64,000 nucleotides of DNA from Fragum whitleyi (lineage: Eukaryota > Mollusca > Bivalvia > Cardiida > Cardiidae). Shown here piece after piece: positions 1-64,000 of the stretch (position 1 is its first letter; every line of letters begins with the position of its first letter). The stretch is taken from assembly GCA_948146395.1 (NCBI GenBank), contig OX411552.1, positions 3,781,501-3,845,500 on the forward strand, given 5' to 3'. The notes under the pieces were generated by a model. That model made no database searches and was not told where the DNA came from. It saw nothing but the letters and a program-made list of their open reading frames with translations. The translations under genes were made by a program, and so were the position numbers.

Positions 1-505
1 ATTTAAATTTTTCAACAATCCAAGAAAAGGGTGACCAAAGGAACATTCATGCCAAGCTTTATTTAACTTGACCAAATGGTTTGAAAAGAGAATATTTATA
101 AAGTGAAAATAAGCCCTGCCTTACCATGCCCATGTTTGGGGGTCAAACTAAAGTTCTTAGACAACTTTAGAAGAGGGCAACCAAAGCATCATTTTCATTG
201 ACATTGGGACAATGGTTTGGAGGGAGAAAATTTTCAAACATATATATAGTGAAAATAAGCCTCTCCTGTCACCCCATATTTGTAGGTCAATCCAAATGTC
301 TTGAACAACTTTAGAAAAGGGTCACCCGAGGATCATCTACGCAAAGTTTCATTGAAATCAAGCCAATTGTTTGGGAAGAGATGATTTTAAAGATTTTATA
401 TTGAAAAAAACTCCCCCCCACCCCCTCTGCCAGGTCAATATTTGGAGGTCAAAAAAATTCTTGAACAACTTTAGAAGGGACCCAAACAATCATTCATGTA
501 AAGGG
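1..505. repeat. Fragment of CCACTGG-type interspersed repeat
   Basis: About three diverged units of roughly 150 bp (ccctgcc..ccatgcccat, gaacaactttagaa, gggtcaccc) matching the array at 57988-59240. Both ends are missing here, the left one because the window starts inside it. Confidence 0.75.
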
Positions 506-619
506 CTAGGTTCATTAAGGGGTAAAAATGGCCCTGTTTCAATTTTAATTAAAACATGACTTCTTTCAATCCTTATACTGTGGAGATGAAGAAAAAGACA
601 AAATAAATTGATTCTGACT

Positions 620-1115
620 TTAGACTGTTGCCATAGCAACCATTTTATTCTTATTGAAAATTTCAAGAAATGACATACCTTTAAGCTTTACCTCAGTCTT
701 AGATTAATTTATTTGTCTAATTATTGATTGTAAATATAAGAGAACGAAATCCAGAGGAAAATCTACTTCCATGGCAACCAGTAGAAATGTTTCCATAGTA
801 ACAAGTGCGTGCATCAACCTTCTTTTTTTGTAAAACTGCATTTTTGTCATTCAAAAACTGTGATTTTAACAAAAGATATATATTCATTTACTTAAAAGAA
901 ACTAGGAACCTATTTCTGTTTAAATTTTATCACGTTGCTATGGTTACAGAGTGGAGAAACTAATTTCTAATGTGAAAAAATAGACGAAAAACCTGTATTT
1001 TTAGTATTTTAACAAATAATCACTACAGTATTTGAGGAATGGGTGTGGAAATATCTTTGCTTCAAATAATCATTATTTATTTTCAAATACAAATTCTGTT
1101 GCTATGGAAACATAG
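620..1115. promoter_or_regulatory. Cluster of RFX X-box-like motifs
   Basis: GTTGCCATAGCAAC at about 627 is a perfect palindromic X-box. Similar motifs follow: CCATGGCAACCAG (about 770), TTCCATAGTAAC (about 790), GTTGCTATGGTTAC (about 934) and GTTGCTATGGAAAC (about 1099). Spacing of about 145-165 bp suggests a decayed tandem repeat. No gene start is visible nearby, so a regulatory role is inference only. Confidence 0.45.
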
Positions 1116-1475
1116 CGACCAAAGTAGTTCCAAAAGCAATCTGTCTCATTAAGAAGAAATCTTTTGATTGAGGATGCTAAATGTTTAGATATAAAAATGA
1201 ATGTATTAGTTTTTAATTCATGGAGGCGTGAAACTAGAAACCTAATTATGTTATGTAAAGCTTATGTATGAAACCGGTTCACGTATTCATACAGTGTGAA
1301 TAGATTTTTAATTTTCATATCTCAAAATAAAAAAATCTTTATCCCTTTAATATGAAAAGTACAATACAGATTACTCGATTTTAGACTGGTCAAACCTTTC
1401 AACGGGTTCAACTATAGAATGTCTTTAAAGTAGACACACCTGCTTTGCACTAACACTTGGGTGTAAGCAGGTTAA

Positions 1476-2777
1476 TACCTAATTTATTCTAGTAATCGCC
1501 CATGAATGACTATGTTGGGGTCGGGCGATTATAAATGGCATTCTCGTAAAGATATATGTATATTCTACCATAAATTGATGTCCAATAAAGTAGTTCTCTT
1601 CTGGTACGATGCCCGGAAAAAGTTCGATTTCGGCAAGTAATAACGCCGACGATCTTGCTGTTTTTTTTTGTTTTTTTAGTTTAGTTTGACCGTTTATAAA
1701 TAGAGAAAGAAACCAATGCCAGAGAGTCGTATTTAAATGCCTGTTTTATTTACTGATACATTTTTTTCAGACTGTCTGACAAAGATTTCGGCGACGAAGA
1801 CTGAAATTATTTGATTAATAAAAGAGTTTAGTAAACAATTCTCCAGTTTCATAGTAGGCTATTGTGTTATTCTTCGTTTTCACATTTTGTAAAACCCCGC
1901 ACATCGCTGTACTGACTTGAAAAAGATCGTCACTACAACTTACTTAATATCTCACATTTTTATTGTTACCGATTGAGTACTCCTATATCTAAGTTGCAAA
2001 CTGACAATTTAAAAGATCGTGGTGATAAGAAATTATGCGCAATCGTAATTGCCTACCTGCAGCGAAAATGAAATGAACAATCCTGTTTTCCTCAAATTTA
2101 AATTCCGTAATGTAGCCACAAAAGACGACTTAAGTATGAATTTATCCTAATAATTGAAAGGGTTTGACATCTCTCGGAACAAGTGTTAGGCGCGTGCAAG
2201 CTCCGAAAACTCTGCTAAAAATAGAGGCCGGCATCTTTGATCACCTGTTCAACCCCCGCGTTAAATAAACTATTCCGCGTCCTTTACCTCATTACGGGAC
2301 TAAAATGTTATTAACTCTAGCCTTTTTGGTCAGATAGCTACTCTGATTAACTTTCGGATTCAATGATTGAAACGAAAAATCACGAAATATCGGAAGATAC
2401 TTTCTATTTCATTGTTTCTGAAAATAATCGTATTATTTGATAAAAATATCATAATCATTTTGAACTAAACATTTTATTCGTTTTTCGTCAGTAGAAAGTC
2501 AATACATATTCTGCTTTTCGGTTAACCCCGAAAATGAATCCAAATGATCAATTACCATAATTCGGTATTTGTCACAGGAATTTTATACTTTTTGTAGTAA
2601 AAATAGGGAAATCTACATGGCAGAGATAATGAAGCAATTTATCCCAAATCGAGGGATGGGCGATTATTAGAGTTTCCAACTTTTTCCGAAATTAACCCCA
2701 AAAATGGCCGATTTTGAGCAGTGTTTTGGGGTTTTGGCGTTTATCAGAATATGGGCGAGTATTAGAATAATACGTTA
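1476..2777. mobile_element. TIR DNA transposon, non-autonomous, copy A
   Basis: 1.3 kb between degenerate inverted ends, tacctaatttattct at left and attagaataatacgtta at right, each with TAATCGCCC-type subterminal words (aatcgccc, gggcgatt). It is homologous to 38501-40115 in the opposite orientation, including the internal words ggcaagtaataacgccga and aaataaactattccgcg. No transposase ORF is seen. Confidence 0.75.
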
Positions 2778-2958
2778 GATCTAATTCTAAATGTTTGAAA
2801 ACTTTTTTTTTAATTGTGGATCCGACAAGCAGGAATGTTTTTTGTTTTTTTATATCAAAATTACAACTGCGAAACTGCAACCGCGCTTTACTAATGTAAA
2901 GATACGGCAAAGTGAATTTAAAAAAAAATACTCTCAAAAGATTTTGATAACAGAAAAG

Positions 2959-3028
2959 ATGAGACCGAGATTTGAACCACGATCTCCGGCATGAAAATCC
3001 GTCGCTGTAACCACTACACCACGGCGAC
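2959..3028 (-). tRNA. tRNA-like sequence (Glu-type), probably SINE or pseudogene
   Basis: 70 nt with an A-box-like GGTGTAGTGGTTACAGC, a loop TTTTCAT (would be anticodon UUC) and a B-box-like GTGGTTCAAATCTCG. The acceptor stem and anticodon stem do not pair well, so I read it as a tRNA-derived remnant. Confidence 0.35.
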
Positions 3029-3779
3029 TTACGTTATAACTTTTCATTTAATGAGTATTTAAACCATTATTTAATTTCATGCGTCGAAAATATCGTAATA
3101 AAACGTTTATTTCCTTGATTTTCATGCATAAAATTGTTTGTTTTTTATGAAGGATCATCCCTATTAAATAATGCCGTTGCATAACACCATTGATTATTAA
3201 TTATGATGGGGTTGTTAAAATATCAGTAGATCTGCTGCTGCGATCCAAGAATTGATCCTTTCTATTTGCTTTGTAACAACAAAAATATTTCTCGAAAAAT
3301 ATGATAATTAAAAAAATATAAATAACTTAGGCCTACACCTAAATACTTTAGGGCAGGACTGAAGATTCAATTTTATAACGCGTAAGTACCCCGCGTTGCT
3401 AATGACGCGGCTCTCCTGATCAATAGTTACGTCCCCTGCGCATTTACTCGGCACGTATCAAGTTCGTACCGTATAAAATAGTCGAATGACGATATAGTTG
3501 GAATAAACGCAAAACAAAAAAATATTTTCTAGAAAATTAGTTTGAATGCTCGTTAATTAGCTTTTGTTTCTTGAAATTGTCAATCGTAATAGTCCGAGGA
3601 AGAATATTCGAGAATGGTTCCATACTGTACAGATAGTCTATCCGGCCGCGCTATGAACCGCGATATCTCTTAACAAATCGGGAGCATACAATGTATCTAG
3701 GATTTTTTAAACGGGTACCAAGCTTACAAGTTAGGAGAGTAGTTTCGCTGCAGATTGCTGTTGATTTTCTCTGAAAAAA

Positions 3780-5563
3780 GGGTCTTGATAATCACCCCGG
3801 GACGCACCGGGACACACCGGGACACCCCGGGACGGTTCATATTTAAAAAGTAGGCTATAAAATCATTAGGTAATAAGAAATTGATTATAACAATGTAAAT
3901 TTGATTAAATACAAATAAGATTTTTAACTTGTTGAATTGGAATTACACTAATTTTGATGATATCATTGTATGGAGACAGACACCCCGGGACACCTAACCG
4001 TTACTGATCGTGGAAAAGCATGCTATTTTATTAAAAATAAATAAGAAACATACCGGGAATAATTTAATATGCAAAAACGAGCCCAAAAAAGAATTTCGTG
4101 TTGTACAAAAACTGGACTAATTCTATATTCAAATACGAGCTCAAAAACAATTTCGTAAAGGATAAGAAACACCCGGGATCAAATTTATTTTCACTGAAAT
4201 TTTTGCTGACGATTTCTCTTAAACACACCGGGCATAAATGAAAATACATACACTAGCTCAGAAACGTTTTATCATTGGATTAAAAAAAATACATCATCAG
4301 GAATAAATACAAATGCCAAAAAACTTACAATGCGATTTCTCGTAAAGCAGGAAACACCCCGGGACTAATTTTATAAATGCATATACAAACTCACAAACCG
4401 ATTTCGCCTAGGAAAAGAAACACCCGGGGACTTAATTCAATTGAACAGAAAACATACAAAACGATTTCTCTTGGAAGAAGAAACACCCCGGGACTAATTT
4501 TTTTATGTATATACGTGCTCACAAAACGATTTCGCCCAGGAAAAGAAACACCCGGGACAAAATTCAAATGCATAAGAAAACATTCAAAACGATTTCTCTT
4601 CGAAGAAGAAACACCCGGGACTAATTTTATATGCATATTCACAAAGCGATTTCGCATAGGATAAGAAACAACCGAGGACTAAATTCAATTGAACAGAAAA
4701 CATACAAAACGATTTCTCTTTGAAGAAGAAACACCCGGGGACAAGTTTAATATGCATATACAAACTCACAAAACGATTTCGTATCTCTCAAGGATTAAAT
4801 TCAATTGAACAGAAAAGATACTAAACGATTTACCTTGGAAGAAGAAATACCCCAGTACTATTTTTTTATGTATATACGAAATCACAAATCGTTTTCTTTT
4901 GGGATATAAAACAACCTCGTGACTAAATTCAAATGTACAATCTTTAAAACTAACAATGTGATTTTTCTTGGAAGAAGAAACACCCCGGGACTAATTTTAT
5001 ATGCATATACAAACTCACTAAACCATAGGATAAGAATTACTCCGTGTCTAAATTAAATTGCACAAGAATTTTAGCAAAGGACTTCTCTTTGAATTTGAAA
5101 CACCCCGGGACTAAACATAACTGATATACTAGCTGAAAAAAGAATTCTCCATGATCAGAAACAATTTCGGGACTAATTTTATATGCATACAAGAACTCAT
5201 GAAACGGTATAAGAAGGATAAGAAACACCCCGGGACTTAATTCAAGTGTACAGAAATCCTATTAAACGTCTTCTACTGAAATAAGCAAAAACGGGACTTA
5301 ATATAAATGCACATACGATCTCACTCGAGCCCCGGGACTAATTTTTCATGTTTATACGAATTCACAAAACGATTTCACTAACACATTGGGACTGAATTTA
5401 GATATGTAAATTACTCATGAAAAACAGTAATCATGTACATTTGTATAGTTAATTTACACAATATCCATCTATTTATTGCATATATATCATATTTGATGCG
5501 TCCCGGGGTGTCTTATTGAGTCCCGGGGTGTCCCGGTGCGTCCCGGGGTGAATATTAAGACCG
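3780..5563. mobile_element. Foldback/MULE-like element with CCCGGG-rich ends
   Basis: 1784 bp. The ends are inverted repeats: ggtcttRatantcacc followed by CACCCCGGGACGCACCGGGA at left, with its complement at right (5505-5552). It is flanked by a 9-bp direct repeat CTGAAAAAA (3771-3779 and 5564-5572). The interior is a tandem array of about 115-128-bp composite units, each carrying ACACCCCGGGACTAA and ACAAAACGATTTC. A 9-bp target duplication with long TIRs suggests the Mutator-like superfamily. No transposase is present. Confidence 0.82.
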
Positions 5564-5959
5564 CTGAAAAAAATTAAATATTAATGCCTCGGATGGGTTT
5601 TCATCTTTTCCTACGAACCCCGGATCCGCAACTGCACTTTAACAATTTTATTTTTTAAAAGTATGAAGCACTCCACCCGACATCGAATTTATCATCAAAA
5701 TTTGTTGAACATGATTTACCCTTTCTGTGTGTAAAGTTTCGTGGTGTCGTGTTTGGTGCTTCATACTAATACACAGCCGTTTTTGTGAAAAATAAAGCAA
5801 AAAATGGTAAAAATGCAAATATCTGTCATATTGTTGTTATTTTTTCGTCCTTATAGGAAAGGTTTTCGATTGTACCATGGTACTTGTGATGAAGTTAGAG
5901 TGTTAAACTTTTGTGAAAAACATTTAAAAGACGTTTAAAAAGAATCTAGTTTTTTTGAA

Positions 5960-6418
5960 AATACAGGGCTGATTAGGGGGATTTCTGGATTTGGTCCTTT
6001 TCATATAAATTGGGTCAATGGTTTGGGAGTAGATTTTTAAAGGTTTTATAGTGAAAAAAACCCCAGCCTGCCACGCCCCTATTTTGGGGTCAATCAAAAT
6101 TGTTTGAACATCTTCAGAAGAAGATTACCCAAGGATCATTCATGCCAAGTTCATTGAAATCAGGCAAATGGTTTGGGAGAAAACTATAAGTGAAAGTTAG
6201 CCCCGCATTTCCACACCCATATTTTGGCGTCAATCAGAGTTTCTTGAACAACTTAAGCAGAGGGTCACCCAAAGATTATTTCTGCCAAGTTTCATTGACA
6301 ATTTCCCATTGGATGAGGAGAAGATGTGTAAACAAAAGTTTACGCACACAGGCACACAAAACGGACAAACCACCATGACAATAGCTTGATGGCCTTTGAC
6401 CAGTGGAGCTAAAAACCA
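5960..6418 (+). repeat. CCACTGG-type interspersed repeat, 3' part
   Basis: Contains the unit words tgccacgcccctattttggggtc, with the family tail ccagtggagctaaaaa at about 6399-6414. It is truncated at the left. Confidence 0.75.
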
Positions 6419-6424
6419 TTAGCA

Positions 6425-8330
6425 AGGACTCAAAAAATTGTCCCCCCCCCCCCAATTTTACATTAAATCAAGTAGTTCAATATTTTTGCAATTAGGATAT
6501 TAATCAAACCATGTTCACAATAAAAAGTAATGTTCATGTCAATTTCTTTAATTGCTAATTCATGAGTGCCTTCATTTAAAATCACACTTGATCATCTTCT
6601 TTTATGACAGCAGATTTGTTGAAACATTAACTGAATATCAAGGTTTTCATAATTATTTTTCAGGAACTTTATAGCTTTAAGGAGAATATTTCAAGTGACC
6701 TTTCTCATCTTTAATTTCTTTTAAGCAATAAGGGTTCCTTTTTTTCCGTGTTTCATCAAATTTTCACTCATAACCTTTCTCGTGACCATACAATCAAGAA
6801 AATTTGACTTTTGTGGACATTCTTGCATAAATGATAGTATTTTGAGCGAAAAAGCCACTGAAGAAAATATTTATGATTTAATCGTGTAAGTTTACGATTA
6901 TATTTGAGTGAAAATCCATTAGGTCCCTTTACCTGGCATTTCTGACAGACCAATTCCATTTTCAAAAGCAACCTTTGTTATGGCTCTTCAAATATCATGT
7001 GAAAGTTTCAAGTAAATCAAATACTATTTTTGGATTTTACAGCTTGAACGAAAATATTTTGAGCGAAAAGCCATAAGGCCCCCTCTCCTGTTTTTAGCTC
7101 TACTAAAGTTCAGGAGAGCTTTAGGGAGGACGTGTATCCCGTCTCACCCCAATCTAGAATTTCTATAAAGGGGGTTCCGACATTAGGTTTAAGGGATACA
7201 GGTGTCTGTGACACACAAATAAGTAGCCAGGACTCTCAAAACTATCTGATGTAAGTCTGTAAGACCATCTGGAAATCAACTTCACCTACAGGCGTTATTT
7301 GCCATGTGCTAAGACAAATGCAGTTTATTCTTCAATAAACATAATCAAAAGGCACTCTTCCCTTTGATTTTCTTGTGTTTTATTTTTTTTGTTGTTATCT
7401 AAATATGCATGAACATTGGCAGTCCATGGTCATACTGTGTGGACATTCTTGAATTTAAATAAAGAAGACAATAATTGCCTGCAAAATAATTTTACTCACA
7501 AATATCTAGAAATTATACATTTTTTTACCTAAACATAAATTGACAACCAATAGGCCAACACTCTACATACAAAACATCTATAAATAACAATTATATTTAC
7601 ATTCTATATCTGATATATATCATCTTATATTTTATGATATTAAGTACTACTTTTAAATCTTTTTCTAAACACACTGTATAAGTACATTACAGCAAATGTG
7701 TGTTTAGCTTTTTAGTTACGCTCTCTTATGACAAAACAGCCATCTTCATTACATAGAATTTGTCTAATTCTAAAACTTCACACTTCCATGAAAACAGACT
7801 GCCATTTTACATGAATTGATAATATGTTATCCAGGAAAACCTATCTAAGTGACATGACTTAAACAAAAAGCACTGCTTAGGGTTCCAATGCTCAGCTGCA
7901 GGTGCTGATTGTTGTAAAAGGCTAAGTAAAAAAATGTCTTTCAAAAATAGTTTCAGAGTTATCTGCCTTGACAGCCTGGACAGCTCTTGAGATGGTATAA
8001 TTAGATCCTTTGTACCTGTTTATGTATCAATTTTCCAACAAACCATATTTTTTGCACACTGAAGGTATTTCTTAGGGGAAAACACTGAGGAAAAAACAGA
8101 AATTGTTTGTTTCCAGATATTCTCTCTTTGCTAAATCTTATCTTAACATTATAACATTTTATGAGAAGTCTAAAATTGTTTGTTTTGTATAATCTGGGTA
8201 AAACAGCTGAAAATACCCTGTAATGTCATTTGGGCAGGGTGTACTGGATAATGGATTAAATATAATAACTGGCATCAGAGTTAAAATAGATGACTACCTA
8301 AAGGTATCTGATCCTTGGCTGTTTGATATT
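6425..8330. other. No gene recognised
   Basis: AT-rich DNA with a C-run at 6440. I see no ORF with family character and no clear element ends in this stretch. Confidence 0.5.
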
Positions 8331-8334
8331 GAAC

Positions 8335-8580
8335 AGTGGATAAAAAATCTAGCGTGAAAAATGGAAATTATTTGCAAAAATCAAGTTAATATAGACCCCT
8401 CTTTAGATAGTGACCATATATTCCAAGTTTCAATTGAATTCCTGTGGTAATACCAGAAATATCCTAAACTGTCAAAGCTTTCAACTACAACAAATTTTAC
8501 AGAGCAGAAAATGATGTTAACAATGCAATAGCTATAATCCATGTTTTCTAAAAAAAATAGCTGAGCTCAAACATAAGAGA
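8335..8580 (+). repeat. Family C interspersed repeat
   Basis: Shares an ordered set of words (gtggataaaaaatcta, aattatttgc, ccaagtt, accagaaat, gctgagctc) with 61633-61915 and with the split copy at 23017/24302. Confidence 0.6.
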
Positions 8581-8831
8581 AAAGGAGAAGTTGTTTCCTT
8601 AAATGCAATTTTTAGGAGGATATAAATTAAGGATTAAGTTTAAATGGGTAAATACGTTTCTATATCAATGAAAATGCATTTTATACAATAAATAACAATA
8701 GATGTCTAAATAAAAATGGTTTTGCATTGACCAAATGAAAGCATGGTACGCACCAATGTGAATATGTATAAGGCTGACAACAATTACTTTACAAAACAAC
8801 ATGATAATTTGTTACAGAAACAATTATCTTC

Positions 8832-8915
8832 ATATCAATGGCTTAGCGCGAAACAATTTTAACTCCCTGTATGTTTATATGGAGTTACAACTGTTTTGCG
8901 CTAAGCCATCGATAT
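8832..8915. repeat. 80-bp hairpin repeat, copy 1
   Basis: Inverted repeat ATATCAATGGCTTAGCGCG ... CGCTAAGCCATCGATAT, with arms of about 38 bp and a 4-6 nt loop. It belongs to the family of 11 copies in this window. Confidence 0.85.
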
Positions 8916-9329
8916 GTATTCAACATTTCTTATCCACCCAATAATGAAAATGCATGTTTTTATATTGAGGGTTCAGGGGCAAACCAAATGTAAGTGCCAA
9001 TAAAATCATAGGCACTTACAATAGCTTTGCAATGACCCTTTAATATATACATTGTACAATAGGACTTAGTGGTTCATGAATGCCATTGACATATTCAGAC
9101 TTTTACAAGTTAACCTTGACAAGTGCCATTGACCTTGAAAGGCGAGTTTTAAAGTGGTTCACCTTGTATACCGAATATGAACATTCTTAAATTGTCCTGA
9201 AGTTACAGCAAAATGTTAAGGTTTTCAGATTGAGATTTTGACCAATAAATGGAAGATGACAGAGAAAGGGACAGACAAATGGAAAAATACAGAGGTAAAG
9301 TATGTCCCAAAATCTTGTAAGGGGTGGGG

Positions 9330-10195
9330 CCTGAAAGCTACTCTGCTGCTGTAACATTCAATCAGATCTTAAAAATGTCATGGAAGAAATATTGACAAGG
9401 GACTTTGTTTGTTTCAAATACATGTACATAAAATTTAATTCAGATCATTGTACATTATAATAATACAATCATCAAACAAGCAATACATACCGGTACATAC
9501 ATTTATATACAGCCAGCTTTTACCATATTTCCCCTCAAATGAATAAAGTTTTATTTACATTTCCGTTGACTAGTTTGAAACAGTAGTAACTGCCTATATG
9601 TTTTTAGGCGGTAACAACTCTTTTGTGCTGATCCATCAATTTGTGAAGAAAGAGAATTGTCCATCAATTGATGGGAGTCTATATGGAAAAGAATAGTCCT
9701 AGAGGCAGGAGATGGAACCTTGGACATCATGTTTTAGAGTTTAACAATTATATGTCTACAGAAAATAAGGTAAATAAAGATTGATAAAGACCATTAATCA
9801 CAGATGGAGACTCTTATTCCATGATTCAAAATTTAAAAGTTATTCGAAGGTTATTAACTGAACATCTTCGTTTCTAAACTACATGTAATCACCTTAATAG
9901 CAGAAGCTAACCACTCTCTGGCTTTGAACACATAAAAAGCACTCAATTACAAACTAAAACTCTTTTACAGTCAACTTTATCTACATAACAATATACGTAT
10001 AATTCAGCAAAAAACAAGAGTATAAAAAGCAAAAACCTTCATACAAAATTAACAGTCTACAAAGAATTGCATTTTGAAAAAAATGTCTTTTGAAAAATAA
10101 AATATATCAATATATTTCTATCAAAAGAAAGTTAGTTGTTTGGTCCTTTCTTTGAGATGACTAGACAACCACATTGTTGTATCATTGATCTTGAT
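9330..10195. other. No gene recognised
   Basis: AT-rich, with hairpin copy 2 at 9565-9643 and nothing else I can assign. Confidence 0.5.
9565..9643. repeat. 80-bp hairpin repeat, copy 2 (decayed)
   Basis: GAAACAGTAGTAACTGCCTA near the centre pairs with TAGGCGGTAACAACTC; the outer arms are degenerate. Confidence 0.7.
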
Positions 10196-10199
10196 GTCC

Positions 10200-10428
10200 T
10201 TAACTCTTTCCTGTTTTACAAAATTTTGGACCTGTCCAAATTCAAAGGTTTTGCAGACAAAAATTTAAAGTGTATTTAATTTGAAAAATAACCATTCAGT
10301 AGGGTAGAAAATAGTGTGGAAAAAGAAGAAATTGCTTGTCAGAAGCAATTTCTTCTTTTTTCACAATGTTTTCTCAATCATAAAATCACAGACACGTAAA
10401 AAGTAGGGATTAAACAGCAAAGGGTTAA
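10200..10428. mobile_element. TTAA-flanked piggyBac-type MITE, copy 1
   Basis: 229 bp including TTAA at each end, with inverted ends TTAACTCTTTCCTGTTTTA and TAAACAGCAAAGGGTTAA. It is over 90 percent identical to 27639-27868. A central palindrome AAGAAATTGCTT..AAGCAATTTCTT is present in both. TTAA target sites with CCCT/AGGG ends are typical of piggyBac. Confidence 0.85.
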
Positions 10429-10842
10429 AGGTTACTATGTAAAATGACTGCTTATCATGTGATATAAGCTCAGGTACCCTTACAGTCCCTAAAAAACAAG
10501 GGTACCAAATATTGCTTTGAAAAATTAAGGTTTTGTTACTGTCATGGTATTTCTATTCTTTTTTCAGATAATTGACTATAAGTGACTTAAGACAAATGTC
10601 ATGGAATAAAATTATTCAGATAATTGACCATATGCATATGGCTTTTTCATAAATTACAAAATAATCTAATGAAATTGATTTCCTCCTTAACATATGATAT
10701 GAATATCAATCAAAAATAACTTATAACCGAAAAGAAAATCTTACAAAAATAATACAATAATACTTTTAGACATTTTGGATTTTTAAAAAACAACATCATG
10801 ATAAACAACTGATTGAATATGAATTGAATTACTTAACAACAG

Positions 10843-11150
10843 ATAAGAGGGTCATGATAGTCCTTGATTGCTCACCCGAGTCTCTTTACCCCCAAGGACA
10901 TCACATTGGCTATATAAGCACATGTCAACAATGAGATAATTTCCATAGGATAAATTCATGTTATTCCCTCTATGCTGTAATTTGAACAACTTTGAAAGAG
11001 CTCGATCTAAGGAACATGCCTGCCAAATTTCATCAAGATTGGCCAATTAAGAGGGAGAAGGTGTTTAATGAAATTGTGGATAACGCACAAAGGATGACAC
11101 ATGTCATATGACACACATTGAACGATCACAATAGCTCAACTTGGTATGAA
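10843..11150 (+). repeat. CTCACCTG-type interspersed repeat, short copy
   Basis: Head AAGAGGGTCATGATAGTCCT and GATTGCTCACC, tail CACAATAGCTCAACTTGG. It lacks a central tandem array. Confidence 0.7.
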
Positions 11151-11536
11151 CATAAAAGATAATATTAACAAGTTGTTTCATATAGTTATTTGAATTCTAA
11201 GTTAGAGAAAAAACTCAGATCTAGGCTGAAGCTTTTATTCCAAATCAAAGTAATATGGAGATATTTGTCCCATACAATCTACAATCTGCAAATAAATGAA
11301 CATAAGATAACAGCGAATCAGACAGTTCCAATCAAAAAGTATTTGTCAACCATTAATGATTGTGCACACAATCTAATGTTGGGTTGAAAACACAATCAGG
11401 CGCTAAGAAATTGCTTCTTACTAGTAATTTCTTCATATCAAAGAATGATTAACCTTTATTTCATAAGTTTGGCACTGGATTGTCAAACAAGATTTTCATA
11501 ATTCTATTTTTATCGAAACAAAACAAAAAGAAATTC

Positions 11537-11606
11537 GTTGGCTCAGCGTAAAATGTTTGTACTGTCATATAGAGAGTTACAACTGCTTCAAGTTGAGCCA
11601 TTGCAA
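11537..11606. repeat. 80-bp hairpin repeat, copy 3 (decayed)
   Basis: GTTGGCTCAGCGTAAAAT at left and AGTTGAGCCATTGC at right; the arms have several mismatches. Confidence 0.7.
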
Positions 11607-11904
11607 TCAAGGACGGGTGACCTAAATATCACACCTTAACCTTGAAGTACCTAAAGTACGGCTATTTTTGTCATGTACCCACAAACATCTGAGAAATGAT
11701 ATCAGAGTACATACAAGGTCAACATTTGACTGGTTGAACCTACTTTTTATCAATGACAACAATTGGGCCACATATATTGTTTTGGTCATTTTAAAATTTC
11801 CTTGAGACGAAAAGTATTGTAGGAAGTTATTGTATATTGAAATTGACTAGATGAAATACTTAAGATTAACAAAATATATAACAATAATACACCAGAAATA
11901 AAAA

Positions 11905-13785
11905 CAAGAGGGCCATAGTGGCCCTAAATCGCTCACCTGATTTAACTGTCTTAGATCTGAATTCTTGACCTCATTAATGAAATTACTTCCTTTCAATGTT
12001 GTCTGAGATTTCACGAAGACAATCCTTTCGACCAGTTTTCAGGTTGATTGACCCAAAATTAGGCCTCTGGAGTTTCCACAAGCTTTTTCTAAGATTTGTC
12101 CTTGTGACCTAGGTTTTGACCCCATTTGGCCCAATTTTAAATTTGACCCAGATTTCATTAAGATTAGCATTCTGACTAATTTGCAAGTTGATTTGGCTTA
12201 AAATGTGGCTTCTAGAGTGTCCACAAGGTTTTTCTAAAATTTGACCCCGTGACCTTGATTTTGACCCAACTTGACCAAATTACAAACTTGTCAAAGATTT
12301 CATCAAGATAATCATTTTGACCCATTTTGAGATTGATTGGGCTGAAAATATGGCTTTTAGAGTGTCCACAAGGGTTTTCAAAGATTTGACCCCGTGACCT
12401 ATTTTTGACCCCACCTGACCCTACTTCGAACATGTCCAAGATTTCATCAAAATAATTATTCTGACCAAATTCCAGGTTGATTGGGCTAAAAATGTGGCTT
12501 CTAGAGTGTCCACAAGATTTTTCTAAGATTTGACCCAGTGACCTTGTTTTTGACCCCACTTGACCCAATTTCGAACTTGTCCGAGATTTAATCAAGATAA
12601 TCATTCTAACCAATTTTCAGGTTGAATGGGCCAAAATTGTGGCTTCTAGAATGTCCACAAGGTTTTTCTAAGATTTTACCCTGTGACCTAGTTTTTGACC
12701 CCACTTGAACAAATTACAAACTTGTGCAAAATTTCATCAAGATAATCATTCTGACCAAATTCCAGGTTGATTGGGCTGAAAATGTGGCTTCTAGAGTGTC
12801 CACAAGGTTTTTCTAAAATTTGACCCCGTGACCTAATTTTTGACCCGACTTGACCCAATTTCGAACTTGTCACAGATTTAATCAAGATAATCATTCTCAA
12901 CAATTTTCAGGTTGATTGGGCTGAAAATGTGGCTTCTAGAGTGTCCACAAGGTTTTTCAAAGATTTGACCCTGTGACCTAGTTTTTGACCCCACTTGACC
13001 CTACTTCAAACTTGTCCGAGATTTTATCAAGATAATCATTCTGACCAATTTACAGGTTGATTGGGCTAAAAATATGGCAACTAGAATGTCCACAAGTTTT
13101 TTCCAAGATTTGACCCTGTGACCTAGTTTTTGACCCCACCTGAACAAATTACAAACTTGTGCAAAATTTCATCAAGATAATCATTCTGACCAATTTTGAT
13201 TTTGAGATTGATTGGGCTGAAAATGTGGCTTCTAAAGTGTCCACAAGGTTTTTCTAAGATTTGACCCCGTGACCTAATTTTTGACCCCACTTGACCCAAT
13301 TTCGAACTTGTCACAGATTTAATCAAGATAATCATTCTCACCAATTTTCAGGTTGATTGGGCTAAAAATGTGGCTTCTAGAGTGTCCACAAGGTTTTTCA
13401 AAGATTTGACCCTGTGACCTAGTTTTTGACCCCACTTGACCCTACTTCAAACTTGTCCAAGATTTCATTAAGATAATCATTCTGATCAAATTCCAGGCTG
13501 ATAGGGCTAAAAATGTGGCTCCTAGAGTGTCAACAAGGTTTTTCTAAGATTTGACCCTGTGACCTAATTTTTGACCCCACTTGACCCAATTTCGAACTTG
13601 TCCGAGATTTTATCAAGATAATCATTCTGACCAATTTTCAGGTTGATTGGGCAAAAAATGTGGCTTCTAGAGTGTCCACAAGGTCAATGTTGACGACGCA
13701 CTGACGCACGACGCACTATGGACGACGGACATCACACAACCCCAAAAGCTCACCTTGAGCACTTCGTGCTCAGGTGAGCTAAAAA
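11905..13785 (+). repeat. CTCACCTG-type repeat with 145-bp tandem array
   Basis: Head ACAAGAGGGCCATAGTGGCC with CGCTCACCTGA; tail GAGCACTTCGTGCTC then AGGTGAGCTAAAA. Between them are about 12 units of 144-146 bp (gtccacaag at 12221, 12365, 12510, 12655, 12800, 12945, 13090, 13241, 13385, 13531 and 13675). Minus-strand ORFs here are frame runs through the array, not genes. Confidence 0.9.
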
Positions 13786-14286
13786 TGTGTACAATAACAT
13801 TGTTTTTGATATGGTAAATCTAGCACTTATAGAGGTGTTTGTTTGATAATACATCAGAAGTTTAAATGCAATCAAATTGAAATCTAACCAAAAACAGATT
13901 CGGAAAATTATTCTTACTATTCAATCAAGCAAACATTCTAAGCAAATAAAACAGCTTTAACAGAGGAAACAAGATATGATTTTCAAAGACAATCACTCCC
14001 TGCCACTTCTGTTTTGCAGAAATAGTGGTTTGAAACAGTATGGGCATTTGAAGTTAAACCAATTTTTAACTTTTTCACATATTATTTGACCTTCAAAAAG
14101 ACCTTTGACCTTGAAGCTAGTATCAACATAAAGGTTTTGTCACAAGCAATTCACATGAGAAATATGAAGTATCTTTCACAAACTAGTCAAAAGTTACTGC
14201 CAATTGTATAGGTTTTTGGGGAAAAAGGGGTGAAGAGATAGGGCAATAATATAACCCTTATCATACAATGCTGGGAGAAAATAGCA

Positions 14287-14292
14287 TTTATT
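14287..14292 (-). terminator. Candidate poly(A) signal of KCC
   Basis: AATAAA on the minus strand, about 520 nt after the stop codon. It is the first canonical hexamer I noticed downstream, but the region is AT-rich and I cannot confirm cleavage here. Confidence 0.3.
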
Positions 14293-14720
14293 GCAGTTAT
14301 TCAATATTTTTTGCAGTAATAAAGCAGCAAAAAAAGTTTTCCAAAATGGAAATTGATATTTTTTTATGTTTATACTGCTGAAAATGATAAATTAATCAAA
14401 ATTTCTATAATATTTTTTCCTTAATTTTGCGATGTTTTACTATGTCAAAGAGAATATGAATAGCAAATTAAAATTATATTGATAATTTTGGCAATATATA
14501 TTGGCCATTCTGGTTCAAAGTTTACCCATAACATAATTAAGTAGAATGCAGAAAGAGTAGGCTTAGAACAGACTGAATAAAAGTGCAGTCTGGTCTCAGT
14601 CTATACTGTCTGCCAAGAATTTGAACACTTTTTGAACAGCACAAGAGGGGTTAATTAGTGAAGACTTTATCTATATATAGATAAAGATAGATATATCTAT
14701 CACTTTGATAAACAATATTC

Positions 14721-14811
14721 AAATGATGTAAAATACAATATGATTTACTGATGATGTAAGATACAATTTGATTGGTTGTTGATGATGTGAGATACAATTT
14801 GATTGGTTGTT
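14721..14811. repeat. 31-bp tandem repeat in the KCC 3' UTR
   Basis: Two nearly identical 31-bp units (14750-14780 and 14781-14811; core GATACAATTTGATTGGTTGTT split by one variable base upstream) and a decayed third unit at 14721-14749. The array abuts the stop codon, so its copy number would vary the start of the 3' UTR. Confidence 0.85.
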
Positions 14812-14813
14812 GA

Positions 14814-14905
14814 TCATGAGTAGATGGTGATGACCTCACTTCCACTTCCTCTGACCATGAGAACACGATCTAAACCCTCCGTCAAAACTTCCAAAAATTC
14901 CATAT
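14814..14905 (-). CDS. KCC exon 22 (C-terminus and stop)
   Basis: 92 nt, phase 1 in. It encodes (Y)[19 protein letters not shown] then [10 protein letters not shown] and TGA, the standard KCC C-terminus. The acceptor is TGTTTTTAG, preceded by the branch-like ACCTTAAC 9 nt upstream. The 3' UTR begins at 14813 and starts inside a 31-bp tandem repeat. Confidence 0.96.
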
Positions 14906-17900
14906 CTAAAAACAGTTAAGGTTGATAGCATCTTCAAAACTTTATATAAATTGTTTTTATACATCTATTGAACTGACTACTTTTGAATGGTCTGTTTATA
15001 TTGTAAGTTGGACATAAAATTAACAATAATTCTACTATAAACAATTAGAAATTCAAACTACAAAAACAACAACAACAATAACAATCTGTTTCAAAGCAAT
15101 CTAATACCCCCCACCAGCCCTTTGTCTTGGTTGTCATTGTGTAAAGTTTAATGATTCACTCCAGTTTTGGGTTTGAGTCTACAAATGAAAAAGGTCTGAA
15201 GACAAACAGACAGACAAATGGCCAGACAGAGAGGGTAAAACCATTATACCTCCCCCCTCTTCTTTGTAGGTGGGAGGTATAATTATACTGCTGATAGTAA
15301 GGTTTTAGCTAATTTCAATCAAAGTCTTGAAATAATAGGTGCAACCCCCTTCCTTGTATACTCAAACCCAGAAATCATGGATCCATCTCAGTTCTATTAG
15401 CAATCTACACAGCATTTCATTCTTTCATAATGTAGAATTGTAGAATGGTAATACTAGATATCGAGGGTTCAGTACAAGACTGTACTAAGTGTATATACAA
15501 TGTATATACACTTAGTACAGTCTTGTACTAATTCCTCTATATATTCAGTAGTTTAGTAAAGGATACAGTTCAATTCTCCTTCCTCTCGTTTAGGTGGGGC
15601 AGGTAGATTTAGGATCACAAGTTTGGCTTCATGAGATTTCTCTATTATAACTTCATTTAATCTAACAGCTGTGTGCATTCTTCTCACATTCTTCTGGTCT
15701 CTGCATGGAATTGAAAATAAACATACACGTTTAAACAAGAGCACCACCTACAATTGGAAAGCCAGAGGCCCTAGAGGGACAGTATTGCTCTACTTACAGC
15801 TGTGTGCAATCTATCACATTCTTCTGGTCTCTACATTGAAATAATTTAATTTCATTTATTTCTGTCAAGTTTTCTAAAAAAATATGATTCACTTAATCCT
15901 TGTTATGCCGAATAAAAGCATTGTCAAAATTGGAGCAAAACAAAAGTACTGACAGCACTAGACGGCTAATTTGAGTCAGTATTTCCATTGAAAACTTCAT
16001 TTTTAAGTTTTTCTGGTTTAAGAAGGAATGTCAGGTGGAATAAACTAAGATCAGACTTTGTAAATATGTCCTGTCAAAGCAGGATTACTCCGGGTTCAGC
16101 AAAGGCTGCAATTTTGTTTTAACTTACGGTTTAATTTCGAGAACATTTCTGTTAATGGCCGACGCCATTTCCTCCATAGATATAGACGTGCCCCCTGACA
16201 CTCTTGATGGTGTAAATGTATACTGGTTCCTGTCTGATAACTTTTCTTCATCTGTTGTACTACTCTCCTCTAACACGGGATCCAGCAATACTGTAAAGGA
16301 AAATAGACTGGACACATTACAAAATAGCTCTTACAATAAGCCCATCAGTAACAAGTGTACATTTGTGATAAAAAAAAGGTGCAACAAAATAAAGCATGAA
16401 ATATGTTAAAATTGCATACTGAGGGCTTCTTTAGGTAGAAAAAATTGATAAGAAAGGAGAAAATTTTAGTTTTAATCAATTTCACAATCTGAGTTATTTT
16501 TAACTTCAATTTGGAACTTTTTTAACTCTTATATTTCCTTTAACTGAACAATTAACCTTGAAAAAAAACTTGTTTGCATGTTGAAAATCCAGTTGGATGT
16601 TGATAAAAATTAGAATGACAAATCTAAATCCCTCTTATTATCATTAAAGTTACTTCTATCAATGGGTTAGAAACTTAAATGAAAAATACCAGTGGCAGAT
16701 GGAGGGATTCTACTGGGGAGTTTGATGTTGGCCTATATTTCAAGTAATTAGTCCCATAGTAACCCTCTCTATATAGATAGGGAAACTATGGAACTAATTG
16801 CTCAAACTTTGTACATTACATATATTTTATTTGTAGAATTTCAAGATCTTGTGATTCAACTCCTGAGACACTACAAAAAGTGGTTGTTTTGCAAAGTTTT
16901 GATTGATTTTGTCCACTACTTTGGTGTCATTTGGATACAGAGGGGGATAAGTTTGAACCCGTGGAACCCCCTCTGGATCTGCCCATAATAACAACTGTCT
17001 AACCTTTTATATCCTTAGGAGCTGCACCATGACTTTTATCAACAATGGTTTGAGGTTCCATGACTTTATTATTTTTCACATTTACACGCATATTTTTCAA
17101 CATTTCTGTTCGCTGTTCCATCATTAGAGTTCTCTCATAGGTATAAGCCGTTATATCCTTCTCGGCCTGATAAAGAGATGATGGTCCTAGATTGCTCACC
17201 TGTGTCTCTTTGACTCACATTAGTTAAATAGGCAGATGTCATAAGGGAGATAATTTCTACATAAGATCAATACCATGGAATGTTTTCAGCCAAGAGCAAG
17301 ACAGATATGCCTTTTTGCCCTTTGATTTTATGTAAAACGGGATGCCCACCGGTGGAGCCCAAATGTGATCCAAGGGTCTTGATATGATGATGCTACAAAC
17401 AAAATATGAAAGCTGTCTTCCTTCTGGTTTTGGAGAAGAAGATTTTTTAAGGTTTTCCTATTTTCACCCATTGTGCTCAGATGAGCTAAAAGGGTTGTGC
17501 CTGAGTCACCAGGAGCCCAAATATGATCCTAGTGTCTTGATATGAACCAGCTTGGTAGAGGTCCACTAGATGATGCTACATACCAAATATGAAAGCTCTC
17601 TGCCTTCTGGTTTCAGAGAAGAAAATTTTTGAAGATTTTCATATTTTCACCCTTTTAGTTAAGGGTAAAGGGTTTCTTCTGGTTTCAGAGAAGAAGATTT
17701 TTAAAGATTTTCATTTTATTACCCTTTGTGCTCAAAAGAGCTAAAATGGATGTGCCTGGGTGGAGCCCAAATATGATCCCAAGATCTTAATATGAACAAA
17801 CTTGGAAGAGGCCTACTAGGTGATGCTACATACCAAATATGAAAGCTGTCTGCCTTCTGGTTTCAGAGAAGAAGACTTTTTAAGATTTTCGCTCTTTGAT

Positions 17901-20900
17901 TCTATGTAAAAAGGGTTGCGCCTTGGTGGAGCCCAAATATGACCCCAGGGTCTTGAAATGAACATTCTTGGTAGAGGTCCACTAGATGATGCTACATACC
18001 AAATATGAAAGCTGTCTGCCTTCTGGTTTCAGAGAAGAAGATTTTTGAAGATTTTCATTTTTTCACCCTTTTTTTAAGGGTAAAGGGTAAGTTAAGGGTG
18101 GATTTAATTTATTTGAACAGCTTTGGTAGAGCTTGACCCAAGGAACATCAAGATTGGCCCATTTATTTAGGAGGAGAAGATGTTTAAAGAAATTGTGGAC
18201 AACCCATAACGGACGACGCATGACTGCCGCCGGACATTGTACAATCACAATAGCTCACCTTGAGCACTTTGTGCTCAGGTGAGCTAAAAAAGAAAATCAG
18301 GTGGTGTAGACTATGAACAGACTGCACATATGTGCTGGCTAATCTTTGTCTATACCTCCTGCCAAAAAAAAGAACAGGATTAATCTGGGCTCATCACCAC
18401 AAGAGGAAATATTAAACCTAATCATTAATCTAAACTGGAAGTGAAATGTGTAACTCTGCCCTTTTCTGCCATTATTACAAAACGTTTTTTGGCTGTTAAT
18501 GAATTCCTATAATGACCCGAAAAGATACATTATATGATAAACTACAGTCAAACCTGTGTTAGCGGCCACATGTATTCAGCAAGCAACCTGTCTTAAGCAA
18601 GCGGCCACTGAGTTCCCAAATGAAACAATTGCACTGAAATTGACCTGTATTAAGCAAGCCCCTGTCTTAAGCAAGCACTTTTTGAATGTCCTTTGGGTGC
18701 TTGCTTAAGACAGGTTTGACTGTATGTCATTCTATCAAGATTATATTTCTCTAGTGTAAATGACTTCTAATCATATGCCTTTCAATACACATAGTATGAG
18801 GACAAGTAACTTACCATTTCTACCACCTCTACATCAGCTTGTATACGTAGTTGATACATAAACTTTTCTAAATCTTTCTTCATCTGTATGGTGTTATCTT
18901 CAAGCTCTAAACAACAACTCAAGGAAAACATAGTAAATTTAGTAACCTTTTAATAAGATTTATTTATTGCCTCAATAGAAAATAATCTGAAGGATTTGTA
19001 GAAAAATGAAAAAACAAAACTAATTCAAATGTTATTATACTGTTCAAAGAAATTATGTCAACATGGTCAATAGCTTAATTAAGTTTTTCTTGATTTATCA
19101 AAATGGTAATATCTCAAAAGTAGGATATATCGTTTATGCATTCAAATAATTTCTTGTGACAGCATATTTTTTGCAATGTAACTCCACAATGTTATATAAA
19201 TCCATGATATCTGAAGAAATGACTATAAATTAATGGCTCAGTAAGTGACAACTGTTTCAAGCTGAGCCATCGATATGTACAGTGTAAAAGGATACGAGCC
19301 ACAGTGAACACCCTTAGTTTACAGTTCTTCCATGTTTTATGTTGTTTTAATAAGAAAGGCAGCAACATCAGTAAACCTCCATCATGTATATACAGTTAAG
19401 GAAACATTTGATACAAAGGAAATTGTTACAAACAATATTTCTGTTCTATGAGAACTTTGTACAAATCTATCAAAATTTTCTGTACAACCAAATCATTCAC
19501 ATTCATTGGAATGGCGATATATAATTCTTTTTAAAACTTAAGATATTAGGTCAATAGTCTCTTATTTACATCATGATCATAACTAATGCCAGAGTTTACG
19601 AATGCATTAGAAAGGCAATGAATCCTAACCATTACTATCTGCTTTTACAGCTTGGTGAACTGGAGTTCTGCCTGTAAATTTCCTGTCCAAATACCCCGAT
19701 ACACAAAATGCCTCAAAAGGGGCTCAAACCCCTAATCATCAATTTACAAGTCAGACATGCAAGCAAACAAGCAAGACAACTATATCTAGCTTATCACAAG
19801 CAGGCTTGACAATTAGGGTTTTTCTTCCTCCTTTTGAAGAGGTAATTTAAGAAGGGGGGAGGGGGATCAATAAACTTGATGGCTCAGCACGAAACAGTTG
19901 TTACTGCCCATATGTTTATGGGCAGTTACAACTTTTTTTCACTGAGCCATCAATATGTTGTGGATACTCATTGGAGTAGGCTCTGTGAGCCAATTCCAAT
20001 GAGTACACACAACATACGGTTATGGAAACATTATCTAAATAACTGCTTCTAAAATCCAAATCCCCCTCTATCTTTAGCTCTCAGTTGTAGCAGATTTCAT
20101 TACAAGTTTCTCTAAAATTAAGGATATGTACAATCCACCAAACATCGATAGTTCCTCTCAGTTTTTCTGTGCTCTCTGGAAACGCGTTGGCTCCCTTGAT
20201 CACTAATAAAGCCATCTGACCTGCACCTATATTGTTTACTGTCTCTGAAATAAACATGAGGAAGTTCATTTGTAAGTATTTAATTATAAGCCCTGCCCTG
20301 CCACGCCAATATTTATGGGCCAATCAAATCTGTACTCTCTGGAAATGCATTAGCTCCCTTGATCACTAATAATGCCATCTGACCTGCACCTATATCAATT
20401 TCTGTCTCTGAAACAAGACATATATATTCTTAGTTAAGACCTAAAAGCATTGGCTCCCTTGATCACTAATAAAGCCATCTGACCTGCACCTATATCAATT
20501 TCTGTCTCTGAAACAAGACATATATATTCTTAGTTAAGACCTAAAAGCATTGGCTCCATTGATCACTAATAAGGCCATCTGGCCTGCACCTATATTATTT
20601 ACTGTCTCTGAAACAAGACATATATATTCTTAGTTAAGACCTAAAAGCATTGGCTCCATTGATCACTAATAAGGCCATCTGGCCTGCACCTATATTATCT
20701 ACTGTCTCTGAAACAAGACATATATATTCTTAGTTAAGACCTAAAAGCATTGGCTCCCTTGATCACTAATAAAGCCATCTGACCTGCACCTATATTGTTT
20801 ACTGTCTCTGAAACAAGACATATATATTCTTAGTTAAAACCTAAATGGGTTAGCTCCCTTGATTACTAATAAAGCCATCTGACCTGCACCTATATTGTTT

Positions 20901-23900
20901 ACTGTCTCTGAAATATACTTGAGGAATTTCATTCGCAGCAAGTTATTTATTTACTAGTGAAAGTTGAATTTATATCATATGGAAAATTGTCACTAGATAC
21001 ACCTGTTATACTGCTGGACCTCTAAGTATGAAAATCGACAAAGGGACATGATTAAAGAATTATACTAGGTAGAGCTTTCGTTCTTGTGCACTGCACTCTG
21101 TAACCATCAGAGAAACAGAACTTCAAATTTGCAAGTCAATCGGACATAAAGTGACATACTTATGCTCCAGACAAAGAAGTTGACCCCATCTGCCCAATAT
21201 GATACCAGGCATCCAAACACCACACCTGATCACACCAGTCTTTCAATGGGTGTATAAAAATCCTAATTATATGTAGAATTACAATTTTCCTTACACAATT
21301 TATTGTATGAAAGAGCTTTTGTTTAATACCATTTTAAGATATATCTATAGAAAAGCATTTTCGAAATGGTGGCGGTAATATCCCATATGCGTAAATGGAG
21401 TAGAGTTTAACACAGTTTATCGACAAAATCAACAAAGTCTTAGTCATTATCATACTAGAATTTTATTAAGAGGAAACTAAATGCACAAGCCATATTATAT
21501 CCCCTTGATTTGAAATTCAGGGCAAAAACTAAAAGACTTCCTCGAAAGCACATACTCTGCTAACATGCATCAGTTTAACACTCTTAGTTTGGAAAGTGAA
21601 TATATGATGACATATTGTATTACCTAGAAATACTTTATAACTTCTCTCATCTGTGTTATGTCTCCATCCATAAGGCCATCCCAACATTACTGTATTATGT
21701 CTTAAACCACCTAAACCAGAATTTTGGACCCTGAAAATTTAAAGATATTAATTTTTTGTCAAGCAATTGCCTCATCCAGATCAGTAAGATGGACAAATAC
21801 ATATTCAAATCTAGATTTAATGAGATTATTCTTAACTTTATAAAATAGCCCTAGGAAATTGTTGAAATAACAAGATGTTTTTGTGAAACACGAATGCCCC
21901 CATAACAGTGATCTCTCCATAAGGCAAAGGTTAAAGTTTTCGGGGTTAAGTTTTCGGACAGACAGACGGACAGACAGACAGACGGACATGAGTAAAACAA
22001 TATGCCCCAGATCTCTCTATACGGGAGCATAATAAAAGTAAAAAAAGTCCATGTACAAGGCACATAGAATTAATGTACTTATAACCTATTTTTGCAACTG
22101 TAACTAGTGATTTTTAATTGTGCGGAAGCACAATTAGAGTGGTTCTGCCCGGGTTGTATCCAATGAAAATTGCAAAATAACCTTTTTTCCAACTCATGTC
22201 AATTTTGTAAACAGTTTGTTTCGAAAATTGCTGGCATAAATTGAGCTTCTTATTTTCTCTAGTTGTTAATTAGTGTTTTATTTACAGTGCATTCCATGAA
22301 GGGTTTAATAGTTCATTAATTTAGCTAAATAACAGAATATTTACATTAGTTTACTAAAATGCAGTTGTAAATTTGCACTTCGTACCTATGAGGGAAAAAG
22401 CTACAGAGATGGATTGTGGGATGAATAACCTAATACCCTCTCTTTGGAATAACCCCTTATAATTCACCTATTAACCTTTTTACTATTTACAAAGTGTAAG
22501 TGCATTGTGTCACTCCTCGCTCTATAGCTTTATCTTGGTGTATTTGTCTATGTCTGCCTGTGATTTATCTACATGTACATTTCTGAAAACTTATTACTAC
22601 AACTCTTCAAGAAGTGGCACGAGATAAATTTTCCAAAGACCTACAATACAGAATGCTTAGCGTGTTTTTCAAGGAGCTTTTTAGCATCAAAAGAATGGAG
22701 ATATATTCCCGTGTATATTCAAACCTAAAACTATGATTGAAGCAAATTCCATTTCTTATATTTAGCAGTTAGATGTTGAATTAATTTTGAAAAAGTCCTT
22801 GATAAAATATTTGTCTAATGAACGTTTCCCACAAGTTTTTGGGATAACTTTAAAAGTGGCATGTATGGTTTGACTATATCTGCAACGATAACTTGGTTTG
22901 GATTTTTTGTCTATTTATTTATTTTTTGTTTCAATGCTATATATACAAAAACTCCTGAAACAACAATAAGCAGTTCAGCCATTCAGTACCGCACAATTAC
23001 AGTGCTTACAGCACTTTGATTAAATAAGAGCACCACCTACAGATTCCTACACTTGGCTGATGAGTGTTGGATTGTGGATAAAAATCTAATTAAAAAAAGG
23101 GACATTATTTGCCAAACTAGAAAGCCATGAATGGCTTGAGTCGCTCCAAAGGCTTGAAATTCTTGAAATAGCAAATCTAAGGTTTGCCTAGATTTTATGA
23201 TATTTTGGGTTCTACTGATGTTGAAATGAAATTCAAAGTTTCAACTATATAACATATAGAGAAATGACCTCTATCCATAAAAGACATATTTTTCATCCAA
23301 TGACATTAATTTTTCACTGCATGATAAAAGTTCACTCTAGAATCATTCCAGTGAAATTTGGTTGATATCCATCAATATACATTCTGTGAAAATGGTTTTT
23401 AAAGTTTCCACTATATAACATATAGAGAAATGACCTCCGCCCATAAAAGACATATTTTTCATCCAATGACATTAATTATAGGTAGACTGATAAAAGTTCT
23501 CTCAAGGATCATTCCAGTGAAATTTAGTTGATATCCGTTAGTTACATTCTGAGAAAATAATTTGCAAAGTTTCCACTATATAACATATAGAGAAATGACC
23601 TCCGCCCATAAAATACATATTTTTCATCCGATCACAATAATTTTTGGTAGACTGATTAAAGTCCACTCAAGGATCATTCCAGTGAAATTTGGTTGATATC
23701 CATTGGTTACATTCTGAGAAAATAATTTGCAAAGTTTCCACTATTTTACATATAGAGAAATGACCTCCGCCCATTTAATGCTTATTTTTCATCTGATCAC
23801 AATAATTTTTGGTACACTAATAAAAGTTCACTCAAAGATCATTCCAGTAAAATTTGGTTGATATTCATCAATTACATTCTGAGAAAATGATTTGCAAAGT

Positions 23901-26900
23901 TTCCACCATATAACATTTAGAGAAATGACCTCTGCCCTTAAAATGCTTATTTTTCATCCGATCACAATAATTTTTGGTAGACTGATAAAAGGTCACTCAA
24001 GGATCATTCATGTTAAATTTATTTTGTATCCATCAATTAGAATCTGAGAAAACTCACTTTTTACCGTATTTGGAAATTAGCCACGCCCATTAAATCCATG
24101 TTTTTCATTGGATCAAAATTTCTTGAACAACTTTGAAAGAGGGTCACCCAAGGATCATTCCTGTGAAGTTTAGTTGAAATTCATCCAGTAGTTTCTGAGA
24201 AGATTTTTAAAGAAAAAGTTTAGGACCGGACGCACGCACGGACGACTGCACGACGGACACAACACCATGACAATAGCCCCAGTGGCTTTCAGCCAATGGA
24301 GCTAAAAAGCATCTACATACCCCTCCCCCCCTTTGATAGTATGGGTTGTTCTTTTGATAGTGAGCATGTGTCCCAAGTTCCAAGTGAATGCCTTCAGTAG
24401 AACCAGAAATGTTACAAAATGTCAAAGTTTTCACATGAAGATGACAACATGCATGGCGACAACGACACTAAGGCTATAGCAATACCTCAGATTTTCTCTG
24501 AAAACAGCCAAGCTAAGAATACAAAAGTATAAACACAACACCAGCCAAAACATTCGGAACATCACCTGGCCATTTCTGTAAACTGCAACGGACCTCAAAT
24601 GTATTTAAGTTGGATGGGTATGTAACAAAATCGTGCATTTTGTTAGGCGGAAACAGTGTAAGAAAAACTAGCACTGTACATAGATTTATATCTATTACAG
24701 TAAATATCAGCTGAAAAATCGTAATTTTTGAGAATGACGAATCATTCTCAAAAATTAAGACTTTTGCAGCCATTATTTAAGAATCTAAAGATATTTATAT
24801 TAAGATATGATGGTTTCACAAAAGTGACTTAAACGAGTAGCGTTGGTGATGTCGAATATTTTTGCTCGCAGTTTCAAAAGTTTTCCCGTAATTTTTAAAA
24901 ATAGTCCGTCTATGTACATCCAAGGTTGATAGTGAGATTGGCTGAGTGGTGTTCCGAATGCAGCCAAAATAGGCCTAGTAAGTATGGCTGATTATTATTG
25001 CTTTCAACAAATCTACCTAAATTAGGAAATATTCATCATGACAAAGCAGTCTTGAAGGCTGAATTGTTAGTTTAAAGTTCTAAATATACTTACAAGAAAC
25101 AGAGCCCATTTGTTACATTTTCTGATACATTGACATCAGCAAAACCTTTTACACCGGTGTGATCTATAATCTTTTGTAAAGTCTGAAATGACATGGAAAG
25201 AGATTTCATTACACATATTATCTTTTTGAAAATCTGTTTGATTTGGTCTCTAAGTATAGCTTAGGATTAAAACCATGTTTTATTAAAATCATTCAACTCA
25301 CAGTTTCAGTTAAGGCAATCTACAATAACTTGAAAGTTTACAATACCAAAGTCACAGGGTTAGCTAACAATGAAAGAGAAGCGTTTAATGTTAATGGATG
25401 AGCTTTTCTTTCTGGTTATGATTGCAAGTAATGTAATAAAGACAAAAGTCAAAATCTTGTAACGTTTGAAACAGAATCAAATTCAACAGCATAAACCTTA
25501 ATGCATTTCATATGATTCATTAAAATGACTAACCTGTTTAGCTGCCTGAGCATCAGCATATCTTTCCTTCCATTTCCCTTCTAATACACTGGTGACTAGA
25601 GTCAAACCTTTACCTGTAGATGAATAAATGGTAATACAGTCCATCTTGCTCCAGCGACCATGTCTATTACATGACCATTTTTATTGTACCCTTCTTGTCA
25701 CCTTCTTTAAATAAAACTATTTTAAGGTAAATGTCATTGATCCAAAATGTAGTGTTAATTAATTATTTTTTGTTAAAACTCAAAAGAATTGTCTGGATGA
25801 AGAGATTCTATTGAGTTATTACAACAAAGAATTATTGAGAAATCTGCATTAACATATTCAATCAAAATTATGTTTTGTTTTTGTTATCAAAGCATGTACT
25901 AAGCGACCATTCTCTTAAATGACCACTCTTTGGTTGTCCCGTAAGTGGCTGCTTAATACATGTTTTACTGTAATCATGACTGTTTATTTTTCAATATATG
26001 ACCCTTCATTCAAGAAGAACTTATCTCAGAAAAGCAACAATTGAGCCTGCGCATGAGATATCCAACAATTTCAAATATGCGCAAAGTAAAGACTCTGACC
26101 AGCCTGTGCATCTGCAGTCTGACGAGAGTCTTCACTATGCTCTTAGTAGATAGATAAGATCTCAAAGTATCTGTAGGCAATCAGGTAACTTTATTTTTAC
26201 AGATTTTGGCTGTCTGGCCCTCTCAATGTTTGCGAGTCACATATTTTTTTCAAATTCTGGGAAATGTCATGCATAGGCTCATATATTGGTCAGACTGTAA
26301 AGCTTAACAAGGTTGAAACTTATTTGCTTTAGTAGATACTCCAACGTAATTAATTGATTGAATTGATTTTAACGCCGCTTTCAACATTTTTTCAGTTAAA
26401 TCACGGCGGCTGGAGCACCTAACAATGGTTTCCTGGTATTTCTCTCACCAGTACAACCACCACACCCTTTCCTAGCCTCCAGCTGCCATCTCATATAGGT
26501 CTACGATTATCAACCAATTGGTGAGAGACAAATAGTCGGAAAGAATGAGTGCTGCCGTCTGGCATCAAACCCGGGACCTCTAGATTGACAGTCTCCAACT
26601 TAATGAAAGAATTATTTTGAAAATATTTCCTCTAATTGTCCTGTATTGTCAAATTTTCTTTTCAAATATTTGCTTTTCAAGATTTCTCTATTGTCACATT
26701 TCTCTAGACAGGTTACAAATATTTACTATTTCAGTGCATTTCTTCTTTCACAGCATGTATGTGATTGAATTTTCGTGGCAAAACTTAAGCTATATTTTTT
26801 CGTACATAATTCTCCTATACTTAGTCTTTTTTGTGAAATTTGAAAAAAAAGATATGATCATTCAGTTTGGACCCATCTAAAAATATTTGTGACCAAAATG

Positions 26901-29900
26901 TCTAAATAAGGACCATCCTCAAAGTGCGAAAGCTATCAGCAGTTGACAGACTTGGCCAGCAGCACAGTCTGTGACTGTCATGAGTTAATACTTTCTGTTT
27001 TCAGCAATTTAAAGAATTCAAATCACCATTCTACATTCCCATTTATAATAATTTTACAAAATGCAATCTTTACTTGACATCTTTTAGAACTTAATCTTTT
27101 TTCAAATATTTATATTAGATTCCAGATCGATGGCTCGGCGCAAAATAGTTGTAACTGCCTATCAACATATAGGCAGTTACAACTGTTTTGGCCCTGAGCA
27201 TTCGAGATGGTCCCTTTTTTACATGACAAGTCACATTTTTTCAAGGTTTTTAGTCCCTTACCAGCTTTCAGCTGTCCAGCAAACTCCACCATTTTAGAAT
27301 ACTTCGGTTGTAAGTTTTCATCTAATTTAAATAATACTAGAACTTGTGGTCTGTCAAAAGAGAAATATCAAAACAAATTTTCTTTTACTATTCTTATCCA
27401 TATCATATACATTTTTTCTATATACATAAATAATATATATTTGTAAATTGATAAAATGTGTCTTATATTTATTAGGTTTTTTTTATTGACATTAAGATTT
27501 ACTTTGAAGGTTAATCTAGGGTCAAATGAATAAAAAAAAATATGTTAGTGTCTTAAGTTAAAAGTCAATGTTATTTCATCCTGGTTGGGAGAATTATCGT
27601 GATAATTTTTAAAAGCTGAGGCCACATAACTTTCATACTTAACCCTTTCCTGTTTTACAAAATTTTGGACCTGTCCAAATTCAAAGGTTTTGCAGACGAA
27701 AATTTTAAGTGGATTTAATTTGAAAAATAACCATTCTGTAGGGTAGAAAATCGTGTGGAAAAAGAAGAAATTGCTTGTCAGAAGCAATTTCTTCTTTTTT
27801 TCACAATGTTTTCTCAATCATAAAATCACAGGCACGTAAAAAGCAGGGATTAAACAGCAAAGGGTTAAAGGCACTGACATATTATTCTATTTATCATGCA
27901 ATAGTTTTTCAGGGCTTTACACTTCACTAAACCTTTAAAATCAGAGAATTCCAGGTGGAAGTTGTTCTATTTATGATCATGAATATGTAAATTGTTTCTG
28001 AAAATAGACTACCTGGTATCATTTCATATTATCAGACAGGTGATATCAGGTCAACACAGAGTTTGTTGCAGAATAGAATAAGTTATACCTCCAGTTTTTG
28101 GTGTGTGGCGGCCCCTGTTGTACACGCAGTAGAGAAAATTTCACAGCAGATATAGCCAACCTTCGTTTACCATCTGAATATTAATTATACATACTTCCAG
28201 TTTTTGGTGTGTGGCGGTTCTTGTTGAATAGAAGTGGGGAATTTCTCACCACTTACAAAGCCAACCCTTGCTCACCATTAGAAAATTGATTATACATACC
28301 TCCAGTTTTTGGTGTGTGGTGGCCCCTGTTGTACACGCAGTAGGGAATATCTCGCTGCTGACATAGCCAATCCCCGTATACCATCACCCCACTCTTTCTC
28401 GGCACTGTAAAACATACAAGTGTAATATTGCAGAAACCATAGCTAATTTATACACAAGATTAAACAGTATATTATTGCATAAATTGTAATTTTTCGGGTT
28501 TTTAAAGGCTTATGTTAATGCACAAAACCCAGGCGTTAGGGGAGAAAACGTGGATTAATAAGTAAATTCATGTGCTGTTAACAACTTTTTTTTCTTTAAT
28601 ATCCTCAGTCTTGGGCTATTTCTATATCAAGATGGCTTGCACTCAGGCATTTAACCATCTTATAAGGTCTCTGCAAATGTTAACGCCCTCAAAAACTAGA
28701 ATTAAACCTAATGTATATTATATTTGTAATTTTAGATAACTAAATGCTGATAACAAGCAAAAGTGCATGTGCTATACAGTTTTGACTTATGTTATCAGTT
28801 GAATAAGTTATTAGATATCTAATAACCTTTTTGGTCAAACAACCTAAATATATCGTTCATTTAAACGTATTTTTAATGGTTACCAAAACAATTTGACCTA
28901 AGATAATTTTGTGACTATGAGAATAATAAGATTATACAATAATTTTTGTCTTTAGTCCCCTCAGCTAAGGCAAAACTTAAGTTTTTATTAAAATTATACC
29001 CCAATATTGATGGCTCTGCACAAAACAGTTGTAACTGCCTATAAATATATATGCAGATACAACAACTTTGCACTGAGCCATCAATATATGAATTCAAAAC
29101 TCATTATCATAAGCCTGACAAAGGCTGTAAAATAGACAATTTATTTAAAAGAACGAAGGGTTACCAAAGCTTTAGAACTAACTACAGCGCCAAAAATGAG
29201 TGAACTTTTATATGATGTTGCTATAAATAACTTTAGTACACTTATGGGTAAACTATAAATCAGTTTAATCTAGTTTTTTCCTCTGAATACACATTTTACA
29301 TGTACATATTTTGAGCTGTTGAGCTATTTTAGTACACATTTGTAGAATTTGTATTGATAGTTCTTTACATAGAAGTTTTCAAGCGGTTTAATTCAACATG
29401 TGTGTTTTATAACTGAACACAAAATGAAGTGACCTCAAGTTATAAAATAGGATATATTTGAATGATTTAAGTTGGAATTAAGGACAGGAAAGTATAAGAA
29501 TACTTAGAATGTATAAGATTACACTACTATGTGTTTTTGACTGAATAATAAGCTGAATCAAATAGAAAACACATTTTGGGTGGAAAGCCTGGTTTTTGGA
29601 GCAGAAAAATGGACGAATTTTGTAAGGGGTAGTTTAGTAAGTAAAGCATTCCGAGTAATCTGAACTTTTTCTGTTTATAGAAGGTGACATGAATACTAAA
29701 CAAAACAATCAGGCATAAAATGAAATAAAATTGCATGAGATTGCCTAAGGATTTAACAGGTTTACACCTGAATCCTTAGAATTGACAGAGCCCCTTGTCA
29801 TAGGACAAGATCTTGTGTGAATGTAAAGACAAAGATAAAATACTAAAGCACAGTTGATAGACAAAGTCTCCTGATTTATTCCAAATCACCAATATGTGGC

Positions 29901-32900
29901 ATGGTACAGAAACTACACAGTAAATAGAGCTTTCCTGATACCTGGTCTAAATTTGACCAAAAAGATCAAGTACATCATAGCCCATAAGATGCAGTTTATT
30001 TCATTTTCATTGACTTTTAGACAATTCTTATTGCTGTTTTCTGCAAGTGGATATCCAAAAACTGTGTATTGCAGAATAACAAAGCCAACTCAAAATCATC
30101 AGGAGGTAAGTGGATGTGTTGGAAGTGTGTTTATATTTTTTCCTCAGTGCGACGCCATTAAAAAAGTTCACTCATTTTTGGCATGGCCCAGTAGATATAA
30201 ACATTAGACATGTGACTTACCCTTTATATTCTATGTATTTATAGACTAACACAGCTATAGCGATTGCTGTCAATGCATAGTACCAACTAGATATAAACAT
30301 TAGACACACACACAAGGCTAGACCAAGTATGGATAGGATCCTGCAAACAGAAATTATATGCATCAATAAATAGAGGTGTAATTTATAAGTTTGTCTTAGC
30401 TTATTAAGTTGTTTGTTTGAATGGGATCTTATGCTGCTTTCAACATTATTTCAGTCATATTGCAGTGGCTGGGGCACCTAATAATGTATTCCTGGTATTT
30501 CTCACACCAGTACTACCAGCGTCCTTCTCTAGCCTCCAACTACAATTATCAACCCATTGGTGGTAGACAAATAGTTGGAAAGGATGAGTGCCGCCGTCAG
30601 GGATTGACCTGGGACCTCTAGATTGACAGTCCCAAGCACTACCAACTGCACTATGACGGTGGCCTTAGCTTATAAAACATAAGCCTCATAAGGACTTTAG
30701 ATGATCTACTGTGCAAAATCTCATTAATCAAAATCTCTTAAAAGCATACACTTTTGACTCATCCCCTTTGCAAATCAGAGGTATTTTTTGATAGACAATT
30801 TGCTGTTCATTTTAATACAGACACAAGAAGGTATCAATAGGCTGACAGTTTACATGAAGGTGGACGAACAAAATCATTATTCTACATTCAAAAATTCTGA
30901 AAAATGAAATTCTTCATGGTATAAGATGGAAAATATGACATGACAAGAAAAAAAAAAACTATGTTTCATTAATTTGATTCTGAGATTTTCGGCAAAATGT
31001 TGGTCCATATAGAAGTCAAATGGACTATACTTAAATTGAAATAACTAAAGTAATTTTGACTCACCAATGATAAAATCTGAACCTAGGTCTCCAGCTTGGG
31101 GTTCGTAACAAGGTCTGCAGGGCACAGGCCATATTAACAAAACCATAACACATCAGGAAGAACCTAAAATATAAAGATATACCATGTTTTGCTACATATT
31201 CAATATTATTGCATAAAATGTGCTTTTTCAGGTTGTTGTGGGTATACATTAACATACAAAACCCGGGCGTTAAGGGAGAAAACATGGATTAATCAATAAA
31301 TTCATGCAAAGTTAACGCCCGATATTTTTAATTAAATGTCCTCGATTTTGGGCCTATACTGCTTATCGATTTCAATGATACTAATACTTTTCTGCACCAC
31401 TTATTGAAATAAAAAAATAAATTGGTGCATTTTATTAATTAAACGTCAAAGGTTCGATTTTGACAAGTATACATAACGATAAGTAAAATGCAGTGACAAA
31501 ATAGTCATGGTTAACAACTATTTAGAGCATAACTAAAGAAGTTGATCTAATTTGGTGACGTCATGAATCTTACAAGCAATGGCAGTAGTGTAAACAAAAG
31601 TGACCGTACAATTCATGAAAAAATTTAGCCAGCGTTTTCGTAGGTTTATGGCTTGTCTTGAAGCGTTTCCGCTGAATTAATACTATAGCCTTTCCTTTTA
31701 AGCAATAATAGCATCAATTCATGTTTTTTCGAGCGTTCACTTTTGCAGAGACCCTCAAAATGCATAAACGCCCTCGTGCTTCACACTCAGGCGTTAAACC
31801 ATTTTTCAGCTCTCTGCAAATGTGAAAACCGTCAGAAACGTCAATTAACCCTATATCAATGACTCAGTGTGAAACTGTTGTAACTGCCTATATGTTTATA
31901 GGCTGTTAAAACTGTTTCGCACTGAGCCATCAATATGATTTTATTGAATTAAAGGGGTTAAACGCCACTTTCAACATTTTTTCAGTTATATTGCGGCTCG
32001 AGCAGGTAACAATGGATTCCTGGTATTTCTCTCACCAGTGCAACCATTACATCCTTTACTAGCCTCCAGCTGCTATCTCACATAGGTTCATGATTATCAA
32101 CCCATGGGTGAGAGACAAATAGTCTTAAAGAATGATTGCCGCCATCAGGGATTGAACCCAGGCCATCAATATGGAGCAGTCAACACAAAACTATTGTAAG
32201 TACCTATACATTTACTGGCACTTACAAGAGTTTTATTTACAATTGAGCATGTGTGTGACATTTCTAACAATTTCAAATGTGTCCCTAGTAAAGACTCTGA
32301 ACAGCCTGTGCATCCACACAGTCTGTCCAGAGTCTTAACTTTTCGCTTTATTGAAAGATAAGGTATAAAAGTATTTAAAGTTAGACATGCTGTCTTCTGT
32401 TGTCTAGTCTGTCCAATGTTTGAACCTTAAGCACAGATAAAATTGTTGGAAATAACACACACAGGCTCAATTCATTTTGAACCAACCTCAACAATGCGTG
32501 TCCAGTAAAGTTTAAAATAAACAAAATGTGTTTGTTAAACACATGTGTCAGCATTTTTTTAAAATGTTGACCTTGAGAGATGACCTTGATCAAGATCAAA
32601 TTCATGTGACATGGTCAAGGTCATCTATCAAGGTCATCTCTGGTCACTATCAGTAACAATACCAACAATGTGTTATACTTACATACTTACATACCAGTAG
32701 TTATAACTGGTGTCACTTCAAATAAGTTATAGTGGCTATCAATTATCCTATTTGTATTAAAGCTATTGTCAGCATGGAGAATATTGCACACATACAGTTA
32801 TATATAATAACATTATATACTTACATAGTTATTACTGGTGCCACCATATCTAAGTTAGCTATCAAAATTCCAATCTCTGATATAGCTACGGTCAGTAACA

Positions 32901-35900
32901 AGGCTCTGAATGGTTCACCCCGCTTTGTTGTGACAGAAAAAAAGTTGAGAAACGGTATAACTCCATCCATAGCTATTGCTTGAAGTAACCTCGGTGCACC
33001 TGGAAATGACAAACATAGTGCATTGTAGTATTAACCCTTGTCATGCTAAATAAAAAGCCTTGGCAAAATTATATATATAAATCAAAGTGCTGAAAGCTCT
33101 GTATTTCCTTATTGTCAGTCAGCATTTGATTTTGAAAATATAACTTCTAAAACTTTTCTGTTTTAAAAAGGAAAATCAGGTTGTATGGACTAAGATCAGA
33201 CTGCACATATGTGCAGAATCGGGTTGTATGGACTAAGATCAGACTGCACATATGTGCAGACTGATCTTTGTCCATACATACTGTCATAGCAGTAATATCC
33301 CGGGACCAGCATGACAAGGGTTAAGCACAATATTAAATTTTAGGAATGAAGACTTTATATTTCATGTAATTCTGTTCAGACGACTACGACTCAGATATTT
33401 TTAACATACAATTAACAGTAACTATCACTATAGTCCATTTGTTGTTTTCTAAAACCCCTCTACCCCAAACATCCTGACCAAGTTTCAAGACATTTGAGCC
33501 AAAAATGTGGCCTCTAGAGTGCACAAAAGGTTTTTCTCAAATTTGACCCCTTGACCTCACTTTTGACCCTACTTGATCCAATTTCGAATTTGTTTAAGGC
33601 CTAAATGTGACAAATATTCTGACAAATTTTCAAGACATATGAGCCAAAAATGTGGTCTCTAGAGTTCATACAAGATTTTGACAGAGGAAGGACACAGCTT
33701 GATCACAAAAGCTCAGGTGAGCTAAAAATAACCTAGCTACAAACCATATCAAATGGCCAAATATCATATTGGTACATAGACTACTAATTCACAGCTCTAT
33801 AATAATGTAATACTCAAACATATTCATAGTCTTACAGCAGCAGTGTTTAATCTGGGCTCAGCTGCACATTCTATTTTATGAGAATAAAGTAACACTGTTG
33901 TCAATTCCAAGGTGAAACATTCATTTGCAAGTTATTTATTTTAGGAGTCATTCTATAAAACATGTTTGTAATCTAATTTACAATTGTGGCTATGGAACTA
34001 CTACAGTAGTTTTTTATACTGCACAGTCGATATTGGCGCAGCGACCACGTCTATTAAACAACCAATTTTAATAAGCAACCACCATAAAAAGTCCCTTCAA
34101 CGTAGGCAAAATCTCTGAAAAAGAGGTCAGGACATTCTTAACAAAAAATTGGTTTTTCCTAAATTTTTTGTTGTTGGATTCCATTAGAATCATCTCAATA
34201 AGACGATTCTAATGGGTAAAACATCATAGGATTCAGTGCCACTATAAATGTGATCAAATTGAACTGTTATAAATGCAATCAAAATGAACTGTCATATTCA
34301 TCATAATATTTTGTATTAGGCGACTATTCCCATAAGCAACCACTTTTTGGTGGTCCCCTTAGTGGTCGTTTAACACAAGTTTTACTGTATTTCAGATAAC
34401 AATGAGAACTTGTCACACAAAAGTGGGCACAACAAGCAATCATGATCAGTTAATTGCTTTAAAGTGAATCATCTTAAATCTAAAATGGAACATGATTCTT
34501 ACAAAAAAAACATTTTACTGTTATTTACTGTAAGGTTTGCTTTATTAGTGTTATGAAGAAAGCATATTTCAATAAAAAATCTTGAATAACAGCATCAAAG
34601 TACCATAAAATTGACCTTGACAGATAACCTTGACACCGGCAGATGGATATTATTGAGATCTATTACCATGCCAATTACAAACTTTTATCTTGGATAGTCT
34701 TAAAGTGAAGTGAAGTCTGGCTCGTTGGCTCGTTCACACGCTCGACTCGTACCCCGGTGGTTGACTGTTCGAGCCCCACCGGAGGCGGGTAATGTTTTCA
34801 CAGACAGGGCCCCAGTCCACCCAGCTGAAAAAGTGGGTAGCAGTGGTTAGAACCCATTGCCTCTCTCTCAATGTGTAGGATAATATCTGGATTGAGTTAG
34901 GACCAGGATGGAAATAAGAGTCATTTGACCCATGTTATCCTCGAGTGAAAAAAAAGTAATTGGCAATGTTAAGTTTCTTGGTCAAGTTTTGCACACACAC
35001 AGACAGACCAACAGAATGACAATGGTAAAACAATATGCCTCCAATCTTATTGATGCCGGGGCAACAAAATAACTCTAAGCTGAGTTTACAACATTTTACC
35101 AATACATTTTAACAAATTAAGCTCAAGACATGGGCAAAAGCTTTAAGGAGGAAATAATTACTGTTGCATGTATAATGTTTTCCCGTTTGAGGGACATTTA
35201 CAAGAACCAAGAGACTAATTAAGTCTAAAATGCTTGAGAACTAATCTGTATTTTAGGCTGAAAACTACTCTAAAATGCTATCCTATGACAACTAATTACA
35301 AACAGAAATCTGTTGGGTCCTACTGGTTTAAAGCAAAATGTTTATCAACAAAGTTTTCAAACTTTGCAATAAAAGTCTCAATTGACTTGTTTTATTGCCC
35401 TTCACTGTGAAGTACATTTCTAAACATCTTCAAAACATTTCTGAGCAAAATAATTTTAATTAGACTTTCTTTGAACTCATGGAAACATCAGTCAAATACT
35501 CAATCTTGACTTAACTGAAAAAGAGGTCTTTGGAGAACAAAGATGGAAAAGGAGAAATAAAACACATTCTATCCTAATATTTATTTTCAATCCTTATCTT
35601 AATTTGAGAGATTTGGCAACAACTTCTTGTCATTTTGGTTTATATATGTATAATTATTAGGGATGGGAACGAATATCCGAATATTCGAATATTCGTTTTT
35701 CCCGCGAATATTCGAATACGATTTTCGAATACGAATATTCGTTTTAATGTGACTGAATTTGAGCATTTGCCTTTATATCTGTAAAAGAAGTGGGAAGTAA
35801 GTTTTCAATATTGAAACGATTTTCTCACATCATTTTCAATCGTATGTATATAAGTGTCAAAAAGGTACAAGGAAAATCAATTATTATGACAGGTTGCATA

Positions 35901-38900
35901 TCAGATTCTGTTTATCAGCAGTCTGTCCGTGAAACATCGACCAATGTGTAAATGTGTTACTATAACACCTATGGAGAGTTGAAATCTATATGCAAATTTT
36001 CGGATACGTCAAAACGATTGACTTTACGTCGAACGAAATTTATTTGAAACCATAAACCATAGGACGCGCGGCTTTTGATATATTATTTTTCTCTTGACTC
36101 GATTTCAAAGAAAAGTAGATAATTGTCTCTTCGCCGGCAATAAGACAAGTGCACAACCATGAAGATGTGCAATATTCATCAATGGGCGACCTATTTGTGT
36201 TTCTAAAAGTCACATCGTAGTTATGACGCTTTGATTTTCCATCGGGTATTCGATGTATTTTTCGGATTCGGGTTAATATAATATTTTGTTTCAAAAGTGT
36301 CTGTTCTATCCTACAACACTTTAGAACGTGTCACCAAAAAGTGTATAAAATTGTAAAGTCTCGGAAAACGAATTCCAAAATAAATGTTCTGGTCTGTCGA
36401 CGCCAAAAAACATCGCAATCAAAGCTTGAATCACTAAGTTTCACGAACTTTTGATCGCACATTTTACACTGTACTAATTTATATTGTCACATGAAAAGGT
36501 AATATAAAGTGAAATCAAGACAAATAATTTCAATTTTATTGGATGTGATTGGATTCTCGAAATAAGTTCACCATTCCACAAGGTGTGAGGAACGCAAGGC
36601 AACCCTACTTGGAGATTCAATGGCGTCTCGGATCGCGCCGTAGGAACTTAGTAATTTTTAATTTCATTTCTATTAAGCATTTTTTCTGCAAATTAAAATC
36701 AGAGAAATCCGATTCAAGTTAAATTGAATCTCTTTTCTTAATATTCATAATCTGTACAAGTTAAAGTAACCTCGAACAAGAAAAGGAATAATAATCGGGT
36801 ATAAACAATACTCGGATATTCAATTTGTAAGTAGCCAAAACGAATATTCGAATATATTCGAATATGAATTTTGCTATTCGTTCCCATCCCTAATAATTAT
36901 ACAGGTACTTGTTACAGACAGATCTAAGCTACAGTTGAGGAAATTCCAATAGAAGATAAAAAATTGCAAGTTAAACAGGTTGGACAGAAATAGAAGATAA
37001 TACTTTGCAAGTGAACATTGGACAGACTTATTGGACAGACAATAGTTAAACAAGTCTTTGCACAAACAGAACTAAAGGGTGAACTTTGTTTTTAAGGGAG
37101 GGGAAAATAGAAAACAGTGAGGAAGTAGATGAGGTTTATATTCTTGACAATTACAATACATGTAGTTGTCCAAGGACAAAAGGTGAACATCCTGCAAAAG
37201 CCAAATTAAAAACAAGTATCAATCCCTCAAGAAGGAGTTTTACTCAGGACCAGCTAATTATTAACATTTTACCTTGAGCCGTGAACTTGACCTTGCAGCT
37301 AACCAAAGATTTAATTAAAAGACACCAGCCCTGTGTTCAGTTTGTAAAAACGTTTCGGAAGCACTTAGAGATGATACCCAACTTTGCACATGCACTTAGG
37401 TGCAAAACAAGGTATCATTTCGAAGGGCTTCGCTAAGGTTTTCATCCTGAATGCAGGACATTAATCAAGATAGGGAACTATTATAGAGCCAAATTATCTC
37501 TAAATCTATCAATTTGAAGATTTGACCTTAATCTGTAACCTTGACCTTTGAGGTATAAGATTTCTTTCGACTGGCACATCTACTCAGTATAGATAACAAT
37601 TGTGAAAAGTTATTTTGAAATTTATCCACAAAAGTAGGAATAATATGCACCAAGCCAATGTCGGACGCAATGAAGTAAAATTCACACAAACCAATACTTA
37701 TAACTAAACAAATACCCGTGTGATAACATCCCATATGATATCTTTTATGATATCACATTGACATTTTTATATCTATGACATATTACAGTTATTTTTAGAA
37801 AATTGCTTTTCTGATAGAAACATCAATAAAAACAAGGCAAATAGAGGTTATAAGATAAATACAATGCATACTTAGTGTATTGTATAGAAAAATATCTAAC
37901 TTAGATGTGGGAATTGATAATTGCCTCAGCAGAGCCTCGAAAAATAATAATTCCTCCAACCTAGTTAGATTTTTTTTCATACAATACATGAAGTACATAT
38001 TATATATTATACTGACAAGTCATAGTAACAACTCTGCCTCTCTCCACAAGTCTGCTCAACAAAATTTGTTTATCTAATTTGTTATCTTGGCTGTTACAGA
38101 AATCTGGATTCTATTGGGTACAAGAAAGTGAAACAATTTCTGTTGGATTTTAAGAATCTGTCTCTGAATTTCATATGAGTACTTGATTACTTGCAGCAGA
38201 AAATTACCAAAAAAATATAACAAAAACAAAGTGCTTAGAAGATGTCATTTTTAAAATAATGTTATCACCTAAAAAATTCCGGACATCCAAAATACATACA
38301 AATATTGTCCTAAAATTCTAAGAGAATGGAATAGACTTGTTTCACATAAGTCTGCGCATGTGCGGTAATCTCCCGACTCCACCCCTCATACAAACGAGGG
38401 GGCATGTCAGTTTAGTCCTGTAATAGTTTATAGAAAAATAGTATATTTTAAACCAGAAATTACTTGTTGTTATAAACGATATCAAAGTTATTTTCACACA
38501 TACCGTATTTATTCTAATAATCGCCCATATTCTAATAATCGCCCATCCTCCAAAACACCGCTCAAAATTGGCCATATTTAGGCCAATTTTCGGAAAAAGT
38601 TGATGATTCTAATAATCGCCCATCCCCCGATTTGAGAAAAATTGCTCAAATGTAAACTTCCAAATTATTCCAACAAATACTATAAAGTTCATGCAACACC
38701 TACAACAAAAACAAAAAACACTGTTGATTCGTTTATTTAGATGAACCAGCATTCGTTTACGAGAGTTACTGAAGATCGGGAATTGCTTGTGATCTTTATG
38801 TTTGTGATGGTCGTTACTGCATGATTTATTCAGATTTGAATAAGTTCTATGTTTTATGCTAAACACTGATTATCACAAACATTTTCTAAGTCCGATGTCA

Positions 38901-41900
38901 AAGAAAGAATGCGTGCAAGATTTCCGGTCAGACGTAGCTGCGTTTTCAGCTTCCACTGACGGAAAAATAAACATTTTTTGTCCGAAACATGGGACTATAT
39001 TTTTATCTAAAATTGCGATATTCTTAACAAATAACTGAATAAAAAGAAAATACCGATATTCAATGATTGTTCTTTAAAATCCGAAATTAAATCCGAGTAG
39101 CAATCTGGCCAATAAAGGCAAATTAAATAAATATTTTTGTCTCGCAACGAGGTAAAGGACGCGGAACAGTTTATTTCACACAGAGGGTGAACAGATGATC
39201 AAAGACGCCGACGGCTATTTTTGGAAGTGTTGCCAGAACTTGCATGCGCCCAACGCTTGTCTCCGTAGATGCCAAACCCTTTTAAAATTTTTATTTTGCC
39301 GTCTCTTTGTGACTTTGTTGCGGATTTTAGAATCGGGGAAAACAGGATACTTAATTTTAATTTCGCAAAAGGTAGGCAATACGACTATTTCCTATTACGG
39401 CATTTTAATCCATTTCTTGTAATTTAGCAAAAAATATAAAAGGAGCATACAATAATTAAAATTGGAATGCGAAGTGATATTAGAATAAGTGCGTGCAACT
39501 ACTATGATCGGATGTAGTTACGATCCTTTGGAAGCATGACTGCGATATGCGGTATATTCAAATCTACAAAACGAAGAATAATACAATTTTCTGAAACTGG
39601 AGAATCACTTATTGAACACTACGATCGTCTAGCTTAAGTTTCAAAATCTAAACAGAACAGTAATGTCATCGGCGTTATCACTTGCCGATGTCGACAGTTT
39701 TAGTTTTTTCGGGCACAGTATCAGAGAGGGAATTCTTTAGCTATGATCAATAAACTTTCAATTTATTCCATTGTTTTATGATAGCAGAATAAAAATAAAA
39801 TTCGCGAGAATCCCATTCATAGCGATGTTATGTAAAGCAGTGTGTCGCTCTGTTTATTGAAAAATGGTGACAATAGGCAAACTGCGAGGTCCGAGTAGTG
39901 TCATTATTATGCGTCTTTGTTCCCCATTTTTGGAAATTTATTTTGTATTTATCAGATATGTATCACATTGTCATTGTTTAGGGACATTGTAGGTCCGTAC
40001 ATAGTAAGTTTGAGTTATTGCCCAACAGAATACCTCCAATAATCGCCCACCCCCAACTTCGTCAAACATTACTTTTCTAATAAACGCCCGGGCGATTATT
40101 AGAATAAATACGGTAATTAGAATATAGTTTTAATGCTTAAATTCTTCATGCCTATTTTTGTCATTTTTCTATTTTGGCTTTTGATTAACTTATATTAATC
40201 TAACCTTATTTACCGTCCCTGACCTACGAAGAAGTATTTTGTATTTTGTAAAAATACACTCGCTTTTTTTTTTAATTTTGTCATCAAAGTTTCACTTTGA
40301 ATTATTTCTATTCATAAATTATTCCCCTTTTTTATTCAGATCTTATCATTTATTTTGCTCTTTTCATTAAAATCTCTATATTGCTAAAAAGTAAAAAAAA
40401 AAAACACAAAAAAAAACGTAGCCTACTCATTTATTTCCTTATATACATGTAGTATTATATAAATTTCTTTGTATAAAACAGTATTACCATCACATTATAA
40501 TTAACACACTGAGACAAGGAAATGTATTCTTGCAAAAAGAAATAATAAATCAAAGGCCTGAAAGGCCTGAATGCAGTCAGGACGGAACAATATTTGAGTA
40601 TTGAAATATTTCAATTATAACAAATTCTCTAAAATCTAAGGCTAAAATCTACATTTCAGATCTTTGGCCTTCTATTCTGACCTTTCATTCCCAAATATTG
40701 CCTTATTCATGCTTGAAGCCCTTACTTTTGATGAAAAGAGCACTGCTTGGAGGGCCAATGCTTTGCTACAAGGTCGGTATAATAATATAAAAATAATAAG
40801 AGCTTAATTATTATTTCTTCCATCGTCATCCACCTTGATAATAGGGATAGCTCCTGTTACGGCTAATACTCATGCCGAGTTAACAGAAAATAGCTACAGA
40901 CATAAAACCACCCCAAAAATTGCACTCGAGTCATCAAATCAACATGATATTGTTAACTATCTAACTCTGCTTTTCTCTCTTTTTTTATTCACAACGAACA
41001 TGTCATAACGTTGGGTTGCTCACCATACTTAAGCCAGTAATATCTGTCAAGCAAGTAGGTGAGAAAACCCCGCTTTTCTTTGGTTTTTAAATCGGCAAAA
41101 GTCACTTGTTCGTCTGCTGAAATTTCAGAGGGACAGACTGATTTTCGGTGATTGTGTAATATGGACGTGGACCCTGTGATATCGGCCTGGGTTCATTAGA
41201 ATCTATTTCTATATTTACTTTTGCCTTATTTTCGGGAGACCCGGCGAAAAAGTTATAAATTTCTTTGATCGCCTTTAATCTTGATCTATTTCGTAGGAAA
41301 GGAACATGTTAACATAGAATGGTTCCCGATTTATTGGATTTACGATAATACAGCGCCGATTATCATAACGCTGTGCAGGGTACCATAAAGATTTTTATTT
41401 GGGAATAGGCCAAAACGGCAGGTCGTCGCGGAAGTCCGATTTTCGTCGATGTCGTATTTTAAGATTCGGCGCGACGTAGGTCCCGTCCTTTTGATTTTTA
41501 TTCGCAGGCTACAACTTTTTAGTCCTTATCGCGCGGCCTTGGCAGATCCCTAACACCGGATTTTAATGTAAACGATAAACCTATCTGAGTAAGGGAAGTA
41601 ACTCCAAAAGACGAGTCCCTTTAAAAAACGGTCGCTGACTACTTTTGATTTCGTGTTTACTTTTCGGCGCCGTTCAAAATCTTTTTTTCCCTGACTTTTG
41701 ATATCCAAATTCGTAATTCGGAAATATGGCTTTGAAATCGGAATTGTTCACAAAAAATATAGGCAGCTGGCATTCAGTCTGATATTATTTTCGCGGGCTA
41801 TAAATCATGAATGGGTTTACTTTTTCACGCTCATGGATTTATTCGAATTCGGTGTTGTGAGGATCCGATTGCCGGCGACCACTATATGCAAGTCAGACTT

Positions 41901-44900
41901 TCAGTCTGACTGCATAAAAATAAAAACAAAAAACAAATCGTTTAGCGCTTAATCCAACCAAATACATCACCTCGTTTAATAGATTGTTTGAGATATTGCG
42001 CTGTTGAAACTTCGTGGCGAAAAGAGAAAAATGAAACCAACACATTGACGATCTTTCACTTTGTGAATCATGATTGTGGAAAAGTAGGCCTATGTGATAT
42101 TTTAACCGTGCAATATATATTTCTTTGTAAGAAATGATATCTATTCACAACAGCGTTTTTTTTTTGTTTTTTTTTGTACAAGAAATGTTCATACTAAAGA
42201 AATATTAAATGATAATAACAAATAGATAAATATGTGGTGTTTTTTTTAAAAAGCACAGAAAGACCAGACTTAGTTAAAGTTAGATTCATGTTATTTATCA
42301 TATAGGGGCTACATATCTGATACTCATTAAGAATCGTTAAGATATTTTAGCACAAGCCCCTTGCAGCACTGTTGTTTTTCATATTGCTTGATAAAACTTA
42401 AGCGTATATATACCATAGACCCCAGATCAAAGAGCGGTAAAACACTAAGGCAGCAGTTATAAGTTACAACATGTGCGCTAAATTAACATTGCACTAGTAA
42501 CATATAAGCGTCGCATGTGACATATGGTATTACGTAATCTTATTTAACTTCTATCACATCTTCATCCATAAAAGGTTTTTTTTTTTGCATTCAATAATTC
42601 ATGAATTTTGAAAATTAATTGGATTTGTAAGAGGTGAGTATTTAAAAAAAAGGCTGTACACTCAGAACTCAGAACAAAATCAATAATTTCGAAACAGTAA
42701 AATGTATGTTTTCATTTAAAAGCCCTTCCCAATACAAGTATGCGTTCAAATTCGAATCATTATCAAAATACAAGATCAACTCGTAATAATAAACCTGTGG
42801 TGGAATCATTTCTCCCCTTTCCACATTATCTTTATCTCTCGATATGTTTTCTTGTTTGTTTTTTTCATTGGATTAAAAAAAATAATTATGTGTCGAATTT
42901 GCATTCTGTTGTCTGCCGTTTTTAGTGTTAATTTTTTATTATTATCTCTTTATTTAATCATTTTTTGTGTGTGTGTGTGTAATTTTAGTTAATCAATTAC
43001 GATCGATACGTGAGGAATAATTACTAGTATTGAAATAATGAAAATGGATAGTCAAAATGAAAGAAATCCATACAAACTATCATATCGAAGTGTTTTCTCA
43101 AAACAGAAGATTTTTAATGAAGGATATCATTTTTGACAAAATATAAATTCATCAAATAGAAAAATACTGAAGAGTTATCTCTGCAATTTATTCCAACCAG
43201 CTAAAATCAAATGTCGCTTTTTGTCAATATTTAAAAATAAAAAATCCTAAAAGCGGTCAAATGACATTTAAGTATTGTTTTGAATTATAAAAGTTTGATG
43301 ATCTATTTCATTAATAGTTGAAATCGACTGATTCATTCGGATAAATTTCAATGAAATAAAGGATGGAGAAAAGAAGGATGCCCCCTCGATTGCATTTTTA
43401 TGTTAGTTTAACTGAAGAGTACGCAAGGGAGATAATTACGTGAAATACCTCTATTAAAACATGTTCTTTAATGCTTTCCCGTAGTTTATGGAGGAATTAT
43501 GTTTGGTTATCATTTTGATAAAGTAACCACCTTATCAGTGAAATTATCAAAAATTTATAACCAGCTATCATTCATTTTTACCTTGTCTGACATCATCTAA
43601 GCGAAGCCCAAAAAGTGACGTCATCACGAACGATGCATAGCTTTCATGAGCAAAAAGACACGCCTCAAAAAATTTGTCCTAAAAAAATTCACATTTGTCT
43701 TTTTTTTTAGAATAACAGTTAAAGTTTGATCTATATTTCATTTTATAAACAAAAGCTATATGTTCACTAGTGGCTCTGCTACTTGTGAAAATAAAGCTTT
43801 TGTTGGTCACTCAATGCAATATTAATCAATCTGAAACAAACAATTATCCTCTATTTAATGTGTCTAAATGAGTCTCTAATGAAAGACAAACATCGTAGAC
43901 CCTTATCAAACTACTCCCAGTCTGATCTCGACCTACTATATTCTGATGGCTCAGTGCGAAACAGTTGTAACTGTCAATAAACATCTAGGCAGTTACAACT
44001 GTTTTGCGCTGAGTCATCAATTTGTTAGGGCCTGTCTGTTCCAATACTTGGAGTCAATACTATAAGTTGAGTAAGAGATACATGAGCCTGTTCGCCACAA
44101 TACCAACAATTTCAAAAGTGAGCAAAGTAAAGGCTCTGGCCAGCCTGTACATCTGCACATTCTGACCAAAGTTCTTAATTTGCGCTCTGTATACAGTTAA
44201 GGTTTCAAAGTGTCTTAAGACTGACAGGCAATCTTCTAAATACACTATGTGGCTGTCAAGGCAGCCCAATGTTAACTGTTTGCATACAAGTCAAATTGTT
44301 GCAAATGTCACCCACAGGCTCAAATGTATTTATTTACGATGGTTATAACTACAAACAACAAGAGAAACTATATGAGAATCCTGTATCTTACCCGTGTAAT
44401 ACAAATAGGATAGCTTAGTCCTGATTTTCATGTGATGACACAAACCTTTGTTAATGCTGGAAATATGAAACTTAATCCACTGCAAATGGTTAAGTGCATG
44501 GAAAGCAAATTTGTGTCAAATCATGAAATTCCATGGTTTTGAAACGGGAAGGTATTCAATTGGGAACTCTTTAAAAAGATTAAGATCAAAATTCCAGAAC
44601 TCTGAAACTGTCCTATTGTGGTTCAAGAAATGCTTCTGTCACTGAGGAAAGTAAATTATTCAAACTGTCCTGAGCTATAAAACATTTATCATCTGTATTT
44701 ATGTAAACCTAAATTGAGTTTCCATTGGTTCTTTAATGCTTTTGGTAGATTATTGAGATTATCATTTATCTTATTCTCTGCTCTCGTTCATTTCACTATA
44801 TCTGACATCACCTAAGCAGAGCCAAATAAGTGACATCACCATGAATGTTGAATGGCAATCATGTGCAACTTGACACATGTTCACATTTTGTCTCATTTTT

Positions 44901-47900
44901 AAGAAATAGAATAATTGTTATTTTTTGTTTTCTTTAAGTGAGATTAATTGATTTTTCATTTTGTGAACTACAAAAGCTATATTTTTTTAGAGTGACATAA
45001 AATATAGCTTTTGTTGTTAATTCAATAAAATATGAATTGATCTTACACAAGAAACAAATGATTATCCTCTATATAATCTACCTATTCCATCAATGCATTG
45101 TCATCAACATCATTCTGCTAAAGAATATTAACAAACAAACTAGCCAGCGTTGGACTGTTATCATCTTTGTGAACAATGTATTCTAATTACATAATAATCA
45201 AATTCTGTTCCTGGTCTTATTTGCCTCTTGGATAAACATATTAACTTTTTTAATGCGATCGTTTGCTGTTAACATGGGGTATTTTGAAAGGGAGTAATTT
45301 AAAAATACCAAGAAAGGAAGCCATTATACTTTTGTTTTACATTACAAGAAAGCCATTGTGTTAATGAGATATGATGACAGAAAACTAAGGCTTAACAAGG
45401 GTTTTAACACAGACTTACTAAGTTTGACTTTATCCTACAGCATAAAGCATGCTGTAACAGGAAAAAATACCCCTGAAAATTTACAAATGCTTTGCATTCT
45501 TGCTGATCTTGTTTATAGCATGTATAATTGCCTCGAACTTGTATGCAGGGAAATACATGTATATGAACAATCTTAGTTAAGGAGTATTGTTCAAGTATCA
45601 TGATTGTACATTCAATTAATATGAACATCTAACAAAATCTCAGTTTCACTAAAAATTCTCGAAACTTAACTCTGATATTCCAATTCAAGACTTAAAGACA
45701 ATTCAGAGAGATAGCTGGACAAAACTAAAATCAAGTTATTATCCTTATAAAAACATCAAATCCATAAGAGGTAAATAAATAATGAAGTTTTTTTCCAGAA
45801 TACCCACAAACCCACAGTATAAACTTTTGCTGAAAATTAATGATGTTTATTACACTTAACTTCTTCTTATTCTATATTTCCATATCTATGGTGTTTCCCC
45901 TATGGTCCTATTAACCTTTGTCCTGCTGAATAAAAATCTTGGCAAAATTTCAACAAAATCAAAATGTTCAAAGCCCTGGATGCACTAAAATGTCAGCAGA
46001 TATTCATTTGAAAATTAAATTTTTAGGCTTTTCTAGTATCAAAGAAGGGAAAAACAGAATGTATAGACAAAGATCAGACTGCACATATGTGCAGGCTGAC
46101 GTTTGTTTATAGCTCCTGCCAAGACAGGAATATTTCGGGTTCACCATGACAAGGGTTAATATGATAGGTGTCATATGCATTACAACATTCACCGACTAAA
46201 CAGATAAAAAGTAGGTCTACTGACAATATTTATGTATCTTGTATGAAGGCAACCATGTCTACTTACCTGTGAGAGACTGGAGACCAGCTCCAACTGTAGA
46301 TAAAAATGAACCAATCAAAATCACCCATTTAGTTGGCCACGCCAGCAGGGCAACTACCAAAGCTCCATCTATACTCTCTCCTAATCTGTCGGAAAAAGGA
46401 AAAAAATAAAATTCAGTAAATCATATTCTTGAAAGCTTTTTGGAGGATTAATGAGAAATATTGGTATATAATCACTTGGTAATCCTAACGCTTAACCAGT
46501 TAATTTACAGTAAAATTAAACACATCATTGGCAAGTAGTCAAATGCAAAATGACCAGCTTTATTAGAAAATATGTGAAAATATAACTTTTGTTGTTCACT
46601 GAATAAAAATTGAAAAGATCTAACACTGAATAAAAATTGAATAGATCTAACACTAAAACATGTATCTTCTCTATATAAAGACTGTTCATGAATCAAATGA
46701 AAGATAATTGAGTCTGTGCGTGACATTTCCACAAGTTTGAAAGTTTTGTAAGGTGCAAATCCTGAGAGGAATACACAGCCGCAAGCTGTAAATAAAAAGT
46801 ATCTTGCTGGTCTACAGATATTTTGAGACCTTATCTATCTACTAAGGACATAGCAAATACTCTGGTCAGACTTTGCGGATGCACCGGCTGGTCAGAGTCT
46901 TTGCTTTGTGCATATTTGATATTGATAGAAATCTCAGGCACAGGCTCAATTATTTTTTTTCATGGATATGCACAAATTGTTTAATGTAAATAAAGGTGAT
47001 ATACCCTGTAGAGCTTATACAAATCTTTCAGGCTTTTCAAATTTGGTAAATCTTTAGAATTTATTGATAACATACTTACTTATCTCTTAACAGATCTCCC
47101 TCTATTGTACCAGCAAAGAAAAATGTACATGTAATATCTGTAATAAAGTCAAGGAACACAGAAAATACAACTGAAACATAATCCAAATTCTGTTGTTAGA
47201 TAGATTTATAGTGGTCAATTAAATCAGTACAAATTAATATCCTTGCTTGTGCTATCATCTAATTGAGGCTGTATTTATTAAGCATACATGATGTGTTTCA
47301 GAAACACGAATCCGCCCATCACTGCCATCATTTTAAAACAGTGACCTTAAAGAATGGCCTTGACCTTGACTGATGACCTTTACATTGGTATCAACTGAAA
47401 GGTCTAGTCATAAGCAATATACTTGTGAAATAAAAAAGCTCTATCATTTACCATTGCAAAGAAATGACAAATATTAAATTCTTAACAAATATGACCTTGA
47501 AACTGACCTTGAACTTGAGTGAGACATAGGGGTTGGTACCAATAGAAAAGGCCTTGTCACAAGAAATGCACATGTGAAATATCAAGGCTCTATCACTTAC
47601 TAATCAAAATTTATGGCCAATGTTAAAACTTTTTATATAGAAATTGAGAGACCTTGATAATATGACCTTGACTTGAAGCCTAGACTTTGGTATTAACTGA
47701 AAGTTGTTGTCATTAGCAATTCACATATTAAATATCAAAGCTGTATCTCTTACCATTGAAAAGTAATGGCCAATGTCAAAGCTTAAATTTAACAGTTATT
47801 TGACCTTGAAAATGACCTTGAAGTTGGTACCTACAGAAAGGTATTTTCACAAGCAATGCACATGTGAAATACAAGGTTCTTTCTCCTACCAATCAAAAGT

Positions 47901-50900
47901 TATAGCCAATGTTTAAGTTTTTAGGGGACAAACAGATAAATAGACAAAAACACAGAGCAAAAACAATATGCCCCCCATCTATTGATGCAGGGGCATAGAA
48001 ATACAACAAGTCAAAGACAGATTGACCATATTTCTTCATAAAGGATACAGACTATACTGGTGGTAGTGATTGCAGACAATGTCCCAATAGGTATGGATTT
48101 CTGTGCGTCTTCAAGGTCACCAGATCTGTTAGAACCTGCCATAATACCTGTAATAAACACATATTTTAGTTGAGTGTAATGGCGGACAATGTTCCTAAAA
48201 TATCATTTCTGTGATTCTTCCAAGTCACCAGGTCTGTTAGATCCTACCATAATACCTATAATAAACACATATAATGGGTGTGTAATGGCATACAATGTCT
48301 GGACGGGTATGGATTTCTGTGTGTCCTTTAGGTCACATGATTTTTTATATCCTGCCATAAAACTTTTAATAAACACATATATATGTGGCATATGAGAATA
48401 ATCTCTGGATGGGTATGGATTTCTCTGCCATAAAACCTGTAATAAATACATTTTCAAGAGTGTGTAATTGAAGGCAATGTCTTGACGGTATGGATTTCTG
48501 TGCAAGGTCACATGATTTGTTAAATCCTGCCATAATACCTGTAATAAACACAAATCAAGAGGTGTGTAATGGCATACAATGTCTGGACGGGTATGGATTT
48601 CTGTGTGTCCTCAAGGTCATATGATCATTTAAAATCTGCCATATGATACCTAAAATATACACAGTTACACATGTGACTGCATAGGCTTACTAGGGTCAAA
48701 ACTTTTTTTCACCCGAGAGAATTTTTGATTTGTTTGTTTGTTTGAATGGGTTTTACGTCGCTTTCAACAATTTCGCAGTTATATCGTAACGGCAGGAGCA
48801 CCTAACAATGGATTCCTGGTATTTCTTTCACCTGTACTGCCATTACACCCTTTCCTAGCCTCCGACTGCTATCTCACATAGGTTTACGATTATCTACCCA
48901 TTGGTGAGAGACAAACGTCGGAAAGGATATTTGCCTAACCAACTGTGCTATGGTGGAGGCTGAGAGAATTTTTGAAATGGGACCTCTGGTTGAACCGTAC
49001 AAGAATCAATCTCTTTTTTTAAATGATTTTAATGGTGTTCCTATATGGTTCCTATATGCTTGATGTGTCATATATATCATAACTGATGTGAAATTGCAGA
49101 CAATGTCTAAATTGGTATGGATATCTGTTCATCCTCAAAGTTGAAAAATACAAATTTTAATATCATATAATGAAGATAATTTCATTGCTCTAAATATACG
49201 TATTTGTAGGAAAAGCTATGGGATATAGTGAAAGTCAAATAAAACCACATAATCTATAGTTTACACTTTGGTAACACTGCAACTGGAGTTTAAAAGGCAA
49301 AATCAAAATAGTAGATAAAGAGCATGTAAGTGTACTGTGATACATGTGTAATGTCATAATTTTCACTATTGAAATTATTGAAGATAACATTTTCTTGCAA
49401 CCAGTAGAATTTTGAAAGGAAACCATCTCTTTTGAATGAGAAACTTGTGGATAAAGAAGAAATTACTTGTAACAAGCAAGTTCTTCTTTTCAACAAAGTT
49501 CTCCTCTTTATAAGATTAGTTTGAGCTTGGACTCCTTAATTTGGTAGTTTTGGTGTCTACTGGACGCCTTACTCATTGAAGTTAGTGACGAACCCTGTTA
49601 ATCTCTTTCATTAATGCATTATAAGACAGAATGAGGAAATATTGGGGCAACAATTTTTAAAGCATGTTAGGTTTGTTTATTGACTCTGCTAAGATATCGT
49701 CAAAAGGGTGAAATCTAATATAGCAGGGTATAATGTTTTGGTAATTTCACTGGTTTGGTGGTGAGTCTATCAAATGATAATCCACTGTTATTTCTCCATA
49801 ATCCACCACATGGCATTAAAGAAAAAACATATTTTACACTTGCATACCTGTAACAGACGGGAAGTAGATTGCTAAAAGTACAACAAATGACGATGTTATA
49901 TCTGCAACAATCTCCCCTCGATAACGATTCCCTTCTTCTTTTGTACCAATTATATCCCCTGTCATTGTATATCTGTTGTTTAAATTTTCTGAAAAGTAAA
50001 ATTCAAATAATTAAATAAATACAGTCTAAAGTTTGTTCCCATATTTTGAATAGAAAATTATGAAGATGAATGTGTATAAAGCAAAGGATTTATCCAACAA
50101 TAAATTAAAAACCAATTCAAGACCTACATTATATCATAACCATGTTATAAATAAAAGAACAATTCCTTTGGTTTAGAAAACTTCACTAAGTTTTGCCAAC
50201 ATAGTTTTTGATGTCTGATTTTTTAAAAAAAAAAATTGATCAGCCAAAAATAAAACAATGGTAAACACAGGCAGAACTTGAGTTTTGAATTCTATACACA
50301 CTAAGAAGGCAACCAACATAGAATTTATAGGATAAAGGCAATATATGGACTGTGACTAAATATGAATGTCCTCTGTCTGCTCCCCTTATCTTTGATTTGA
50401 GCATTGGTAAACAATAAAAACATCATAACTACAGCTTGAACAAGCTGTAGTTTGGATGTTATGATAATTTATCAACGACATTTATCGAAAGAGAATTTAT
50501 TTCTATTACACACTTGGGCAATGGTAGTTACGCCTCTGGTAAAGTAAAGAAATCTTTACCATAAAATACCCCGCTACTCAGCCCAGGAATCCCTGGTTTT
50601 GTGTACATATCATTCTTCACAAAGAAGGGATCACAGTCGGTTTCGTTGTGACAATATTTATGGAAGAGCGGACCAGTGGAATTCTTTATACACATCATTA
50701 CACCGTCCACCATCACAGATTCAGAAGTTATTAACCGGTCACCAAGGTAACATATTCTGAAAATATTTAAAATGTTTGTGGAAGAATATTCCATGCTTTT
50801 ATCTATGTATTTCATCCCCTTCATGCTGAACATTTTTTACAATATGAGCGTTTTCAACAATTTTATGGTCTAAAATAAACAAATAATTAAACACAAGGAC

Positions 50901-53900
50901 GGACACATGATAGACATAGTGCTACGACAAAAGCCCCAGTGGCCCTCGGCCAGTGGATCTAAAATCATTCTCCTAATATGGCAGAAAAAAAATAAAGAAG
51001 TACATTTGACATGGAATATCCTTTAAAATCATTTCCTTAAAATAAAATGATGACCTCAGACTTATCAAAATAAATTCAGAAAAATCAAAAGTAAATTATA
51101 TTACAAGGATCTTTTTAAAATCCACTCAATTTGTGTGTGACCTTTGAGGAAATACGGACCAACATTATGTGCATGTTTGCATGAGTGAAGTTTAGTGCTT
51201 TCATTACTTTGATTTTGATGTAATCTAATTCTTCTTTTATTTTGACAAGGTTCATTCATTATGACAAGGTTTATTTCTGTTATTTTCAAGAAACAGTTCC
51301 TCTTAACAATTTTTTTGATAACTATTTAAATAATCCCTTATATTACAATAAAAGCTTTGAGAATCCCAAAATTTGGAGCTGCTATAATGGACAGAGTGTT
51401 TATTAGGAAAATTGCAGTACAGTGGAATCCTGTTAACAGTAACTACAATTTGTCAACATTTTGGTTGCAATTAACCAGAAGTTGCTGTTGACAGGAGCTA
51501 TTTTGTTCTTTTTTCTTTTGTTTGTACACAGAGTCAGTTGCAATTTAATAGTTAGTTGTTATTATACAGGTTGCATTTAAATAGTGAGTTGCAATTATAC
51601 AGGTTGCAATTAAGAGGATTCCTCTGTGCTAGATTTCATAACCCTTCTCCTGCTGCTCAAAACTTATATACGCTACACACATAGATTTGGCAGACAGTTA
51701 AGACTTAGACCAGCCTGCACACCATCACAGTTTTCTCCAAAAATAGCCAAACTAACTGTTGACTCAAATAAGTACATCCAGCGATTTCAGCACTGTGGTC
51801 TTACTTAAATTTTGCTTTCATTTATTCAGCATGACAAGGGTTAAATGTCTTGCATGGTTGTCCTGAATGCTCAATGTCTGGCCATCTTACTCAAGACATT
51901 GTTGGGAAAATACTACACATGCTTGTTTATGACTTGTTTAAATTGAAAAGAGGTCGAAATTGAAAACCTAAAGTAACTGCATGCAGAAATAAAAAATATC
52001 ATATAGAAGAAAATATTGTGTGAAAAGAAATTGTATTTGACAAACTATCACTTCTTTTCCCACAATCCCTTTAAAAACACTTTTTGTCATTAATGGTAAA
52101 AACTATCATAGGATGAAAAACTCAATAAACCTATTTCAATTTCTTAATATCTCAAAACAAGGCTTTCGTTCAAGCAAGAAAGACAGGATTTAATCAGTTT
52201 TAGATAATGTTTGACAACCAAGCCTTGTTTCAATAGCATGAATAAGCTAAGTTATGTTTTGATGTTGTCCCCAATGACATAAAAACCTAAACATATCTAT
52301 TATATTGTACTTTAAAGCCAATAACTGACAATGCCCTGCAAAGACCTGACCCTGTGAAAGAATCATTGTGTGTTAGACTGAACATATTTGATTTGATCAT
52401 GGATACAGGATGTTTTTTTATAACAATAAAAAGTATAAGCACTCTAACGGGGCGGGGCCTTCAGACATTATTTATCTATTTGATGATCCTATTATAGAAT
52501 TCTATGAAAATAATTCTCATACTTTCAGACAGATTGTTTGTCTTACAGTAACCAAATAAACTTATGTTTTCATATTTATGGGTCTGTATAAAACTATCAT
52601 AAGTGGACTACATATTACAATTAATAACATTGTGAAATTGACATTAGTCTCAATCAATGAGACTAATGTCAAAATCGCTCACTCAGCCTTCCTTTCATTC
52701 ATTCCAAACACTCACTCAAACCATTCAAAATGACTAAAATATTTAAGATCAACAACTACATACAAAATATATATAGCTAGTAAAAAATCTCGATTTCAAT
52801 GACATAATTGAAAATGTAAGTGTCCCGAGGAAACCTTTGAACATTTTGGGAAGTATTACTGGTGCACTACCTTAAGGTCAGCATCAACAGTGACTCAAAC
52901 AATTGGGTCATAGGATCATTGCCTAAAGTAAAAAAATACCTTCTTTAAATGTAGATAATTTGGTTTTAAATATGGCTCATTTTCATCTAAACACTGACTT
53001 TTTCTTAAAAGGAAACAAAGAATTTTACACCTATGGACCTCCAACAGGGTCCATGGGACTCACATCTGACAGGTTTAGGGGTCCTGGCAAATTAATTTTG
53101 GGTCTTTGACTAAGAATTGCAAAACCTGTACAACCCTACATTAATTTAAGCTTACCTTATACTATCATCTGGATTGGAAGCAAATATTCCTATGTATATA
53201 CACAATATAGACAGAATGACACAGGCTAATGACAGTGTTGCAAATTTACTGACGAATGCGACACCGATAAACACAACAATTCCCAACATGATGAGAACAG
53301 CAGTTCCGTAAACACGGTAATTATTCAGCGCATTGCTCTGTATAGTGACATCACCAAATATGGAGATCTCTGGGGCCATGTAGGTCTGTAAAGAAACAAG
53401 TATAATTATAATAGAAAGGTAAATACAGTTGATATTGCTCGAGCCACAATGTCTTTTAAGTGACCAATTTTATTAAGCCATTTCTCATGGTACCTTCCTG
53501 GCAAGCAAAATCTCTGAAAATTGGACATTCTTAAACTCAATTTTTTTAATTATTGAAACCTTTGTTGTTCAATTTGAATCGTTTCAGTGAGACATTTCTA
53601 ATGGGTTCTAACATCATAGGGATTCAATGAGACTTCAAAACAACCATTCTTATTTACTATGAGCCATTGCATTAGATGACCATTACCATAAGTGATTGCT
53701 TTTTGGTGTTACCTTTAGTGGTCGCTAAAAATAACAGAAGTTTTACTGTATAATACTATTGAAATGCCTATAAATTTATGGACATTTCAAATAGTTTTGA
53801 AGTGGTTTAATATTATACAAATGACCTCCATCACTTTATGTCATTTTTTTCTGGTCTAATAACAATTATAATTTGTAAACAAGTACAGAGTCACACGAGA

Positions 53901-56900
53901 ATTTTTTCTGAGAAAATGAACTTCATAGTTTCCAATTTCAAACTCATCCAAGATATCACATGGAGAAAAATTCTGACTAAGTTTCAAGGCATTTTAGCCT
54001 GAAATGTGCAAACAAGATTTTTTTTTTAGATTTTAACCATTGACCTCATTCTTTACCCCACTTGACCAATTTAGAAAATGTCTGAAATAACATGCAAATA
54101 AATCTTGACTAAAATTCAAGACACTTGAGCCAAAAATGTGGTCTCTTGCCTGCAAATAAGGTTTTTCTAAAATTTGACCCGTTTAACTATATATTTTTCA
54201 TGTAGACAAACATTCTGACCAAGTCAAAGACATTTTTGCAAAAAATGTGGCATTAAGGGTGCACACAAGGTTTTCGAAAATTTGAATCTTAACCGAATTC
54301 TTTTAGTCAAATTGACCCATTTCCGAACTTAATTCAAGACATTTGAGCCAAAATGTACCTTCAAGAGCATTCATAAGGTAAACGGGAATGCCAGTCAGCA
54401 CCGATCTAAATAGCTCCTCTTAGGAACTTTGTGTCCAGGTGAGCGAAAAAGTTAACACATGGATGCACAGCCATATATACATGTATACATAAAGCTATAT
54501 GGCTAGAGGACCTGTAGTTCTACACTAAGTCCTAAAATCTTCTCAAGACTTTTTATAGAGTTGGAAATCCTGTCCCAGACAGAGGAAACTTTCATCCATT
54601 TAAATAGTCAACATACTCAGACAGCCCAAGGGCCGCTGAATAATGAAGTGCAAATCGAGGGATCAGCGCAACACTATTGTAACTACATTTTACAAAATTT
54701 TACAGGAGAGGGAAAAAACTGCTTAAAACATTTCAGACTTGATCTTAAAACTTGAAATCTCTAAAACAGATACTTAATTACATTGAAAACATATACCAAT
54801 CAGATGATTTTAGATATTTTGAAAATATATGATTTTATTTAATTATTTTGACTTACCATAGTGTTGCTCTGAAAATTTTGTCTTTTTTTCACATACTTGT
54901 ACTGCAAAACTATTGTAACTACACTTACAATACTTTTTTGAAATTTACTTTGAGGAAATGATAAGTTTTCACAGGTTGCAAGACTTTTGTAACTACAATC
55001 ATCATTTCTCAGAAAAGCATTTTCTTATGCCTCAACATTGAATAATTGGGGGATATTCTTTTAAATATTGTTTGTCCATCTGTCTGTTCATTTGCCCATT
55101 GGAACTTACCTGAAAACCTAATAATTAAGTTCCTGTAACTTTAAATGGTTTAAAATAAAATGTTCATCTTTATGCCCCTACAATACATTGATTGATCAGG
55201 AAAATAAAGTTTTACTGGTGTCAGTCTGTCTGCCTGTCCATATTTATAAAAGCATGCCTATCAATTTGTTTGTTTGTCTATCTGCTGCAAAAAATAAGCT
55301 GTGAACTAATCATATCCCTTAATTTTCAAAAACTAAGTTACAATGCTAATATTTGATTTTCATCTTACTTACAACAATATCCATCTGAGTAGGTTCATAT
55401 TACCTTTTAAACTTGGGAAGGGCAATATAATTAAGGTCAAGGCCATCATTTCAAACTTATCCCCAAGACTGAACTTGAAAATTCAATCTGCAATCTTAAC
55501 TTTTACTGTAACTTTTATTTACAATGCTCATATTGGGTATGAATGTAACTTTAACAATACATGTATTTAAAGACAAGGTCAAGGTCATAATGAATGAAGT
55601 TTATTTTAAGGCTTATAATGAGTTGAATGTCCATTACCTAAATGTTGAATTTGAAAACCTGTATAGTCTCACTCTCCCATTTCCCTGAAGCTCTCAATAA
55701 TAAAGTTATTTATACTTAAGTATTCATGAATGTGGTGTATTGAATATGAAACACTTCTGCTTATGATTTGGTCAAAGTCCTCTGCAAGTGCCAAGGTCAG
55801 CCATGAAGGTCAAACAAGTAAACAGGTCCACGCTTAACTTTTATAGATGGTAAATATATCCCCAAATTATATTTGTTTCAGTTTGCAATTTCTCTCTCTC
55901 ATTATATCTTAGAGGTCTCAGGTTCCATTCCCGACAGCGGCACTCATTCTTTCCGACTATTTGTCTCTCACCAATGGGTTAAGAATCATAGACCTATGTG
56001 AGATAGTAGCTGGAGGCTAGGAAAGGATGTGATGGTTGTACTGGTAAGAGAAATAACAGGAATCCATTGTTAGATGCTCCAGCAGCCGTGATATAACGTT
56101 GATAATGTTGAAAGCGGCGAAAAACTCCATTCAATCAACTCTCATTAAATCTGCCAGTCTCTCTGTTTGTCTATTCCATTTTTGTAAGCTGTAACATTAG
56201 TCTTAATAGATATCTAAGATTGAATTGAAAACTCTTTAATGATCTATGTAAGTCTTTTAAAGAGCAAGAATGGTACTAATGATATCATATGTTTCATGGT
56301 TTTTATTTAACATTGACGTTTCTTTTATGGTTCAGTTTGGTTATTGATGGCAGGTCAAAAGAGATAAAGCAATGGTGTGTTTTTCCCTTCTGACTGTCCA
56401 TTCGGTTATCTTTCTCTTGTGGCGGCAATATAAAGAGTCAACAGATTTTATTAGATTTCCATCAAACTTTATAAGATTGATTGTACCATCATAAGGATTA
56501 TGCCTTTCAAAAATTGGTCAATTTTCCCACTATTACTGAAAATATGATAAATTATTTGAAATAAATTTGTGGAGTCCACAGCTCTTTTTGCTCATCTTTA
56601 AACCTGCACAGAATGATTTTACAATAATACATATGAATGGTATGTCAAGCTCACAGGAAAAGGAGTCTTATCAAAATTGTTTAAATTTCCTTGTTATACT
56701 GGGATGAGTCCTAAATTTTAATTACAGTCCATCTTGCTTGAGAGACCATGTCTATTAAACAACTATTTTTATTAAGCTACCATTTTCAAACTGCCTTTCC
56801 TTTATAAATCAAAATATCTTAAAAAAGTAGTTATTACTGGTCTAAAAAATTATGTAAACAAATCCTTTGTTAGTAAACTCATTAGAATCTTTTCCATGAG

Positions 56901-59900
56901 ACGATTCTATTGAGTTTCAAACAACATAGGATTATTGAGAAATTCCCTGATACATACATAATCAAGCAAAATCATTATTTTGATTTGTAAATAAAATGTG
57001 TAATATGAGCCACATTTCTGTTTTTTACTGCTGCTGTAGTTAAGTAGTCACATAATGCTCGTTTTACTGAATTTTTTTTTTTTCAACTTTTTCACAGAAT
57101 GATTGTTTCTTTACAGGGGTCAATTTCACAACATAAAAAATTTCTAAAACCCAAATATCATAAAAAAGAATGCTGTATCAAAATTTGATTAACCCTAATC
57201 CTCCTGTATTTAAATTTTCGTTTGAAAATAATGGTGATTCTTTGACCTTTTTGACAAGTTTTCCATAAAAATTAAGTAGAAAGCAATCGGGCATAGATCA
57301 GAGTGCACAACTGTGCAAGCTGATCTAAGTCTGTACTGATTATGTCCAAAACTTTTGTGTACAGCAGGAAAATGTCGAGAACAACTTTATAAGGGTTAAA
57401 TAACAATTGCTTAAAGAACCTAAAGCAGTAAGTTTTAAATAGGAAATCAACAATAGCTTGACTTTTTTGGAATTATTTTACTACAGATCTGACATTCTTT
57501 GAATAATGTTTATTGTCGATGATTTTAACGAATTTTGTGATGTTTTACGAACTAATGCAACATTATTATGATAATATTCACTAAATAACTTGATATGATT
57601 ATAAGCTTTCATTTTTATGCCTTCCCAGCCTTTTGGACCACAATACTTAATATATTACTGGTACATAATTATTATTATTTGTATTAAACTTTACAGTAAG
57701 TAGAGCCTCACAGGCCCATGTCATTAGCCTACTGCTTGAAAAAAATTTTTTTGGAGAGAATTGTTTCACATTTAAGTCATCTAGGAGCAGAAATTATCTA
57801 TTTAAGTTAAGAAGAGTAACACATTGTGAGTTACCATTATTTGTAGCTATGATAGTAGGGTCAAAATCCTATATCTTTTACAGTTATTCAGTTTTATATT
57901 GTACTTTAAGTTTGATATAGATAATTGATATTAAAAAATATTTTTCAAAGTGGTTTCACACTTTGCAAAGATGGGAAAAGTGAATAAAACAAGAGGCCCA
58001 AGAGGGCCTGTATCGCTCCACTGGCTTTAAAATCTTTAGACTTTCATTAAATAAAGCTTACTTTAAATGAATACTTTAACACTCCAAAATCTCCTAATAC
58101 CTATTTAGTAATGATTAAATGGTTCTGGTCCATATTGCACCAAAATACTCAATCATAATGAACCTGCAACCCTTGACCAATCTTATTAAAACATAAGGTT
58201 CAGAAGATGTCGTTCAAAGATTTCGGGCTTAAAGTAGGCCCCACCTGACATGCCCATATTTATGGACCAAAAAACATTTCTTGAACAATTTAAATAAAGG
58301 GTCACCCAAGGAACATTCTGATAAAGTTTCATTGAAATCGGCCCAGTGGTTCCGGAGGAGATATCATTCAAAGATTTTGGCCTCAATATAAGCCCCACTC
58401 TGCCACACCCAAGTTTATAGGCCTATATAAATTTAGCAAATAATTTTTGAAAAGAGACACTCAAGGAACATTCTGGTAAAGTTTCATTGAATCAGCCAGG
58501 TGGTTCAGGAGAAAATGTCATTTGAAAATTTCGGCTCAAAATAGGCCCTGCCCTGCCACGCCCATATTTTTAGTCCAATCAATATTTCATGAACAATTTA
58601 AGTAAAGGGTCACCTGAGGAACATTCTGTTAAAGTTTCATTGAAATCAGCCCTGTGATTCAGGAGGAGATGTCGTTCAAAGATTTCGGGCTCAAAATAAG
58701 CCCCGCCCTGCCACGCCCATATTTATAGACCAATCAAAATGTCTTGAACAATTTAAGTAAAGGGTCACCAAAGGAACATTCTGATAAAGTTTCATTGAAA
58801 TCGGCCCAGTGGTTCAGGAGGAGATGTCGTTCGGGCTCAAAATAAGCCCCGCCCTGCCACGCCCATATTTATAGGCTAATCAAAATTTCTTGAACAATTT
58901 AGGTAAAGGGTCACCCAAGGGACATCCATGCCAAGTTTCATTGAAATCGGCCCAATGGTTTGGGAGGAGAAGATTTTTAAAGATTTCAAAGTGAAAAAAT
59001 GCCACGCCCTGCCACGCCCATACTTGGGGGCCAATCAAAATTCTTTGAATAATTTCAGATGGAGCCCACCCAAGGATCATTTCTACCAAGTTTCGTTAAA
59101 ATCCGCCCATTGGTTTGGGAGAAGAAGATGTTTAAAGAAAAAGTTTACGCACGCACGGACGCACAGACGGACGGACGGACGCACTACGGACACTCCACTA
59201 TGATAAAAGCTCGCTGGCCTTCGGCCAGTGGAGCTAAAAATATCTCATGTGACTGATCCCAGTCAGTCTGTACTGCAAAACTATTGTAAGTCCACTTACA
59301 ATAGTATTGCAATTCAAATAAGTAACTTTTGAGATACAATGATTTGGAAAATTAGATTATCATTCTAAATTGTGAAGCAAAAGACCTGAAATTTCAGCAA
59401 AAGATGGATAAGATACCAATGAATCCAAAAATACAAAAAAGTGCATTTCGGTAAAATATGTAGTTACAATAGTGTTGCGCCGACCCCTAGAAATATTTCC
59501 AGGCTTCAAATTAACCAATCAGGTCACACCATTATACGAAGTTCCAGACATATCTATTGGTTACTTCATACTGTCTATATAGACAAGCCTACAAACTTGT
59601 ACTTAAGAGATAAAGATAGTATTTGTTGGTGTCATGGAATTATGACACTAAAACCTAATCACACTGTAATGAATTTGCAAAGCAGATGTAAACATGAGTG
59701 TGACTTAGTTTTTAGTTTCATAGTCCCATGAAATCAAGAAATGATCTGTTCATATCTTATAATTTAACACCATAAAGCAAATATGCAAATAAGTAGATTT
59801 CATGTGGGACGAGTTTTTGTTGAAGCTTTCAAAATAGCTGTGTTCTCAAAGTTGTTTATATTTAGGAAAAAAACCCAATATTTCAGCCAATCAGAATGAT

Positions 59901-61015
59901 CTAATCTTGATGGACACAACTAAAACTAAATTATTTACTTATCATCACATGGTCCTAAAATGACCTTAACCTTATTTGAAATTTCATCTTTATATGAAAC
60001 TACAGTAGAGCAAATCAATGGCTCAGCGCAAAACAGTTGTAACTGCCTATATGTTTAGTTTCAACTGTTTCACACTTAGCCATCAAAATGCTCAGCTGCA
60101 TGTGTGAAAATAAAAATTCTAAAATTAGCAAAATGTTTGAAACAAAACAAAAATTCATCAAAATTCAACAAAATATGATTTAAATTTTTCAAGTAAATTC
60201 TATTAGAACCCAATGCTGTAATAAATAACCCCACCTCCCTCTTTGGATGTCAAAATTGACTATTTTTCACCGAATGTCAGAATACCAGAAACCTCTAATA
60301 AACCCACATTCCCAACCAAATCAATGTCATGATCATTTTTACAGAGCCTTAATATAACTTTTCAGACAAATAATTAAGCTTTAATTTAATACTTTGATAA
60401 ATGATTGGATTTAAGGTTGGTTTGTTTTGTTTTCTGAGTATGACAGTGTACCCTACATTATGCCAAAAGGCTTATGTATCTCACTGCTACACTCTGAATT
60501 GTTTTTATTCAAGTATCACCTTTGGTTTTGATCTCAGCCTTGTAGTCGTAGTAACTCCTCATCATTGGGTATCTTGGCCATTTTTCCACGTTGTAACATA
60601 TCGATGGGCCAGCAAGAAACAATTGTAACTACCTATATTTTCATAGGCAGTTACAACTGTTTCACATTGAGTCATCGATATGTAGCCTCTAATAAAACCC
60701 CATCCCTTTTTAAGAGAAATGTGATGATTCCAATAAAACCCTGGGGTTACATTAGAGCTTTTACGGTTTGTTAGATAAAAAGAAGTTTATGTTTAAGGTT
60801 AATAATAATATCCTAATGAACAAACCTACCACAAGTATTTCTATAGCCCCAATAATATACATGGATGAAGCCACGGTGGTACCAAGATAGAAGAGAATTC
60901 CTACAGCGCCCCCAAACTCAGGGCCCAGCGCTCGCGATATCATGAAATAGGAACCGCCCGCAGGAACAACTCCGTTGGTTGCTATGGCACTCATGGAAAT
61001 AGCTGTCAGCATCGT
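14814..61015 (-). CDS. K-Cl cotransporter (KCC, SLC12A4-7 family), 22 exons, 5' end outside window
   Basis: An electroneutral K+-Cl- symporter of the plasma membrane, used in cell-volume and chloride control. The joined exons give 914 residues plus stop, colinear with animal KCC proteins from the TM2 region to the C-terminal ITIYS; vertebrate KCCs are about 1,085-1,150 residues, so roughly 170-190 N-terminal residues are missing. Family marks seen: GPEFGGAVG and FYLGTT (TM3), [11 protein letters not shown] across exons 4-5 (K+/Cl- binding segment of TM6), four cysteines and two N-glycosylation sequons in the long extracellular loop, [11 protein letters not shown] at the start of the cytosolic domain, [22 protein letters not shown] and [13 protein letters not shown]. 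The loop between TM5 and TM6 and the C-terminal motifs separate it from NKCC/NCC. Invertebrates often have a single KCC, so I give no vertebrate paralogue symbol. Phases match at all 21 internal junctions. No exon upstream of 61015 was recognised. Confidence 0.95.
14906..15566 (-). other. U12-type GT-AG intron (exon 21 to 22)
   Basis: 661 nt. The donor is GTATCCTTTA. The branch sequence ends ACCTTAAC (14915-14922), 9 nt from the acceptor. A perfect 29-bp inverted repeat (15471-15529) starts 37 nt inside the intron. Confidence 0.88.
15471..15529. repeat. Perfect 29-bp inverted repeat, 1-nt spacer
   Basis: AGTACAAGACTGTACTAAGT at the left arm start, complement at the right; the arms extend imperfectly about 13 bp further. 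It starts 37 nt inside the U12 intron after exon 21. Confidence 0.92.
15567..15700 (-). CDS. KCC exon 21 (second regulatory Thr site)
   Basis: 134 nt, phase 2 in and phase 1 out. It encodes (P)[19 protein letters not shown], then [20 protein letters not shown]. The Thr of RRMHTAV matches the second WNK-pathway site (Thr1007 in KCC2, Thr1048 in KCC3). The acceptor is CCATGCAG. The donor T|GTATCCTTTA is U12-type. A partial copy of its 5' end with acceptor lies at 15797-15843. Confidence 0.95.
15797..15843 (-). pseudogene. Partial copy of KCC exon 21 (acceptor side)
   Basis: About 47 bp match exon 21's 5' end and acceptor region (15663-15712): ACAGCTGTGTGCA and CACATTCTTCTGGTCTCT are shared. 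It lies upstream of the true exon and carries no complete exon. Confidence 0.75.
15893..16105. mobile_element. Decayed piggyBac-type MITE, same family
   Basis: TTAATCCTTGTTATGC at left, AATAAAAGCATTGTCAAAA and TAAACTAAGATCAGACT inside, right end degenerate (gggttcagcaaagg). It lies in the intron between exons 20 and 21, near the exon 20 donor. Confidence 0.65.
16128..16290 (-). CDS. KCC exon 20 (variable cytosolic linker)
   Basis: 163 nt, phase 1 in and phase 2 out. It encodes an acidic, Ser/Thr-rich linker: [20 protein letters not shown], then [19 protein letters not shown] and NRNVLEIK(P). This region is poorly conserved across KCCs, so support rests on frame, splice sites (CTTTACAG, CC|GTAAGT) and position between exons 19 and 21. 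Confidence 0.85.
17004..17166 (-). CDS. KCC exon 19 (first regulatory Thr site)
   Basis: 163 nt, phase 0 in and phase 1 out. It encodes [19 protein letters not shown] and [20 protein letters not shown], ending HGAAPKDIK. The Thr in AYTYERT matches the conserved site (Thr906 in KCC2, Thr991 in KCC3) phosphorylated under WNK-SPAK/OSR1 signalling, which inhibits transport. The acceptor is TTTATCAG; an interspersed repeat begins about 5-10 bp beyond it. Confidence 0.94.
17171..18288 (+). repeat. CTCACCTG-type repeat beside exon 19 acceptor
   Basis: Head AGAGATGATGGTCCTAGATT and GCTCACCTG; tail GAGCACTTTGTGCTC then AGGTGAGCTAAAA. About four diverged tandem units inside share AAATATGAAAGCTGTCTGCC and TTCTGGTTTCAGAGAAGAAG. 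Confidence 0.85.
18543..18724. mobile_element. Short TIR element, TACAGTCAAACCTGT ends
   Basis: 182 bp with perfect 15-bp TIRs TACAGTCAAACCTGT and ACAGGTTTGACTGTA. The interior repeats TCTTAAGCAAGC. Confidence 0.82.
18815..18906 (-). CDS. KCC exon 18 (cytosolic domain)
   Basis: 92 nt, phase 1 in and phase 0 out. It encodes (Q)[19 protein letters not shown] and [11 protein letters not shown], close to the vertebrate [20 protein letters not shown]. The acceptor is TTGTTTAG with a U12-like branch point TTCCTTGAG 11 nt upstream. The donor is ATG|GTAAGT. Confidence 0.95.
18907..19295 (-). other. U12-type GT-AG intron (exon 17 to 18)
   Basis: 389 nt. The donor is GTATCCTTTT. The branch-like TTCCTTGAG lies at 18918-18926, one base off the usual TTCCTTRAC, with the branch A about 12 nt from the acceptor. 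It contains a shortened hairpin repeat at 19231-19276. Confidence 0.88.
19231..19276. repeat. 80-bp hairpin repeat, copy 4 (deleted centre)
   Basis: TAATGGCTCAG at left and CTGAGCCATCGATATG at right, with most of one arm missing. It lies inside the U12 intron between exons 17 and 18. Confidence 0.7.
19296..19385 (-). CDS. KCC exon 17, flanked by two U12-type introns
   Basis: 90 nt, phase 1 in and out. It has no ORF of useful length on its own and was found by searching for the missing family segment. It encodes (H)[18 protein letters not shown] and [11 protein letters not shown](Q), matching [21 protein letters not shown]. The 5' boundary is TATATAC|AT, an AC acceptor; the 3' boundary is C|GTATCCTTTT, a U12 GT donor. 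Confidence 0.94.
19386..20127 (-). other. U12-type AT-AC intron (exon 16 to 17)
   Basis: 742 nt. It starts ATATCCTTAA and ends TATATAC. The perfect U12 branch-point sequence TTCCTTAAC lies at 19395-19403, 10-11 nt from the end. Both boundaries are also fixed by protein continuity ([13 protein letters not shown]), and no GT-AG alternative keeps the frame. It contains an 80-bp hairpin repeat at 19877-19957. Confidence 0.94.
19877..19957. repeat. 80-bp hairpin repeat, copy 5
   Basis: TTGATGGCTCAGCACGAAAC and TTTCACTGAGCCATCAATAT with a TGTTTA-type loop. It lies inside the AT-AC intron. Confidence 0.85.
20128..20244 (-). CDS. KCC exon 16 (cytosolic domain), ends at an AT-AC intron
   Basis: 117 nt, phase 1 in and out. 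It encodes (E)[31 protein letters not shown] and IDVWWIV(H); IDVWWIVH is a strict KCC motif. The acceptor is TTATTTCAG. The donor is C|ATATCCTTAA, the AT-AC U12-type consensus; with it, the His codon is completed by exon 17. Six partial copies of the exon's 5' part lie upstream at 100-bp spacing (20330-20905). Confidence 0.93.
20330..20905 (-). repeat. 100-bp tandem array derived from KCC exon 16
   Basis: Six copies spaced exactly 100 bp (the word gatcactaat starts at 20361, 20461, 20561, 20661, 20761 and 20861; in the true exon it is at 20198). Each copy has the 5' part of exon 16, about 22 codons, with its CAG acceptor, and stays open in the exon's frame. Copies 2-6 lack the 3' half and donor and would run into TAA soon after AFR. 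Copy 1 (20330) extends further into the exon. Identity between units is about 95 percent, so the array is recent. Confidence 0.93.
21624..21730 (-). CDS. KCC exon 15 (cytosolic domain)
   Basis: 107 nt, phase 2 in and phase 1 out. It encodes (L)[19 protein letters not shown] and [16 protein letters not shown], matching the highly conserved GLGGMKHNTVVMGWPNGWR motif. The acceptor is AATTTTCAG and the donor CTAG|GTAATA. Confidence 0.95.
21863..22036 (+). repeat. Interspersed repeat with GACAGACGGACA stretch
   Basis: Head TTTTGTGAAACACGAATGCC, then a GACAGACGGACAGACAGACA microsatellite-like run, then AAACAATATGCCCC and GGGAGCATAATAAAA. Related to 47285-47998. Confidence 0.65.
23017..24516 (+). 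repeat. Family C repeat, split by the insertion at 23104-24308
   Basis: The left part (23017-23103, AAGAGCACCACCTACAG, GGACATTATTTGCC) and right part (24309-24516, CCCCTTTGATAGTATGGGTTG side) match the uninterrupted copy at 61633-61915 in order. Confidence 0.72.
23104..24308 (+). repeat. CCACTGG-type repeat with 165-bp array
   Basis: Head AGAAAGCCATGAATGGC then GAGTCGCTCCA; tail GTGGCTTTCAGCCAATGG then AGCTAAAA. Five units at 165-166 bp spacing (catatagagaaatgacct near 23253, 23419, 23584, 23749, 23914). Confidence 0.85.
25094..25182 (-). CDS. KCC exon 14 (cytosolic domain)
   Basis: 89 nt, phase 0 in and phase 2 out. It encodes [20 protein letters not shown] and [10 protein letters not shown]. 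It aligns with the vertebrate segment starting TIKHLMEAEKVKGF. The acceptor is GTCATTTCAG and the donor TT|GTAAGTATA. Confidence 0.9.
25534..25613 (-). CDS. KCC exon 13 (cytosolic domain)
   Basis: 80 nt, phase 1 in and phase 0 out. It encodes (G)[12 protein letters not shown] then [18 protein letters not shown] follows LKAG of exon 12 as in other KCCs; the rest is divergent but colinear. The acceptor is CATCTACAG and the donor CAG|GTTAGT. Confidence 0.9.
25635..25972. mobile_element. TACAGT-ended MITE
   Basis: TACAGTCCATCTTGCTCCAG then CGACCATGTC at left; GTGGCTGCTTAATACATG then TTTTACTGTA at right. Relatives at 34019, 53424 and 56723. Confidence 0.7.
26042..26281. mobile_element. TGAGCCTG-ended MITE, copy 1
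   Basis: TGAGCCTGCGCATGAGATAT at left, GTCATGCATAGGCTCA at right; interior AAGACTCTGACCAGCCTGTG. Four relatives follow in this window. Confidence 0.75.
26351..26612 (-). mobile_element. tRNA-derived SINE, copy 1
   Basis: Minus-strand reading: tRNA-like 5' part with GACTGTCAATCTAGAGGTC (Asp-like anticodon arm) and GGTTTGATGCC, then AGCACTCATTCTTTCCGAC, and a 3' end with GTTGAAAGCGGCGTTAAAA. Five copies are recognisable in the window. Confidence 0.75.
27126..27204. repeat. 80-bp hairpin repeat, copy 6
   Basis: ATCGATGGCTCGGCGCAAAA with AGTTGTAACTGCCTAT pairing to ATAGGCAGTTACAACT. It lies 58 bp downstream of exon 12 in transcription. Confidence 0.85.
27262..27350 (-). CDS. KCC exon 12 (cytosolic domain)
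   Basis: 89 nt, phase 2 in and phase 1 out. It encodes (R)[17 protein letters not shown] and [10 protein letters not shown](G), aligned with the family's RPQLLVLLKLD...ASQLKAG. The acceptor is TTTTGACAG and the donor CTG|GTAAGG. Confidence 0.94.
27639..27868. mobile_element. TTAA-flanked piggyBac-type MITE, copy 2
   Basis: 230 bp, with TTAACCCTTTCCTGTTTTA at the left and TAAACAGCAAAGGGTTAA at the right; same interior as 10200-10428. Confidence 0.88.
28087..28282 (-). repeat. Two tandem extra copies of KCC exon 11
   Basis: Together with the true exon the three units repeat every 105-106 bp (tccagttttt at 28090, 28196 and 28301). The distal copy (28087-28179) keeps an open frame ([16 protein letters not shown], then [11 protein letters not shown]) and a GT donor but has lost the first residues and a usable acceptor phase. 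The middle copy (28193-28282) has a TAA and a one-base deletion. Confidence 0.92.
28300..28404 (-). CDS. KCC exon 11 (start of cytosolic C-terminal domain)
   Basis: 105 nt, phase 2 in and out. It encodes (G)[20 protein letters not shown] then [14 protein letters not shown](R), the conserved start of the KCC cytosolic domain. The acceptor is TTTTACAG and the donor AG|GTATGT. Two further copies of the exon follow in tandem at about 28087-28282, one with a stop and frameshift. Confidence 0.96.
28460..28720 (+). repeat. Interspersed repeat (AAACCCRGGCGTTA family), copy 1
   Basis: ACAAAACCCAGGCGTTAGGG then GAGAAAACGTGGATTAAT; later TCTCTGCAAATGTTAACGCC. Shared in order with 31190-31850. Confidence 0.65.
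29003..29088. repeat. 80-bp hairpin repeat, copy 7
   Basis: ATATTGATGGCTCTGCACAA and TTGCACTGAGCCATCAATAT, with an AT-rich loop. Confidence 0.85.
30188..30210 (-). pseudogene. Fragment copy of KCC exon 10
   Basis: TAGATATAAACATTAGACA is shared with exon 10 (about 30287-30309), placed about 10 bp past the exon 10 donor. It is short, but matches the pattern at the other exons. Confidence 0.5.
30221..30340 (-). CDS. KCC exon 10 (TM11-TM12)
   Basis: 120 nt, phase 2 in and out. It encodes [20 protein letters not shown] and [19 protein letters not shown](G), the last two membrane helices. The acceptor is GTTTGCAG and the donor GG|GTAAGT. About 25 bp of its sequence recurs just past the donor at 30188-30210. 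Confidence 0.95.
30410..30662 (-). mobile_element. tRNA-derived SINE, copy 2 (most complete head)
   Basis: On the minus strand the head GGCCACCGTCATAGTGCAGT contains an A-box-like AGTGCAGTTGGTAGTGC and a B-box-like GGTCAATCCC. The tail is CATTCAAACAAAC. Confidence 0.78.
31065..31163 (-). CDS. KCC exon 9 (TM10)
   Basis: 99 nt, phase 2 in and out. It encodes (M)[19 protein letters not shown] then [14 protein letters not shown], nearly identical to vertebrate KCCs. The acceptor is ATTTTAG and the donor TG|GTGAGT. Confidence 0.96.
31190..31850 (+). repeat. Interspersed repeat (AAACCCRGGCGTTA family), copy 2
   Basis: ACAAAACCCGGGCGTTAAGG then GAGAAAACATGGATTAAT at the left, TCAGGCGTTAAACCATTTTT near the right. 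Longer interior than copy 1. Confidence 0.65.
31854..31936. repeat. 80-bp hairpin repeat, copy 8
   Basis: ATATCAATGACTCAGTGTGA and TCGCACTGAGCCATCAATAT; the centre TGCCTATATGTTTATAGGC is shared with other copies. Confidence 0.85.
31949..32165 (-). mobile_element. tRNA-derived SINE, copy 3
   Basis: Shares TGAGAGACAAATAGTC, AGCCTCCAGCTGCTATCTCA and AACGCCACTTTCAACATTTT with the other copies. Confidence 0.75.
32243..32469. mobile_element. TGAGCCTG-ended MITE, copy 2
   Basis: TGAGCATGTGTGTGACATTT at left and AACACACACAGGCTCA at right, flanked by AATT on each side. Confidence 0.75.
32553..32642. repeat. Inverted TGACCTTGA clusters
   Basis: TTGACCTTGAGAGATGACCT on the left faces GGTCAAGGTCATC and ATCAAGGTCATCTC on the right, giving an imperfect hairpin about 90 bp long. 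Confidence 0.7.
32690..32790 (-). pseudogene. Decayed copy of KCC exon 8 (3' half)
   Basis: Aligns with the end of exon 8, including a donor-like GTATGT, over about 95 bp, but contains three in-frame stops. It lies immediately downstream of the true exon in transcription. Confidence 0.75.
32825..32999 (-). CDS. KCC exon 8 (TM8-TM9)
   Basis: 175 nt, phase 1 in and phase 2 out. It encodes (G)[17 protein letters not shown] and [20 protein letters not shown], then MVAPVITM. The acceptor is TTTCCAG and the donor AT|GTAAGTATAT. A decayed copy of its 3' half lies just downstream in transcription at about 32690-32790. Confidence 0.95.
33031..33324. mobile_element. piggyBac-type MITE, TTAACCCTTGTCATGCT family
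   Basis: Left TTAACCCTTGTCATGCT and right AGCATGACAAGGGTTAA are perfect 17-bp inverted ends. The core has CAGACTGCACATATGTGCAG in two tandem copies 54 bp apart (internal duplication). Confidence 0.88.
33445..33728 (+). repeat. CTCACCTG-type repeat, 5'-truncated
   Basis: About two units of the 145-bp type (aaaaatgtggcctctagagt, tgacccctTGACCT) and the tail GCTCAGGTGAGCTAAAA. Confidence 0.78.
34019..34389. mobile_element. TACAGT-ended MITE, second copy
   Basis: GCGCAGCGACCACGTCTATT at left; GTGGTCGTTTAACACAAG then TTTTACTGTA at right. Confidence 0.68.
34714..34935 (+). mobile_element. Second tRNA-derived SINE type
   Basis: A-box-like TGGCTCGTTGGCTCG and B-box-like GTTCGAGCCCCACC about 45 nt apart, then an unrelated body with AAGTGGGTAGCAGTGG, ending GTGAAAAAAAAGT. 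Confidence 0.6.
35658..36892. mobile_element. hAT-type non-autonomous element
   Basis: 1235 bp with perfect 18-bp TIRs TAGGGATGGGAACGAATA and an exact 8-bp target duplication ATAATTAT on both sides (35650-35657, 36893-36900). Subterminal CGAATATTCG palindromes recur near both ends. No transposase ORF. Confidence 0.92.
38501..40115. mobile_element. TIR DNA transposon, non-autonomous, copy B
   Basis: 1615 bp with near-perfect TIRs starting TACCGTATTTATTCTAATA and then ATCGCCC. The outer TA could be the target-site duplication. Several more AATCGCCC words sit inside each end. The interior has only short unconvincing ORFs. It lies in the 13.3 kb KCC intron. Confidence 0.85.
40116..43430. other. 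Unassigned intron DNA with a more GC-rich core
   Basis: Inside the 13.3 kb KCC intron. About 41040-41980 is richer in G+C and CpG than its surroundings, while both flanks carry long A or T runs. Six-frame reading shows no recognisable exon; the longest ORF (41698-41952) has no family motif. Confidence 0.4.
43440..43870. repeat. Diverged repeat, paired with 44700-45075
   Basis: Shared words in order: tctttaatgctttccc, tctgacatcatctaagcgaa, aaaagtgacgtcatcac, aaaagctatatgttcac, attatcctctatttaatg. A further short piece is at about 46560-46680. Confidence 0.6.
43943..44022. repeat. 80-bp hairpin repeat, copy 9
   Basis: CTGATGGCTCAGTGCGAAAC and GTTTTGCGCTGAGTCATCAA, with ACAGTTGTAACTG pairing to CAGTTACAACTGT. 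Confidence 0.85.
44083..44322. mobile_element. TGAGCCTG-ended MITE, copy 3
   Basis: TGAGCCTGTTCGCCACAATA at left and GTCACCCACAGGCTCA at right. Confidence 0.75.
44700..45075. repeat. Diverged repeat, paired with 43440-43870
   Basis: tctttaatgcttttgg, tctgacatcacctaagcaga, taagtgacatcaccatg, aaaagctatatttttt, attatcctctatataatc, colinear with the other copy. Confidence 0.6.
45911..46159. mobile_element. piggyBac-type MITE, same family
   Basis: TTAACCTTTGTCCTGCT at left and ATGACAAGGGTTAA at right; a single ACTGCACATATGTGCAG core. Confidence 0.82.
46267..46385 (-). CDS. KCC exon 7 (TM8)
   Basis: 119 nt, phase 2 in and phase 1 out. It encodes (K)[19 protein letters not shown] then [20 protein letters not shown], matching the KCC TM8 region. 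The acceptor is CCGACAG and the donor ACAG|GTAAGTAG. The next intron, to exon 8, is the longest in the window at 13.3 kb. Confidence 0.94.
46709..46948. mobile_element. TGAGCCTG-ended MITE, copy 4 (inverted)
   Basis: TGAGTCTGTGCGTGACATTT at left and CTCAGGCACAGGCTCA at right, flanked by AAT; the interior runs opposite to copies 1 and 5. Confidence 0.7.
47080..47137 (-). CDS. KCC exon 6 (TM7)
   Basis: 58 nt, phase 1 in and phase 2 out. It encodes (Y)[18 protein letters not shown](K), the same length as the family's [20 protein letters not shown]. The acceptor is TTTATTACAG, preceded 10 nt upstream by a perfect U12 branch-point sequence TTCCTTGAC. The donor is AA|GTAAGTATG, an ordinary U2-type site. 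Confidence 0.92.
47138..48048 (-). other. U12-type GT-AG intron (exon 5 to 6)
   Basis: 911 nt. The 5' splice site is GTATCCTTTA, the minor-spliceosome consensus. The perfect branch-point sequence TTCCTTGAC lies at 47148-47156, so its branch A is about 12 nt from the 3' splice site. The intron also contains a large part of an interspersed repeat rich in TGACCTTGA. Confidence 0.9.
47285..47998 (+). repeat. Interspersed repeat rich in TGACCTTGA
   Basis: Head TGTTTCAGAAACACGAATCC, four diverged units (ccttgtcacaagaaatgcac, cacatgtgaaatatcaa), tail AAACAATATGCCCCCCATCT then GGGGCATAGAAAT. Fragments recur at about 9100-9330, 14080-14265 and 34980-35065. Confidence 0.7.
48049..48147 (-). CDS. KCC exon 5 (TM6 second half, TM7 start)
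   Basis: 99 nt, phase 1 in and out. It encodes (G)[19 protein letters not shown] and [18 protein letters not shown] follows the chloride-binding part of TM6. The acceptor is TTTATTACAG. The donor GTATCCTTTA has the U12-type consensus. Five decayed copies lie immediately upstream at 48180-48680 and one more at about 49092-49146. Confidence 0.94.
48180..49146 (-). repeat. Tandem decayed copies of KCC exon 5
   Basis: About five units of roughly 100-110 bp at 48180-48285, 48286-48398, 48399-48469 (internal deletion), 48470-48570 and 48571-48680, plus an isolated remnant at 49092-49146. Each resembles exon 5 with flanking intron, including the ATTACAG acceptor. Pieces of protein such as [17 protein letters not shown] can still be read in the nearest copy; others have lost frame. 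All lie on the 5' side of the true exon. Confidence 0.9.
48736..48962 (-). mobile_element. tRNA-derived SINE, copy 4
   Basis: TTTGTTTGAATGGGTTTTAC then GTCGCTTTCAACA is the 3' end; GGTGAGAGACAAACGTCGGA and ACTGTGCTATGGTGG mark the 5' end. The SINE lies among the exon 5 echoes. Confidence 0.75.
49848..49988 (-). CDS. KCC exon 4 (TM6, first half)
   Basis: 141 nt, phase 1 in and out. The acceptor is CTTTTCAG and the donor ACAG|GTATGC. It reads through a polar segment ([17 protein letters not shown]) into [19 protein letters not shown]. The Pro and Thr of PSVT correspond to the TM6 residues that line the K+ site in KCC structures; the glycine completing PSVTG spans the junction with exon 5. Confidence 0.93.
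50560..50756 (-). CDS. KCC exon 3 (long extracellular loop)
   Basis: 197 nt, phase 2 in and phase 1 out. It encodes the large extracellular loop between TM5 and TM6. Four cysteines are visible (in ICYLGD, MMCIK and YCHNETDC), matching the four conserved loop cysteines of KCCs. There are two N-glycosylation sequons, NST and NET. The donor was set at TATG|GTAAAG because it rejoins exon 4 in frame as YENLNN, like the family's TENL; the ORF running on to PEA is intron. Confidence 0.92.
50890..50963 (+). repeat. CCACTGG-type repeat tail fragment
   Basis: CCCCAGTGGCCCTCGGCCAG then TGGATCTAAAA, preceded by a GGACGGACAC stretch. Confidence 0.65.
51638..51844. mobile_element. Decayed piggyBac-type MITE, same family
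   Basis: ATAACCCTTCTCCTGCTG at left and CAGCATGACAAGGGTTAA at right, with a variant centre. Confidence 0.7.
53156..53385 (-). CDS. KCC exon 2 (TM4-TM5)
   Basis: 230 nt, entering in phase 0 and leaving with two bases of an Arg codon. The acceptor is TTTACAG and the donor AG|GTAAGC. The segment [15 protein letters not shown] starts TM4 and [15 protein letters not shown] forms TM5, both close to KCC family sequence. The exon ends DDSI(R), at the start of the long extracellular loop. Confidence 0.95.
53424..53750. mobile_element. TACAGT-ended MITE, third copy
   Basis: TACAGTTGATATTGCTCGAG at left and AGTGGTCGCTAAAAATAACA then TTTTACTGTA at right. It starts about 40 bp upstream of exon 2's acceptor. 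Confidence 0.68.
53935..54450 (+). repeat. CTCACCTG-type repeat, diverged, truncated at left
   Basis: Three or four diverged 145-bp-type units and a tail GTCCAGGTGAGCGAAAA. Confidence 0.72.
55915..56145 (+). mobile_element. tRNA-derived SINE, copy 5 (opposite orientation)
   Basis: AGAGGTCTCAGGTTCCATTC, GGCACTCATTCTTTCCGAC, and a 3' end GTTGAAAGCGGCGAAAAACT. The A-box half is missing. Confidence 0.75.
56723..57069. mobile_element. TACAGT-ended MITE, fourth copy
   Basis: TACAGTCCATCTTGCTTGAG then AGACCATGTC at left; CATAATGCTCGTTTTACTGA at right. Confidence 0.65.
57189..57399. mobile_element. Decayed piggyBac-type MITE, same family
   Basis: TTAACCCTAATCCTCCTG at left and TATAAGGGTTAA at right; AGATCAGAGTGCACAACTGT resembles the family core. 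Confidence 0.7.
57988..59240 (+). repeat. CCACTGG-type repeat, full length
   Basis: Head ACAAGAGGCCCAAGAGGGCC then TATCGCTCCACTGG; tail GGCCTTCGGCCAGTGG then AGCTAAAA. Between them are about six units of 145-156 bp (gccctgccacgcccatattt) and a CGGACGGACG-rich stretch before the tail. Confidence 0.88.
60014..60088. repeat. 80-bp hairpin repeat, copy 10
   Basis: TCAATGGCTCAGCGCAAAAC and TTTCACACTTAGCCATCAA; a short deletion in the right inner arm. Confidence 0.8.
60599..60681. repeat. 80-bp hairpin repeat, copy 11
   Basis: TATCGATGGGCCAGCAAGAA and TTTCACATTGAGTCATCGAT; AATTGTAACTACCTAT pairs with ATAGGCAGTTACAACT. Confidence 0.8.
60830..61015 (-). CDS. KCC exon 1 of window (TM2 end, TM3)
   Basis: 186 nt, 62 codons, phase 0 at both ends. 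The acceptor is CCATTACAG and the donor is G|GTAGGT. It encodes [16 protein letters not shown], then GPEFGGAVG and FYLGTT. The tyrosine of FYLGTT is probably the TM3 residue that coordinates K+ in KCC structures. The reading ends EILV and continues in exon 2 with TYMAPE, as in other KCCs. The preceding coding exon is not visible in 61016-64000. Confidence 0.95.
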
Positions 61016-61128
61016 CTGTAATGGAGAAAAACTATCATGTTACTTGTCAGGCAAAAAGAGACTTTATTGGAAATTTTTAGTCTAATTAATTTGAAAAGAG
61101 ATCACAGCTAGCATAGGTTAACCTGATA

Positions 61129-61359
61129 TGAGCCTGTGCGTGAAATTCCCAGCAATCGAATATGTGCAAAGACTCTGACCAGCCTGTGCATCCACACTGT
61201 CTGACCAGAGTCTTCACTTGCGCTTTTTAGATAGAAATGTTCTCAAAGTATCTGTAGACCATCAGGTAAATTTATTTTTACAGTTGTGGCTCTCTACGCC
61301 TCTCGATGTTTGCACCTAACAAACATTCCAAATTTTTAGATATGTCACACACAGGCTCA
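61129..61359. mobile_element. TGAGCCTG-ended MITE, copy 5
   Basis: TGAGCCTGTGCGTGAAATTC at left and GTCACACACAGGCTCA at right, flanked by ATA. Confidence 0.78.
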
Positions 61360-61632
61360 TATGGTTTCAACAAACTGAACTTGAACACTCTCATCTGTAT
61401 TTAGCAGTTTAAGCTTCATCTGCAATTTCTTGTTTTCACACAATATTTTCCAGCATCTTGACCTCTCAACTCCTCAACAAATAGGACTAGTTCAAAATGA
61501 ATTTCGGTTAGACATTTTATATCAACCCGACTCAGAATGTACAGGGTATTTGTCAAAACTAAACAATTGCAGGGCATGCACATAACATTGGGTTCATACA
61601 AGTATTGTTAAAATTTTTAAATCTATAATTAA

Positions 61633-61915
61633 CAAGAGCACCGCCTACAGGTGCATACCCTCCGTTGATGAATGCTGGATGCTGGAAAAAATCTAAAATG
61701 AAAAAGGGACATAATTTGCACAAATGCATCTAGAGTTATCCCCTTTGATAGTATAGGTTGCTCTTTTGACAGTGAAAATGTGTGCCAAGTTCCAAGCGAG
61801 TGCCTTCTGTAGAGCATGAGATATCACAAAATGTCAAAGTTTTTTCACAAAAACGACAACGCCAGGCTAGAGCAATACCCAAGGTTTTCTCCGAAAACAG
61901 CCGAGCTAAAAGTGC
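61633..61915 (+). repeat. Family C repeat, uninterrupted
   Basis: Head ACAAGAGCACCGCCTACAGG, tail AAAACAGCCGAGCTAAAAG. Defines the family used to read the split copy at 23017-24516. Confidence 0.72.
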
Positions 61916-61934
61916 GCCCTCTACCTCTAGCTGT

Positions 61935-63369
61935 GTTAAGTCAGTCTTGTCATCTTGAAAAGGGTGAAACATTATTATCTGTATGAAAAGTTGCAATACA
62001 GACTGAAATTTGGGTAACCGAAATTTGGGTAGAGAAAAATTAAATGCAGTGCAATATTCAACAGCAATGATTTCCTTTGATCAAAAAGACAAATGACAAA
62101 ATGTACTTAAATGAACTGAATCCATTTGGAAGAAAAAAGACCCAACATGGGATTTACTGTAACAACTTGTCAATAAAACCCTGTCAGACCTATTTACACA
62201 ATAAACTCAGATGACAAGATGTGATGCTTGGGCGCGGTAGTGATTAAAGAAACACAAATTCAGTATCGTTGGCCAAATTTCATCAAAACTGTATTGACTG
62301 ATGACAGATCTGTTCCTGAATGATTTTGAGAATTTATATCATATAATGTAAATTTTGACCCTTCTCCCACTCAGACAGTTCATGGCATAAACCTAGGTCC
62401 AAGGTTATAAAACTTTTTTCATGCTCAATTGAGAATATTCTCAAATTAAGATTTCAAATGAATTTGATAACATAGAAGATGAAATCAATAAGTTGTTATT
62501 TTTAACAACTTATAAATATTGTCTTTTGTCTTCATACTTTCATATCAGTATTATAACATCATTACGGCTTAAATCTGAAGTTGAAATTTTAGAAAATTTT
62601 GATTTCAGAATATGAAAATTTTTATAACCTCAGGCCCTGGGGCCAGTTTTACTAAACATCTAGCATAGGTCATAAACTAAAGTTGCTTCGAAAGTAGTAA
62701 CTATATATGCAATTCTGCCATGCACTATCTCATTTGAATCGCCTTCTAAAGACGATCCCAATGAGATATTGCAAGGCAGAATCTAACAATGAATGAAAAC
62801 ACCAGGTACAATTTGTGATTTTGACTTATGATCATTTTTTTTTTGTAAGAAGTTTAGTAAAACGGGCCCCTGATGTACACTTCCTAACATTAATTTTGTG
62901 CGAAAACATGAGTCTGAAATGTTGCAGAATCCTTACGGCTGGCAGTTTGTTTGAAACAAAATGATAATTCAGAATTAAATTTCACAATTAAAATCACAAT
63001 ACATGTATTTACCTTTAAGCATCATGTTATGATTGGTGCATTTTTAAGCTTAGGTTTGTTTTGGACCATAATGTGTCTGAAACACCTTTTGTTTTTGAGA
63101 ATGACCTTGAAAGGTTACTTTGTTTATTACATGTGACCTTTTCTGATAATTATAAAATAAGTGTTAAAAAGAATATTAATACAAGACTTTGTTTAATAAT
63201 TCAAGTTAAACTAGAGCCTGTTGCAGAATGAAAATAACAAGTGCATGTCGTATTGCGATGCAATACAGGAGTCCCCCACCGGATAACAAAAAATCCTTTC
63301 TTATAATATATCTCCTACTTACTAGATCTATAACTGTAAACAAAAATAAAAGAGTAAAAACAATCAATG
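61935..63369. other. Upstream KCC intron, unassigned
   Basis: I searched both strands for the missing N-terminal KCC exons (TM1, cytosolic N-terminus) and found none. AT-rich, no assignable repeat. Confidence 0.5.
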
Positions 63370-63685
63370 ACAAAAACTCCAAAAGTGGGCAGAGAAGAAT
63401 GATTCTTGTACATGCCACTTGTCCTCAATGAGATCTATAAGTGTACCGAGTTTGAAGTTGCTAGCACTGATGGCTCAGGAGATATGGTCCGGACAAAAAT
63501 GTCAGGATAAAAAACAACAACGGACAATAACTAAAAAAGTGGATGTGGCAGAGTAACAGTTCTTGTGCATTACACTTCTTCTCAATGAGATCTACCAGTG
63601 TACAAAGTTTGAAGTTGCTAGGGCTTATGGTTTAGGAGATAAGTACGGGACAAAAATGGAAGGATAAAAACAACATAGGGCAATA
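63370..63685 (+). repeat. Two-unit tandem repeat, about 170 bp
   Basis: Units share TCAATGAGATCTA, GTTTGAAGTTGCTAG, GGACAAAAATG and ACAATAACT. It abuts the head of the next repeat at 63689. Confidence 0.75.
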
Positions 63686-63688
63686 ACT

Positions 63689-64000
63689 CAACAAGAGGGC
63701 CATAGTGGCCCTTAATCGCTCACCTGAAAAAACAATCTCAAAAACGTTTTTCTATGATTTGACCCTGTGACCTAGTTTTTGACCCCACTTGACCCAATTT
63801 TGAACTTGTCTGATATTTCATCAAGATAATCATTCTGACCAATTTTCAGGTTTATTGGGCTAAAATTATGGCCTCTAGAGTGTCCACAATGTTTTTCTAA
63901 GATTTGACCCTGTGACCTAGTTTTTTGACTACACTTGACCCAATTTTGAACTTGTCTGAGATTTCATCGAGATAGTTATACTGACCAATTTTCAGGTTGA
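63689..64000 (+). repeat. CTCACCTG-type repeat, head and first units, cut by window end
   Basis: Head ACAAGAGGGCCATAGTGGCC with AATCGCTCACCTGA, then two 145-bp-type units with TGACCCTGTGACCTAG. Confidence 0.88.

What the first reader, a model, noticed from the sequence alone, without database searches (positions are those of the whole stretch)
15567..48680. Six KCC exons have echoes of themselves in the adjacent intron
Exons 5, 8, 10, 11, 16 and 21 each have one or more copies or fragments immediately next to the true exon. Most include the splice acceptor or donor and about 20-100 bp of coding sequence. Copies are upstream for exons 5, 16 and 21 and downstream for 8, 10 and 11. Six of 22 exons is far more than I would expect from random local duplication, and no transposon ends are seen on them. 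This could mean a replication or repair process that copies exon-sized segments, or that exons seed tandem repeats here.
Basis: partly seen in the sequence, partly recalled or inferred. Interest (0 to 1): 0.8.

Follow-up and report, generated by a model that had tools for sequence, protein, structure and literature searches.

The report
Partial exon copies in bivalve introns
Six exons of a bivalve ion-transporter gene have worn partial copies of themselves in the neighbouring intron; this looks like ordinary local DNA duplication that the gene tolerates, and it is not yet clear that exons attract it.

Summary
The window holds a bivalve K-Cl cotransporter gene on the minus strand; I modelled 22 coding exons with one open frame of 914 residues. 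An unguided scan for local direct repeats found 24 clusters. Repeat spacing is about 96-131 bp, and five of six take in one splice site.
The claimed excess is not secure. Placed at random, the 24 clusters would touch exons 4.6 times (P = 0.30); duplicated bases make up 14.2% of exons and 13.3% of introns. After masking repeats dispersed in the window, 6 of 11 clusters are exonic against 1.9 expected (P = 0.006). This weakens to 0.03 with a simulated detection bias, and further if introns hold repeats unseen here. The genome-wide test could not be run: the genome tool did not complete.
Best reading: ordinary local tandem duplication. Copies spanning one exon edge survive because splicing can remove them, and stay visible because the exon changes slowly. 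One post-hoc lead: the three exons with acceptor-side copies all precede U12-type introns.

The parts
14814..61015 (-). K-Cl cotransporter (SLC12A4-7-like) gene, 22 coding exons modelled; earlier 5' exons lie beyond the window
   Evidence: splice model with open frame of 914 aa; matches to PDB KCC1-4 chains; Pfam AA_permease, AA_permease_2 and SLC12
48049..48147 (-). exon 5 (99 bp), followed by a U12-type GT-AG intron
48176..48663 (-). exon 5 echoes: array of about 108-bp units with five acceptor positions (48255, 48363, 48436, 48538, 48649; AG lost at 48363); aligned exon parts up to 95 nt, one copy only a short fragment
49093..49141 (-). outlying exon 5 fragment (41 of 49), separated from the array by a SINE-like dispersed repeat (by eye)
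32825..32999 (-). exon 8 (175 bp)
32679..32772 (-). exon 8 echo downstream: 3' part of exon plus donor, 64 of 94 columns, offset 123
30221..30340 (-). exon 10 (120 bp)
30181..30210 (-). exon 10 echo: internal exon piece just past the donor, 27 of 32 columns, offset 96
28300..28404 (-). exon 11 (105 bp)
28085..28278 (-). two exon 11 echoes downstream (28188-28278, 70 of 92; 28085-28174, 78 of 90), each exon 3' part plus donor, offsets 106 and 211
20128..20244 (-). exon 16 (117 bp), followed by an AT-AC U12-type intron
20330..20953 (-). exon 16 echoes: six copies of acceptor plus 65-78 nt of exon, 100-bp period; nearest copy 163 bp from the exon
15567..15700 (-). exon 21 (134 bp), followed by a U12-type GT-AG intron
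15793..15840 (-). exon 21 echo upstream: acceptor plus about 38 nt of exon, 43 of 49 columns

Best explanation
These are remnants of local tandem duplications of about 100 bp that happened to overlap exon edges in a window rich in tandem repeats. A duplication covering one splice site and part of the exon leaves one complete exon still attached to a working splice site; the other copies fall in the intron, are spliced out and decay. Duplications inside an exon would have changed the mRNA and mostly been lost. Acceptor-side duplications therefore leave echoes upstream and donor-side ones downstream. The exon partner changes slowly, so exon-anchored pairs stay recognisable longer than intron-intron pairs. 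Shown here: the copies, their one-sided layout, their incompleteness, and the lack of a raw excess over introns. Inferred: the duplication mechanism (slippage or unequal exchange), removal by splicing, and neutrality in the living animal.
For: 24 local duplication clusters, 18 of them non-exonic; random placement expects 4.6 exonic against 6 seen, P = 0.30. Exon-echo offsets are 96 (exon 10), 106 and 211 (exon 11) and 123 bp (exon 8). TRF periods are 100, 105 and 108 for the exon 16, 11 and 5 arrays, and 131 bp separates exon 21 from its echo. No echo aligned has both splice sites and the full exon. Third-position share of changes: 30 of 66 in four exon 5 copies and 16 of 33 in two exon 11 copies, near the 45% I would expect from a neutral copy against a constrained exon (my arithmetic). 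Simulation: exon-anchored pairs stay detectable 1.54 times longer. By eye, none of 37 relatives aligned (of 120 listed) carries the residues that mark the echoes.
Against: After masking repeats dispersed in the window, 6 of 11 clusters are exonic, P = 0.006, and 0.028 with the simulated bias. Keeping only clusters without any far match leaves 4 of 6 exonic, P = 0.004. If four long tandem clusters among the five non-exonic ones are set aside as satellites it is 6 of 7, P = 0.001 with the bias; one of the four (4040-5376) has no far match in the window, so setting it aside is a judgement. Exon 16 copies differ mostly at third positions, 10 of 15 unique changes, P = 0.009 against one third.
Confidence: 0.74

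Rival explanations
1. Exon edges are real hotspots: something about them (base-composition step, co-transcriptional replication trouble, R-loops at splice sites) seeds tandem duplication in this lineage.
For: 6 of 11 repeat-masked local duplications are exonic against 1.9 expected, P = 0.006; 4 of 6 without far matches, P = 0.004; 4 of 10 clusters spanning under 400 bp in 14000-64000, P = 0.045.
Against: No raw excess (P = 0.30); falls to 0.028 with detection bias and lower if introns hold unseen repeats; 4 of 9 and 4 of 8 at stricter scores, P = 0.06 and 0.056; one gene, picked because it looked odd.
Confidence: 0.12
2. The echoes are selected: arrays of splice acceptors act as decoys or enhancers that tune recognition of exons lying before U12-type introns.
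For: All three acceptor-side echo exons (5, 16, 21) precede U12-type introns, which follow only 4 of 21 exons; 4/1330 = 0.003. Acceptor copies above the 95th percentile of AG sites: 3 of 5 at exon 5, 6 of 6 at exon 16, 0 of 1 at exon 21.
Against: Found after the fact; exon 17 also precedes a U12-type intron and has no echo; one exon 5 copy has lost its AG and the exon 21 copy is weak; no RNA data.
Confidence: 0.04
3. The echoes are former alternative (mutually exclusive) exons now dying.
For: The outer exon 11 copy is 78 of 90 identical without a gap; exon 16 copies differ mainly at third positions; a duplicated alternative exon is known in oyster (PMC5589949, abstract).
Against: No echo aligned has both splice sites and the full exon; no sign of a second version among 37 aligned relatives, though that database merges proteins at 90% identity, so isoforms may be hidden.
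Confidence: 0.06
4. Assembly artefact.
For: The exon 16 array is uniform (95% matches) and its length could be misassembled.
Against: Exon 16 copies differ from the exon by 2-8 and from each other by 1-10 of 65 bases; other echoes differ by up to 32% of columns, and one array holds a nested repeat.
Confidence: 0.03

Closest known systems
Inter-boundary and intronic exon duplications as classed by Exonize (PMC12343006, parts 1 and 2 of 3 and passages seen)
   Same: Copies of coding exon sequence lying in introns or across exon edges of the same gene; the paper says significantly more genes have partial, inter-boundary and intronic events than full-exon events in 20 genomes
   Different: Exonize asks for a minimum share of the query exon; several echoes here cover only part of the exon and might fall under it (not tested)
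Internal tandem repeats at exon-intron boundaries of human genes (PMC2812944, passages seen)
   Same: Minisatellite-type repeats lying across exon edges that can alter splicing; 27 intron modifications reported
   Different: Those have on average 30-bp units in genes of young segmental duplications; here units are about 100 bp in a conserved gene
Tandem exon duplication used in alternative splicing, e.g. oyster AOX (PMC5589949, abstract seen)
   Same: Exon-derived copy next to its source in a bivalve gene
   Different: That is a complete, spliced second exon; these echoes are incomplete

Membership tests
Boundary-spanning or intronic exon duplication | Copy of coding exon sequence in the intron of the same gene | tested here: met
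   6 of 22 exons
Boundary-spanning or intronic exon duplication | Copy includes an exon-intron boundary | tested here: met
   5 of 6 exons; exon 10 does not
Boundary-spanning or intronic exon duplication | Exonize's minimum coverage of the query exon | not tested
   cut-off value not seen; aligned exon share runs from about a quarter (exon 10) to 95 of 99 nt (one exon 5 copy)
Minisatellite-type tandem array | Three or more head-to-tail units of similar length, the exon counted | tested here: met
   exons 5, 11 and 16; not met for exons 8, 10 and 21, which have a single echo
Mutually exclusive exons | Complete second exon with both splice sites | tested here: not met
   no echo aligned has both ends
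Mutually exclusive exons | Use in alternative transcripts | not testable with these tools
   no RNA data held
Transposable element | Dispersed copies elsewhere | tested here: inconclusive
   no far copy in the window for 4 of 6 clusters; for exons 5 and 16 the far matches look like nested repeat pieces (by eye); genome not searchable

The most novel reading that the evidence does not exclude
In this bivalve lineage exon edges are genuine hotspots of short tandem duplication, and acceptor-side copies accumulate specifically before U12-type introns, either because such exons tolerate extra U2 acceptors or because the copies help define them.
Probability: 0.07. Interest if true: 0.7.

Novelty: new member of a known kind. 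Interest (0 to 1): 0.3.

Why it matters
If exon edges really seed duplications, that would be a steady source of new splice sites and alternative exons, and a mutational bias that would otherwise be put down to selection. If not, the case is a clean example of how constraint on one partner can make neutral duplications look exon-centred.

Tried and rejected
Chance similarity: rejected; 0 pairs at score >= 34 in six shuffled windows. Complete alternative exons: rejected for the echoes aligned. Raw excess over introns: not found. Coding constraint on echoes: not supported at exons 5 and 11; exon 16 leans to third positions; the rest are too few or mixed (exon 8: 6 of 18 changes at third positions, exon 10: 0 of 3; exon 21: 2 of 3).

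Rows dropped: the first exon 16 and exon 11 rows and the exon 8 and exon 10 rows aligned to themselves, because the reference flank overlapped the copy; exons 8, 10 and 11 were redone. Three exon 5 rows were left out of the 30 of 66 count: 48409-48428 (1 of 2 changes at third positions), 49093-49141 (3 of 8), and a row repeating one acceptor (1 of 1). Pairs with offset under 20 bp and inverted repeats were not counted.

Literature: 9 searches. None of the listings (titles and abstract starts) described exon-edge echoes in a bivalve KCC gene; most subscription papers are not held. Passages of PMC6865273 and PMC5740500 were also seen; the latter remarks that certain exons seem predisposed to duplication, which leans towards the hotspot rival.

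Full report
The gene. tblastn with a recalled human KCC1 sequence located KCC exons on the minus strand. The splice model has 22 coding exons from 61015 down to 14814 and one open frame of 914 residues ending in a stop. The protein matches KCC1-KCC4 chains in the PDB (1087-1158 bits; the best stretch on KCC2 chains covers residues 1-809) and NKCC/NCC chains much more weakly, at most 306 bits. Pfam gives AA_permease, AA_permease_2 and SLC12. The best named relatives are the KCCs of Mercenaria mercenaria (86%), Mya arenaria (84%) and Dreissena polymorpha (83%), so this is most likely a heterodont bivalve (4983 proteins matched among 7984 candidates scored, 120 listed).

The observation. Self-BLAST restricted to direct repeats within 1 kb gave 94 pairs at score >= 34, and none in six Markov-shuffled windows. 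They form 24 clusters. Exon 5: an array of about 108-bp units, most with an acceptor and much of the exon, 48176-48663, and one more fragment at 49093-49141. Exon 16: six copies of acceptor plus 65-78 nt of exon in a 100-bp array, 20330-20953. Exon 21: one echo of acceptor plus about 38 nt, 131 bp upstream. Exon 11: two echoes of the exon's 3' part plus donor, downstream at offsets 106 and 211. Exon 8: one worn echo with donor. Exon 10: one 30-base internal piece.

Is it more than local duplication elsewhere? Placing the 24 clusters at random gives 4.6 exonic hits on average against 6 seen, P = 0.30; shifting the exon set gives 4.5, P = 0.30; in 14000-64000 alone it is 6 of 19 clusters against 4.3, P = 0.24. 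Among clusters there spanning under 900 bp it is 5 of 15 against 2.7, P = 0.11, and under 400 bp 4 of 10 against 1.4, P = 0.045. Duplicated bases make up 14.2% of exons and 13.3% of introns in the gene body (all). Many intronic clusters belong to repeats dispersed through the window. After masking those (27.7% of the window; exons 0.04%), 11 clusters remain, 6 exonic against 1.87 expected, P = 0.006; at score 30 it is 6 of 14 (P = 0.019), at 32 6 of 12 (P = 0.0095), at 40 4 of 9 (P = 0.06) and at 50 4 of 8 (P = 0.056). Dropping every cluster with any far match leaves 4 of 6 exonic, P = 0.004; that rule also drops exons 5 and 16, whose far matches look like nested repeat pieces.

Detection bias. 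In a simulation with the exon partner evolving at 0.3 of the neutral rate (my assumption), exon-anchored pairs remain detectable 1.54 times longer. With that factor the masked result has P = 0.028, the score-50 set P = 0.16 and the full set P = 0.65. If only 20 kb of the non-exonic window were truly unique, P for 6 of 11 would be 0.12 without and 0.33 with the bias. Against this, setting aside four long tandem non-exonic clusters as satellites gives 6 of 7 with P = 0.001 after bias, although one of the four has no far match in the window. The window was also picked because it looked odd. I conclude that an excess is possible but not shown.

What the echoes are. No echo aligned has both splice sites and the whole exon, and several carry indels. 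Reading the sequence, the outer exon 11 copy could use an AG just before it, but in the frame left by exon 10 it would soon read a stop (my reading). Changes fall on codon positions about as a neutral copy of a constrained exon predicts: third positions 30 of 66 at exon 5 and 16 of 33 at exon 11. At exon 16 they are 10 of 15 unique changes, P = 0.009 against one third; at least one of those seems to lie on the exon's own lineage. By eye, the relatives aligned (37 of the 120 listed) show only the modelled exons.

Why one-sided. A duplication over an acceptor puts the spare copies upstream and one over a donor puts them downstream; either leaves a normal mRNA if the intact site is used (inference). 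A weight matrix built from the gene's own sites (it includes the true sites) scores the true exon 16 acceptor 12.4 and its copies 7.4-9.6; exon 21 has 8.9 against 4.2, and the exon 11 donor 9.1 against 5.1 and 2.7. But one exon 5 copy (13.9) outscores the true site (12.5), and the exon 8 copy equals its true donor (8.2). Scored without themselves, the true sites fall to 9.7 (exon 16), 10.0 (exon 5), 4.5 (exon 21), 7.7 (exon 11 donor) and 7.0 (exon 8 donor), so two exon 5 copies (13.9, 10.7) then exceed the true site. So some echoes look splice-competent, and only RNA can show whether they are used.

Lead on U12 introns. Introns 5-6, 16-17 (AT-AC), 17-18 and 21-22 have U12-type donors ([AG]TATCCTT) and CCTTAAC- or CCTTGA-like sequences near the 3' end; the donor motif occurs six times on the minus strand, four of them at these exon ends (consensus recalled). 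U12-type introns are reported in mammalian SLC12A4 (PMC2831892, one passage). All three acceptor-side echo exons precede one of these four introns; chance 4/1330 = 0.003, seen after the fact, and exon 17 is a counterexample.

Comparison. Copies of exon sequence in introns and across exon edges are a known class: Exonize defines inter-boundary and intronic matches and reports partial, inter-boundary and intronic events in significantly more genes than full-exon duplications (PMC12343006, parts 1 and 2 and passages). Tandem repeats at exon-intron boundaries are described in human genes (PMC2812944, passages). This case is a rich example of that class, not a new kind.

Noticed in passing
48048, 20127, 19295, 15566 (minus strand donors): Four U12-type introns in one KCC gene, one of them AT-AC (16-17); two are consecutive (16-17 and 17-18).
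   Followed up: partly
exons 5, 16, 21: All three exons with acceptor-side echoes are followed by U12-type introns (post hoc, 0.003).
   Followed up: partly
27127-27205, 29004-29088, 31846-31937, 43944-44019, 19876-19953: A short palindromic dispersed element recurs in the introns; it looks like a MITE.
   Followed up: no
about 48770-48960, 26354-26598, 30413-30635, 31968-32155: A dispersed repeat with a tRNA-like head by eye, perhaps a SINE; one copy sits between two parts of the exon 5 echo array.
   Followed up: no
11991-13684, 23224-24212, 58202-59138: Satellite-like arrays of about 145-166-bp units with related pieces elsewhere in the window.
   Followed up: partly
20330-20840: In five exon 16 array units the 33-nt intron part shows one variable site while the 65-nt exon part shows ten.
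   Followed up: partly
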